Assembly (NCBI GenBank): GCA_027475525.1
Contig: JAMWFC010000082.1
Span: 2,850,597-2,914,596 of the forward strand
DNA length: 64,000 nucleotides
Source: Macrolepiota albuminosa
Taxonomy: Eukaryota; Basidiomycota; Agaricomycetes; Agaricales; Agaricaceae
Direction of reading: 5' to 3'
The position numbers and the translations under genes are program-made. The first letter of the stretch is position 1; each line of letters begins with the position of its first letter. This document shows, piece by piece, positions 1-64,000 of this stretch. Under the pieces are notes generated by a model, which was not told where the DNA came from, ran no database searches, and worked only from the letters and a program-made list of their open reading frames with translations.

Positions 1-83
1 CCCTATCTTCTGATGCCGACGCGGTGTGAAGTGCTGAGAAATTCTTTCTTTTACCAGCGAGCGTGCGATTGAGGCAAATCCAT

Positions 84-1748
84 ATGACAACGCCAGCAAA
101 CCTTATGCTAGTCGATGTGGATCGTTCCAGCGGCGGACAACCTTCCCCCTTGGTTATAATCAATGCCAAACTACCGCATCGTGACAAGGATCTATCGTCC
201 AAGCTTTGGCAAATAGAGTGTAACGGTGGCCGGGTTCAAAGAGTCTCTTCGCAAATTCATACCAGCGACATCCCCAATGAGCAAATCATCGATGCAGGTG
301 GTAGCCTAGTGCTGCCTTCGTAAGTCCACTTTCATTACGCTTATAAACTATGACTCCGGCTGAGAATTGCCAAGGCTATGTCATTCACATATACATCTTG
401 ACAAGTGCTTCATTCTCGATAGATGCGAGGTTACCACTGGGTACGGAGATCGAATCAAAGAACGAATATAAATCTTTCTTATTCACTATTTCATCATGTC
501 AGCCTCTTCAACGAGGCTTTGGAAATAACTGGGCGGGCCAAGGCAGCGTTCCCCTTCAATCCAGATGACCTCTATACCCGAGGCGCGAGGCTCATACGTG
601 AGAGCGTCCAATACGGCGTGACATCAATGCGTGCTCACGTTGAGGTCGACAAGATCGTTGGCTCCACCTGCTTGGAAATTGCTCAGGCACTGCAAAGAAA
701 ATTCGAGAAGGTCTGTGACGTCCAAATTGCAGGTTAGCCTTTCTTCTAAGGATGTCCTCGGGCTTTCTTATTGATCAGCGTCGTGATGCGTTCCTTTAAT
801 TTCAGTTTTTGCCCAAGAACCTCTATTTGACGCCCCCGGGGACACCCATCCCGGACAAAATTTTACTTTGCTGCATGAAGCCTTAAAAAGAGATGGAATT
901 AACGTGATCGGTTCTGCACCATATGTCGAGGCTACAATGGAGCAGGCGAAAATGAACATTGACCTTATTCTAGCTGCGGCATATGAAAATGGAGCACACG
1001 TCGATTTCCACCTTGACTATAACCTTGACCTTTCATTAGAGCCACTCATCTACGAAGTCATTTCGCAGGTTAAACGGATAGGTGGATGGACCAATGCTCC
1101 TGGCCGGACGTATCGGCGAATCACTATCGGCCACGCGACACGACTTCAATTGTTCGAAGAGGAAGAGTGGCAGAGACTTGCAGAAGCTATCAAGGACCTT
1201 CCTATTACCTTGGTTGGACTACCGCAATCCGACCTCTATATGCAAGGTCGGGGCGATTACGAGAAGCCACTAGGAGCTCCACGAAGCACGTTGCGCGTGC
1301 CTTATCTTCTGAACAAGTATGGAATTGAAGTGGCGATGAGCGTCAACAATGTTCAAAACGCATTCACACCGCAAGGCTCGCTGGATCCTTTAATGCTCTG
1401 CTCGCTGGGTGTTGCCCTATTTCAGACTGCGGCTCCCACCGACATCGAAGCCCTTGTTGTGGGTTGATTATTAACTCTTATTAACTCAAATTTGCAAAGC
1501 AACGATCACTAATCAATAGCTTTCTTCAGCGGTCTGTGACTTTGACGTCGAAGCTGGCTCTCGGTTTGGGTGAAAGTGACGGCAGATGTCTATTCCCAGC
1601 ACACGGTGACCCCGCGGATTTTGTAATCCTCCATGGGGCCCAATCGACACTGTCAGCAGTCCTCAATCCTCCTTTCGATCGCACCGTTATTCGCGCTGGT
1701 GTCGTTGTGTCACGCAAGCGGTCATTCACATGGGTTCTAGATGATTGA
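84..1748 (+). CDS. Cytosine deaminase-like metal-dependent amidohydrolase
   Basis: Predicted metal-dependent hydrolase of the amidohydrolase/cytosine deaminase superfamily; the substrate cannot be told from sequence. Five exons fit the frame and GT..AG sites: 84-319, 375-440, 503-732, 806 to about 1458, and 1530-1748, giving about 467 residues, normal for the family. The ATG at 84 is the first in frame. Metal-site motifs appear in order: CHSHIHLDK (about residues 81-89), RAHVEVD, VDFHLDYNL and IGHATRL. The late acidic position of CodA-type enzymes reads SVNNVQNAFTPQG here, that is Asn instead of Asp, which may be a trait of this fungal subfamily. No signal peptide is seen, so a cytosolic enzyme is likely. 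The gene converges on the RGS gene. Family is confident; the exact 3' end of exon 4 (1455 or 1458) is not. Confidence 0.8.
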
Positions 1749-2101
1749 CATGAAAGTATCAAACATGAAGCTTGAAGATCTTCAGTAGGCAACCTCCATG
1801 TATCAGGCATTTTTCCTGTTTGAGGGACGTTGACTTGGCGGCTCTCACATTTCATACAATACAACGTCAGGTGATTATAAATTCTCATGGATAGCTAGGT
1901 GTAAAATTAACGGCAATGTGAATGGAAACAAATACATTAGTACAAGGGAGTGACAAAGATCGACCGACTACTTATTAATGAACGTATGTGGAATGAGCGT
2001 CCGGTGTATTTATATCAGAGCAGAGAGGCTGAAATGCTGGAGAAAGCGAGATGATCGAAAGAATTGACAAAGGCGATAAATGTTGGCATATGGACGGTAA
2101 G
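1749..2101. other. Intergenic, between convergent genes
   Basis: Short 3'-3' spacer between the amidohydrolase and the RGS gene. I see AT-rich stretches that could hold poly(A) signals for both genes, but no other feature. Confidence 0.5.
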
Positions 2102-3907
2102 TCACTGGGGAATAGCCACTAGACTACCGACGACGATCAAACTGATCACAAATGCGATTAAAGATGAGCGCACGACAATCTCCCATTGAGCGCGAACCAC
2201 AACAGGACTAAGGATTCGAGTGAGAGATGTAAATGCAGGCACAGTTCTGATCTCTTTGAATTTTCTCTTGATAGAAAATGAATTCTGGCGGCGTCGAGTC
2301 GGACGCGCAGTATTTGTGGGTCGAACCACTGATTCTTCAAAATCACTCTTCCCAGACTCAAGGTCAAAGTCTTTCGCATCATCAACGACACCGGCTGAAG
2401 TAGCAGGTTCTCGGCTGATGACGAGCCATTTTTTGGGTATGCATCGAATCTGAAGCTGCTCGAGGATCGTTGTGGCGGACACTTTCGATAGTGGAGGAAC
2501 GTCGGACTTGATCTCAACGATTTCGCGACCTGGGTTGGGCATCTTACCATGAACAAGGCGGGGGCGACCTGTCGCAAGCCGGGGAGGAAGGGCATTGAAG
2601 TCAAAAGGAGAGATAGGTTGTCGTTCTTGGGGAAGGAATTTAGGACTATCTTCCTCGAGATCGATGGTAGAGTCATAGGCATGAATAAAGGCAGCAGTAG
2701 TTGCAAACGAGCAATCCTCGCTCTTCTCGATGAAAGTAAAGGTAGGTTCTGCTCCATTGGGACTATAGTAGGGATCATTGTCTACAGACTCGGTCTCATA
2801 GTAGGCACCAGATATCTCTATGCCCAAGTGAGAACCAGATGAGTCCGACGTCTCACTCCCTGAACTTGAATAGGATGATATTGATGATACTGTCGGTGTG
2901 CGGGTCAGGCGATTGTCGACAATATGTGCAAGTGGCGGCGGTGAAGGCGCTACAAGAGTAATTGGTGTTGAGGGGGTACGTGGTGTCGGGCTCGAAGGTG
3001 GAGAAAAGAAAGGTAAGAAGGGAACTCTGTCCAGCGGTCGAGGTTTAGATATTGGAGGTCGTTCTAGTTCGAATTTCCGCAGCTGACGTAGGTCACCAAA
3101 GATATACACGCCAAGACAGATGCCGTTGAGTGCCGCCAGTAAGATAGAAACTCCTATCCACAGGCCAGGAAAAGCTGAAATACGGTTCCATCGAGAATAT
3201 CCCTTTATAAAGTTTACAGCCATAGGAGGAACGAAGCCTACAATGCAGAAAAAGATACCAGCGATGATGCCGCACAGAACACGTTTGGTGCCTACGTTGG
3301 TGACCTGGGCACTAAGGAACCGTTCAAAGGACTTTTCCAGCATTCTCGTAACCTCTCCCGAAACATGATTGAATACTGATGGATCGGGATGATTGGAAAA
3401 GTCGGTGGTGTGGAAAGGGGCAAGAACATCGGAGGGTATATCGAGCTCATAGACAGAATTGGGCATAAAGAAAGTTTGTTTAGCTCGCGCGTAGAACAAG
3501 GATAAATTAGAGGTGCTGGGTGCAGGAGCGCGATCCTGCAGGTATCGAACGGTCTGCCTTCTTGCCTTGGATGCAGCAGCCCATTGATGGTGCTTCACGG
3601 TGTACTCTTTGAGCCAAAGGATAAAGTATCTGACTAAAGATATGTAAAACAATCTTCGAATAGAGGCAAATGTACGCACAGGTTCTCTGGACAATCCTCG
3701 ACATACAGCAACCATTCCTAATGAAGCGGTTTCTTTAGGATGTCAACTCATTTCTTGGTGTTAAGAATATTACCTCGAAATCTTTCAGTCCTGCACGCAA
3801 CATGTCGCATCACTCAAGAAACAAAACAAAAAATGAAAACGTACCAAGAGGCGGGAGATGTTTTCTGTTTAGAACATCCTCAAGGCGGATTTGAAGTAGA
3901 GGCGTTA
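2102..3907 (-). CDS. RGS-domain transmembrane protein (Rax1-like)
   Basis: Regulator-of-G-protein-signalling fold followed by three membrane spans, the layout of fungal Rax1-type proteins at the plasma membrane. Exons supported by frame: 3845-3907 (encodes TPLLQIRLEDVLNRKHLPPL), a 17-nt micro-exon 3774-3790 (GLKDFE), 3680-3717 (EWLLYVEDCPENL) and 2102-3629. Together they rebuild a standard RGS start, with ENLYFILWLKEYT across the last junction. Hydrophobic spans are VLCGIIAGIFFCIVGFVPP, then LWIGVSILLAALNGICLGV, and a C-terminal one ending in VVGSLVAIPQ. Between spans 2 and 3 lies about 250 residues of Pro/Ser-rich, probably disordered cytosolic sequence. The first exon and start codon were not resolved upstream of 3907. 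RGS activity as a GTPase accelerator on a G-alpha is inferred from the family. Confidence 0.72.
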
Positions 3908-5385
3908 CTACTTAAAACTTTGAGGACGTCCTTTCATAAACGAACAAGAGCTTTATTTACCGCCGCAAGACCTGACTTTACCAACAGCTGGAGGAGGATT
4001 ACAGATACGGAACTGACGAAAACAAGATGAATGAAGATTAACGCGGATGCAAAAGTGGACGCACGGGTAACGAGAGAAGTGAGGTCGGAGTGAGGCGATA
4101 TGTCCTTGGCTGGGTCTCCGGCCGATAGTTAGACATGGGGGCGAAAGGGAAGAAGGCGGCTGGAGATAGAATATTAAGAGGCGCGGTCAGAAGTCCATGG
4201 CGCAGACTGACAGGACACGAGGATTCTTAGTCGATCAACAAATAGCCTGTCAGTCGACTTCTCGCGCTAACTGGGCTAAATAACTTGGCCATTTGGGAAC
4301 CGAACATCCAATTCTGACAGCGCCGCAAATCAGCTGCAGCCTGCGTAACGTCCGACACTTTCCTGTTCAACCTCGCTTTACGACACTTCTCATTGAGCAG
4401 GTCGAAGGCCACATCTCGTCCCAAGGCGCAACAAAAAAACTCAATAATTACAAAGAGGAATTGTCGGGCTTTGCGCGAGTGGGTAAGTCAGGAACAATCG
4501 TTTCTAAATACAGGACTCTGTTTTTAGGACTCCCGCCATTCTGCATCAATCCCGGTCATGGATAGAGTTTCCGATCGTTGAACGTTTAATTCTCGAGATA
4601 GGTTTTTGTATTCTCATTGCTGATAACTGTCCAACGCTCGTCAAATGACGGGAATTCTTAGTTCTATGTACACGTACATGATCTCTATCTCTCCGTCATC
4701 GGAGTCCTTCTGGTAAGGCAGATGACGGCTCGGTTACTATAATGATAGCGTAGTCCCACGATACACGATGAGGTAGAGTCCTCGTGTCCAACGTACCCAC
4801 GACCAGGAAAATTGGATAAAGAAATTTTCGTGCGTAAAGATGTGATGCCAATAAGAAGTATTCCATAGATGGGGCTGGTATAATACCAGGGGGACTGAGC
4901 GGTCAATACAATATTGATCAATATTGATAATATTAGACGGTAAGTACAAAGACTTCTGGCGTAAGAAGGTGGCGTTAATGAGATATTTTCAAGTGCGAAA
5001 CAAAGAACTGTTTGATCCCGAGGTGATAAAATTTCATAAGAAATGCCTACGACAGCGATTCTGCTCGAGTAAAATATTCCTTGTTACAAGACAGAAAGTG
5101 TAGTCATTCTCAAGTCTTAATCTTTCCTTCTGCCGCACAATGCACGGAAAATCAATCTTCCTTCCTCGCAAACATCTTCTCACTTCTACTGAACGAGGTC
5201 GACTGAGTCAGCGGACACATAGTCTATTCTTGTTCAACCCTAAAAAGTAGTCATCATTACAATCAACCCTTGCTTCAAGAAAGACTCGGAAAAAATCCAC
5301 AATTATGTGCTAGTATCCATTCAATTCGAGATTGGCCTGGGTCTGTTTCTTTGTTGAGTGGGCGTCTGCTTGGTTCTGAGCAAGG
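3908..5385. other. Intergenic, no confident gene
   Basis: The missing 5' exon and promoter of the RGS gene must lie in the first part. A 65-codon minus-strand frame at 4227-4424 is open but matches nothing I recognise. The rest (4430-5385) is AT-rich with no convincing coding signal. Confidence 0.4.
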
Positions 5386-7177
5386 TCATCTACAACGTTT
5401 ATATTGGACACGAAATTCAAGTCCTCCAGATCCAAGTCTTGCAAGGAGGATACAGGGTGGGTAGCTTTGGGTAACCACTGTTGCGGAATTCCACATTTGT
5501 AACTTGGTGCCATTCACACCGCTGACCATAGGCTGGCTTCCACCTTCGGCTCCAACCAATACACTCTTGACGTGAACGTTGGTGATGGGTCCAACGCCTT
5601 CTTACCCATTTTCAACAATAGTGCAATCCACGAGCCTACCACGCCGTTAAGATTGGTGGTGTAGCTGGTCGATTTGATGATCATATTCTCAAAAGTGACA
5701 TTCGATGTGATCCCATTGCCCCACTGAGTATACTTAGACGTACTGACAGGTAATACAAGATTTGAGAATTTTACCTTCCTGTGAATTCCCATGCCTAAGA
5801 ATCATATGCGCTGTTGAAGAATTTGATGTTTGTCATATTAGGCATTGCTCCTTGTCCGACTTTGAAGCCATAGTTGGCTGTCCAACCCATACAGTTCTGA
5901 GAGAGAACATCCTAGAGGGGTTGTAGGGCTCCAGGGTAGGTTGGAACGGTATCAGATGGCAGCTTGGTCGTTTTAGCCGTAAAAGGTGTCCGAGAGTGAG
6001 AGAGCGATCGCGTTACTCACAGTAACACTACAGATCAATAAAGTTTAGTCAGCTTGAAGAGAGTATAACGCGACTAGAATAATGAAATCTTTCTTTTGAG
6101 ATCCTACAATGTCAACAGAGCCATTCTAGATGGGTTCAGCTAGGAGAACGACAAAAATCATGGAAGAAACTTACATCTACATGTCTTCAATACGATCCAA
6201 GACCTTCAAGTTCCTGTTATCAACGGTGAAGTGCGCAATAATTAGAGCAGTAATTCCCGACTCTAAAACGGGACCATCCAAGATAAAATGGCTCGTGAGG
6301 ACGGTAGAACGATATGATGCGTTCTTGTACACATACACATTGACATCAATTGTGCAGCGCTCAAATGTCTTGACATCAGTAAAATTGTGCGCCGTGGAGA
6401 TCCAATGAGTTCCAGAACGACCCTCTGCATTCTTATCCCAATCGTGAGTGTAATTCTGCGGGTCATCGGTGAAGCGCAGAACAGCTCCTGGCGCCAGATA
6501 AAGTGAGGTTTTTTGAAGGGAGGACATGGTTAACAATGATATATACCCCTGCCGGAACATATACATTAGGACCGTCTCTCTCACGCTCGCTAGCAGCGGA
6601 AATCGGCGCGTCGAAAGCGTGGGTAGTGAGCCTTTGGCTTAGCTTGTCTGCTTTGTACGGTGCAGACACAACATTGAAGATGTTCAGTTTGGAGGGGGGA
6701 GGTACATTAGTTTCGACAGGATCAACCGCGACAACAAGCTCACGAAGACCCGCAATTTTTAGAAGGAAGCGTTTCTGCTCGTTGAGATGCCAATAGACCG
6801 TGTTCACTGGAGATTGAGGCTTTATCATAGTCGGAGCGGGCGGAGACTATGTCATCTGATTGAAAGGAACCTTCCAAAGAACCTTGACTTGAAAGTCTAT
6901 TCCAGGATCGGCCGAAAAATGTGCATAGTCACATGTACCTTGGTCTTAAGGGTGATGAACAACACAGTAGAAAGCACGGGGAAAAACTATACCCAGAACT
7001 GCCACCCTCTTTCCGCCAGCTTTCAAATGAGACGTTTCTGACTGTTTGTAAATTGCGCGTCGGCGGCGGCCAGCGAAGCCAAGATGAAGATAACAAATGC
7101 TTTAGAGCAGCAAATCGTCACTCTCAGTGGGATTTGTGGAAGTTGGAGTTTTACCTGCATAGCAACTGAAGAGCCAT
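5386..7177 (-). pseudogene. Decayed secreted pectin-lyase-fold (GH28-like) glycosidase
   Basis: Remnant of an exported right-handed beta-helix carbohydrate-active enzyme. A signal-peptide-like segment (FVIFILASLAAADAQ, near 7050-7110) precedes a domain with YVPAGVY, LYLAPGAVLRFT, THWISTAHN, DIVGSQ, ALSLSDTF-like and CMGWTANYGFKVGQG motifs typical of fungal pectin-lyase-fold proteins. Disablements: an in-frame TAG at 5912-5914 where the family has a Glu codon, a frame change in an A-run near 6510-6525, another near 5795, and a further break near 5625. The expected GRGTIDGNG turn is degraded to ERCTIDVNV. No GH28 catalytic Asp cluster is visible, so the exact family is unsure. Several breaks fall in homopolymers, so base-calling error could exaggerate the decay. 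Confidence 0.55.
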
Positions 7178-7655
7178 GGTGAAGACTCAGGAGATGGGAC
7201 ATCAAGACCGGCTGGATTAGGAGAAGAGAATTGCATGCATTGCTCGTCTTAAGAGGCATGGGCTAAGTCATTAATGGCAGTGCTTCCTGCTCCCTGGCAA
7301 GCAGTTGTCGTGAGGTCGGTGTTTGAATGCCATCAAGAAACTGAAGTTTCAACGGAGACACCTCGACATAATTCGTTCCGCTATGTTTTGTAAGGGGAAG
7401 ACCAGGCTTCGAGGCTTGTCAGAATGGGACGGAGACACCTCGACATAATTCGTTCCGCTATGTTTTGTAAGGGGAAGACCAGGCTTCGAGGCTTGTCAGA
7501 ATGGGATATAGATGTAGCCACAATCCATGACCGTCAACAACTGTTGGTGGAAGCAGTTGCAGAGGGGTATCGACCTTGAATTGATTGCCGACCGTCACTT
7601 GGCTTGTGCCGCGTTACATACACCAACGGTGGTTTCCGACCACATGAACCATTGA
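7178..7655. other. Intergenic, divergent promoter region
   Basis: Shared 5' spacer between the glycosidase relic (-) and the Sld3-like gene (+). It contains a 77-bp tandem duplication (7353-7506), judged an assembly artefact. No other element is recognised. Confidence 0.45.
7353..7506. repeat. 77-bp direct tandem duplication 1
   Basis: Copies 7353-7429 and 7430-7506 are identical. Intergenic. Probable untrimmed contig overlap. Confidence 0.95.
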
Positions 7656-9309
7656 ATGGTCTCCGCTTTACATTATTCTCTCAGTACAAAGTCGAAAATC
7701 AACTGGACCGTCACGCAAGAAAAGTCCCTTGCTAATGACTACCCTTTCGCAACAACCCAGGAGACTGATGACGAATATGTCGCCAGGACGTATCTCCAAT
7801 TTCTTTGGTTGCCAGAGGTATGTCTATTTTACGCGATATTAAGCCCGGAAATGATGGTGAAGGCTTTATTCAGTCAATAATGCCACTAAATCTTCTCGTG
7901 CCTTCTCTATTACGCGTGACTGCAGAGCATTCCGAACCTCATCCACTCCACTCGCACCTGAAGCCACTATTACAAACAGCACGCACCGCATCGAGAAAAT
8001 ATCGCGTGGAACTGCCACAGATACTTTCCAATGGTGGTGGAGCTGGGGAAATAGAAGAAACGATGATGTGGTACTCCCTCAGTTACGAAAAGGCCGGCGA
8101 TGATCTGTGGACCAGGACGACAGACATACGCGAGGGCCCATGGGAGGATGAGAAGTGGCGTACGCGGTGGCTCGAGAGAATGGAACGACGCGAGTACGTA
8201 GATTCCAGCTTCTTTTCGAACAAACTGACCATGGATACAGATTTCAGATACAGATTCTGCTCTACCTTCTGAAGCTGTGCCTCCCAGGACCTCCACCACC
8301 AATAACATCACCGGTTAAGAAGAGGGGCAAAAGAGGTCTCCCGAAACAACCCGCTGAACCACTTCCTGAAGATTGCTTAGAAACTTTCATGGACAAGTTG
8401 TCAATGTGGCAGCTTATGGACGGCCTAGAGAACTCTTTAGAAGCAAAGGGACCGAAGGACATGCAGCTGGATTGGATGCAAACCTTTTTTGAACAGATCG
8501 TGAGGCCCCAGTACGTGTGCAGTTTGAAACAAAAGAGTCACATAATCTGAAAGGACTACTCGTAGGTTCGAAAGGCAACTTCCAGAGATGTGTTCCTTAA
8601 TGAGGTCCAAGCTATTTCCCAATTCTCCCTTTAAGGACTCTTCCAACTCCTCGTCCCCTTCTTCATCTCGGCCTGCCTCTCCAGACATTGTACAATCTCC
8701 CATCCGCGCGCCGACACGACAATTGTCTCCTTCGACTACCAGCACAAAAGCACCGCAGCCTCTCGCGCGCAGCCGTTCTCGTTCACTGTCCGTTTCGCTA
8801 GCCCAGGAACGCCTGGAACGCGAACGCAGTGTTACTGCGGGTCCATCAAAGAAGCGGGTCTTGAACCGTGAGGTTAGCATGTCGCGTGCGTTTAAACCTA
8901 AACCACGTCCTGTGCAGGAAGAGCCAGCCAAGAAAAAGGAGAATGATGCCGCTCTGAAGAAAGAAACGAAGCCTAGAGATGAAGGTGTGACACTAGTGGA
9001 AGCCACACCTACGAAGCCGAAGCGTGCCAAGTTGCAGTAGAAACGAAGCCTAGAGATGAAGGTGTGACACTAGTGGAAGCCACACCTACGAAGCCGAAGC
9101 GTGCCAAGTTGCAGTTACGTCCTCTTTTGCAGGTCGCTCGCAGGTCCATATCTTCCAAACCGACTTTGAAGACGAGGAAGAATGGTTGCTTCCGGGTTCA
9201 AGTTCTCCTGATGTCCTGTTGTTGGGTCCAGGACGACAAGCTGAGGATGAAGAGATCGTCCAAAATATGATGGATCGTACCCCAACAAAGCGTTCTCGTC
9301 TACGATGAG
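7656..9309 (+). CDS. Sld3/Treslin-like DNA replication initiation regulator
   Basis: Homolog of the Sld3 C-terminal region family, which in yeast carries Cdc45 to the pre-replicative complex after CDK phosphorylation. Exons: 7656-7817, 7874-8193, 8241-8510 and 8566-9309. The joined core reads LWLPESIMPLNLLVPSL, then EFQIQILLYLLKLCLPG, MDKLSMWQLMDGL and DWMQTFFEQIVRPQFERQLP, the conserved helices of the family, followed by a Ser/Pro- and Arg/Ser-rich tail rich in possible CDK sites. A 77-bp duplication (8962-9115) breaks the tail with a false stop. After collapse a frame change near 9110 is still needed to reach the natural-looking ending SSPDVLLLGPGR...TPTKRSRLR at 9309. It converges on the capping-protein gene. 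The family call rests on motif pattern, not on a search. Confidence 0.66.
8962..9115. repeat. 77-bp direct tandem duplication 2
   Basis: Copies 8962-9038 and 9039-9115. It lies in the last exon of the Sld3-like gene and creates a premature stop (TAG at 9038-9040) exactly at the joint. Confidence 0.95.
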
Positions 9310-9465
9310 ATTCAAGGACGCCCGGTTTTGCGCATGCTGTATAATATTTTGTATACCATCCTGTACACATATAATTAATGAATTCATAAGTATAGACTTC
9401 CGGAGTAAGGTACCAGAAAAAGACCGAATTTTTATTGTTATTTGTAAAAAATACACGGTCTTGTT

Positions 9466-11015
9466 TCACGAATTGCCAAAGACACCTTTACTTGACGTTA
9501 GCTCCGCACCAAGCTTGTAGCCCAATACCTGCATGGAGTAGCATCAAAATTATCATCAAAGGACGGAATTAAACCTGCCTTATCCCAGTCTATCTTCTGG
9601 CGTGTCAACGGCAGCGCACGTCGAAGACCCTTGAATGTCTTCTCTCCCATTTCCTGATATGTCAGTCTATCTTCTGGCGTGTCAACGGCAGCGCACGTCG
9701 AAGACCCTTGAATGTCTTCTCTCCCATTTCCTGATATGTTTATTGAGCGACGTTGATAGTTGCTTTCTTCATCTCCAATAAGGGCAAGTATCTTGGAAGC
9801 CGACGCGCTAGGTGTTGACGTAATGACAGCCGAAGGTAGCGTAAGTGAGACGTCGTGTGTCGTAGCCAATTGCACCTAGCACGAGAGTAGGTGATAACTC
9901 AGCCTAACATACGTTGAAAGGTTAAAAAACACACGTTTCCTTGTCATAGTAATGTACATTCACTTGAACCTTTCCCGTCACTTTGTTCTCATTTAGGTTG
10001 ACAACATACTCTGAACGCCATCGCCCTGACCTATTCAAGGTCGGCGTTACGTGAGATCAATGATAGGTAGATGAACTAACCAGTACTCTGAACGCCATCG
10101 CCCTGACCTATTCAAGGTCGGCGTTACGTGAGATCAATGATAGGTAGATGAACTAACCAGTAATTTGTGGCATTGTATTTATTCGCGACGATCTGGATTA
10201 TGAACTGGTTCGGCGTATCAGGCAACGCAAATACCGACGTACGCCTTCAGGATAATGTGATTTGAGATAAGACAGCACTGCTGTTTCTAAGGCCTTCCTG
10301 CCAGCCACCATAATCAGCAGACTAGATGACTTCGTCCAACGACGTACCTAAAAGGCTCAGAATCGGGGTTTGGTTCAACTTGCTGTACATCTGAGGCTTC
10401 CTGGAAAGCGTACGATTGTCAAAAATCATCGACAAAATATATAATACTAGGAACGCACCAAACTCAAATGGTTGAACACGAAGCTCGTCATAGACCGTGG
10501 ATCCAAAAACCTTTCCTCGTCTGCAGAACTTTCCGTCTTTCCCTCACCTTGAACACGAAGCTCGTCATAGACCGTGGATCCAAAAACCTTTCCTCGTCTG
10601 CAGAACTTTCCGTCTTTCCCTCACCTCTTCCTCCGTTCCCGTTGAAGTTGAGCCAGTGCAAGCTATAGCCGCTGCCCGCGCGACTTCGCTGATCACGGAC
10701 TGAAATTTAAGAGTTAAAGAGGTCGTCCTACGCGTAGACACAAGAGACCATCGCAGCAATGTCGATATTCACCTGGTGATCTGAGCCGGGGACGTCCACA
10801 ACAATGAACTGCGCGAGGTTATACGTTCTGATCGCTGGAAGAAGACCTTCCTTCAGGAGATCGTCGTCAGAGACGATGTTGCGCACATCTAATCACTATC
10901 AAGGTCGATTGGTGCTGACATATGGCCAGATTGACAGACCATTAATTACATCGTTGATCTCCCCGGGAGGCGATTGGAGAAGAAAATTAGAAGCGACCTC
11001 GACTCGCACGTCCAT
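9466..11015 (-). CDS. CAP1: F-actin-capping protein subunit alpha
   Basis: Alpha subunit of the CapZ heterodimer, which binds barbed ends of actin filaments and blocks subunit exchange; acts in the cytosol and at cortical actin patches. The start at 11015 gives MDVRVEVASNFLLQSPPGEI; next come DVRNIVSDDDLLKEGLLPAI and YNLAQFIVVDVPGSDHQ, then FLDPRSMTSFVFN, RWRSEYVVNLNENKVTGKVQ, KILALIGDEE and the C-terminal EMGEKTFKGLRRALPLTRQK, ending VLGYKLGAELTSSKGVFGNS at 9466. Length and order match the family. One intron is 10889-10939; the last (9529-9578) appears to use a GC donor. Three 77-bp duplications (9586, 10007 and 10472) interrupt it, and removing one copy of each restores the known protein order. 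No duplication contains a residue change. Confidence 0.9.
9586..9739. repeat. 77-bp direct tandem duplication 3
   Basis: Copies 9586-9662 and 9663-9739, inside the capping-protein gene. The peptide QEMGEKTFKGLRRALPLTRQ is encoded once intact and once broken. Confidence 0.95.
10007..10160. repeat. 77-bp direct tandem duplication 4
   Basis: Period 77, copies from 10007 and 10084; inside the capping-protein gene. Confidence 0.95.
10472..10625. repeat. 77-bp direct tandem duplication 5
   Basis: Copies 10472-10548 and 10549-10625; covers the FLDPRSMTSFVFN exon of the capping-protein gene twice. Confidence 0.95.
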
Positions 11016-11269
11016 TTGTTAACGCAGCTGACGCTTAAGCGTGCTGATACTTGAATTGTAACTCGGACTTTGCCGACCATCGCCAAGTCAATTCTTCCCA
11101 AGGGTTCAAAAATTTATCGGTGGGTGGTGTATCCTTGTCGATGACCATATCTAACGGTTAACATAGGCTCAATGGTTGGTATCTATCACAAGTAGTCTGG
11201 ATGCAACGTTCTACATGTGAGTTCTAAAGTGTTACACCATACATAATACAAGTCTAACGTCCTTGAAGT

Positions 11270-13148
11270 TTATAGCTTTGACGTGAACTGGGACTCTGTC
11301 ACCCCTTTGCCCATTGCGGCAGTCGAGGACACACCGCCAGTGACAGTCTTGATGAGATTGTCAGCATAATCTGCGCCGGACCACTAAATGATCGATTACT
11401 ATTCGCGTAAATCTTTGTAAGAGGACAAAGACGTACTTTCTGATGTGTCAAAACATCGGTGCCAAGGTCGCGCTCTTTCCGTTGAACAAGTTCCACATAG
11501 GCTTTCATTCCCGTTTTCGCAAAGTTTTGTGCAAACAAATCGGAGATGTACGCGTTGGAATGGAGTCCACCGAGCTGGGAAAGGTGAGTTGGATGTTTTT
11601 TCAGCATGGAGTTAGGACATCTTACTGTGATGAACTGCCACACGAAGCCAAGCTTGCCAAGCTGCCACACATACCCTTCCATATCCTTTTCGCCGAGCCC
11701 TGCTGCATCCCAATTGAACGATGGACTTAGATTGTATGCTAGCCATTGTCCGGGATGTACAGCATGCACACCAGCTGCAAACTCTTGAGCCTGTGCCAAA
11801 ATAGGCTTCTTCGTCTCCATCCATAACAAATCGGCATAGGGTGCAAATGCGATGGCACGGTTCACTGCGCACTGGGTTCCACCTTGGTATCGATAGTAAC
11901 CCTCTCTCGTTCGAGGTGCATCCCAGTCCCAGAACGGCACGCTCTTCAGCCCGAATTCCTTCTGAGCGATTGACACAGCTGCGGGATAAGATGTGTGTGC
12001 AACGCGTCCAAGGAACTTCTTCACCACGGAGGAATTGGCGCCTTGGTTTGTGAGCGCGTCTGCCAGCGTTTCTGAGAACAATTTAAGTTTCGCAGCTCGA
12101 ATCCACTCGTCTTCAATGGTCTGGAGCTCCGCGCCGTTCTTGCCGGCTCTCTCAGCGTTTACCATGACGGTATTCAGAGGCGTAAGGCTTGGGTTGGTAG
12201 AACCGAGGATGAAAGCGTGATCACGGTCATCGATGTTAGACGTGATAAGGGTAGCTGCTTCCGAGTCAGTACGTGCAACAGCAAGGTTCTCAACGCCCAT
12301 GATATCAAACTGTAGACGGATGGCGACGAGTCGGTTTATGTGTTCCTGAATGGGTACGAGGACCTTGCCCGCCATGTGCCCGCACTTCTTTGTCCCAGGC
12401 GCTTGGTCCTCGATATGAATGCCGGCAGCACCTTTCTCGACGAACATCTTGGCAAGCTTCATGACTGCAGTAAGTCCACCGTGACCCGTGTCCGCGTCGG
12501 CAACTATCGGGCGGAGGTAGTCGACATACGGTGTCTTGGAAAGCTCGGAATCTGTCATGTTTGAGCGAGCTTCGCGCTGCTTACGGTCGTGGAAGAGCTG
12601 GGCCATGAAGAGATGCTCCACCTTGTTGGGCACGGTGTTGGAAGGGTAGTCTGGGGCGCTAGATGTCAACAGCGATGAATATTACAACTAAAATGCGGAA
12701 ATACCTGCAAGATCTGGACCAGGTTCATTCGTGCTCGATGCAGTACTGGACGACTGCCAGCCCGAAACGTACACCGTCTCGAGATATTTGGCCATCTGTG
12801 TTACTTGGACTGGATCAAGCCTGTTTCACGACAATCAGCGAGCGAGAAATCTCGACAGTTGGACAGAACGTACGCTCCGTAGGTATGTGAAGGCGTGCCG
12901 CGTCGTGCGTGATCAGAGAGCAAAGCCCAAAGCTTTTGCGCCATGGCGTTGGATGCGTATTGAATAGGCAATGTGCCACGCTTGGCAACAACCTCCGCTG
13001 CAGTGTAGGGGCGCTTTACTCGTGCAAAACGCGGGCTCTAATAATGAGTTAGCTGAAGTACAAATTGTGGCAAGGAGTGCAAGCTTACGTTCCACCATCG
13101 CTCGACTTCAGCGACTTCCTTGGCAAATGCAGCGCGTTCGTTAGACAT
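11270..13148 (-). CDS. ICL1: Isocitrate lyase, peroxisomal form
   Basis: Cleaves isocitrate to glyoxylate and succinate, the first committed step of the glyoxylate cycle used on acetate, ethanol and fatty acids. The start at 13148 gives [19 protein letters not shown]. The catalytic signature [18 protein letters not shown] is intact, as are [32 protein letters not shown] and NLSPSFNWD. Introns near the 3' end split [17 protein letters not shown] and [14 protein letters not shown]. The protein ends SQFTSKL, with SKL a canonical type-1 peroxisomal signal. Size agrees with the roughly 540-residue family. A 77-bp duplication repeats the start codon region (13095-13248), so the ATG occurs twice; 13148 is used because it is adjacent to the rest of the gene. 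Neighbouring malic enzyme suggests, but does not prove, shared carbon-source regulation. Confidence 0.95.
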
Positions 13149-13248
13149 GATGGAGTAAAAGGATTGAAAAGCCATCGCTCGACTTCAGCGACTTCCTTGG
13201 CAAATGCAGCGCGTTCGTTAGACATGATGGAGTAAAAGGATTGAAAAG
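13095..13248. repeat. 77-bp direct tandem duplication 6
   Basis: Copies 13095-13171 and 13172-13248; duplicates the first exon and ATG of the isocitrate lyase gene. Confidence 0.95.
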
Positions 13249-13663
13249 AGGTTTGGTGTTATATCGTGAACGGATTTGGATTTATGCCCCCGGATATAGA
13301 GTATTGAGCATGTGATATTCTTTCTTAGACCTCGGCACCCGCCGGGGTAGACTTGACGCCTCCATCCGTCGGCGCTCCTTCTCCTCTTGTCATATAAATC
13401 TCTCAGCTCGAATATTGTTTTTGCCCACTACAGTACTGCCGTATTTCACGCAATAGCAATGTCACCCAAGCCTCTTGGCGAGGACCATCGTGAGACAGTC
13501 CAACTGTCCTCTTGACGTTCTTAACATATGAGAGGACGGCGATTAAAGGCATGCGTATTTTATTTTATCTTCTATCCCCATCATACACTAGACCCGCAAG
13601 TCCATATCTGACTACAAAGGCGAACACACTCCCCGCAACCTATTGAACCTTAGCTCGCTCCAA
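13249..13663. other. Intergenic, upstream of isocitrate lyase
   Basis: Contains the promoter of isocitrate lyase and the 3' end of Alg7, both on the minus strand. AT-rich tracts (13561-13600) suit an Alg7 terminator. I could not assign a specific regulatory motif. Confidence 0.45.
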
Positions 13664-15424
13664 TTATCCAATCAACAGACTTGCCTGAGACCACATGAGA
13701 ACCTGAACTAGTTTCTTTTCGCCCATGGGACCTAATCGGATGAGAAAGAAGTTTAGGAGAGTCAGATTTGTCGATTTCAGTATTACTCCCGTTCTCGGGT
13801 GCAGTGTCAGTTGTGCGAGTCCCATCGCAGCCATCATGCGCAGTGTGAATGATGTGAGTGGTGATGGCTCCTCATCGAAAATCGTTGTTGATGGATACAA
13901 CATGTTAGTATCTGCGTCGTACCTACCGCAACAGGGACGCAAAGTGAGTTTCCAGAATGATCACCAGCCAAGCCCGCTTCGACGTACTTTGGAACGCGGT
14001 GCCTAGGACAAGGAACAAATCCAAAAAGCTGCGGACAAGACATAATGAAATTGAGAATTTGCGGTATAAAGAACAACAGGAGCGTTTTGGAGAAATGGGC
14101 CTGAATGCCGACTACTGCAAATGCCATGCCGGTAACATAGCACAAGGTATCGCCCGGAAACGCGCGTGCAGGGGGGCCTGAATGCCGACTACTGCAAATG
14201 CCATGCCGGTAACATAGCACAAGGTATCGCCCGGAAACGCGCGTGCAGGGAACCTAAATCATCACAACCAATGAGAACAGACTGCGCATGATTGTTCAGA
14301 ACTTGCCAGTTGTGATACAGGAATCCAGTGCAACGGCCACGAGCGGCATCATAAAGTACAGACTGAATAGGTGGCGTTCTACGAGCTCACGACTTCCATA
14401 TGCCATCCCTGCACTCCAGACACCCCCGAAGCCTAACTCTGATCTATTACCCAGCAGGTGAAGAGGTATTCTGAAGTCTATAGGCCACGGCAGATACAGC
14501 AGATCATTTAGGATGACGGAAAGAGCAATGATTAGTGCTTGCGAAGCTTCAGAGCCATTGATACCTGCGAGGATGTTAAAGCTGTTTGTAGCAAAAGTAG
14601 ATAATAGCGCCATGTAGATATAATACAATGGGCCTAAGGAAACACTTCTCATAAAATTGTTTAGTTGGTAAGAGGAGGTTTACACACACCTAGATTGACA
14701 AGAGTCCCAAGGAAGAAACGCAGAGGTAATGGGACAACAACGTGGGTGTTTCCTCGTTCAGCATAGTAGACCATGAGGAGAGGAATTGATGCTATAATGG
14801 GGATAGGTAATTTATGGCGCCAACGAATGTCAAAGACGTCATCTAAAAAGCCCAGCATGGTCGCGATTATCAGAGATAGGAGCGATGACAGATAAACTGA
14901 AAGCTAGTAAGTCATTATGATATCAATGAGGTCGTTTGTATTACATGAACCAGCGTAACGCACCTGGTAATGAGGGAACTCCACTACCGATATTCCTTGG
15001 GCTTCATTAGGCTTTTGGCTAGCGAAATTCATAATGAAATTGGAGAACGCAAACGGGATAAACAGCAGTAGAAGCAAGATGTACACCAACGCGCACACGA
15101 GTCCCTGGCTCTCCGGTCTATAGCCTCATAAGAAACGTAATTCATGTACAGGCTGAAACAATATCGTACGGACATGGGAATTTCATGGCGATACGGTTTC
15201 AGCAGGTCTCCACCCTTCAGTCCAGCCTTCACAAAGGATGGTCCAAGTGCAGGTATGAAGTAAACGGTGGCTAGAAATGCGAAGATCGAAAAGCCAAGAG
15301 AAGTGTATAGAGCTGGAAGAGGTGGCACGGGATCCAGGAGAGGTCGAACAATGAACCAGGCGGCAACGGGCACCAGGCCCAGGAGTAGGACACGCGGCAA
15401 GGGACGCGGGGGTAGCGCACGCAT
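13664..15424 (-). CDS. ALG7: UDP-GlcNAc:dolichyl-phosphate GlcNAc-1-P transferase
   Basis: Transfers GlcNAc-1-phosphate from UDP-GlcNAc to dolichyl phosphate in the ER membrane, the first step of N-glycan precursor synthesis and the target of tunicamycin. Start chosen at the ATG at 15424 ([20 protein letters not shown]). Multiple hydrophobic spans follow, with family motifs [41 protein letters not shown] (aspartate-rich metal/substrate loop), [16 protein letters not shown], and the C-terminal [26 protein letters not shown] segment, then [11 protein letters not shown] and [15 protein letters not shown]. At least five introns are needed. A 77-bp duplication (14097-14250) repeats the [13 protein letters not shown] region. 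The gene is divergent from the SET/Tad3 unit with about 230 bp between them. Confidence 0.9.
14097..14250. repeat. 77-bp direct tandem duplication 7
   Basis: Copies 14097-14173 and 14174-14250, within Alg7. Confidence 0.95.
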
Positions 15425-15649
15425 GATAGTAGATGAGAAGAAATGGGCTGTGGCATCCACACCCACCTGGCGCGCAGACGTGTCGCGAGCACGTGCTCAG
15501 ACATGAGTGCGGCTCTCGGATTTGATTTCGTCGAATGACCTCGGTGACTGCACCTCTGCACCTTAATAACACAGGGTGTGTGATCCGCCGTACCAATGAT
15601 AAGGGCAGAGGCGTGTATGGTTAGTGACTCTGGTGCTTAACTTGAGCTC

Positions 15650-17612
15650 AAGCGTCCTCTGACGCTGCATCAGCATCTCGATCTATATCTGCCCATACAA
15701 TAGTCGAAATTAGCCCTGTTCTCTTTTTTTCCAAGGAGGAGTATGCAGAACATGGTAATCTATATCTGCCCATACAATAGTCGAAATTAGCCCTGTTCTC
15801 TTTTTTTCCAAGGAGGAGTATGCAGAACATGGTAAGTTCTGTGACAGTCATATATCCAAGCTTTGACTGATGGGATGCTCAGGGAGATTCACGCTGCTAG
15901 ATGACTATACATTCAAATGGGCTGACGGAAGGATGGCTCTCGCACTGGGACTTGGTACGTACAAATACCAGGCTTTCTAGAACCTTGCCTCGAATCTCAG
16001 TTTTTTCCTGCCTTATAAGGGTCTTTATTCAATCATTCTGATAATCCAAATGTATCATATGCCCTTGACAGGCCTACCGAATCCATTAGATACACGACGG
16101 TGCGCGATATTGCGCCCGGCGAGGAACTTTGTATATTCTATGGTCACAATTTGTGGTTCAAGCCCGTAGGTCTCTCCGAAAAAGCCGCTTTGCTGTCCGA
16201 ATTGGATGCAGAAGATGGTTGGGGTGGGCTGTCAGCCGTCGGAGAGAGCGCAGATCCAGTCTCATCCCAAGAAGAAAGCCCATTTGAGAAGGGAGACCCT
16301 GATGAAGTCATTCCAGAAGAGGAGCTTCCATTCACTAGGTACAAACTCCCGCCTGAGGAGGAAGACTTAGAGTCCATCCGAACAGGTGCGTATCCGGTAT
16401 AAACCCCAGATTTTTCATGACTCATGGTCCTTTTTGGCGACTTAGTTGAAGCATGGGTCGTGGACATTCCGGATCCACGACACATAACGACGATGCTTAA
16501 GCGAGTCTTCTATTCCACTGTCTTCTATCGTGCCTTGGCTCACTCGGAACCAAAAGATGGCTGAAGCAAGCAGGTCTTGAGACTCCCGATCTTGGGCACC
16601 TCAAACGAATACGGAAGACGAGCGAAACCGCTACCCTCCTCCTTGCAGCCCTCGCCGTATCTCCGACCTTGGGCACCTCAAACGAATACGGAAGACGAGC
16701 GAAACCGCTACCCTCCTCCTTGCAGCCCTCGCCGTATCTCCGACTCTCCTTGTACTCCAAGTGACTTGGGCCTACCTCCGCCATACACTGTTCTTGTTCC
16801 GAGCACCCCCGCGCTGACACCGATTTCACTAAAGCTGAAGTCAACGTTCTGGCCAACGTTGTTCACGCCGCCTAGAAAGGGTGAAGCCGAGGAATGGACC
16901 CGAGGCCAGGCACATTGGGCGTGGCAAGCGATGAAGACTGTAGTTATCGCAGCACATGATGCACGAAGTCGAGGAGAGGTAATTAGGCACATTGGGCGTG
17001 GCAAGCGATGAAGACTGTAGTTATCGCAGCACATGATGCACGAAGTCGAGGAGAGGTAATTGTTATTTATGGGATTGGGTTCACAATTCATTTACTCCTT
17101 GGGGGTTGCAGTTGCCAATTGCGGCTCATGTCGCTGCCCCTTACGGAACGACAACAAGTTCCTCTCTGGACATGGCCTTCACTGCATGTGACACAAGGCA
17201 GTCAAGTGCACACCCTCTTCGACATGCTGTAATCAACGTCATACGGAAAATGGCTGATTACCAAGCGTCTTCTTCGACACCTGCGCCGATGGAGACATCT
17301 CGACTTACATCCTCAGGATCAGCCACGCCCAACTCCGGGGATGTCGAGGTACACAACGGCGGAAACTATCTTCTCACATCACTCACGATGTTTACCACAC
17401 ATGAACCATGCATCATGTGTAGCATGGCCTTGATTCATTCTCGAGTAAAAGAAATTGTCTATCTTAGGAAGATGCCTCGGACAGGCGGATGTGGTGGCGC
17501 TGCTTGCTTACCCACACTCAAGGGCGTAAACCATCGGTTTGGTATTGCTCATTGGAACGACGATATCGGTACTGGCGAGGAGTTAGATGTCGATGACACT
17601 ATTGATGCGTAA
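15650..17612 (+). CDS. SET-domain protein joined to tRNA adenosine deaminase subunit Tad3
   Basis: Two modules in one strand and apparently one reading unit. The first half is a SET methyltransferase core: AHTIVEISPVLFFSKEEY, LLDDYTFKWADGRMALALG, then SLFNHSDNPNVSYALD and RDIAPGEELCIFYGHNLWF, carrying the NHS and ELCxFYG features that bind AdoMet. It runs through EAWVVDIPDPRHITTML into a Tad3 half: PYTVLVPSTPALTPISL, LPIAAHV, HPLRHAVINVIRKM (HAV replaces the catalytic HAE, the hallmark of the Tad3 partner), then EPCIMCSMALIHSRVKEIVY and NHRFGIAHWN. Tad2/Tad3 makes inosine at tRNA position 34. Two duplications (16591, 16908) and a one-base shift near 16745 sit inside the Tad3 part. No ATG was found for the SET part, so the 5' end is approximate. 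Two separate genes remain possible. Confidence 0.68.
15681..15834. repeat. 77-bp direct tandem duplication 8
   Basis: Copies 15681-15757 and 15758-15834; repeats the first recognisable SET exon. Confidence 0.95.
16591..16744. repeat. 77-bp direct tandem duplication 9
   Basis: Copies 16591-16667 and 16668-16744; within the linker between SET and Tad3 modules. Confidence 0.95.
16908..17061. repeat. 77-bp direct tandem duplication 10
   Basis: Copies 16908-16984 and 16985-17061; repeats the HWAWQAMKTVVIAAHDARSR segment of the Tad3 module. Confidence 0.95.
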
Positions 17613-17954
17613 TCAGCTCACGCCACACCCAGCTTCAGCCTATTACATGCAAATGCGGGCAGCTGTCGACATTGATTCAAGACTGTTATGAAGTACAACT
17701 GCGTTTTATTTGGTGGCAAGAAGGGAGATTGTTCATGCTCGTTGACATATCATGATACGAATGTTGCGCCACTCCCATGGTCACACGAGAAAGAAGTCAA
17801 CAACTTTGATTTTTTTTCTTTGCTAAATGAGTACTTCCGTTGATACAACAGCACCATAAATAGATGCATACAGTTTTACATATAGATGATGTAGGGTCGT
17901 AATGAAAACATACATTTAGATGAATACAATCACAGTTGAAGGGGAGAGACAATG
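17613..17954. other. Intergenic, between convergent genes
   Basis: 3'-3' spacer between the Tad3 unit and malic enzyme; AT-rich with T-runs near 17810-17825. Nothing else seen. Confidence 0.45.
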
Positions 17955-20525
17955 TTACAAGCGGTGCTCACTCCCATTGATATTACCATTTCCATATGGT
18001 AGACGTGTAGAACGAGGTTGCCATTGCTTCAACTTCACATGATCCAGCAGAGCAGCATCAGACATTTTTCTGATAAAGCTATTCTCGTCAACCCCCTATC
18101 ATTCAGGAGACCATCAGTAATCATCCAACCAGCATCAGACATTTTTCTGATAAAGCTATTCTCGTCAACCCCCTATCATTCAGGAGACCATCAGTAATCA
18201 TCCAACAACAAGAAAATTAGAGACCTACATCTTTTTGAGCCGCACGAATGACAGCCAATGCAATACGAGCACTGATATCGCGGATACGCGCAAGGCGCGG
18301 GTACACTTGGTCCGCCTTCCTCTCTTCGTCCGTAAGAGCCTCAGAGAGTGCGATAGATGCCTGCTCGACCATAGAGTCGGTCACATGGCGTGCTTTTGAC
18401 AAGATGGTGCCCATGCCGATGCCAGGGAAAATGTACATGTTGTTTCCCTGTCCGGGTTCGTAGGTCTTCCCTGCGCGCTCAACGGGCTTGTACGGGCTTC
18501 CGGAGGCAAAGATGACCGAGCCGTTTGTCCTGCATCGTAGGTCTTCCCTGCGCGCTCAACGGGCTTGTACGGGCTTCCGGAGGCAAAGATGACCGAGCCG
18601 TTTGTCCTGCATGATTATTCAGTGGGTATGGAAAGGGAGTGAATGAGCAAATCATAAACACACCATTGGATAGCGTCAGTAAAATCTAATTCACAAAGGG
18701 ACACAGGATTCGAGAGGGGAAAGATGATCGGGCGAGTATTGACGGAATAGCGTCAGTAAAATCTAATTCACAAAGGGACACAGGATTCGAGAGGGGAAAG
18801 ATGATCGGGCGAGTATTGACGGAGCCATGAGGCGCACGACTTCCTCCGTGAAAGCATTCTGAAAAAGATGCACTGTGAATAGAAGGCTAAAAGGGATTTC
18901 GATGAGCACGCATACCCGGATTGTGCTAAGCCCGAGCAACGCGGTTGGTCTAACATATCCAATGATATCAATAAGATTCGTCAGCGGTGGACCATTATAG
19001 TCCGTACGCGCGAAATCTGATTGGCCAAAGTCAGATACTACAGATACACGTGAGAATATGACAGATTTACATTTCTTGTGTTCCTGGAGACCTTTCCTAT
19101 CAGCCGTAATAAGGCCTTTAGAGTCCACGGTCTAATTTTCTCGGTAAAACGTGGGAAGGTGAGAAAAAGAAAGAACTTACGTATATCCTTTCGCGAGCCT
19201 CGTCTTCACTCATACCAAGCAGCTTGAAGAACGACATCAACTGCTTTGCGACGCCAATGCCAGCAGAACCAGCACCAAAGAACAGGATACGGTGATCTGT
19301 AAGTGGTTTTCCCGACGCTGCACTCGAAAGTTTCGCGGCATTAATGAAACCCGAGAGAATGACCGCGCCTGGAAATGTCAAGGATCGATCAATATTCTGA
19401 ACATGCCCGGGAAGAAAGGAAGGCTCAGACCTGTACCCTGGATCTAGAACGCGTCGACAAGTAAGCATGTGATATTTGGTAAAAGATAACAAGATGATAA
19501 CACACATCATCGTTGAAGCAGCGGTATTGAGAGCGGAACATGTCGAGATAGCGGAAAGCATTGTCCGTTGAGAAGTCTTCAAATTGAACCAAGAGCGACG
19601 GGAAGACTTCTCTCATTGCCTCCATGAATTCTTTCATGAATGGATCCATCTATCTTCAAATTGAACCAAGAGCGACGGGAAGACTTCTCTCATTGCCTCC
19701 ATGAATTCTTTCATGAATGGATCCATCTAAGAGACGGAATAATCTAAGCAGACGAAGGGATATAACTGCTTTTTAGAGATCCTTGCCTCTTGAACGTCAG
19801 GACGCCTGCGGCGCGCACCAATGTACAGGGGATCATCGAGGAACCGTTGTGTATTCGTGCCCAGGTCAAGGCAGATCGGAACGGTAGTCGCAGGGTCGAT
19901 TCCAGCGCCAGCGATGTACAGGTCCCTGTAAATGGCGACATGAGTGGGAACACAGCAGTTGAAAAAGATTAGCACACAAACAATTTTCCGATGCTGATAG
20001 GCAAACCATTGGCTCCGAGGTCGCCCAGTCCCAGGATACGAGAGCCTAGTACATTCAGTGGGATAATGTCACACGGATGCTCAAAGTATTTACTCACCAT
20101 CAGTCACGACTGCGATCCTGGAGTTTGCGCCACCAGACCAAGTGCGAAGGACTTCCCGAATACGGCCGCGGTTCTCAATGCTCACGTACAAGCCCTCAGG
20201 GCGGCGCCAGATGTGCGAATATTGCGAGCACGCATCGCCGACCTAACATCAAAATTAAAAACAATGTGAGACATGTAGCGGTTGGGCCGTTAGCCAAATG
20301 TACCGTTGGCGTGTAGAGGATAGGAATGATCTCAAGCATGTTGGCCAAGAGGACCTCATAAAATAAGTTTGGATCGCGTTCCTTTAACCCAGACATGTAG
20401 ATGTATTTCTCGAGGGGGTCTGTTTTGCTGCGAAGTTGTTCGAGACATCTTTGTCGGTGGTCAGTATTATTGAAATAAGGAGGAATTCGAGGAGCGGGCG
20501 AGAAACTATGAGGAATAGTTGACAT
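17955..20525 (-). CDS. Malic enzyme, NAD(P)-dependent
   Basis: Oxidative decarboxylation of malate to pyruvate with NAD(P)H production; supplies reducing power for lipid synthesis or mitochondrial pyruvate, depending on location. The start at 20525 gives MSTIPHSFSPAPRIPPYFNN with no clear mitochondrial presequence. Family segments run in order: DPLEKYIYMSGLKERDPNLFY, ILYTPTV, RVLGLGDLGANGLPISIGK, GIDPATTVPICLDLGTNT, FEDFSTDNAF, ILFFGAGSAGIGVAKQL (dinucleotide site), LTNLIDIIGYVRPTALLGLS, NPVSLCELDFTDAIQW, SPYKPV-like, NMYIFPGIGMG and RDISARIALAVI. It ends NINGSEHRL at 17955. Four 77-bp duplications (18053, 18458, 18670, 19576) interrupt it, giving it the highest joint density of any host gene here. 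Cofactor preference cannot be read from sequence. Confidence 0.92.
18053..18206. repeat. 77-bp direct tandem duplication 11
   Basis: Copies 18053-18129 and 18130-18206; 3' part of malic enzyme. Confidence 0.95.
18458..18611. repeat. 77-bp direct tandem duplication 12
   Basis: Copies 18458-18534 and 18535-18611; duplicates the NGSVIFASGSPYKPVERAGK region of malic enzyme. Confidence 0.95.
18670..18823. repeat. 77-bp direct tandem duplication 13
   Basis: Copies 18670-18746 and 18747-18823; duplicates the FPLSNPVSLCELDFTDAI region of malic enzyme. Confidence 0.95.
19576..19729. repeat. 77-bp direct tandem duplication 14
   Basis: Copies 19576-19652 and 19653-19729; duplicates the MKEFMEAMREVFPSLLVQFE region of malic enzyme. 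Confidence 0.95.
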
Positions 20526-20989
20526 GGTGTCTCAATGACTGTGGAGCGAATGGAAAGAAACGGAACCCTTGTGTTTTTATATGTGTTCGGAGGTTTATGT
20601 CAAACGCGTTTATAGTGGCTGTCCGAGAGCAAGGGGGTCAATAATTTGCTTAAACTTCACACATGTGAATGTTCGGATGAAGGTTTGAGACCATGCTTAT
20701 CACCGTGAAAGAGGAGAAAGCGGAAGACGCGGACAGTTGAATTGCCATTTCTAGATTGGCGGCATTCCGACCGAGAATCACCGTCAAGTTCAGTTCAAAG
20801 AGAGTTAGGGCAGGAAGGGCAAGTATTGTATTTGTATATTATTTGTGCTGATGATAGATGGGAAAACACAGGATGGAAGCGTGTAGGCGCTGCGGAAAGA
20901 TGGGGAGGTGTATATCAGTCAAGGTGGGAAAAACAGGGACGAGGGGGGTAAACGCACATGGAAAGATTATTATCGTCAATGAGAGGAAA
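20526..20989. other. Intergenic, malic enzyme promoter
   Basis: Upstream of malic enzyme and downstream of mL58 (both minus). A TTTTTATATG stretch at 20574-20583 could be a TATA-like site for malic enzyme. Nothing else recognised. Confidence 0.35.
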
Positions 20990-21556
20990 TCACCAAAACT
21001 GTTGCCGTTTTGCACGGATTGCGCGGGCTGTAATTTTCTTTTCGCTCCAATTTTCCCTGAGTTTTGCTTGCTTCTCTGCATCTATACGGAAACGTGCTCT
21101 TCTTGCGGAAGACTTGAGCGCGGCGATGGCCCCAACGAAATTCGACGAAACACCAAACATCTCAGCCAACTTCAACCGTGTGTAGGTATTTGGATCTGAG
21201 CGTCGTAGGCGGCGGATCTCGGCAACGACCTTATCGGACGCGCGGTCTGGTGTAGGGATCTCTTTTCGCACGAGGGGGGGAAGCGGCGCGCTTGTGACGG
21301 GCACTGGAGGTCGCAGCAGAGGAGAGGTTGGGTTAGTGGATAGGGAGAACGGTGAGGGCGCCGTTGGGGGCGGGCGGTGGATAAAAGTCAAGTCCTCGTC
21401 TTCGAGAGTGGTGACGACGGCCTTGGGGTTGTTAACGAGCGGGTCTGCGACACGCATGGGAGGGCGTTCGGACGTGCCTGGCTTTGGACGTCTGTGGCGC
21501 GTGGCATAATTGCGCACGAACGACGTCGACGCTGTCAGTCGTCTGCACAAGTTCAT
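20990..21556 (-). CDS. MRPL20: Mitochondrial large-subunit ribosomal protein mL58 (MRPL20)
   Basis: Fungal-specific protein of the mitoribosomal large subunit. Single exon, 188 residues, with the start ATG at 21556 directly at the edge of the N gap. The N-terminus MNLCRRLTASTSFVRNYATR is a basic, hydroxylated presequence typical of matrix import. The body carries the family helix-turn segment SDKVVAEIRRLRRSDPNTYT, then LKLAEMFGVSSNFVGAIA, and the basic C-terminus NWSEKKITARAIRAKRQQFW. An additional upstream exon hidden in the gap cannot be excluded. Downstream neighbour is malic enzyme on the same strand. Confidence 0.85.
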   Translation of the reverse strand: MNLCRRLTASTSFVRNYATRHRRPKPGTSERPPMRVADPLVNNPKAVVTTLEDEDLTFIHRPPPTAPSPFSLSTNPTSPLLRPPVPVTSAPLPPLVRKEIPTPDRASDKVVAEIRRLRRSDPNTYTRLKLAEMFGVSSNFVGAIAALKSSARRARFRIDAEKQAKLRENWSEKKITARAIRAKRQQFW

Positions 21557-22440
21557 NNNNNNNNNNNNNNNNNNNNNNNNNNNNNNNNNNNNNNNNNNNN
21601 NNNNNNNNNNNNNNNNNNNNNNNNNNNNNNNNNNNNNNNNNNNNNNNNNNNNNNNNNNNNNNNNNNNNNNNNNNNNNNNNNNNNNNNNNNNNNNNNNNNN
21701 NNNNNNNNNNNNNNNNNNNNNNNNNNNNNNNNNNNNNNNNNNNNNNNNNNNNNNNNNNNNNNNNNNNNNNNNNNNNNNNNNNNNNNNNNNNNNNNNNNNN
21801 NNNNNNNNNNNNNNNNNNNNNNNNNNNNNNNNNNNNNNNNNNNNNNNNNNNNNNNNNNNNNNNNNNNNNNNNNNNNNNNNNNNNNNNNNNNNNNNNNNNN
21901 NNNNNNNNNNNNNNNNNNNNNNNNNNNNNNNNNNNNNNNNNNNNNNNNNNNNNNNNNNNNNNNNNNNNNNNNNNNNNNNNNNNNNNNNNNNNNNNNNNNN
22001 NNNNNNNNNNNNNNNNNNNNNNNNNNNNNNNNNNNNNNNNNNNNNNNNNNNNNNNNNNNNNNNNNNNNNNNNNNNNNNNNNNNNNNNNNNNNNNNNNNNN
22101 NNNNNNNNNNNNNNNNNNNNNNNNNNNNNNNNNNNNNNNNNNNNNNNNNNNNNNNNNNNNNNNNNNNNNNNNNNNNNNNNNNNNNNNNNNNNNNNNNNNN
22201 NNNNNNNNNNNNNNNNNNNNNNNNNNNNNNNNNNNNNNNNNNNNNNNNNNNNNNNNNNNNNNNNNNNNNNNNNNNNNNNNNNNNNNNNNNNNNNNNNNNN
22301 NNNNNNNNNNNNNNNNNNNNNNNNNNNNNNNNNNNNNNNNNNNNNNNNNNNNNNNNNNNNNNNNNNNNNNNNNNNNNNNNNNNNNNNNNNNNNNNNNNNN
22401 NNNNNNNNNNNNNNNNNNNNNNNNNNNNNNNNNNNNNNNN
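21557..22440. other. Assembly gap (884 N)
   Basis: Undetermined bases. It hides the promoter of mL58 and the C-terminal half of the glutathione S-transferase. Confidence 1.
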
Positions 22441-22622
22441 TCCGTGTATCCTATCCGAGCCAAAAGTCCCAGGAGGTGAAAAATAAAACAAAAAAAAATA
22501 AGAAAGAGAAACACACGCTGTTTAGCATACGGAATATCTACCGGCGCCGCGTTCCTAAAATGGCTAGCTAAACACGTTCACAATAAACCAAAGGGGAGGG
22601 AACCAAGAAGACTTTTACAAAC

Positions 22623-23285
22623 CTTGACCAGACATCGGTCCGAGCCCTCCATGCTTTCCAAAAATCATCATCATCATCAACTCCTCAAAACCCAAAAAAA
22701 AAAACGCAAACGCAAACGCACCGCCCAGAAGATCCACTGCACCATCTGGCTATACTCCTCAGGCTGCTGCACAGGATCAAACGCAAAGACACGGTGGGTA
22801 TCGTAATACCGCGCGAGGTACAACAATATCGCCGCCGTCTCGAACACCGTAAAGTCCGCCCGGCTGTGGTCGACGAGCACGGGTATACGCCCGTTCGGGT
22901 TCAGCTTCAGGAACCACGGCTCCTTTTGCGTGTTTTCCGATAGATCGATCTTGTGTACGCTATATACCGCAAAAAAAAAACGTAATTTACGGGGGAAAAA
23001 ACAAACATGTTTAGACGGCGGGGGGACCCACGGCCCAAGGACATGGACATGGACATGGACGTACGCGTACTGTAGACCCGTCGTAGCCCTGAGCTCCTCG
23101 AGCAGCGCGGAGACCTTTCTTCCATTCGGGGTAGCGGCTGTATACAGAAGCAACGGCGGTCGTCGTTGTTGTGGTTGTTGGACGTGTCGGACGGCTGGAT
23201 CTACCGATGAATGAAAACGTTGTCGCCCCACCAGAGCGAGGCTCCGGGCACCAAGGACTAGACGACGCACGGCAGTCTGTGCCAT
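22623..23285 (-). CDS. Glutathione S-transferase, N-terminal half (3' end in gap)
   Basis: Thioredoxin-fold N-terminal domain of a fungal Ure2-type GST. The start at 23285 gives MAQTAVRRLVLGARSLALVG, a possible mitochondrial presequence. The domain reads LLLYTAATPNGRKVSALLEE, then (after an intron) VHKIDLSENTQKEPWFLKLN, PNGRIPVLVDHSRADFTVFE, TAAILLYLARYYDTHRVFAF and EEYSQMVQWIFWA. A last visible exon, bases 22623 to about 22652, adds HGGLGPMSGQ before a GT donor. The C-terminal helical domain is expected inside the N gap. Both visible introns contain long homopolymers (A10, T12) and an ATGGAC/CATGTC repeat that open false reading frames. The NPNGRIPVL segment supplies the cis-Pro of the glutathione site. 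Confidence 0.82.
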
Positions 23286-24327
23286 GTCGTAAAGGACTCA
23301 AGTATCGAAGGATGTCGTCGGTTAGTAGGTTAGGTGGTGTCGAGTTGACCGGAGATTATTGAGGGATGGATGGATCCAAATTTCTGATGGCGGGCCTACG
23401 AGGTCTCGAAATTAGATACCTAAACGCGTAGCGTATAACTCGTGGTAGCACAGAAAACGCCAGATAATACTGCTTCCGAGTGACATCAATCTTTTGATAA
23501 GATTAGATCTCCATAAGAAAAAAGAAAGGGAAACGAAAGGAAGAAGAGGAGAAAAAAAAAGTGGAACCACGAAGAACTCCTAGTCCCTGACTCGCGAGTC
23601 AATCTCTTTGCACCCATCAAAAGAGCCTAACGTTAAAAAGGGTGCACTACTTACTAGTAGTGGCAACTATTGTTTACGTTTTTGTTCATTCATACCGTGG
23701 CGGCGTCCTCAGGATGCTTCTCACCTGAGGTTTCTTTTTTCTCGCATGAAGCTTTGATGCCGTAGTTGAAGGAGATTCACGATGCCCACAGAGAGTACTT
23801 GGGCGTGCTTTTTTGAAATATGCCCGAATCCTTGATGCGTCTACAGCAAATCCAAAAAGCTTGAATTAACCAAGCAAACATAAGCTTTCGGGCAGAAGAC
23901 ACGGGCGGGGGGAGGGTCAATTCTCCGTTTGACGCTTCGCTGCTACGTAGATGTACATTGTCTATAAAGTACATATAAAAAAAAGACGAAAACGAAACGA
24001 AAAACCAAGAAAGACACATATGGAACAAGTAAACAAAAAAAAAGAGGAGTATTCGACGACAGCAGAAAGGATAGCAAAGGAAGAGTAAGAAAAGGAGAAA
24101 ACGATGATTGATAGCTAACATCTCATGGCGTGATAGACAAAGGACCGAGTTTGACGACGTAACCCTGAACAAAAACGGGACAAGAAACCCTAGGACAGTG
24201 GAGGGGGGGGACGTATAACAAGTGTTCAGAGCAAAGAGTGTGAAAAACAGAGTTCATAGGAAGAGGGTAGTCAGAAAAAAAGCAATTGTCCATGCCCAAT
24301 ACCCCAGAAAGCGTATTCTGTGTGCAA
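23286..24327. other. Intergenic, homopolymer-rich
   Basis: GST promoter side and the 3' region of the coiled-coil gene. Many A or T runs of 7-9 bases (23520-23560, 23980-24045). No conserved coding segment recognised. Confidence 0.4.
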
Positions 24328-25863
24328 TCAACCCTCGCTCCCCGGTGCATCCGGCGGAGACATGATGACAGAATTCCTCTTCTTTTCCTCCCTCTCTCCG
24401 GCAGGGCTGTGGGTGGACGGCTGGCGACTGAGATTGGGGCGTTCTGCAGGGGTCTTGGGCTTTGGGGAGGAGGCCAGGGCATGGTCAAACGGGGCACGGG
24501 GAGAGAGTCTCGGTGGCGGGGGCAGAGGCGGGGGCTCGAGAGGCATGGAGCGGGAAGACTCGATGCGGCGGGGGGGCGCAGGCTCTGGGGTCTCAGAGTC
24601 GGCGTCTGCGATAATGATTGGGGTGTCCCTGTCTGGCCCCCAGCTGGGGGAGGACGAGTGGGGAGATATTTCTGTGCGGCGGCGGGACGAGAGGGAGGGT
24701 TCGAGGCCTGCGGAAGGTGGGAAAGAATAGGACTCTGCGGGGATTGGGCTGTTTGTGATGCCGTTGCGGAGAGAGGTCCTGGTGACTTTGTGTTTAGGGC
24801 CTGAACGCAAGGCGTCTTCGAGCTCTTCGACGCGTCGCTGGAGGCCGAGGACTTCCTGGCGCATGGGGGCGAGCTGTTTCTCGACAAGATCTTCGACGAG
24901 CTCGTTGATGTTTTCTTGCTGCTGGGAGAGGGCCTGGATGATTGCGTTGGAGCGCTGGAGCTGGTCTGCGAGCCAGGACTTGAGCTGCTTAGAGTCGTTG
25001 AGTGCGTCGTAAAAGAGCTCAAAAGGAGCGAGGAAGGCAGCCTTGTCTGTTGGATAGGCAGGATGGTGGAAGAGGGCGGGAGTGGTGGGGACGAGGGTGG
25101 AGGCAATTGGGACAGATGCTGTGGGAGGGGATCTGCGAGGAGCAGAGCGCTGGAGGGAGAGGCCAGTGGGGGTGGGAGGGACTGCAGAGGCGACACGGCG
25201 GACGATTGGGTCAGGACGTCTGAGGACGGCGGGGAGACGGGGGAGAGCCATGGGAAAGCGACCAAGAGTGACGGGAGGAGCGCTCTGGATAGCAGGCTGG
25301 GACTGGGGGTCTCTGGGACTGATGAGGATGTCTGCGGGCTTTTTTTGGGCGGAGCCAAGCTGCTCAGCACGACGACGGGCAAAGCTGATGGGGGGCGGGG
25401 GGAGGGCGTTTGTGTGGGAGGGTTGCGGGGGACTGGGGGGCCGGGAAGAGGGGACTCTGCGGGGACGCGAGGCCTTGGGGTCAGATGGGGCAGGGGGGAC
25501 GGTGGGGGACATGGGCGTGGCGGCGCTGCCCCTGCGCTGCTGGATAAGGGCCTTTTGCTTCTGCTTGACGGAGATCATGGACTTGACCTTTTCGATGGCC
25601 AGGGGGTTGTCTGGGGTGATGGTGAGGCCCATGACGACGGGGGAGATGGGCGTGGAGCTGGCGTGGTCGTTGGGGACGGCGACGTTGGTGTTGAGGGGCG
25701 CGACGGGGACGGGGGGGCGGGGCGCGCCGCTGATGGTGACGCGGCGGCGTTTGCTGGGGGGCGCGGGGGCGGGGGCAGGGTCGTCGGGGTCCTGCTTGTG
25801 CTTGGGGGCGGGGATGCTGCTGAACGCCTGGGCAAACGACGGGAGCGTCTGGTTGGCCGCCAT
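24328..25863 (-). CDS. Proline-rich coiled-coil protein of unknown function
   Basis: One uninterrupted frame of 511 codons from the ATG at 25863 (MAANQTLPSFAQAFSSIPAP). I recognise no catalytic domain. Residues 1-100 contain a basic patch SKRRRVTISG that could be a nuclear signal. Residues 115-270 are Pro/Arg-rich. Around residues 290-370 comes the only ordered part, FELFYDALNDSKQLKSWLAD followed by a heptad-like coiled coil (QQENINELVEDLVEKQLAPM, VLGLQRRVEELEDALR). The rest is Pro/Ser-rich and disordered, ending PPDAPGSEG. Strongly GC-rich codon usage. The start lies 62 bp after the Rtt109 stop on the same strand, so the two may share regulation. A DNA- or chromatin-linked scaffold is possible but is only inference. 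Confidence 0.7.
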   Translation of the reverse strand: MAANQTLPSFAQAFSSIPAPKHKQDPDDPAPAPAPPSKRRRVTISGAPRPPVPVAPLNTNVAVPNDHASSTPISPVVMGLTITPDNPLAIEKVKSMISVKQKQKALIQQRRGSAATPMSPTVPPAPSDPKASRPRRVPSSRPPSPPQPSHTNALPPPPISFARRRAEQLGSAQKKPADILISPRDPQSQPAIQSAPPVTLGRFPMALPRLPAVLRRPDPIVRRVASAVPPTPTGLSLQRSAPRRSPPTASVPIASTLVPTTPALFHHPAYPTDKAAFLAPFELFYDALNDSKQLKSWLADQLQRSNAIIQALSQQQENINELVEDLVEKQLAPMRQEVLGLQRRVEELEDALRSGPKHKVTRTSLRNGITNSPIPAESYSFPPSAGLEPSLSSRRRTEISPHSSSPSWGPDRDTPIIIADADSETPEPAPPRRIESSRSMPLEPPPLPPPPRLSPRAPFDHALASSPKPKTPAERPNLSRQPSTHSPAGEREEKKRNSVIMSPPDAPGSEG

Positions 25864-25925
25864 GCAGAGCAAGCCAACTTGTAAATAATTAAATACTACA
25901 AATCCTGAAACTCATCACTCCCGGA

Positions 25926-27095
25926 TCACTGCTTTTTCCGTGCCGTCAGTCTCCTCACCGTCCCGGCCTCCCTCCGCCCCGTCTCCAGTCCACCGTTCGC
26001 CACACGCACCTCCCCGCTCACGCCCTCCCCGCACAGGCCCCGGATCGTCCCCTCCACCAGCGCCGTCCCCCGCGCCGTGTGTTCTGCGGTCGAGAACTCG
26101 TGACTCCGAAGCCCGGCCAGTATCCGTTGCTCCACCTGCACCGGCACCGCTCCCGTCTGCTCAGCCACATCCTGCCCCGCCACATCCTCGCATCTGATTC
26201 CCAGTGCAAAGAACCCCGTTACAGCCCCAGACACACACTCTTGTCGGAACGACATCCGTTCCCAGAATTCCTCCGCTCCCACCTTTCCCAGCTCCCCCTC
26301 TGTCTCTCCCCGCTTGCGCTTCCGTCCTGTCCCCGTCAGCGCCAGTTCCTCCAGAAACCGCGTCTTGGGGTCGTCTTCAAACGACGGTATGTAGTGGCCC
26401 AGGCTACCCTCCCCCCCGCATGGCAGCCCAATCTCTTTCTGCGAATATGGGTGTCCGTATTTCCACTCTGATGTTTTAGCCGCCGATCCATCTCCCATCA
26501 ACAGTTGTACAGCCTCTGCTTCTCCATACCCAGGCAAAACATAATACAGCCTCGTCATCGTGGCTGTCCCCTTGTTCCTGATTTCCTCTTCAACATCTCC
26601 AAACATTCGCTTCCACCACCCGCAGAGCTTCACATCGCTCAGCGGTCGCTTACCCACGTACTCTGCAGAGTTGGGAAACAGATACTGCCCCTGTGCCCGT
26701 GCAAACAGGTGCACCCACAGGTTTTTCACCCCCACCGCGCCTGTCCCCGGGTCCCCAAAGTACCCCATAAACGCCCGCACCAGCGTGTACGTCGGCGACG
26801 GCGTTCCTGCCTGCCCGGTCGTGTCCACTTTTGAAATGTACAGAATCCCACTGTCTGTCGACGGCACAGTGTACACGTGCGCCTCCAGCCCAGTCACAAA
26901 CTTGCGTCCTCCCTCCCCTGCCCTCTCTTCAGAAAGCAGCACCAGAATGTCTTGCAAATATGTCCGCGGTCGCGGCTTCGCAAACGGGTACAGTGAATTG
27001 TCCTTGCGCCGTCCAGTCACGAGGACGTGCAAGTGAAACTCCCGTGTCCCCGGCAGTCGCGCCAGTGCTGCGAGCAGTGTATCTCGGAGGTTCAT
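25926..27095 (-). CDS. RTT109: Rtt109-type histone H3 lysine-56 acetyltransferase
   Basis: KAT11 family enzyme that acetylates new histone H3 (K56, also K9/K27 with Vps75 or Asf1) behind replication forks; nuclear. Single exon, 389 codons from the ATG at 27095 (MNLRDTLLAALARLPGTREF); a longer GTG-initiated reading is rejected. Family blocks: LYPFAKPRPRTYLQDILVLL, GLEAHVYTVPSTDSGILYIS-KVDTTG (acetyl-CoA core), TYTLVRAFMGYF, LWVHLFARAQGQYLFPNSAE and GKRPLSDVKLCGWWKRMF, where the paired Trp residues lie. The basic GTGRKRKRGE segment and the C-terminal basic tail (RRLTARKKQ) fit nuclear or histone contact. Length is within the fungal range. It lies upstream of the coiled-coil gene in the same direction. 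Confidence 0.92.
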   Translation of the reverse strand: MNLRDTLLAALARLPGTREFHLHVLVTGRRKDNSLYPFAKPRPRTYLQDILVLLSEERAGEGGRKFVTGLEAHVYTVPSTDSGILYISKVDTTGQAGTPSPTYTLVRAFMGYFGDPGTGAVGVKNLWVHLFARAQGQYLFPNSAEYVGKRPLSDVKLCGWWKRMFGDVEEEIRNKGTATMTRLYYVLPGYGEAEAVQLLMGDGSAAKTSEWKYGHPYSQKEIGLPCGGEGSLGHYIPSFEDDPKTRFLEELALTGTGRKRKRGETEGELGKVGAEEFWERMSFRQECVSGAVTGFFALGIRCEDVAGQDVAEQTGAVPVQVEQRILAGLRSHEFSTAEHTARGTALVEGTIRGLCGEGVSGEVRVANGGLETGRREAGTVRRLTARKKQ

Positions 27096-27188
27096 TGCAG
27101 AGTTCACGTGCACGCTCCGGCAACTTGGCCAGTCACGTTTGTTACAATCAGTTTCATCTTATCATCATAGCTGTACAACCGGTCCGAT

Positions 27189-29555
27189 TTAAACCTCGCT
27201 TGTGGCCCGCGATACTGTCTTTTCTACGTCTGTCTTTGACTCTCGTGTCTCCTCTGCCACCCCACCGTCCGTGTTCACTATCGACGTCACCGCACGGAAC
27301 GACGACAGCTGCAGAAAACTGCACTCTTCATGCCGCGGAACCACTTTTCCACGCAAAAACTCCCGACTGTTGAGTCTGCAGGCACATGTCAGCGATAACA
27401 GACACGCGCGTGGAAACATGCTTCCACTCAACGCTGCGAGAAATGAATTCACATAGCCTGGTCCCGGGTTTCAATTAATCCATCAATGCTTGGCTTGGCG
27501 GTGACTTACATTTACCCAAGACCCAAAATACCGCCTCCCAGATAAAACTTGTCGGCATCGTGATGAACTGTATCACGGCATATCAGTGCTGCTTTTCAAA
27601 CCCCCCCTGTATTTGGCATTACCGTAATGACAACCGTGACGGCAAGGACGCTGCGGTTGATACGACAAGTATCCGTCAGTTCGATCGAGAATACCCCTAT
27701 CAAAGAGCGTTTTTAATTACCCTGTTATCAATCCCGTGGTGAGACTATACGCGATCAAAATGGATATGAGGGAGTCGGTTCTAAAACGCGCGGATGTCAA
27801 TCAAATGGGCAGTCAAAGAAAAATTTGCCTTGGTACCTTTTGAACCCCGTCCGGCTCTTGGTCAGGTAATAGCATAACGAGCAGGCGATGATCATGTCTG
27901 CCGCCGCGGCACTTCCGATCCCAGCGCTTGTGACCCACTAAAACGGTTAAAATAAATCGTTTCAAGCCTCTCGGACGTACAATCAACTCGCCGAATTTGG
28001 CGGTTTCGATTATGAGGAAGCTGGCCCTGGAACGTCAGTCTTTGTGAGGCAACTTGACATTAGGTTTTCACCCTTCTACCGTAAAGACTGTGTAACGTGA
28101 GCGCGATTTCTAAAAACAAAAAAAAAACTGTTAGGAAACAAAGTATCCCCTCACCTATTCCGAGTCCTGGGTTAACGGGGCTTTAACAGAAATAAAAGTC
28201 TGTCCGTGGAGCTTTGTGCATACCGAAATGGATCAAGGCCAGGATGACCTTGGCAAGAGAATTAATCAGTCCATGGATGGCTACTGCTGCTGGTGGCGGT
28301 GGTGGGGAAATGTGCCTTACGATCAGAGCGGTTAACCATATGTTGTGCGACACTTTTTTTTTTTTGGTTTTTCGTGTGGGGTTATTTCTCACGTTGTGAT
28401 AACTGACGTACTGATCCAGACACGACGCGCAAAGAAACTGCATAATAAGAGAAACATTGCAACGACTTTTGAACGGAGCTACGAGAGGATATCGACGTAC
28501 CATTCAACAAGCAAGCCGATCACGCCCTAGACCAAAGAAAAATCAAGTTCAAGCCAAGTACTCGGTTAGGGCGGTTTTTTACACACATTGCAATCTGTTT
28601 GAAGCTACCCACAAGAGTCCCGAGGGTCGTCAGCATGGGCTTTTAATCTATCGCGTAAGAAACAAGGATGACTTGCGTTCATGCTCCTACGAGTGACGTG
28701 AACGTAACATGTCAATCAAACAGGACGCTCTGCACGGGATTATGTATGACAATGTCATTCACTCACCATGTTGTCTTGTACAGCGCAGGGGGGTTGTTGT
28801 AATTGATTACTAGGAACCTAGGGGTGCGATCAAGAGGATCAGGCGAAACGAAAAAAAGACGCCAGCAGAACCCAAATTGCCCCCGCACCAATACATCGAG
28901 ACCGTGCAAAGCACCAGTTGTGCCGTGTCCAATATCCTTTGGAAGTTCAATTCTCGTGAGTTTTGGATTGACGAGGGGGGGGGCATGAAGCGCTTCCTCA
29001 CCATACCACGAAAACCTGCAACACGCGGTTTGATTTGCGCTGATGTCACGCAGTGTACCCAATGAAGCGCTTCCTCACCATACCACGAAAACCTGCAACA
29101 CGCGGTTTGATTTGCGCTGATGTCACGCAGTGTACCCAACAAAACCAGCGGGGGTATACGCACGAATATTTTTATCAGCCGAGAATCTTGAGGGTACGAC
29201 CTGTCTTTTTCAACGTCAAAAAAGACTTTCTTTTTTGTTACTAAATTCCATTTGTTGTCATGGATACGTAACCTGTAGTATAAAAACCTTGTACGAGAAA
29301 GTCGTGTTTGAATTATTTTATTGATAAGCAGTGATTTCTGGGGATGAGCTCACGTTTGGATGAGTGTCACGCCGTATAATCTGCAATTCCAAGGGGATAG
29401 ATAGCCAAAATCAAGACAATAAAAAAAAGAACAAAAAGCAAAAATGTGAGTAAAAACAAAAACAGTTCGAGTATGGATAAGGCAGACATTGCTCCGGCGA
29501 GAAGGCCGATGAACGCACAACCGTACGTCAAGTTGAACCTGGCGGCGTCCATCAT
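27189..29555 (-). CDS. DUF6534-domain seven-transmembrane protein
   Basis: Basidiomycete-type integral membrane protein of unknown function. The gene is cut by many small introns, so no single frame is long, but joined exons give the family pattern: MMDAARFNLTYGCAFIGLLAG (start 29555), ILYGVTLIQT, KDRSYPQDSRLIKIF, VFVVWILDTAQLVLCTVSMY, ALYKTTW, GVIGLLVECFFARRVWI, SHNIWLTALIVAIHG, WVTSAGIGSAAAADMIIACS, LCYYLTKSRTGFKRTDSLIS, LIAYSLTTGLIT and VNSFLAAL, then NSREFLRG and a hydrophilic tail to 27189. The conserved SLCYYL-SRTGFKRTDS block is the strongest evidence. A 77-bp duplication (28985-29138) lies between early exons. The precise exon list is not settled. Neighbours give no functional hint. 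Confidence 0.7.
28985..29138. repeat. 77-bp direct tandem duplication 15
   Basis: Copies 28985-29061 and 29062-29138, within the DUF6534 gene. The only such duplication between 20 and 38 kb. Confidence 0.95.
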
Positions 29556-30081
29556 GATGATGGCGATGATGATGATGATGATGATGATGGCGGTGGTGAA
29601 GACCTCGAGCAGTAGAGTATTATGTGGCCCACGAGAGGGCAGGACATTCTCAGGTCGCACGCGGGGCCCCTCAATCATCGTTTCTTAAAGGGATCGAAAA
29701 AAAAAAAGAGCAAAACCAGCGCGTTTGCGTATTTTCGTGGGGGCGCCATACACACGCTATGAGAAGCTGTTGCTATAAACGAGAGATGCCCCGGTCGATG
29801 TCACCCGCGAGAAGCAGGCTCAAGTTCGTGCCGGTGGCTGTATTGAACCAGTGATCGGGGGAGTAGCGAGGGTTGTGTGAATAAACGACTTGCGTATCAG
29901 GAAGGATCATCCCAGAGATGGAGTGAGTATCTTACCGGCACCAGCGGAATCTATCAAGTGCATTGCATCGTGAGCGAATTGTACATCAAGAAATCTACAT
30001 TACTAGTACATCTGTGGTGATACAAGTCCGTTACTTATACATGGTATCTTGTCTGCAGAATTGGAGATAAAGGGATCGTCT
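29556..30081. other. Intergenic with ATG-type trinucleotide run
   Basis: Promoter side of the DUF6534 gene and 3' side of cullin-1. An imperfect (ATG)n run lies at 29551-29590 around the start codon. Nothing else recognised. Confidence 0.4.
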
Positions 30082-32841
30082 TTACGCAACATAGGAGTAG
30101 GTATCTTTAGTGCCATCGACTCGCTGGATATATTCTTTCTCTAACAGTGTTCCAATTGCCTGCAAAACATCGTTTAACACACGGAAGAAAAGACGCTGGA
30201 TTCCATCCTCACCTGCTTCACGTCAGGGATTTGCGGCGCAAATCGTTGTGAGACTAACGTTATGACTTCCTGGATCAGACCTTGATGTTTCATCGCCTTG
30301 CGAGCCTTCATGACTCTATTCGTTCCAGACATCCATCAGTAGGCTAACAATCCCAAGTAGGGGACACTAACCGAACAATGGTAGCCTGGATAGTGAGTTT
30401 CCTGTCTTCGGCGACAGTAGACATCACTTGTTTTGTCTCTGCCTTTTGTTCCAATTTAATAGGCAAATTGAGATTGATACGAATCTTCTTGGCTTTAAAG
30501 CCTACGCAAAACGTAACTTTGGGGAACAACCCGTCAGCGAGGAATACTCACTAGGGTTCAAGTCATATTGATCTGTCTCTTCGTTGAAGAGAATCTTCGC
30601 TTTCACGAGAAGCGCAAGGACTTGTCCAAGATAGTCCTTTGAGATGGACGTCGCTTTGAAGAGTTCGTCCAGCGACAACGTGTCGTGATCATTAAACTGC
30701 AGAAGAATGGCCGTCTGGTAGGCTGAAACCAGAAGAAGGTAGTTTTGATTGAGATAGTTCGTTCTGAGTTCGCATCTGGAATAGTTCCATAGCCAAGTGA
30801 GCTGGCGGGCCTCGTGGGCTTGATTGTAATACTGTCGAAACCCAGTATACGTCGGAAGAATCTGTTGAGGTATCACGAATTCATGGGTCGGAGGTTTCAA
30901 TGACCACAAGTTGGTCGCGAGGACCATGATGCTGAAATCAAGTTTTGTGTGGCCGTTTGTCCTTCGCACTCGCTCCTCAAATTTTTCAGTCATGTCTTTA
31001 CTCAGCTTCACATCTGTAAAGGACATGCTTGCTATACTTAAAAACTGCTTGAGAAGGATTTGGACGACAGACCTGTTAGCATTTTTCTCAATGCTGTCGT
31101 GTAGGCTACCCCACACGGGGCGTCCAATTTGCTGATCATGGATGATTCAATATCCTCCGACACCGACATCCCGTGGACCAGGCGTCTGGCGAGCCTGTTC
31201 TGGTAGAACGTCTCGAAAACGTCCTTTTCGCTTGTATAGTTAACAAGTGCCGCCTAGGACTTCTTAAAAAAAGTACTCATTTCTCACGACGAGGGAGACG
31301 TACCACGTTTTGCAAAGCAGCTTCGACATCGTCCACCTCTGCCATCTTATTGTTCTTCCTCAGCACAAGGTCGGCATATTTTGCGAGTAACTCGGGCGAT
31401 TTTGAGCTAGAGTCGTTCGTCACCGCATTACAATTCACATAGTCCTGATTGGCCTTGTCTAAACTCGCCATGAACCCAACCCCTCCCCGAAAGCAACTCT
31501 GAACCCTTTCTTTGTTCTTGTTATAGACCGAAACAAGGGCGTCCACGTATGCCTTGGGATCCACAGTGTCTGTGTCCGTATTAGCTTCACTTACGAGCGC
31601 TGCAACGGCAGCTAACCCAGCGTTCCTGACATATTGCTCAAATTTTTTGCGGAGAGGCTTGATACCATCTGGTAGGCGCGAAAGTAGACCATACATCCGC
31701 TGCAAGTCCTCATCCTTGTCGAATTCTAGCACTTGGGGAAAGGCTTCCCACATCGCCATTTGGTGCTCGCGGATTAGGATGTTCTCGCACATCGTAATGA
31801 GAGGCTTTCGCGACAGAGTACTCAGGCAACGCTCAACACGATCTTCTTCTTCTTTAAGCCACTCTTCAGCTTTCTTGAGGTATTCAATGACACTGTGATT
31901 TTCCAAGAACGCCCTTGATTTTTTCCTGTAATAACGCTCTGTTGCGGCGAGGAAGGGCATTTCAAAGTCATCACCATACACATAGAGACATTCGCTATTC
32001 ACGTCGGTGTCGTCCAGTCCGAGCGAGACAAATGAATGCACGACCTTCTTAACGAGACCTTGATCTATAGTGCTACCGTTTCTTTCACTTTCAATCATCC
32101 GAAGAATAGCCATCGTGAGTCTGCCATGTTTCTGGATGGGTGTGAAGAAATTGTCGTGCCATTGCAAAAGTGCTAGCTGTTCTGAAATCAGGACTTCGGG
32201 ATTAGACTAACGCTACGTTGTTTGCACACCGTGTAGACAGGATAGACTTTTTGTCGTCCTTCATCCCGCTCTCTCTTCACCCAATGCCGGTTAAGATATG
32301 TGAAAAGACGATTGATGTAATTGGCGCCTGTCGTATATCGGTCCCATTCACTGGCATAATAACGAAGGAGAACTTCATCTTGCATACCCTTGGTATTCTA
32401 AAGCTCGATCAGCGCGAGCGCGATACAAGAATTGGGGAAGATGCTGACTTTGTGAAGTGCCGTCAAAGTGAGAACGAGGTATCGTACAAGATTGTTATAC
32501 AAATCTAAGCCCATCAAGCTGGTTCCCGCTGTGATACCCACTCAGCACAAGGCGATCATGGCTGGTAGAAGCAGAAGACTTACTTCGATTTCCAGCACCC
32601 ATTAAATCTGACGCAAACATTTTTGCGGACGTGCAATAGTTGTACGCAACGGTGTATAAGGACATATACTACAAAACAAGAGATCTAGCTGGTCATTGTC
32701 GGAAGCAATGAGTCGTGTCACCTTGGAGTACGAAACACCAGTATGCAATTTGGTCATAATATGGTCGACACCTTCCTCGAGGAACTCCCAGGTTGTTTGG
32801 GGATCGACTGCCGCAGGACGCATGGAATTCGGGTGATTCAT
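30082..32841 (-). CDS. CUL1: Cullin-1 (SCF ubiquitin ligase scaffold)
   Basis: Scaffold linking Skp1/F-box receptors to the Rbx1 RING protein in SCF E3 ligases. The N-terminus MRPAAVDPQTTWEFLEEGVD (ATG 32823; 32841 adds six residues) is followed by NLMGLDLYNNL, then the long exon 31277-32167 with repeats including FFTPIQKHGRLTMAILRMIE and ILIREHQMAMWEAFPQVLE. The cullin homology part has DVFETFYQNRLARRLVHGMS, then SFTDVKLSKDMTEKFEERV, PTHEFVIPQQILPTYTGF and LTWLWNYSRCELRTNY. The C-terminal winged-helix ends RVMKARKAMKHQGLIQEVIT, which contains the neddylation-site lysine context, then RVDGTKDTYSYVA at 30082. At least eight introns. The gene looks intact and has no assembly duplication. Confidence 0.9.
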
Positions 32842-33115
32842 ATGAGTAACTTCAATTAGGGAAGAGCGAGGTTTTGACCTCGCAGCAACTGTAGACGACC
32901 GTATAAATGGGAAGGATATGATTGTGTCCAACCATCGGAAACAAATACCTCGTGCCAACAATAAAAATTGAAACAATTAGTGATCAGCATACGAACGATT
33001 TCATGAACAGAAAATAAAATCACCCCCTCCAGTGTATGGCTATTGTACTTGACAGAAGCATCACTTGATCGAAATTTCACCGACAGTTTGCTTGATTGTT
33101 TTGTGCTGGTACAGT

Positions 33116-34109
33116 CTACAATTTTACTCCCTTGTGAACGCATGCTATGCCTCCCCACATATCCTCCCACGCTCCACCATCAACGTCTTCTCCTGTAGCA
33201 AAGCCCGCATCTCTTATCATCCTAGCAAACTCAGCTTGTGGGGGGAATTTGCGGATAGATTCAACGAGGTACTGATACGAGCTTCTATCCCCAGCCAAGA
33301 TGGTCCCGAGAAGCGGTATCATTGTAAACGAATATTGGTCGTAGAGTCTGTAAAAACAATGAAACAAAGAAAGAAGGGCATTAAGGTTTGTACTTACGTG
33401 CTAAGCAACGGGTTGTTCACGCGACTAAATTCAAGACATGCAAATGTCCCTCCGGGCTTGAGGACACGATGTGCCTCTTTTAAAACATCAGGTATCGAAG
33501 TACAATTACGAATGCCGAAGGCAATAGTGTAGAGATCGAACGTATTGTCAGGGAATGCTTCTGCAGGTAATGCCTGAGCGTTGGCTTCGTGGAAAAAAAT
33601 CTGTGGTGCTGAAACGAATGGAGCTGGTTGTCACAAGAAGAAAAAAGCAGATGCATACTATTGTGGTACATGGTTTTCTTGAAACGACGGTAGCCCTCCT
33701 TGAGCATCTGCGCATTAATGTCCACGACTGCTACAGTCGTCTCTCTATCTGCATAGTTTTCACGGGCGTAGTCTAGCAGACGAAGGGCGATATCTCCTGT
33801 GCCACCTGCAACATCTATGCAACGCAATGGGCCTTTTCGCCCCGGCTTCAGTGAAGAGACAAAAGAGTCTTTCCAAAGCCTATGTACACCAAAAGACGTG
33901 GCATCATTCATCAAATCATATTTTGAGGCAACAGAGTCAAAAACTTCTTTGACCAGGGTTTCTTTGGATTCTTCTGGGACAGTCCTGAAACCAAAAGAAG
34001 TAGTTCGAGGAGGTTTTTCATGTGTTGGAGGAGATTGAGATGAGACGAAACGCGGAGAACGCAGTGACTTTTGCAGGGATATTCGTAGGGTACGAGAAAA
34101 ATGAAACAT
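33116..34109 (-). CDS. COQ5: COQ5 2-polyprenyl-6-methoxy-benzoquinol C-methyltransferase, mitochondrial
   Basis: C-methyltransferase of ubiquinone biosynthesis on the matrix face of the inner membrane. The start at 34109 gives [20 protein letters not shown], a clear Arg-rich presequence. Then [43 protein letters not shown]-binding motif [68 protein letters not shown] and [20 protein letters not shown], ending [13 protein letters not shown] at 33116. Two or three short introns. It is divergent from Fcf2, with about 115 bp between the start codons, so the promoter must be compact and possibly bidirectional. Confidence 0.94.
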
Positions 34110-34223
34110 GTCGGACTAGCGAGACCAAGTGCAAAAGAAAGGAAGGTTCACGTGATTCAATGGCATTTTGAACTTCTCAAAGGGCAAACCCCACATCTTG
34201 ATTTGCTTTCCATTGATTATCCA

Positions 34224-35315
34224 ATGGCATTATCTACAACACCAAGTAGAAAAGGAAAAAACAAGGCAATAGGTGTGCGTTTTCCAACGTTTCACTGACT
34301 GGGACTAATGCCTATAGAATCATCCTTGAACTCTGCATCTGACAGTTCAGAGTCTTCAGACAGTGGTGACTCGGAGCACTCAGACTCTGATCCAGACAGC
34401 GATGACCCCGTCACTTCAGAATATCTTGAAAGTCTGTTGGAGAAAGCGCGTCAAAATCACGCTGCTGCTGCTGCAAAAGAAAAGATGTTAACCCCTTCGA
34501 CGGAAGTTATTCCACTAGACGAGGACCCAGGGCTAAAGTACGTTCAATGTACTTCTAGTTACTCGAAAATTTCAATCAGTTGAAACCAGACCGTTGCCTC
34601 AACTGGACCTGGGAACTCTTCCTCCATGCTACTTTGAGCTCGGCACAACTCGATTCGATGGTCCATCAAAAATGAGGGATCCAGGTATTGATTCAGTGGA
34701 AAGAGCTTCATCATCGCGTGCCGTGCCATCTCCACCAGTTCCGCCTCCAGAGCTTACGAAGTCTGGGAAACCATTGACGCGAAAAGAAAAGAAAGAAGTA
34801 CGCGACCAAGTTTCTTTCCGTCCCAGCTAATATGTTGACGGACCAATGCCAGCTTAAAAACAAGACTGCTGGTTCAGATTGGTTTGATTTACCTGCTCCA
34901 GCAGATGTTGATCTTCCGCGGTTGTACGGAGAGGTGGAAGCCCTCCGGCTACGGAATCAGCTTGACCCGAAACGATTTTATCGGAAAGATGAAGGTGAAG
35001 GAAAGGGAATCAAGGGTCTTTCAAAGTACTTTGCGGTTGGTGTCATTATCTGCTTGTAGCAATACTCATCAAAGCTCACATGTTTACCCACGCAAGATTG
35101 GCACAATACTTCCGTCCAGTACACCATTTGGGACCGCAAGTGGGGAGAATCTTACTCGTGCAAATCGTAAACGGACGCTGGTCGAAGAGCTGGTGGACGA
35201 TGCAGAGGCGAAACGATACGCAAAAAAGAAATTCGAAGAACTTCAACTTGTGCGGGGTGCAAGAGGGAAGAATACATTACAGGCGAAGAACGTCATGCGG
35301 AGGCCGAAGTGGTGA
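34224..35315 (+). CDS. FCF2: Fcf2 pre-rRNA processing factor
   Basis: Nucleolar protein needed for early cleavages at A0, A1 and A2 in 18S rRNA maturation. Exon 1 (34224-34272) joins 34318 onwards (GT 34273, AG 34317), giving KAIESSLNSASDSSESSDS, an acidic Ser-rich N-terminus. Later exons give LPQLDLGTLPPCYFELGTTR, KPLTRKEKKEVRDQ, then the conserved Fcf2 domain: TAGSDWFDLPAPADVDLPRL, LRLRNQLDPKRFYRKDEGEG, GIKGLSKYFAIGTI, LVEELVDDAEAKRYAKKKFE and the terminal NVMRRPKW before TGA at 35315. About five exons. It converges on Sas10/Utp3, another 18S-processing factor. Confidence 0.9.
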
Positions 35316-35599
35316 TTTCACATCAACGGAACTTCAGCGTGTCCTGTCAAGATATCCTGAATATTGTTTTTCCATGCTGATGTAGGCCAAACAATATCTG
35401 AAGTTGTGTTTTATTGAAATTTGCTGAGGTATGATACAGCCGCTATGTTATAGTCATAATGCTTCAGCTCTTTGGAGCACAGCAGTGAGATGGCAACCGA
35501 TGGGGAACTTTTACAGGCTCGTCGAAGTTGAAAGTCTCCCTACTGTACGCATACAGCAGGAAGGTTCCACAAGAGCAATAAAAGTTTCCGCGTGATAGA

Positions 35600-37753
35600 T
35601 TATCCAAGACGTATACTCTTGATAACCTTCGAGATACCAGATTTCTCTCCGTCGTATCTCCCACTCTCTGATATCCCGCCCTTGTAAACTGCTTTCTGTG
35701 AAGAAATCCTTTTATTCGCCTTTTCAAACTTGAGGCGTTTCTTGACTCGGGGATTGCGAACACTTTTTGGGCGATGAGGAGTGAGACCTTTGTTCGCTAA
35801 GATCGCTTGTGTGAGCGAACGGGGACCGGAAGAAGTATCCTCGTCGAAATCGGGACTGCAAAAAACGTGTAAAACAAATGATACCAAGAAGCACAGCAAG
35901 ACATACCGGGCAGCTTCAACCATCGCTTCATATTCGGCTTTTCTCTGTCCTTTTTTAGAGTTCACCTGCTTCTTCACGAGTTCATAATAAGCATTAGCGT
36001 CTTCTGCGCCCTCATCACCACCGTCTTTATCCTTCATCCTTTTTCTAGATTCGGGTTCATTTTCATCCAAATCTTCCCCACCCTGTCCTCTATTTTTGAC
36101 GTTCGCAAGGCTCTCTTTCTTCCGCACACGATACGGTATGTCGTCATCTCCTCCCAAGGCCTGACTCCGGGCGCCTTTACGTCTGGCGCTGGCGCTTTCA
36201 ATCTTCGAGGTATGGTAGCGTAGGGATTTCTTGCGTGCGGATTTGTCGGCGGCATCTGTGCGTTGAAGGGAGGTAGTTTCCCCATAAGCGTCTATGACAG
36301 CAGAATCATAGAGATTGTGCTTTGAAGGTGCCTTTGAAGATACGAACTTCGGTTCTACAAGATCGAAAATCGGAGATGCATTGACAGGTTTTGTGGCAGC
36401 ATTCACAGTCTTGCGTTTCTTGTTTGGTGGTTCAAGTCGCTCCGGTGCTCGTAGCTCAGCTTCATTCTGATCCTTTAGTAGTAGCTCAAGCTCGTCATTA
36501 TTCCAGAGAGCATTTCCGTCTACCATAATATTTTCATATGTCATGCTTGAATCCCGATCTCCAATTTCATCTTCTGACTCGTTTTCGGAGTCTGAGGCAG
36601 CAAAGTCGAGATCTTCGAGAGTTACAAGAGACTGTTTCAAGGTCAGGAGGCGACAGAGGATAGGATGAGCCTTCAAGAGTTCAGGGTGTCGGGAATACTT
36701 TTCCGAGCTTGCCAGATGTAGATAAAACGCAAGGATTGTGGTGTATGTTAGAGAGGCCTCTGAAATAGTCGTTACTTCAGGAGATTATCACGTAGCAAAA
36801 ACAAACGCTTACGATAGTATATATGTAGCATACCAAGACTTATAGAATCTGGACTCTCAGCCTCTGTTCTATGATATGGTCAGGACTTATCAAGAAAGTG
36901 CGACAGGATCTTACGTCTTTATTTTTTCCTGAGTTCTTGCCAAAGTTTCAACAGCATCACCCCAATCGCGTGCCAGGGCTAGAGTTTCCGGACTGGTCTT
37001 TTCTAAATGACGAATTAGAAGCTTTCTGTCTTGAGGAAGCTGTTGCGTCACTGCAGGCATGGGCTCTGCAAGTACGCTGTGAAAAGACGGGACTGTTGAA
37101 TACCCGTCACAGGACGAAGTAGGCCAACCACGTACTCATTATCATTTACAATCTCAATGTGCACGACATCGTCTAGCCCGAAGTCACCATCCTCCATCTC
37201 CTCCCGCATCTTATTCTGCAATCTCTTCGCCTCTTGTTCTTCTAAATCATTCCCTTCTTCATCGTCGGATTCGAGCTGCGCCGCATTCGACGAATACCAG
37301 ACAGTTTTACTCTTCCCCCAGCTCTCTTCTTGCTCAGATTCCGAATCCCCATTGGATGGGTCCTCCTTCGTCTTTTTCTTCTTATCCTTCTTCGTCTCCC
37401 TGATCCTTTTTTCAAAATCGTCCGCTTTGATTTCGTCCTCATAATTCATATCTTCATCTTCATTTTCTTCATCATCGTCCACGCCCTCCAGAGCGAAAAC
37501 TTCGACATCGTTGTCATTGTCATCCTGTTGCCACCGATTATCGATTTCCAAGGGCACTTTATCCCTTGAAGCGTGAACTAAGCGAACTTAGGCAAATGAT
37601 ATACCAATATTTTTTGCAAAACATACAAAGGTCTTCTTCGTCCAGTGGTATGTCGGAAGCCTTATTCCATTTGGCGATTTTGTAATTAGCGCGGTTTAAG
37701 GTTCGTAATTTTCTGCTGCTTTTGCGAGCTTTTGTTGAGCGACGATCCGACAT
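35600..37753 (-). CDS. UTP3: Sas10/Utp3 small-subunit processome protein
   Basis: Component of the U3 small-subunit processome in the nucleolus. The ATG at 37753 begins MSDRRSTKARKSSRKLRTLN. An acidic region follows (EVFALEGVDDDEENEDEDMN), then SWGKSKTVWYSSNAAQLESD. The Sas10/Utp3/C1D domain includes KAHPILCRLLTLKQSLVTLE. The C-terminal Sas10 domain has VRNPRVKKRLKFEKANKRIS and SQKAVYKGGISESGRYDGEK, ending VIKSIRLG at 35600. At least four introns, one inside the KKGQRKAEYEAMVEAARY to PDFDEDTSSGPRSL junction. Intact. Last host gene before the transposon block. Confidence 0.9.
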
Positions 37754-38219
37754 GAAGGATGATTGCAACCACGAAACGGAAAAAAGGCAAATGACAAATG
37801 ACAATTAAATTCCCAACTACATTACATTATGTAATTCAGGTATAAAAGGCAGTTATCAGGGTTTATTATATAATAATTTAACATTATCAGGAATTCTCAA
37901 AGTTTATTATATAATTTAACATTGTGGCTCACCTGGGAGTCCACGGCCTGGAGGCCCATTGTCTCAAGGGGGTTCATTCCTGTCGGAGGGAGGTCCAGGT
38001 CTCCATGCAGGGGGCAGTGAAGGTGGTGGGCCAGGAGGTCATCCTTGAGGGTTGACTGGAAGTGGCAGAGGTGGTTGGGGAGGGTTCAGCAGTGCTGGGT
38101 CAATCTGTGGTGGGCTGGATGCTGGGTCAGGTGCCAGGTTGCATGGGGGGCATTCAACTTGGGAGGGTCAAGCTTGCATCGGGGGCCGTGGGGGGTTCTG
38201 CAGATCGAAGTAGGGTGGG
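37754..38219. other. Boundary: host DNA to old repeat DNA
   Basis: After the Sas10/Utp3 promoter the sequence becomes AT-rich, with a short repeat (GTTTATTATATAATNTAACATT twice, 37860-37925), then G-rich old transposon-like DNA from about 37,930 that lacks an open frame and is the left flank of the chromovirus insertion. Confidence 0.5.
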
Positions 38220-38224
38220 GGGTC
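38220..38224. repeat. Target-site duplication GGGTC, left
   Basis: GGGTC immediately left of the TG of the 3' LTR; repeated at 50040-50044 right of the other LTR. Confidence 0.88.
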
Positions 38225-38536
38225 TGTAACGAAGTTACAGAGATTGTGAGAGCTTAGGTTCACACTGCACAGAATCAGACCAGTCCGGTCTATTGACTAT
38301 GTAGTATCAACACAAAATAAGCTGCTTTGTAAGCAGCTGGTAAACTAATTTATATAATAATGTAAATTAATATTATATTATAATAAATATAATATAATAG
38401 TATCTACTGTAAGGTAAGTAAAGCTATGTGGCCAACGCCACATAGCGGACTATATTATAATAAATATAATATAATAGTATCTACTGTAAGGTAAGTAAAG
38501 CTATGTGGCCAACGCCACATAGCGGACTATGCTACA
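38225..38536 (-). repeat. Chromovirus 3' LTR (contains 77-bp artefact)
   Basis: 312 bp = 235 + 77. Identical to the 5' LTR except one T/C difference near the element-proximal end (CTATGCTACA versus CTACGCTACA) and the 77-bp duplication. Confidence 0.92.
38375..38528. repeat. 77-bp direct tandem duplication 16
   Basis: Copies 38375-38451 and 38452-38528, inside the 3' LTR and absent from the 5' LTR. Confidence 0.97.
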
Positions 38537-38631
38537 CACCCCCCAATCAGACCGAGCTACGGTCTTGAGATAATACGACGGTCATGCCGTTGGTAAGTCA
38601 GAGACGGGGGCAATGGGAGAGCCCCCAGGCT

Positions 38632-38785
38632 CCCGGAATGGATCGGCAGTCGCGTCGTCCATGTCGTAGTCGAGGAGTTCATCCTCGGGTGTGGGCGCGT
38701 AGGAAGTACCCGGAATGGATCGGCAGTCGCGTCGTCCATGTCGTAGTCGAGGAGTTCATCCTCGGGTGTGGGCGCGTAGGAAGTA
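38632..38785. repeat. 77-bp direct tandem duplication 17
   Basis: Copies 38632-38708 and 38709-38785; at the 3' end of ORF3. Collapse moves the stop to 38582. Confidence 0.97.
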
Positions 38786-40956
38786 CCCGAAGGCCCTGCT
38801 ACTGGCAGGGAATCGTCATAGTCCCGGAGGGGGGACAGTGTGAGATTGGGGTCGATGGTCGACCCCGGGACAGGTGGTTGGGGATCAGGCAGATCCCCGG
38901 TGTCGGACGGGTACTGGCGCGTCCAGATTTCACGGGCATGAATGTCTTGCCCGATGGAGAGGTACATCCCCTTGGCGAGCGCGTCGTCGTATGCACGACG
39001 ACTGTCCTGCTGCTGGAGCATCAGGCGTTGGCGGTCGCCAATGGTGGCCTCGCGCCACCCATCCCACTGCGGGATGGACTGGGGTGTACCGTAGTGGTCG
39101 AGGCGTTGTAGCCTCTCGTCGTCGATAGCAGCCGCCTCGTTGTAGAGCCGGCTGTCGCTGAAGAATAGATGGGCCAAGTAGGTGACCCCATAAGTGTACG
39201 CGTGGTCAGCCCAGCTGACCGGAATTTGATTGTGAAGAAGGACGCGTAACACGTCTGAAGTGGTGAATACGGAAGCTGACGCTTCCGGGATGTCCACAGC
39301 CCGAACCTCGAAGGTAGGGTCGTTGGCGTGGAGAGGCTCAAAGGCTTGCCCCGTGGCCGCCTCGTACTCAGCCACGGCCTCTTTGTAGAGGCCTGGCCTG
39401 GCAAAGACGTAGGCCAGGTACTTGTATACCGTGGCCTTGGAGGGGCGGCTGGTGCTGAGGGCGCGTACAAGCGCAAACCCAAAGAGGCTGCGCCAATGAA
39501 TGCGCATGGCTCGGTCCAGAGCCAGACCGGTCCACACATTGGACGTCCCAGGGCGTCCATAGAGGAGGGCATATGAGCCCAGGTAGTCCAAAGCAAATGG
39601 TTGCTTTGGATCAGGGGGGGTAAGGCCGACAAAGGCGATTTTCCCTCCCTCTTTGCGGCGATAGAGCCGCGACGGCACAATCATTCGCGGGACGTTCTCC
39701 CGCTCCTCTGGACTCGCGAAGGGTACCGCAATAGTCCTATACTTGACCTCGTCGAGTAAATGAGACATAGCTCTGTCTCGGGCCGTAGGGTGGCAGTTGA
39801 GCGCCACCCGCTTGAATTCGTTGAGCAAGAGGTAGCCCAACTGATGCTGACGAAGCGGCGTAAACTGGTTGTTAACCAGTGTGTGAAGTCTGCGGACTTC
39901 TTGAGGACTGCGGGGAAACCTGCGAGGTGCAACTTGGTACACCTTACTGTTGTGGGGCGTCGCGGCGGCGTTGCTCTCTTTATCGGTCTTGAAGGATCTG
40001 GCTGCATGGGCTTCTTGCTCGACGAAGATGGTATTGGTCACTGGCGACCAATAGAATTGGGGAGCTAACCCCGCGCCAAAGAATGAGTTCTGGCGCTCAA
40101 TAGTGTAATCACGATAGATCACAACACCGAGTGCATCAGGGATGCGCCCAGTTTCGTCCTCAAGGAGGGCGGCCCCTCGTTTGGCGCTGTTCTGTGCCCG
40201 ACGCTCCATCTTGGCTCGTCGATTGCTGTTGCGCCGTTCGCGCGCCATACGTTGTGCCGCCGTCTTGTGCGGCACTGGGGATTCCATACGAGCCTCTTCA
40301 GGCTCCTCATACCAATCGTCGTCGGAGGGAGGGGAAGGCAGCCTCTTCGGCTCCGACTTCTCAGATCGTGGGTCCATTGCCCACACACACCGCAGGAGTC
40401 GGGCTGGCAGGCCCTCTACCAGTATAGCGGGTAAAAAGGGGATGTTAGCCCCTGGGGCCCCTTTCGGGGCATTCTCGGGGAAGTGCACGTTGACATAGGC
40501 GCGCCCTTCCGGTTGCTTACCCCGACGATCCTTTCGGGGTTGTGAGGCCTTGGCCTCAATGGGGCGTGTGCTCACGCCCCTGGAACTCTGCTCCCCAGAG
40601 TACGTGGTGGATACCATGGATACTGGTCGCAAAGACGCGACCTCAGACGCGCCGCTGGCGAGGCGCTGGATAAGCCGGGGGGCGGCTGGAGCAGGAACAT
40701 CTTCATAGGGGAGGATGTCCCATCCTAGACCAGCCTCCCGGCCGGGGGCAGCAACGCTCAACTTAATCAAGCGGGAGGGCGCGTCCTCCACTCCTTGCTG
40801 ACGCGCCCTTTTGCTGGAGTCGGTGTCCTGACTCGGGGGTGTAGTCTGCCGCTTACGAGCGGCCGAAATGGCAAGGAGATCAGTTTTGCGCTGAGCGCGC
40901 ATATGATCCATGTCGTCCATCATCCGGCAGATGAGGACGACTGCCTCCGCATCGCG

Positions 40957-41110
40957 GAGGAATGATGACTCTGCGGGTACATCGTACCCGTTATCTCCCA
41001 GACGTTGGAGAAGGGTAGCCAGGACTAAGTCCTGAGGAATGATGACTCTGCGGGTACATCGTACCCGTTATCTCCCAGACGTTGGAGAAGGGTAGCCAGG
41101 ACTAAGTCCT
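40957..41110. repeat. 77-bp direct tandem duplication 18
   Basis: Copies 40957-41033 and 41034-41110; splits ORF3 into two frames that merge on collapse. Confidence 0.97.
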
Positions 41111-42713
41111 AGCTGTGAGTGGGCTCGACAGCCCGTGCTTTTCCTTTGTCGCGTCAAGGACGCGACTCTTCTTCCGAGCTGGGCTCGGATTGGTGCGGCA
41201 TTTCCAGCCGCTGTAGCAAGGAGAGCTTGGCCAAGCTCTCCGTCAGCGCATCAGCCGATGAACTGATGCTCCGTTCTGTATTGAGAGTTTCTGTACTCTC
41301 GATGGCCGCGGTGGCCTGCCCGAGGGATGCTTTGCGTCCCTCTAGATTGTCAATTGGTGCTGTGGTTGACAGGGAAATCGACCGGCCTCCCTTGGCTTGC
41401 GACTCATGCGAGTCGCTGTACTGGGGCATTGCGCCCCAAGCCCCCATCCAAGCCGGGGGGTACGGCATCATTACAGGCACACCACCCATCCCAGGGTAGT
41501 GTGCCGGGGCGGTAAACTGGGGAAAAGGATGTGTCCCCAGTTGCCCTGTTGCCGGTACGGGGGCAAGCTGCCTCCATGCTGACGCTGCTTGGGGGCTGAC
41601 TAGCCCCCCGTAGGCCTGTTGCTGGAATTGGCCCTCGGTGTGATGTGGCGCATAAGCGCCCAGTGCTGGTTGTTGGGGCTGATAGCCGCCTACAGGTGCG
41701 TTCTGGGGCATGAAGTTGCCCTGCATGGTTTGAAGTGGCGGATAGCCACTGATCACCGGCTGCTGCGGCAGGTAGCCCGCCGCTGGTGGTTGCTGCTGCT
41801 GTGGGAAGCCCACAGCTGGTTGCGATTGTCCCCACTGGGGCGCATTTTGGGTCAGCGGGGGAGCCATCTGCCCCTCCCTTCAGCCGACGGTAAGACCGAC
41901 GGCGTACTCTCAAACTGCTGCTGCTGTAGCTGCTGCTGCTGCTGGTCACTCAAGTCCACGGGCATGCTGTCCATGGTTGGGGAAAAAAGCAAAAAAGAAA
42001 TTTCGCCTTTTAAGACGTGTTTCAGCCACAGCTGCTGACCAACTCAGCCAAGCTGCAATCGGCACTGCCGATCAAATTAAGCGCCAGCACGCTTACTTAA
42101 TTGATGTGGGCGCTTAATGCCCTTCAACTCCAAATAACGGTCAAGTGCCGCTAGCTTGGAGCAATGGGAGTGTGGCTCCCATGTTGTGTCCCCCAGGGAC
42201 CATCATACTTCAAACTCGAGCGTGTTACACTCAGTCCACCGGTGCCCAATTATGCACTCGACGAACCATTCGTCATCGTCTCGAGCCCCAAAATCATAGG
42301 GGCCCGGGGTTGCCCTGTTAGGGAACAGCGCATCGTCAGACGCGCTGTAAGGTCGCAACAGCAACACATGAAACTTAGGAATGATGCGTCGTTCCTGTAA
42401 TGCCAGAGGCAGCTCCAACACGTAGTTGGAGGTACTTGGCTCTGCGTCTAGGACGCGGTATGGGCCTACCCATTTCGGGCAGAGTTTACTCGCCCGTCCC
42501 TTTGGGAGCTTCAGATTACGCGTTGATAGGTAGACCAACGCTCCTACTGCTATTGGCGGGTCCGCTCGCCTACGGTGATTGGCGTTTTTTGCCTGGAAGA
42601 CTCGTGCCTCTATGATGGCGTCATGCGCTGCCGCGATGTTCTCCAGGGCCTGCCTGGCGAACTCGACAACTCCATGGTGAGCCACCGTATCAGCACGAAC
42701 TTCGTGCAGCATG

Positions 42714-42867
42714 GAGGGCAAGTACCCTCCGTTGAGTTCAAAGGGCGCATACCCTGTGGTATCCGAGATACTCGCGTTAATCGCGAACTCGAGGGCAAGT
42801 ACCCTCCGTTGAGTTCAAAGGGCGCATACCCTGTGGTATCCGAGATACTCGCGTTAATCGCGAACTC
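42714..42867. repeat. 77-bp direct tandem duplication 19
   Basis: Copies 42714-42790 and 42791-42867, in the integrase C-terminal part; repeats the YAPFELNGGYLPS segment. Confidence 0.97.
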
Positions 42868-44955
42868 GTGAGTGGACACCAGTCCACCCAGTCCCGTTGG
42901 TCAGGGCGAACAACTGCCCTCAAAATCTGACCTATACTGCGGTTAGCCCGCTCTGTCTGCCCATCCGTTTGAGGATGGAAGGACGTCGACATGAGGAGTT
43001 GCGCTCCTAGCAGTTTGTGGAGTTCTCTCCACCATTGAGACGTGAACTTTGAGTCACAATTGCTCACAATGGTGCTAGGCAGCCCATGCAGCCTAACGAT
43101 CTCCCTCAGGTAGATCCACGACAGCTCCTTAGCCGTCAGCGTAGTTCGCACCGGTATGAGGTGCACCATGCTCGTCATGCGGCATATGACTACCCAGAGG
43201 TAATCGAACCCTCTGGACTCGGGAAAGGGACCTACAAAGTCCATTCCGATTGAGTCCCAGGGTTTCACCGGCACAGGTAGCTGGTGTAGCTTCCTGGGAG
43301 GGGATCCAGGGGGCAACTTTGCCCTCTGACACGCTGTGCATGATGCGCAAAACTTAGTCACTTCTTGGGCCATACGTGGCCACCAATACCATCTCCGGAT
43401 GTAGCCCAACGTCCGGGTGGCACCAAAGTGCCCCACCAGGGCATGGGCCTGGTCCAAGACCCGCGTAACAAGGGTACGCGTACGGGGGAGGCATACCACT
43501 GCCACCCCTTGACGGTTCTCCGTCATGATGAGTCCACCAGGCTCATGCCTGAACCGAGGATGGTCGTCAGGATTGGCGATTATCTCGGCGAAGAGAGGAT
43601 CATCGCCATAGTCCTGCACCACCTCCTGCCAGAAGTCGTCATTGACCAGGCTAGGAGGCTGGGATGAAGGCAATTTGCCTTCGAGCATCTCCGCAAGCGT
43701 AACGGGTACATCGTGGCACTTGTGCTCCCTAGTGGATGCTGGGTCCACGGCTTCATGCTCCTTGAGCAACTGGGCGGCTACGTCCCGTTCTTCACGCTGC
43801 TCTCTGAGGCGAGTGCTTCGCCTCCGTTCATCGTCACGCATAGCACGTACTTCCAGGACATGCTCCCTGAGCTCCTGGTATCGGTGGAGAGGTAAATCCT
43901 CTCCATCGGGGTCTATGCGGCAGTCTGCCTGCACATACTCATGAGGCTCGTGAGCCTCCCCAACTACATCACTCTCAAAGTAGCGCGACAAGCAGTCTGC
44001 CACTTTGTTGAGTTCACCTTTAACATAGGTGATGTCGAACTGGTATCTCGACATGTAGTCTATCCACCGTCGCTGGCGCGGCGACAAGTTCACCTGAGTT
44101 TTAAAGAACTCAAGGGCCTTGTGGTCCGTTATGATGTGGATGGGGTATCCCATCAGCTTATCCTCCCACTTGAGGAGGGCCTCGAGTATGGCAAGAGTCT
44201 CCAGCTCGTGCACTGCATAGTTTTGCTGGGCCGTCGTGAACTTCTTTGACATGAACCCTGCTGGGCAGCACGTCTGCCAGCTGCTTCCCTGGCCGTACAT
44301 GGCTCCGACGCCTGTCTTGGACGCGTTGCAAATGAGCCATATTGGCTCGTCCCGTCTAGGGTCAATTGGTCGAATCACCGGAGTCTTCGTACAGATCCGT
44401 TTGACCATCTCAAAGCACCGCTGGTGCAACGGCCTCCAATTGAATGGTGATCCGTTCTGCGTCATGGCCATAAGTGGCCCAGTATAGGCTGTGACATCGG
44501 GCAAGAAGCTCGATATGTAGTTGACAAGGCCAACGAATCGTTGGATGTCATTGTAGTTTCGGGGCGTGCGCCACTCCCGAATACGATCGAGCTTGTCCTG
44601 ATCAGGGTGGATACCCCGCTTGTCTATGACATGCCCTAGGCAGTCTATACTCTGAGCATAGAGCTCACATTTTTTCCACTTCAAGTACAACTTGTACTTG
44701 CGCAGTCGTTCGAATACGACTCTGAGGTGCTGCTCATGCTCCTCCATAGTATCCAAGTAGATGAATATGTCATCTAAGTAGACGTGCATGAACCGTCCTA
44801 TTACGTCTCGGAAGATAGAGGTCATTAGCCTCTGGAAAGTTGCTGGAGCATTGCAGTCTCCGATCTGCATTATATTGCTCGTGAATGTACCCATGATCGA
44901 CGCAAATACGGTCTTTGGTACGTCCTCGGTGCGAATGCGCACCTGCTCGTAGGCG

Positions 44956-45109
44956 TCAGTAAGGTCAATCTTCGAGCGATACTTTGCCCGAGCCACGTCT
45001 TCCCGGATCACCTCTTGATCTGGTAAAGGAGTTCAGTAAGGTCAATCTTCGAGCGATACTTTGCCCGAGCCACGTCTTCCCGGATCACCTCTTGATCTGG
45101 TAAAGGAGT
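44956..45109. repeat. 77-bp direct tandem duplication 20
   Basis: Copies 44956-45032 and 45033-45109, in the RT; repeats the IREDVARAKYRSKIDLT segment. Confidence 0.97.
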
Positions 45110-47106
45110 TACATCTTTATGGTATTGTCATTGCACTGACGCGCATCAAGAGCTGTTCGAAGGGTTCCATCCTTCTTTGGGATGCACAATAACGGTGCAG
45201 CTTGAGCGGTGGTGCATGGGGACCACCATTGAGCATTCAAATAGCGATTAGTCTTATCGCGTAGTTGCTCCTGGAGGGCGCGCGGACAGCGCGGCAAGTG
45301 GTACTTATACTGCTTGTTCTCGTCTATGAGATTAATCTCATGGTTCACCTCCCGCCACGGCGGGAGCTCCTCCTTGGTCCCATTGACCATGTCGGCAAAT
45401 TCCTCTTGCCATTGCTGATGCAACCGAGGAATATCTTCCTCACGAAGGCTTGTCGCCTTCTGCTTCCCCTTCATACGCACCGGGGGAAGTACTTCCACCG
45501 TCTCTGAGGGTGGCCGAGGCGGCGGTGCATACTGCTCGTGCATTGCGAGCACCCGATTGACACTGTCATCAGGTATATGTAGTCTCAGCGGAGCACCCGC
45601 TGCCGCTGTCTTATAAGCCACGAGGCTTCTTCCTTCACGTACAAGCGAGTACGCTATGGATACCTCGTCCAGGGCTGGCTGGCAATACGCTGGTTTGACG
45701 GTCATCCGTCTCTGGTGCGCATTTTGCGCACACGTGGCTGCCACCAGCTCGTTCCACTCTTGCGGCATTCAGGGGTCGTATGCCCAGTCGTACTCCGGCA
45801 GGGGAGCTGGTCGCTCCCATAGGGACCGTGTGTCCCCCTCTACTGAGGCTTCCGCCTCTCGGATGCTGTCTTTCAAGTCTTCCAACTTGACTCGTGAGGA
45901 CGTAGGTGGACATACATCCACTGAGTCCTCCCGTCGTCTCGCCTTTCGATGGCGTTTGTCCGGAGGCCTTGCGCCTCAAATCTCAGGAGCGATTATTCGC
46001 TCGTTGCTCCTCTTGGAGGCTTGATACTCCTCCTCGCTCATCATTACCACGTTGTGGTCTGCGCTCAGTCCAGGCATAGCCTGCACTTCCTCCTCCACAT
46101 CCTCCACGGCCGGCACTCTGCGCCGGCCAAGTCATGGAGAGTCCTTGCGTTTCTCCGTAGTGCGATGACGTCGCAGACGATTATCAGTGTTGTCTGCTGT
46201 AGCTCGTTCGGCTGGGATCACTTTCCCATTCACTAGTACCTGACATTGGTCAAAGTCTAGTATGACTTTGTTACGCCGCATGAATGGCGTTCCCAGTATC
46301 ATATCGTAGCGATCGAAGTTTGCTACATCCATGTATTCCCGGCTACGTGAGCCCGGTGTTTGGACATTCACATTTGTCCCATACTGCACCATGGCTCGGC
46401 TCCCTACAGTGCCCAGCTATAACACCAATGGCGTATCCAACTCCTGCACGGATATTCCGTACACATGGGCAAACTGGGGTGTTATGCCCGATGTGGTACT
46501 CCCAGAGTCCCATAGGGTCCATGCCTTGTGGCCGTCTACGTCCACATACGAGACCAGGCACTCCTTGTCTGCTCATTTCAATGTTGGGCGCTGCAAAGTG
46601 CCCTCTGCATGACGAAGGGTCACCTTCTTCATCCGAACTACGTTATTCTGTTCGGGATCATTTGTGGACGGCCAATCCGTCATCACCGCTAGGCACTCAG
46701 AGTCGCTGTCGTGACTGTAATACTCATTGTTGTAGACGTCGTCATATACGTCGACTGTGACGTACTCCTCCCCCTCCACGACCACACTCTTGGGCTCGGC
46801 GCCCGATGCCTCCTCTGGGGGCTCCTGGTCGTTTGTGGGGTGCTCCGCCTCAGACTCGGCAGATACGTCTCCATCACTCCCACTCGCAGCTGCAGTATGT
46901 GCAGCTCAAAGGTGGGCGCGGAGTGTATACCTCTTCCTCGGGGATCCTGGCTTTGCAGGGCAGTTGGTAGCGTAGTGGCCTGGTTGGCCACATGTGAAAC
47001 AAGTCCCCGACTGCCCCGGTGGGTTGGCCGGCTTGAAGTCCGGCCTTGGTTTAGGACGTTTGCTGTCCAGCGCCCGCTCTGGGCGTGGGCGGCTCTGCCC
47101 TCGGTT

Positions 47107-47260
47107 CGCAGCAGGGGTTCTGCGTACAACAAACCGCGTGTTGCGGTCACAGTCCAAATCGGTCTTTTTGGCCAGGAAGGTCCCGCAGCAGGGGTTCTGC
47201 GTACAACAAACCGCGTGTTGCGGTCACAGTCCAAATCGGTCTTTTTGGCCAGGAAGGTCC
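47107..47260. repeat. 77-bp direct tandem duplication 21
   Basis: Copies 47107-47183 and 47184-47260, in gag before the CCHC knuckle. Confidence 0.97.
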
Positions 47261-47667
47261 CACATGCTGACCCCGTGAGGGTGTCCCACCAGGTGGTAGT
47301 TGCCTGGGTCCCCCTTTGTGCCCACTCCGATGTTCGTAGTGGTTAGCAGTCTTCAGAGACTGCTCATACCGGATGGCATATGCCACAAATTCTTCCACAT
47401 CGTTGACTTCTGGGGACAATCCGTCCTCACGTATCAAATAGCGGCGCATATCCGCTGGAATGCCATCCAAGAACGTTTCGAGCATTGTATACCTGTCTGG
47501 GTATACTGCCATGTTCTGGGCATGGTCATTAAGGGTATCATAGAACCCTTGTACTCCCAACTTCTCGGTGTACTTGGCGGACTGGAAGTCCCGCCTTGCA
47601 TCCTGGAGCGTTGAGGGGTGTACAAATCGATCGTACAGTCCTGTAAGGACTCCTTTAAACGTCCAGT

Positions 47668-47822
47668 CATATTGGACACGATTGACGTGCAGTACTGCCC
47701 GTCAAAACCAACCCATGGCCTCTCCGGCCAAGAACTCAGGCAGAACATATTGGACACGATTGACGTGCAGTACTGCCCGTCAAACCAACCCATGGCCTCT
47801 CCGGCCAAGAACTCAGGCAGAA
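47668..47822. repeat. 77/78-bp direct tandem duplication 22
   Basis: Copies 47668-47745 (78 nt, run of four A) and 47746-47822 (77 nt, run of three A). The single-base difference suggests one copy carries a homopolymer error. Confidence 0.95.
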
Positions 47823-48778
47823 CGAAGATTCGTTCTCGTTCCATACGGTCACCTCCGTATAAGCACATGGCAAGATGGGTGCATACATCCATCGCCCAAT
47901 CTTCCAGGTCGCTGAACTTGGACGCGCCTGTATAGGCGTGAATGTGCCTACTGTCTGCTTTACGCAGCTTTACTCCGTCTGGTAACCGTAAGGTTACGCC
48001 CAGGGCATCATCGACTACTCGATGCAGGCGATCGTGCATGGCTTCACAATGCATTTGAATGGCTTCCCGCTGACCCGGGGATCTAGTCGCCAAATCAGCG
48101 GCATGGGGAAGTGACTTCCCCCGTCCACCTTGCGGCGGACGTCCCGAGCCTCCTCGACTGTGGGCATAATTGCCCTCGTCTTGAGGAATCGACCTAGGGC
48201 CGTCATCCCAGCCGTTACCAGGGACATCATGTCTCGTGGCGCCATCTCGATCGAGGAAGTCTCCTCGATCATGATCGTTGCGCCGCCCTGGACCTGGAGA
48301 AGCTTGATTCTCCTGACCCTGCGTGACGAATTGACGACACATCTCGTCAATGGGCTTAGTGCCCTTGAATACAATGCCCTGATCATCGATGAGGGACTGT
48401 CCCTTCGTCCTGAGGTCGCCATTGCGCATACGTTGATACGCGACTCTGTCGCTCAACGTTTCGGCCATGGGCACGCGCGGCATCACGGATGCCTCGCTTT
48501 CCACTTTGAGCACAGTGCTATCGTGCCCATCCGGACCTGACATATCTGTCCTACGGTCATGGTTACGCATGTGCGGGAGCTCCTCATGCCACCCTTGTCC
48601 TGCTGGAGTATAAAAAGTACTCATCAGTCTTACTTCAGGCACTTCTTGCGCCCATGCTAGTGCCTCCACTAGCTCGATTCCGATGTCTTGATTGCGTCAT
48701 GCCGAGCATTCCTCGGACGTGTGGCTCCAGGGGGTCGAGACCCCCGATTGCCGTGTGGCCTTACGCTGCACATACATT

Positions 48779-48932
48779 TGCAGCTCCATAGTGAGCACTC
48801 TCACCATCAAGTCAGTATATTTCGTACTGAATATATTGGGCACTTCGTGCCCTTGTGCAGCTCCATAGTGAGCACTCTCACCATCAAGTCAGTATATTTC
48901 GTACTGAATATATTGGGCACTTCGTGCCCTTG
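48779..48932. repeat. 77-bp direct tandem duplication 23
   Basis: Copies 48779-48855 and 48856-48932, in gag; repeats FSTKYTDLMVRVLTMEL. Confidence 0.97.
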
Positions 48933-49804
48933 TCGCCTAAGTGCTACTATATGGGCTGACGCGTAGCGCTCGAGTCGCGCTTGGGTGGTGTATTTCATCA
49001 CCTCTGGGTGCAAGTCCCAGAACACCTGCAAGCGCATGGTGTACGCGGTTTTCAGCCGCTGTTCCTCTGCTCCGACGTCGTCGTCACTTGACGACTCCAT
49101 CACCTCCTCTGGAAGCTCTACAACCTCCGGAGCTTCCTCCACTGCTGGTGTGCGCGGAAATCGATCTTCCGCGCGGTATCCTTCAGGCCTTGCAGCCTCC
49201 TCCGGTACCTCTTCTAAGCGGGCTTCCGCTACTTTAGAAGGCATTGGACCCGCTGTGGACCGCCTGGTCCCACTGCTCCGGCTCGCAGGGAGGGTTCTCC
49301 CAGTCCGTACTGACGACTCGGCGTCTCCTGGGGCGCCATAGGCGCCGGTTGACTGTCGGCCGTCCTGCGGGGGTCCTTTGGAAGCCAATCGGCTAGACCG
49401 TCGCGGTCCTCCTGGCAACTGCGTAACTGGGGGCGTTAATCCCCCAGACATCTTGTCTTGGAGGCGTTGCGGACCGTCCTGCTGTGAGCTTTCAGCTCTC
49501 CGGGCCTCGCTCTCATTCCTGGCCAGGTCGGTACTCTGACCTCGGTCTCAAGCCTTGGGTCTTACCTGATCCGCATTGGACGCTGACGCGTCCTGGGTGT
49601 CTGCTGGGTCTCCCTGTAGGTCGTGGGCATTTCGCCCGCCGTCAGTGGGCGCTGCAGGTATGGGATTACTCATCGATCCCCTGTTTGAAATTTGCACGGT
49701 GTGGCTGTGCAAGAAGCTCGAGAAGCTGATAGAGTTCTGTCAACGAACTCAACGACTGACGTCGGATGCTAGGCAATAGATCCTAGCTGGCGGATTCAAA
49801 AAAA

Positions 49805-50039
49805 TGTAACGAAGTTACAGAGATTGTGAGAGCTTAGGTTCACACTGCACAGAATCAGACCAGTCCGGTCTATTGACTATGTAGTATCAACACAAAATAA
49901 GCTGCTTTGTAAGCAGCTGGTAAACTAATTTATATAATAATGTAAATTAATATTATATTATAATAAATATAATATAATAGTATCTACTGTAAGGTAAGTA
50001 AAGCTATGTGGCCAACGCCACATAGCGGACTACGCTACA
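49805..50039 (-). repeat. Chromovirus 5' LTR
   Basis: 235 bp, TG..CA ends on the element strand. Internal AT-rich palindromic tract (TATTATATTATAATAAATAT) and hairpins such as GCTGCTTTGTAAGCAGC, TATGTGGCCAACGCCACATA and TGTAACGAAGTTACA. Confidence 0.93.
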
Positions 50040-50044
50040 GGGTC
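50040..50044. repeat. Target-site duplication GGGTC, right
   Basis: Matches 38220-38224. Confidence 0.88.
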
Positions 50045-51579
50045 GCAATGGAAGTTGGGCTCAGGAGGGGCCAGGGCAGACATGGGTGGTGGTGCCAGAG
50101 TTGTTGCAGGTACAGGACATTGTTTGTTGTCATCTCGAGTGAGCTTGTCAATGTAGCACAGCGTGTTGTCCATATTAGGAATGCCAGCCTGGGGTCTCCT
50201 GGAGGTCGCTGGAGGTGGGGGTCGGGCATTGTCTATTTATGGAAGTGGTTCTAGGGGTCTCTGGGGGTGTCCCCAGGTCTCAAAGGTGCTAAGAATGGAG
50301 TTAGCCCTACAGCAAGTCAACAAGCCTACCGTGCAGGCAGCAGGCTGATTGAATAGTCTGCTCATTGGTTTGAGAGACCGCAGTATGGCTGAGGCATTCT
50401 GCTGTTCTTCCCATTGTCATTGCTCCAGAGTCAGGACCATGGAGGCTGCCAGGGCTGGTTTCAGAGGTTTCTGTCAGATGTGAATCAAGCAACCGGAGTC
50501 CACAGGGTTGTTGAGGAGTTGAGGGGAGGGGGATGTGTGGACTTTGTTAAGAAGTTGCTGCAGCTCTTCATGGAGGATTGTATTGCGCCTGTACTTTACC
50601 ATAGCCTGTTCCGGGAGTTCTCCCCATGTGAGTCAATCCCCAAATTTGACCAAGCAATGGGCCCAGTCCTCCGGAGTGCCTTCAAAGTTGTCGTGTCCAA
50701 ATTCCATGAGTAATGCCCTTGTCCGCTGCATGAAGTTCTCCAGCAAGATCCTGAGCAAGCAGAGCACCTTGTCTTGTTGTCATTTGTACTCCTCAAAGTG
50801 TTGCTGTCCCATTGGTGATGGAGGGGTCCATGCAGGTGGAGCAGTGGCTGGGTAGTGTTGATACAATGCTGTACCAGCAGTCAGGAACACACCATGCACC
50901 AGAAGTCAAAATAAACATTTAATTATGGGCTGAAAACTGTAAGCCTTCTGGTAGCAGTCTCAACAAAAATATATCTCCAAAACATCCCAATAAATACACA
51001 GAAAAGTACAGAACAACAGGCAAGGACCAGCTCAAACTATCAGCTCAACAATAGTCCAACCACTGTAATGGGGAGGGGAAGCATGGAAGCTGGCAGAGCA
51101 GATGGAATAGGAGGAAATTGGAATATTATTATTGTCATTGACAATTATAATAACTTAATTTCATCATCAAATCGGTCAATGTTTGAGTTGACATGACTAG
51201 AAGGGGAAAAGGAAAGAAGCAGGAAATGCAAGGAAGCACTAAAAGAGGAAAGAAGGATCTATGAATGGGATCATGCTAAATGGAGCTCAAGCAAATGGAG
51301 AAGTGGCAATCAGAAACATCCAGAGGAATGGTGGAACAAGAAGTTGAATGGTGGAACTGGTGGCACCAAAACAGGCCTCCCAAAAGGGAAATTAGACTAT
51401 CAGATATGTTCTGGAGGCTGGGGAGTTTACAACAAAGAGTCATGTGTAGATGGTGGTCTATGCACCAGAAAAACAATATAAGTAGCCCAAGTTTAGTAGA
51501 GAATAGACAGGCAATTGATAGGCAAAGGCTCAGTGATTCCCAGGGAGTGAATTGCTTAGGCCAGAGTTTGTTGAGAAAC

Positions 51580-51720
51580 CTCCATTTTCTGGAATATTAT
51601 TATTCTCATTCAACATTATAATACCTCAAAGTCTCCGCTTTCTGCAAGATTATTGAAAGCAGTCAACATTATAAGAGCTCAAAACCTCTGCTTTTTGCAA
51701 AATTATTAAAAGCATTCAAA
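51580..51720. repeat. Degenerate tandem repeat, unit about 55-60 bp
   Basis: Repeated pattern of CTCYRCTTTYTGCAARATTATTRAAAGC-like and CAACATTATAA segments, about three decayed copies, AT-rich and non-coding. Confidence 0.45.
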
Positions 51721-52870
51721 ACAATAATTATCCCTTTTGTTGTCAAAGTCAGTGTGAATTAAAGGTCATATTCTATACTAGCAAGCCCCAGAACTATCAG
51801 TAATACTTACACCAAGTACTACAGTGTCGAGGGGGATAGTCATAATTGGGAGGTCTGCAGGGTTGGGGGCAGGGCATTGGTAACCATAGTAGGGGGTGAG
51901 GGCAAAGGGATCCTTGCTGGGGGAAATTGGGTGAGGTCCACTGAGGATGGGTGGAGTCTCTGGTAGACCCCCAAGAATGTCCAGTACAAGGAGGCCTTCA
52001 TGGGTTGGGCCATAGCTAGGTTGGGTAGAGGGGCCCAGCTGGCTGAAGGCCCCAGGTTGTAGAGGGATGAGTCAGGGGCCCAGTGGCAGTGGAGGCATTG
52101 GGGTTCATATGGGAAAGATAGGTAGATGGGGCGGGGAGTCTGTGCAGAGTAGTGGTCAGGAACTAGACATCTGTAAGGATTAGTGATGAGCCTGCATCAT
52201 GGCTGGCTACAGATAGCACCAATACCCACACCTCATATTGGCCCACTAATACCACCAGAAGTGCCATACTCTAGCGCTTCCAGTGCTATTTTTCTCATAT
52301 TTTTACACTAATAACTTGCAGCTACAGACTCCAATTACTCTCAGACCACTTTTTATGGCACCACTTATTCTTTGCACCACTATTGACACCTCGCTGCACC
52401 TTGCCACTTGCACTCCAAGGCTATACATTTACACAGACACTTGGCATCAGTCAATGTGGCATAATGCTCTTAGCCAGTGGCAGTGCTTACAAGGTGAAAT
52501 GATAAAGTATTTCCATGACAACATCATTATGGGCATTTTTACTATACAATTCAATTCACATCATTTACTTACATTCCCATCAGTTCACCACTCTTTAGCA
52601 GCACTTAACCTCTTAGCGTCAGCTAACTTTCTTTACTATAAATATTTACTTTTTGTTAGTAGTACAAGGAATCAATTTGGCAGTAGGGATCACATCCCAA
52701 CATTTTGGTCACCATATGCAACAGATTATCTCTTGTTGACCATGTCAAGCAAGAGGACTCTGCTTTAGTTTTCTATCTCTCTCTCTCTAGTGCCTTGCAA
52801 CTACAGCTTGGCTTTTGTGCTTAGATCTGCTAAGCAATCTCATCCTTTTATTATTATCACATTCTAGGTG

Positions 52871-53015
52871 CTAACACTTAGTGCCTCTTAGCGACCCTCT
52901 CCCACACCTCTTAGCACCTTCCTTAGCGACTTTCCCACACCTCTTAGCACCTTCCTTAGTGACTTTCCCATGCTCTTAGTGCTTTCCTTTAGCAACTTTT
53001 AGCACCCTGTAGCCA
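52871..53015. repeat. Degenerate tandem repeat of CTTAGC/ACTTTCC motifs
   Basis: Units like CACCTCTTAGCACCTTCCTT then AGCGACTTTCC recur four to five times with drift; period about 36 bp. Non-coding. Confidence 0.55.
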
Positions 53016-53649
53016 TATTTTGGAGCCTTACACAAGTGCCTCCAATCACCCACTTTCCTTGCCACCAACCTCTTGCCTACCATGTGTTCTCTGAGATCTG
53101 TCTGAGACTCTCACACACACTTAGCATGCCCAAAGCTATATCAGCTAAGTAGCTGTACTAGTGATAGTCTAAACAGCACCCAGCTCGATTTGGGCGTCAT
53201 CATCGGTCTGGTAGCCTGTGAGATAATAGGTGTGAGTATACGTAGCTATTAAGAACAGTGTAAGGAGAGAGTCTTGATACTATATCAGGTTCTGCTGAGT
53301 TGAGAGCTTTCTGGAAAAGCAATGCCCTTATGAGGCGGACTTGATCTATATGTATTCAGATGGTCTGGAACTTCAGACTGAGCTTCAGGGTTCAAGACAT
53401 GAACAGGGGATTCCTGGGGTGTGGAACTTAGTCCAGGGATTGGGTGAAGTCGAAAAGAATTAGAAGTTTTGAGTCAAGTCAAGAACTGGAGATTCTAGGA
53501 TGAGACCCAGTGAGTGAAGTTTAAGTTGCAAAGTGTGTACCAATTTTAAAAGCATGCAAACAAAGTGAGCATGCTAGTCGAAGTGTGCCAGCCAAGTATG
53601 CCAGTCAGCGCATACCAGTCAAACAAAGGGCACACAAACAATCAATGTA

Positions 53650-56162
53650 CAGTCGCCTCTGTCATAACCCATAGTGGGTAAAACCCATACTCTCTGAAAC
53701 TCCATAGGTTTTTGTGTTCACCGACTTGGTTTGTGGAAAAATGCAAGTTATAATCCATACTCCTTCAAATACCATAACCTATAGGCACTTGAACTCAAAC
53801 CCCATACCTTTATTAGTTGCCGAGAGGCTTGTCTGAACTTTTATTCTAGTAATTAACTAAGTAACAGTTGTATACATATGTTTTTTTGTGTTCGTAACTC
53901 AAACATGACTCTAAAACCTTTCAAAGTTCTAAAGAAAGGCCTCAAAACCCTCAGGAACAAAGTCAAAACTAAGAAAACTAGACTTGAAACACTACTTGCT
54001 GAGCAAAAGTCTATTTTGAGTGAAGATGAGGCATGGCTAGATCATGAAGGAAATGTGGTGGATTTAGAAAGAGTGGTGGATAAATTGGAGACTGCATTGG
54101 ATTATGAAAGAGGTGTGGAAAGGCTGGATGAAGAAGAGAAGAGTATGGTCCAAAAGCTTCAAGAGGCAGCTGGTGAGCTTGCCAAAATTGTTGGAAAAAA
54201 AAGGAAGCGTACATTATTGCAAACACCTGATTGAGCTGCACACATTGACAGATTGCAGGTGCGGAGCCTAAGATCAAGGACATCATAGAGAAGACAAAAA
54301 AGGAGCCTGTGTTTACCAAGAAGGAGAATGCAATGCTTGCCCAACGGATTGAGATTTTGGACTGGTATCATGCCAATGGCAAGAACTAGTCAAAAACTGC
54401 ACAGCATTTTTCACTGAAATATCTGAATCTGAAAATAAAACAGCTATTAGTGTCTTCATGGGTAAAGGAGGAGCTTAAATAGCATGAACAATGGGCCGCT
54501 GCTTCCAAGCATTCAGATCGAGCTGTCAAATGAGTTCGACAAATGCAACATCCAGAGATTGAAGATATGCTCAACCTTTGGGTAGCAAAAGCAATGTCAG
54601 AAAATCTCATTGTTACTGGTGAAGTTTTACGTCAAAAATGGACCCAGTTTGCTGACATTGCTAGAGTGCCACATGATGAGCGCCTGGGTCTGAGCGAAGG
54701 TTGGTTGACTGGATTCAAAACAAGGTTCAATTTAAAACAATTCAAGCGTCACGGTGAAGCAGCGTCATCAACCTCAGATGTGGTAGCAAGGGAAAGGCAA
54801 CAAATTGCTAATCTTATTGAAGATCTTGTTAACAATTTTGGTTACAAGTTGTGCGACCTCTACAACATGGATGAGAGTGGGCTTTTCTATGCATATGTAT
54901 TGCTTGATCATGAAATATCTGGGCAAATTCTGATTGTTCAAAAACAGAATGCCTCCTGATCAAGAACTTTCTGATAAAAGAAGTTTTGAAGTCAAAGGAC
55001 GAAAGGTCTGCTTGACTTATGCTGTTACAGCAAATGCAGATGGATCACATAAGCTTCCACCATTCATTATTGGGAAAGCAAAGAGGCCTCATGCATTTGG
55101 AGGATGTTCTGGCACTGATCTTGGATTTGTCTATTGCAACAATGCCAAGGCTTGGATGACAGCTGCTTTGTATCAGGATTGGATCCAGCAATGGGATCGT
55201 AAACTCAGAGTCCAAAATCGGAAAATTGTGCTATTTCAAGACAATTTCTCAGGACATATTGTGCCAGAAGGCCTCCAAAATATTTGTGTTGAGAACTTTG
55301 AGCCAAATCTCACTGCACATGTCCAACCATTGGATTAGGGCATCATCAGATGCTTCAAAGCTTATTATCGCTCACAATATATTCAACAAGCTATTAGAAG
55401 ATACGATTCTGGGGTCACACCATCTGAAATCTACGACATCAACCAACTTGAGGCCATGCAACTAGCAGATGCTGCATGGAATGCAGTTGATGCAACCACA
55501 ATCAAACATTGTTGGCAAAAGGCTGGCATTCTCCCTGAACCACATCAATCAGCTATGCAACCTATAGTGACCATTTCATTTCTTCTTAACACAACTACCA
55601 GTAATCCTGTTGAAAGCTTCGAGAAGGATGTTGAAACCCTCCTTGATGAGCTGCAAGCAAGGGGTGCACTTCAACCTCAAAACCAAATGGCTATTGAGGA
55701 ACTTCTCAATCCAATCAATGAGATTGAATGCTTCTATGAATCCACTGACCAGGACATTTGCAAGGCAGTCCTTGATGCCCAACAGGCTGCAGAGAATGCT
55801 TTGATCAATGGTGGGGACAATGATGTTGACAACAATGCAGACATACCTCCCAACACATTTTCACGACGTGATTTTCTTAAATTATCACAAGCCACCTTAA
55901 CAGTATTAACACTCCCACCGCTCGCAGAGTAGAAGCTGATCTTGCATCAATTGCGTGGCAGATGCGTTGTTTGGAGCTCGATAATATGGTGCCCTCTTAT
56001 ATAACTGACTATTTCACTTCGACATAATTCGTTTTTATATATATAATACACGAATAGACAATATAAAGTGTATGCATATCCTCTCTGTAGTAACCCATAC
56101 TTTCTGATAACCCATAGCTATGGGCAACAACCAAGAGGTATGGGTTATGATAGAGGCAACTG
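53650..56162 (+). mobile_element. pogo/Fot1-like DNA transposon (Tc1-mariner superfamily)
   Basis: Inverted ends CAGTCGCCTCTGTCATAACC at 53650 and, on the other strand from 56162, CAGTTGCCTCTATCATAACC: about 24 bp with two transitions. TA flanks both ends (53648-53649 and 56163-56164), the target duplication of this superfamily. The subterminal motif AACCCATA recurs several times inside both ends. Total 2,513 bp, containing a DDE transposase relic. CAGT termini, TA target and a CENP-B-type transposase agree with pogo/Fot1. Confidence 0.88.
53905..55932 (+). pseudogene. Transposase, CENP-B HTH plus DDE_1 endonuclease, nonsense-mutated
   Basis: N-terminal coiled coil (about 53,905-54,230: LRNKVKTKKTRLETLLAEQK, VVDKLETALDYERGVERLDE). 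It is followed by HTH sequence (ENAMLAQRIEILDWYHANGK) and a second HTH with VLRQKWTQFADIA and LSEGWLTGFKTRFNLKQFKR. The DDE domain gives CDLYNMDESGLFY (first Asp), KIVLFQDNFSGH (second Asp) and HVQPLD followed by TAG then GIIRCFKAYY (third Asp beside the stop). In-frame stops: TAG after HANGKN (54388), TAG near 54480, TGA near 54530 and TAG at 55336. All fit CAG-to-TAG or CGA-to-TGA. A frame change near 54930 also breaks the DDE domain. The C-terminal tail (ESFEKDVETLLDELQ) is intact to 55932. Not autonomous. Confidence 0.85.
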
Positions 56163-56756
56163 TAATATCAAGACTAGTGAATAAAAGGAGGAGGCTACTC
56201 TATAAGTACTGCAGGGTTCCAGGGTATCTGAGACAAGTTCTGGGGGGCATTGAGTAATGGAAGGGGACTGTATACCAGAGATCGTGCATGCAAGGCACAT
56301 GATCAATTGGCACAGAGATGAGCCATGATGTGTGATGCGTGATGGCTGGGTTGAATGGCATGATCCAATTGTTGATCATGGGGTGGTGGTTGGCTATCAG
56401 GTAGTCCCAGGATCCATAATGTGGGGCTGTTGGAGAGGTACTGCATGATGGCAGGCCTTGATGCTTGTGATGGCAAGGGGTTGTGTCATGAGGTTGGAGG
56501 AGGAGCCCCAGATGGAGTTCTGGGTGTGTCCTGGAGTAGTTCCAGGTGGGAGGGGTTGTGACACAGGGCTGGCTATCTTTTTCACAAAGATCAGCCCAAA
56601 GGTAGCCAGCCACAATGTATCATCAACTGGTCACATGTGCTGGAAGAAACACATGCACAAATATGTTCCAGACTATCTCTCTGCAGAAATCTCTAAAGTT
56701 TTGAACAGATCAAATTAATGACGTTAACGGACATCAGCGGCCTGCTGCTATAATAT

Positions 56757-56835
56757 GCACTAGAGGGAGTCAAACCCACCTCTTGTACATGATATGAAAT
56801 ATCAATGTATCAATATTCCATTGGACTACAGATGC
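56757..56835 (-). mobile_element. tRNA-like Pol III promoter element (SINE-like), copy a
   Basis: On the minus strand, A box TAGTCCAATGG matches TRGYNNANNGG, and B box GGTTTGACTCC differs from GGTTCGANTCC only by CpG-to-TpG. Ends GCA...TGC pair. About 79 nt. The anticodon arm does not fold cleanly, so it is a relic or SINE head, not a working tRNA. Confidence 0.45.
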
Positions 56836-56910
56836 TTGCCAGAAGTTAGTATGGTATACATGTAGTGCAAAAATGCACTGATATAAAAAGACACCATTAG
56901 ACATCATTAA

Positions 56911-57002
56911 GGTGAACTAGGGGAAGTTGAACCCACCACTCTACACAATACTGAATATCAACTGACAAATATTCCACTGAACCACTGGGACTGGTTGCAA
57001 CC
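56911..57002 (-). mobile_element. tRNA-like Pol III promoter element (SINE-like), copy b
   Basis: Minus strand, 92 nt, similar to copy a. A box TGGTTCAGTGG, B box GGTTCAACTTCC (one extra T). Shares the TGGAATATTtG and TTGATATT core with copy a, showing that the two belong to one repeat family. Confidence 0.42.
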
Positions 57003-57489
57003 TCATGGTATTGTAAGCGAACGTAAGTTCTGCTTCACTTAGAGAAAGTGAGACAACAGAATGGAACAAAGATTGAATTTGTGGGGAAAAGTAAGTTAGT
57101 CTTGAAAATACACGAACAATGTCTAAATACCCTTCGAATTTAGGTTTTCAATTGGAGCCTCTCAATCATAAGCCCCTCAGGATCCATCCAATAATGTCCA
57201 TCACATGCTCCACGACAGGATATCTGTGACGGGAACAGTAATTGAGCAGTAATTGAGCAGTTCAAGTAAGCCTCATGCTTACAGGTATACACATAGATCG
57301 GTTAAAAGACACCATTTTGGTAAATTCATTTGATCTGTTCATCTTCATGGATGGGACACAGGTCTACTGGACTTGTTTTCTCTTTTTCAACCCAACACCA
57401 TCCCTACTAAATTGTTTGTCATTTTTACATAGGAAGATTTCTTTGGATATCAGCTACTGTCTGCTGGTATGCCAGCAAACAGTGGACAC

Positions 57490-57775
57490 TCATGCACCCC
57501 CTTCTGCCCTTCCTCCTCTTTCTCCCCAGTGCCATCCTCTCCACTCTCAACACTACCTTACATGCCACCTCCATCCACCACATACACTCTGCTTCCCTCC
57601 TCCCCCCTGACCTGACATCTGATGTCTGCTATGTCTGCTGTCATGCTCCTCCCCTGCCCCCTTCCCCCTCTTTTCCCCACCCCCACCCCTCTTCCACTAC
57701 CCCCCACACTCTCTCAGATGCCACTCCATGCAGTGGACACCCACACACACCCTTTTTTTCTCTCCTGCCCTGATG
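57490..57775. repeat. C/T-rich low-complexity tract
   Basis: About 285 bases dominated by CCC, CCT and CACCC. Apparent open frames here (Pro/Ser/Leu-only) are composition artefacts. Confidence 0.7.
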
Positions 57776-58560
57776 CTAGGTGATGCCAGATAATGCTGGA
57801 AGTTGCCAATAGATGTTTATGGATGCCAATGAATATCAGCAGATATTCAGCAGATGCCAACAAATGTACAATAGATGCTGATGGATGTCAGCTGATGCCA
57901 GATGATGCCAACACCCTTTTCAAGCCACAAAAATTTTTTTGGGGGGTATGCCGCCCCTCTTCCACCTTTAAATATCTATATGGGGACCTGTGGGAATATA
58001 GGTGGGCAGCCGTTCATTGTGTTATCTGACCTTCAATTCTATCTATTAGTAATGGACCTGTGATGCAACGGTTAAATCGTCAGTGTGTTTCATTGCTGGA
58101 GGCTTCCTCAAGGCTAGAGGTTCGATTCCTCACAGGCATATGGCAAGAATGACAAGTTACTTTTTTTTTAGTTCAACCAGCCCCCATAGGCCTCTGCAGA
58201 TGTTTGCTGGTGTCCTGCACAGACCTGCATGAACCTGCATAGGTTTGAGCAGATCAACATAGGTCTGTGTAGATATCTGCTGGTGGCTTACATAGGCCTG
58301 CATAGGTCTGCAGGGCCCTTTTATAGACATATGCTGGCATCAGAAGTGGAAAAAGAAGGCAAGGCAAGGCATGCAGCCTTGAGTTATTGCAGAGAGGAAG
58401 AGAGAGGGGAAGGAAGTAGAGAACCTCAAGGAGGGTTTACTCATGCCATGATGTCTACCAACAGAGGAGGTTTTCACTCATGGGCTAATGCCTGCTGGTG
58501 GCTGCTGATGTACGTTGATATCTGCTAGTGTCTGCTGGCATCCACTGGGCCTGCATGCGC
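57775..58560. repeat. Degenerate ATGCCA/GCAGAT and ACCTGCATAGG repeats
   Basis: 57,775-57,910 repeats GATGCCA- and CAGATG-like words; 58,190-58,330 and 58,490-58,560 repeat CTGCATAGG and TCTGCTGGTG. It flanks the tRNA-like element at 58,052. Non-coding. Confidence 0.5.
58052..58169 (+). mobile_element. tRNA-like element with Pol III terminator (SINE-like), copy c
   Basis: 58052-58139 resembles a long-variable-arm (Leu/Ser type) tRNA: A box TGATGCAACGGTTA, B box GGTTCGATTCC exact, T stem GAGG/CCTC, and outer stem ATG..CCTG/CAGGCAT with a two-base bulge. A nine-T run at 58161-58169 suits Pol III termination. The anticodon stem is weak. A decayed tRNA gene or the head of a SINE. Confidence 0.5.
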
Positions 58561-60729
58561 ATGTGTGTGCCCACCTTTGATTGATTTACTGAACTATGTC
58601 ATACAGCATATTGTAACATGTCCACAGCTCCATATTCTACAGCACTGTGGGAACTGCTCTGCTACAGTGTAGTGGACTCTGCTGGACACATATAATATGA
58701 CATAAAATGAGCTCTCATATAATGTATAACATGTACCATTGTGATGCTCTACTCTGCAATTTGTTTAGAAGATTATTATTATCTTGCTTTGACTCTAATG
58801 GACTCCATTATTGGAATATATCACCATTTTATAAGCAGCAATGTTCTTATCAATACCAACTACAGAATGGCCTCATATGCTCTATTAGTTCATATGCTAG
58901 TGTATTATTACCAGTACTTCAAGCATTCATATAATAGCATCATTGATGTATTTATTTTATTTTCTTATTTATTTTTACACTGCTATATTAATGGTTTAGA
59001 TCACAAATATTCTCATATACTAGATATGAGTACTTGAGACAGTTCTTTAGCATTGTTTTCTCTTTGCAACTATTTCAAGCTTTATAGTGCACTTATCAAC
59101 TAGAATTATGTGGATTAAAAAAATAGTCAGGCCTTTGAAGCCTCCATCAAGAACTAGTCAAGAGCACATAAAATAGTTTATTGGTATTTCCATCATTCTA
59201 TAACTGAGTATGAGACATTTGAAGATGTTTACTCAGTGTTTCTGGCACATCAGGCACATGTCCTTATATTGTTGTGAAGAAGGCAGCTTATGCTTCAGGT
59301 TTTTAAGACAATACTATAAAATTATTAGGCCAGGCAACCATATATTTATCTATATGCAAATATATGAGGGGTAGTCCTGGATGGGATGCATTTAAATGTA
59401 TGACAATACTTTCATCTAAACATTTGTTCTATTGGCCTGACACAACTTACAATGTTGTTGTTTCTTCATGCCAATTTTATAGTTCATACTCACTTCTTTA
59501 TCATTCAAAGTTATATAACAATAATTTTCAGATAATGTTCTGCTTGATGGCTTGGTTTATAGAGACAGAGAAATATCATTCAAGCTGGGTAATCACATTT
59601 GAAAACAGTTCTGTAGTAACTGTAATTTAATTTAAAAGGAAACTGACCTCAAAAGTTATAAAAATGCAATAATTTTTTTAGAAGAGTCTATTACATACTC
59701 AGTCTAGATTTTGAGAGGGAAGATTCAAAAATTGAAAGAGCTTATTGCTTGTTAAAATGCTCAAAAAGAGTTACTAATCTAATCTCATCTCAACAGGCAA
59801 AAGTTCAGAGTTATATACAAAGGAAAAGTATAGATTTGGATCAGGTCTTATTAGATGATCCTGTAGCCAAATTGCAAGGATGCTGATTTTAAATCAAGTG
59901 ACAGATACTTGGACTCTGACTGGAAGAATGAACTTAAAGATATTGAGGTATCTATACACTGTTTGTTGCAGTCAGCAAGTCTCTGAATAAAGGGAAGACA
60001 CAATGAATTTCTGAGTTTGGATAAGGAAATTTTAGAGCTTAGCCAGAACACTCTTTCACATTGGATTGAAGAGTCCATATTATGAAAATGGTGGCTTCTG
60101 TCACAATCAGTCTGTATAGGCATATTAGATCTTGTGATGTGAGGGTCAGTTATCTTCATTTTAGGAAGTTCTTCATTCATTAACTCTGCAGCCATTTGAT
60201 CTAGCCTATTGTCTGGTTGTTTAGTTATGGGGTCCTACTTTCTAAAAGAGGTGTTTAGTATGTTTTTTGTTCTATTGACACATGAGTGTAGGTGAAATTT
60301 CATTTGGTGTTTTTGAATGGCATCATATATAATGTATAATACAGACTACAAATTATTATTATACCAGGTAACTGTATTGTTCATTTGTGCAGCAGGGCAT
60401 GTTCTAGGAGGGATCAGGTTTTAATAGAACTAGTCACAGATTCAGAGGACAAAGCATAAAGGGCATCAAACTTAGGACAGAGTACAAAAAAATGATGAGT
60501 AGTCTTGACTTCATTATACCCAAATCTGCACCACAGACATGTCTCAGTTTGAAGATGGCTTGTCATGGTGTCATGAGAATCCAGCTGAGCAGATTGCGCA
60601 TATAGCTAAATAATGGCTGAATACCTATATGGTGATCTTTTGTATGAGAATGAAGAAGGCGGGCAAGGGTTATAGAGGATGAGGACAATTAAAAGTTTAT
60701 GCCACACAGAGTAGTTGTTTAGGATTTGT
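58561..60729. other. AT-rich, CpG-poor, no gene recognised
   Basis: Long AT-rich stretch with drifting short open frames (such as 58,741-59,037) that show no recognisable domain. Probably old transposon debris. Confidence 0.45.
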
Positions 60730-62294
60730 AAGTATCAGACCACCTGGAGGAGGCCCTTCAGGAGGGTGGGGCCCCGCTCTTGGTGCCTTTCCTCCCCAAG
60801 GAGGGGGGGTAACCACTATTATTACTACTACAATGCAGGACCCCCTCCCCATAACACAGCAGGACCAAACAATGCCTGCGATGCCCTTGCCCACGAAAGA
60901 CATCTGAATATTTAGAAACTCAACACATTTATAGGCCAGGACCTCTGGAAATGGCATACATTCCTAACTCAATATCTTAATACATTTCAGGCAAAGCCAC
61001 TTATATTCCAGGTTGACAGCTCCAGGATGGCCTTTGCTGCCTTGTACCTTCAGAGGATTGCTTTTGACCACTACACGGCCCTCATCCAGTTTGACCCCAA
61101 CAACCCAGCACTTTTCCGCTGGCAAGTCTTCATTGATGAGTTCTCCAGGAAGTTTAAGATTTATGACACTGTGGCTGAGGCTGAGGACAACCTTTTCAAC
61201 CTCCAGATGCATTCTGAAGAATGTTTCACTACTTTCATTGTATGTTTTGAGAAGGAAGCTTATGAAACAGGCTGGAATTATAGCGCCCTCTGGTACACCC
61301 TCCACTGTGCACTGCCACAACCATCAAGGATGTCCTCCAACTTGCTCCAAAATAACCCTCCTATGATAGATACAAGGCTCTCATTATGCAAATTGACCAG
61401 CACTACTGGGAAGACCACAGCAAATACTCAAACTCCTGGGCCTCTTGGAACCCATGAGGAGGCCCAGCCTGGTCCTCTGAAGAACCCTGGCCTACCCCAT
61501 TTCCCCAGCAGCTGCCCCCCAGTAAGTCATGGTCTCCCCAATGCTAACCCTAGCAGTGGCGCCTGCCTCCAGGCCCAGCTCAACATCACTGTAGCCATCA
61601 ATGACCCTGGCAACAGCCCGCACTCTGACAAGCTTCTAAAAAGACCTGGACAACCCAAACTCCCTGACAAGAGGGATAAAGAGGCCCTCCAGGCTAACCA
61701 ACTTCAGAAGAAGGACAGCCTTGGATCGAGGTCCCAAAGGATGTGCAGGATCAATGGAGAAAGGAGGGTGCCTGTATACTCTGCAGTAAGAAAGACCACT
61801 TTATCTCTAAGTGCTCCCAACAACAGACCATGGGATGTGCCACCTGGACTTTCAAGGGAGAAGATATCACCTATGAGTACTTGGAAAACGACCCAGCAAT
61901 TTAGACCTGGAAGATGCACTAAATCGCAAAATCAACCCCAACATCTTCTCTGCCCCGGTCTCTCACCATGCTTAATGACACTCATACAGGACACCCTCAC
62001 AGCTTATCTACTCTCTCACTCCTCGCACTCTCTCCTCCTGAAAACCCGCATCACCCCCTCTGAAGACCTCCTCAACACCCTTGTTGACAGCAGTGCCATG
62101 AACAATTTCATCAATGAGGCCTGGTCCTCCTCTGCCCTGGAGCCCACTCAATGACTCCCAATCCCTGTCTGACTTTGCCTCTTCAATGGAGACACCTCTG
62201 CAGCTGGAGATGTCACTCATTTTGTGTGTATGCCTGTTATCTTTGCCAACAGACAAACTCACATTCTCCGGATGTTGGTAACCAAACTCCACCT
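60730..62294 (+). pseudogene. Ty3/gypsy gag-protease relic (family A)
   Basis: Gly/Pro-rich gag start (PPGGGPSGGWGPALGAFPPQ near 60,740), then the capsid-like part: LNTFIGQDLWKWHTFL, FQVDSSRMAFAALYLQRIAF, DHYTALIQFDPNNPALF, FIDEFSRKFKIYDTVAEAED, NLFNLQMHSEECFTTFIVCF and EKEAYETGWNYSALWYTL. A CCHC knuckle survives in another frame as CILCSKKDHFISKC (Gly replaced by Asp). The protease site reads VDSSAMNNFIN instead of the expected DSGA. Frames change at least three times and TAG/TGA stops occur at 60,910-60,960 and 62,152. The relic ends at 62,294, where family B begins, so it was split by a later insertion. No RT or integrase remains in the window. Confidence 0.72.
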
Positions 62295-62353
62295 GTCAGG
62301 TTTTGCTGAGTTGGGGGCTTTTCCGGAAAGCCCCCGACTCAGCAGAACCTGAC
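62295..62353. repeat. 59-bp near-perfect palindrome at family B terminus
   Basis: Arms begin GTCAGGTTTTGCTGAG and end CTCAGCAGAACCTGAC. Two T/C differences and one additional T separate them. A decayed single arm recurs at 53,290-53,330 in copy 1 of family B. Confidence 0.85.
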
Positions 62354-63385
62354 ATAATATCAAGACTCTCTTCTTACACCGTCCTTGATGGCTACGTATA
62401 CTCACACCTACTACCTCACAGGCTACCAGACCAACCTTTACGGGCATCTGGTCTCCGACTACTATTCTGCACAGACCCCCCATCCCGCCTACCCACCTCT
62501 CCTGTACGAACCCCAATATCTCCACCGCCACTGGGCCCCTGACCCATCCCTCTATGATCTGGAGCCCTCAGCCAGCTGGGCCCCTCTGCCCAACCTAGCC
62601 ATGGCACGATCTGTGGAGGCCCCCTCGTACCAGAGCATTCCTGGGGGGCCTGCCAGAAACCCCACCAGTTCCCAGTGGACCTCGTCTAATACCCCCAAGC
62701 GAGGGCTCCTTTGCACCCACCCCCTATTACGGATATCAGCGCCCTGCCCCCCAACCCTGAGGACCTCCCAACTACAACCATCCCCCTCGACACTACCTGA
62801 CCACCACCCTACCCGCTCAGACCCCTCCCTCACCAATGGGACGACGATGCCTTGAGGAGTACAAATGGCAATGGGACAAAGTGCTCCACTCACTCAGGAT
62901 CTCACTGGAGGACTTTGTGCAGCGGACAAGGGCGCTACTCACAGAATTTGGACACAACGACTTTGAAGGCACTCCAGAGGACTGGGCCCATTGCTTGGTC
63001 GAATTCAGGGATTGCCTCATGCAAGGAGAACTCCCAGAGCAGACTATGGTAAAGTATAGACGCAGCACAATCTTTCACAAAGAGTTGCAACAACTGCTCA
63101 ACAAAGTCCACACGTCCCCCTCCCCTTGACCTCTCAATGACCCCACGGACCTGGGTTGCTCGATTCACATCCAACAGGAACCCCTGAAACCGGCCCTGGC
63201 AGCCCCTGTGGTCCCCACTCCGGAGCAACGACAACAGGAAGAGTGACAAAACACCTCGGCCATACTATGGTCCCTCAACCCAACAGGAGGGCTATTTGAT
63301 CAGACCGCTGCCCGCACGGTAGGCTTGTTGACTTGCCGTAGGGCCAACTCCGTTTCTAGCATCTTTGAGACCTGGGGACAGCCCC
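62295..63385 (+). repeat. Old gag-like repeat family B, copy 2
   Basis: Begins TGTCAGG at the palindrome. Then an open Pro/Tyr-rich frame (62,385-62,855: YTHTYYLTGYQTNLYGHLVS, PSLYDLEPSASWAPLPNLAM) and, in a second frame (62,836-63,129), EEYKWQWDKVLHSLRISLED, EDWAHCLVEFRDCLMQGELP and TIFHKELQQLLNKVH, a capsid-like helical segment. Stops and shifts split it. It is less decayed than copy 1. The TGTCAGG start suggests an LTR or leader. Interrupted by the second chromovirus at 63,386. Confidence 0.6.
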
Positions 63386-63619
63386 TGTAGCGTAGTCCAC
63401 TATGTGGCGTTGGCCACATAGCTTTACTTACTGTATAGTAGACACTATTATATTATATTTATTATAATATAATATTAATTTACATTATTATATAAATAGT
63501 TTACCAGCTGCTTACAAAGCAGCTTATTTTTGTTGTATACTACATTGTCAATAGACCGGTCTGGTCTGATTCAGTGTTGTGTGCACACTAAGCTATCCAA
63601 AATCCGTAACTTCGTTACA
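63386..63619 (+). repeat. 5' LTR of second chromovirus copy
   Basis: 234 bp; aligns along its whole length with the 49,805-50,039 LTR in reverse complement. Keeps the GCTGCTTACAAAGCAGC hairpin and the AT-rich palindrome. Confidence 0.9.
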
Positions 63620-64000
63620 TTTTTTTGAATCCGCCAGCTAGGATCTATTGCCTAGCATCCGATGTCAGTCGCTGAGTTTGTTGACAGAATTCTATCAGCT
63701 TCTCAAGCTTCTTGCACAGCCACACCGTGCAAATTTCAAACAGAGGATCGATGAGTAATCCCATACCTGCAGTGCCTACTGATGGCAGGTGAAATGCCCA
63801 CGACCTATGGGGAGACCCAGCAGACACCCAGGATGCGTCAGCATCCAATGCGGGTCAGGTAAGACCCAAGGCTCGAGACCAAGGTCAGAGTACCAACCTG
63901 GCTGGGAATGAGAGCGAGGCCCAGAGAGCTGAAAGCTCACAGCAGGACGGTCCGCAACGTCTCCAGGACAAGATGCCTGGGGGATTAACGCCCCCAGTTA
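63386..64000 (+). mobile_element. Second chromovirus copy, 5' part, runs off window
   Basis: Plus-strand 5' LTR 63,386-63,619 (TGTAGCGTAG...CGTTACA), then the same leader as the first copy (TTTTTTTGAATCCGCCAGCT, GGATCTATTGCCTAGCATCC) through 63,848 into the region upstream of gag. The LTR differs from that of copy 1 at roughly a tenth of positions, so this is a separate, older insertion, not a recent duplicate. The window ends at the beginning of gag (CTGGGGGATTAACGCCCCCAG). Confidence 0.9.

Follow-up and report, generated by a model that had tools for sequence, protein, structure and literature searches.

Exact 77-base tandem duplications spread over a genome assembly are almost certainly a software artefact

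The window analyzed here is a 64-kb stretch of DNA taken from a 3.4-Mb contig; the assembly comprises 129 contigs and 100.1 Mb. The window is interrupted by direct duplications of 77 bp, which recur on other contigs of the assembly. The duplications have a fixed length and a wide spread, they are independent between the copies of a repeated element, the repeated word ends at branch-like points, and residual small deletions follow it on one side only, in contig orientation. Because of the fixed length, the spread, the independence between repeat copies, and the branch-like position of the repeated word, we consider the duplications a software artefact, almost certainly absent from the organism. 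They were probably made by a left-to-right correction of long-read contigs against a k-mer graph with k = 77.

Period-77 duplications in the window

A scripted self-comparison of the window covered all offsets of 10–2000, with 25 matching bases as the shortest run accepted. It identified 22 exact tandem duplications between positions 7352 and 48933, each with a period of 77 and a run of 77–81 bases. At these offsets and this run length, the whole window contains no full-length exact duplication of any other period; repeats that fall under the 25-base filter are exemplified by an exact 11-base unit present in 2.4 copies at 57236–57261. The copies abut without N between them. A 23rd pair at 47668–47823 was detected as a partial run at 47705; its first copy, of 78 bases, has one A more in a short A-run than its second copy of 77. 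The 23 joints listed in the initial annotation are all real, 22 of them exact and one 78/77, but the joint placed at 14177 lies at 14174. The duplications, which have no strand of their own and were located by self-comparison, are the following.

7352–7506, no strand, exact 77-bp tandem duplication
8962–9115, no strand, exact 77-bp tandem duplication in an apparently coding stretch (plus strand), with TAG at the joint
9586–9739, no strand, exact 77-bp tandem duplication, region single in the assembly
10007–10162, no strand, exact 77-bp tandem duplication, region single in the assembly
10472–10626, no strand, exact 77-bp tandem duplication, region single in the assembly
13095–13248, no strand, exact 77-bp tandem duplication covering the isocitrate lyase start exon (minus strand; also tblastn)
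14097–14250, no strand, exact 77-bp tandem duplication, joint at 14174
15681–15835, no strand, exact 77-bp tandem duplication
16591–16744, no strand, exact 77-bp tandem duplication
16908–17061, no strand, exact 77-bp tandem duplication
18053–18206, no strand, exact 77-bp tandem duplication in the malic enzyme gene (minus strand), apparently with an intron acceptor (also tblastn)
18458–18612, no strand, exact 77-bp tandem duplication in the malic enzyme gene (minus strand), exon start TNGSVIF coded twice (also tblastn)
18670–18823, no strand, exact 77-bp tandem duplication within a malic enzyme exon, SVNTRPIIF... coded twice (also tblastn)
19576–19729, no strand, exact 77-bp tandem duplication in the malic enzyme gene (minus strand), MDPFMKEF... 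coded twice (also tblastn)
28985–29139, no strand, exact 77-bp tandem duplication, 29000–30000 single in the assembly
38374–38530, no strand, exact 77-bp tandem duplication with a run of 80, its 77-mer also occurring elsewhere
38632–38789, no strand, exact 77-bp tandem duplication with a run of 81
40957–41110, no strand, exact 77-bp tandem duplication
42714–42868, no strand, exact 77-bp tandem duplication in repeated DNA, with a right-edge deletion (two relatives only)
44956–45110, no strand, exact 77-bp tandem duplication in a retroelement, one C missing 5–6 bases past copy 2
47107–47261, no strand, exact 77-bp tandem duplication in repeated DNA, with a right-edge deletion (one relative only)
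47668–47823, no strand, near-exact duplication with copies of 78 and 77 bases, AAAA versus AAA
48779–48933, no strand, exact 77-bp tandem duplication

Genes interrupted by the duplications

The nearest named proteins of three genes belong to Termitomyces or its close kin. The open frame at 2102–3715 matches its best four relatives at 79–85%, the isocitrate lyase matches its nearest named protein at 90%, and the malic enzyme, for which an approximate query sequence was used, matches three Termitomyces malic enzymes at 81–87%.

The malic enzyme gene (17958–20525, minus strand) was compared by tblastn with two malic enzymes of Termitomyces and one of Tephrocybe. It carries four duplications, three of which apparently include an intron acceptor, so that splicing could skip one copy. 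The duplication at 18670–18823 lies inside an exon and codes 26 residues again. Base 18823 at its right edge is common to RLMA and the first SVN; one base is therefore missing there relative to all three homologues, and the reading frame would stay broken even with a single copy. According to the initial annotation, most duplications in genes bring in a frame break that vanishes once one copy is removed, which fails in this sole mid-exon case that is testable against homologues. In the isocitrate lyase gene, the duplication at 13095–13248 doubles the start exon, supplies a second ATG, and codes residues 1–18 twice. An open frame appears, as read from the frame itself, to shift by one just past copy 2 at 9115.

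Extent over the assembly

Exact period-77 duplications occur in 12 of 18 stretches of 10 kb, 37 duplications in total. The stretches, ten beside the window and eight on other contigs, were placed arbitrarily and not at random. The eight on other contigs contain 21 exact joints, 11 of them within one stretch. In 38 non-overlapping loci comprising 307,642 bases, searched at periods of 30–300, we found 107 exact pairs at period 77 versus one at 60 and one at 252, that is, 107 of the 109 exact full-period pairs have a period of 77. The number 107 does not represent the density of a random sample, because 19 of the 38 loci were chosen for their match to a retroelement of the window. Ten near-exact pairs (at least 90%) in the 38 loci have a period of 77, and periods of 33, 36, 58, and 72 are represented by one such pair each; a run of period 24 was listed as well when 30 of the loci were searched at periods of 20–1000. 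The claim of the initial annotation that a k-mer or de Bruijn method imposed a fixed word length of 77 is borne out on most of the sampled contigs. Searches of the assembly for an allelic copy of the regions 9450–10750, 18000–19000, and 29000–30000 returned, for each region, only the region itself.

Length of the repeated word and spacing of the joints

The runs end at 77 bases as closely as random flanking sequence allows. Among 103 pairs from the window and 29 loci, the match continues past 77 by 0, 1, 2, 3, and 4 bases in 55, 35, 5, 5, and 3 pairs, and the expectation for random flanks is 57.9, 29.0, 10.9, 3.6, and 1.1. Matching past 77 is what chance gives, and a chance origin of the duplications themselves is excluded. 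Five further pairs in the window and 29 loci have runs of 74–76 bases. Six of the ten near-exact period-77 pairs differ at the end base only, which leaves an exact run of 74–76, four differ internally, and one additional pair differs by an indel. The differences between copies mean that a length of strictly 77 does not hold throughout and that some later or different step acted too.

None of 84 spacings between joints is shorter than 78 bases, the minimum being 116, in agreement with the k+1 rule for joins of de Bruijn contigs. A spacing of 155, which corresponds to the edge of a single-difference bubble at k = 77, is absent among the 84 spacings, and bubble-type edges are thereby ruled out.

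Independent duplications in retroelement copies

The retroelement stretch around 44956–45110 was used as a query against the assembly, and the best 40 of 874 candidate copies were scored. The scoring prefers copies that share more words with the query, so that the proportions mean little and the shifted positions of the duplications are informative. Twenty-nine of the 40 scored copies give two matches with an overlap of 77–78 bases on the contig, which means that the unit is present once in these copies. The window and ten other copies (L021–L030) match straight through; those ten have an exact 77-base duplication of their own, shifted by at least three bases relative to that of the window. 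The 77-mer of 44956 is single at 12 other places. Tandem inheritance within the retroelement is ruled out by the copies that have a single unit or their own shifted duplication. Neither descent shared among repeat copies nor a varying length, the marks of a biological duplication, was found.

Position of the repeated word

The position of the word relative to other copies was analyzed at the 59 of 107 joints that are unambiguous, with a run of exactly 77. At 14 of the 59, the 77-mer recurs in the sampled loci. Eight of these 14 have another flanking base elsewhere, versus 1.25 expected from 18,549 control positions in the same loci matched for the number of occurrences, and none of 20,000 resamplings reached eight. 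The effect is confined to the edge of the word: the flank changes in 8 of 14 joints at offset 0, compared with 1 of 13 at offset −1 and 2 of 8 at offset +1. The repeated word therefore ends where the sequence departs from the other copies, as a branching vertex does, and the differing base is on the right side in seven of the eight branching joints. Ten joints with runs longer than 77 were omitted from this claim; all of them scored as branching, since any shift was allowed. When three 77-mers that were unbranched in the small sample were searched as patterns in the whole genome, each was flanked by another base at one to three further sites; we did not count this as evidence because such differences are expected by chance in high-copy repeats. 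The ending of the word at a point of departure supports a k-mer process; by itself it would not speak for the joining of contigs.

One-sided disturbance and right-edge deletions

The sequence beside the joints is disturbed mainly on one side. At joints with a run of 77, 31-mers that extend 20 bases past the edge are shared with other loci at 4 of 58 joints on the right and at 26 of 59 on the left; 50 bases out, the right side has risen again to 23 of 57. The 48 joints with longer runs show a less sharp difference, with 12 of 47 on the right versus 28 of 48 on the left and a subsequent 20 of 45 on the right. The loss and recovery of 31-mers indicate that the disturbance is local and, with the final contigs read as oriented, largely confined to one side.

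To characterize the edges, the sequence from copy 2 onward was aligned to its nearest relative at another locus, so that the comparison is with other copies and not with reads. The 107 joints yielded alignments of at least 125 bases for 68 second-copy sides and 73 first-copy sides, and removal of alignments with more than seven mismatches left 56 right-edge and 57 left-edge joints. A small deletion is present at positions −3 to +10 of the right edge of copy 2 in 23 of the 56 joints. In control windows away from the joints, the same 14 positions contain a deletion in 4 of 1064 cases (Fisher p 1e-28, a guide only, because the control windows overlap and the aligned joints belong mostly to one retroelement family). 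The left edge has no deletion at −10 to +3 in 57 joints, and three deletions are located farther out. Mismatches at −2 to +5 were found in 13 of the 33 deletion-free joints, and in 123 of 1064 controls at the same eight positions. Both the deletion and the branch tests draw mostly on copies of a single retroelement family plus a few neighbors; single-copy DNA is represented by the malic enzyme edge, which was compared with homologues.

The 23 right-edge deletions are distributed over eight contigs (C9, C62, C65, C90, C105, C106, C108, and C115). They are mostly one or two bases long, with one of 14, and 17 of them are in a homopolymer context by the loose rule that the deleted base equals its neighbor; some of the others are in two-base repeats. 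Small deletions of such kind are typical of long-read consensus. In 21 of the 23 cases, two of which have just one or two aligned relatives, the gap is present relative to all relatives; in the remaining two, it is present relative to 16 and 17 of 19.

Probable origin of the duplications

We infer that a correction or polishing step compared final contigs of long-read origin, from left to right, with a k-mer graph that short reads would have defined at k = 77. Where a contig left the graph, often at a small deletion remaining from the long reads, the step would have failed and re-emitted the raw segment from the start, and not the end, of the last matching 77-mer (K), giving a product of the form ...K K error.... 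Such a step probably accounts for the duplications. The word length is constant, as expected for correction at k = 77, and the direction is constant in contig orientation, with 23 right-edge deletions on eight contigs and 0 of 57 on the left. The one-base deficit at 18823 in the malic enzyme exon stands at the right edge as well and fits such a step. Judged against other copies, the repeated word is followed by a deletion at 23 of 56 joints, by a mismatch at 13 more, and by neither at 20, which is far above the controls but not at every joint. The 33 joints without a right-edge deletion, and the 20 of 56, about one-third of those alignable, with neither deletion nor mismatch, count against left-to-right correction. 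Furthermore, K often ends several bases, up to +9, ahead of the lesion and so cannot in every case be the very last 77-mer to match.

The initial annotation had attributed the duplications to the untrimmed joining of de Bruijn contigs from short reads, with end overlaps of exactly 77 bases. Its central elements, a k-mer artefact of length 77 and branch points, stand, and untrimmed joins would explain the constant 77, the lack of spacings below 78 among 84 (minimum 116), and the branch-like position of the 77-mers. The plain joining of short-read contigs is not supported, with deletions at 23 of 56 right edges versus 0 of 57 left edges: joins are symmetric and sub-contigs are reversible, so their left and right sides should be equivalent, whereas the disturbance is one-sided in the final contig orientation. 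Correct bases would also be expected at both edges, yet bases are missing at the right edge relative to nearly all aligned copies (23 of 56 versus 4 of 1064 controls), unlike in short-read contigs, and no spacing of 155 occurs among the 84. The number 77 is in the default k list of SPAdes, which is a possible, purely conjectural, candidate for the responsible program. Overlap length does not identify a single program, and 77 would follow from any run with that overlap, as indicated by excerpts of PMC5368935. Two scaffolders put N or merge sequences at negative gaps, according to the portions of PMC6487145 and PMC6902338 that were available, whereas the copies here abut without N. On balance, untrimmed joining is a rather unlikely source of the duplications.

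Alternatively, the duplications could stem from some other step in a long-read assembly before polishing, after which polishing with short reads would have failed nearby because reads were unable to map across the joints. The residual deletions beside joints, which are rare elsewhere, agree with failed polishing, and the single-base differences between some copies resemble partial polishing. However, a failure of mapping predicts errors on both sides of a joint, in conflict with the 0 of 57 left and 23 of 56 right edges, and it leaves the fixed 77 unexplained; we consider this order of events very unlikely. In favor of tandem duplications of fixed length made by the cell, the deposited sequence literally contains the duplications, both in genes and in retroelements. 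Against them stand the single length across unrelated sequence, the start points that vary among copies of one element, the broken exon of a conserved enzyme, and a direction that follows the orientation of the eight contigs with right-edge deletions, which a cell could not know. It is barely credible that the duplications are real in this sense. Equally little credence can be given to a cellular process that copies the preceding 77 bases beside small deletions, with the length set by a protein footprint. Left-to-right correction against a k = 77 graph is thus the reading that we favor. A published description of such a 77-base artefact was not found in searches of an open-access literature collection, and WENGAN, considered as a candidate pipeline, did not match in the available portion of PMC8041623.

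Consequences for the use of the assembly

Extrapolation of the observed density to the 100-Mb assembly gives, as a rough figure from arbitrarily chosen places, on the order of ten thousand duplications and 1–2 Mb of false sequence. The added false start codons, doubled pieces of exons, and frame breaks, exemplified by isocitrate lyase and malic enzyme, would mislead gene prediction and studies of repeats and introns; the genes and repeats of the assembly need checking before use. The 77-bp signature combined with the one-sided deletion offers a simple scan for public assemblies made in a like manner, and points to the faulty step.

Comparison with known systems

The duplications share the head-to-tail arrangement of their copies with biological short tandem duplications. 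The latter vary in length, whereas 107 of the 109 exact pairs found here have a period of 77.

Effects of length k at the ends of de Bruijn contigs are described in the consulted part of PMC5368935, where contigs end at unresolved repeats and false variants arise at position k from the contig ends. As in the contig-end overlaps presented there, the length of the repeated word in our case is set by k. The overlap in that part of the source is, however, between separate contigs or pieces of scaffolds, whereas here long contigs carry the doubled word internally, with a defect on one side.

In FMLRC, as outlined in the accessible text of PMC5807796, k-mers are classified as solid or weak, a solid k-mer beside a weak region serves as the seed, and a region for which no path is found is left unchanged. 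That text contains no description of duplication as a product of correction. FMLRC has defaults of k = 21 and K = 59 and corrects reads, whereas the direction observed here follows the final contigs. Its use of a solid k-mer adjoining a weak region as a seed resembles the step proposed here, and because of the default K of 59 given in the same text, we regard FMLRC as a parallel and not as the culprit.

Distribution of the 77-base duplications

Among 18 arbitrarily chosen 10-kb stretches of the assembly, the joints, head-to-tail duplications of 77 bases, are densest in L019 (positions 50001-60000 of contig C100), where they lie within 1541-8273. L019 carries 12 period-77 pairs per 10 kb, 11 of them exact, and has a GC content of 59%. 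The closest joint starts approximately 2 kb from the N run of 884 bases at 21557-22440 of the window, and likewise from that of 1518 bases with which L007, another locus of the assembly, begins.

The window sequence 42714-48933 belongs to a Gypsy-type retroelement; it contains five of the window's duplications and has many near-identical copies in the assembly. A domain search identified reverse transcriptase, RNase H, and integrase zinc-binding domains in the minus-strand frame 42777-45011, with an integrase core scoring under its cut-off. The protein of 2102-3715 is identical to a database entry encoded on a 15,677-base contig, perhaps belonging to another assembly of the same fungus.

Differences between copies

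The copies differ internally in five duplications, in the window and in other loci of the assembly:
L013:9460
L017:3155
L017:8924
L043:613
window 47668
At L043:613, one difference is private to the right copy, while at the other the rarer form sits in the left copy. The internal differences in these five duplications suggest later partial polishing or two sources.

Tandem repeats of other periods

In the loci examined, the sole long full-period duplication with a period other than 77 is an exact tandem duplication of 252 bases at L008:5569-5821. The window also contains two imperfect tandem arrays:
51576-51719, 53-base unit
52887-52999, 33-base unit
Both are ordinary arrays and differ from the 77-base pairs.
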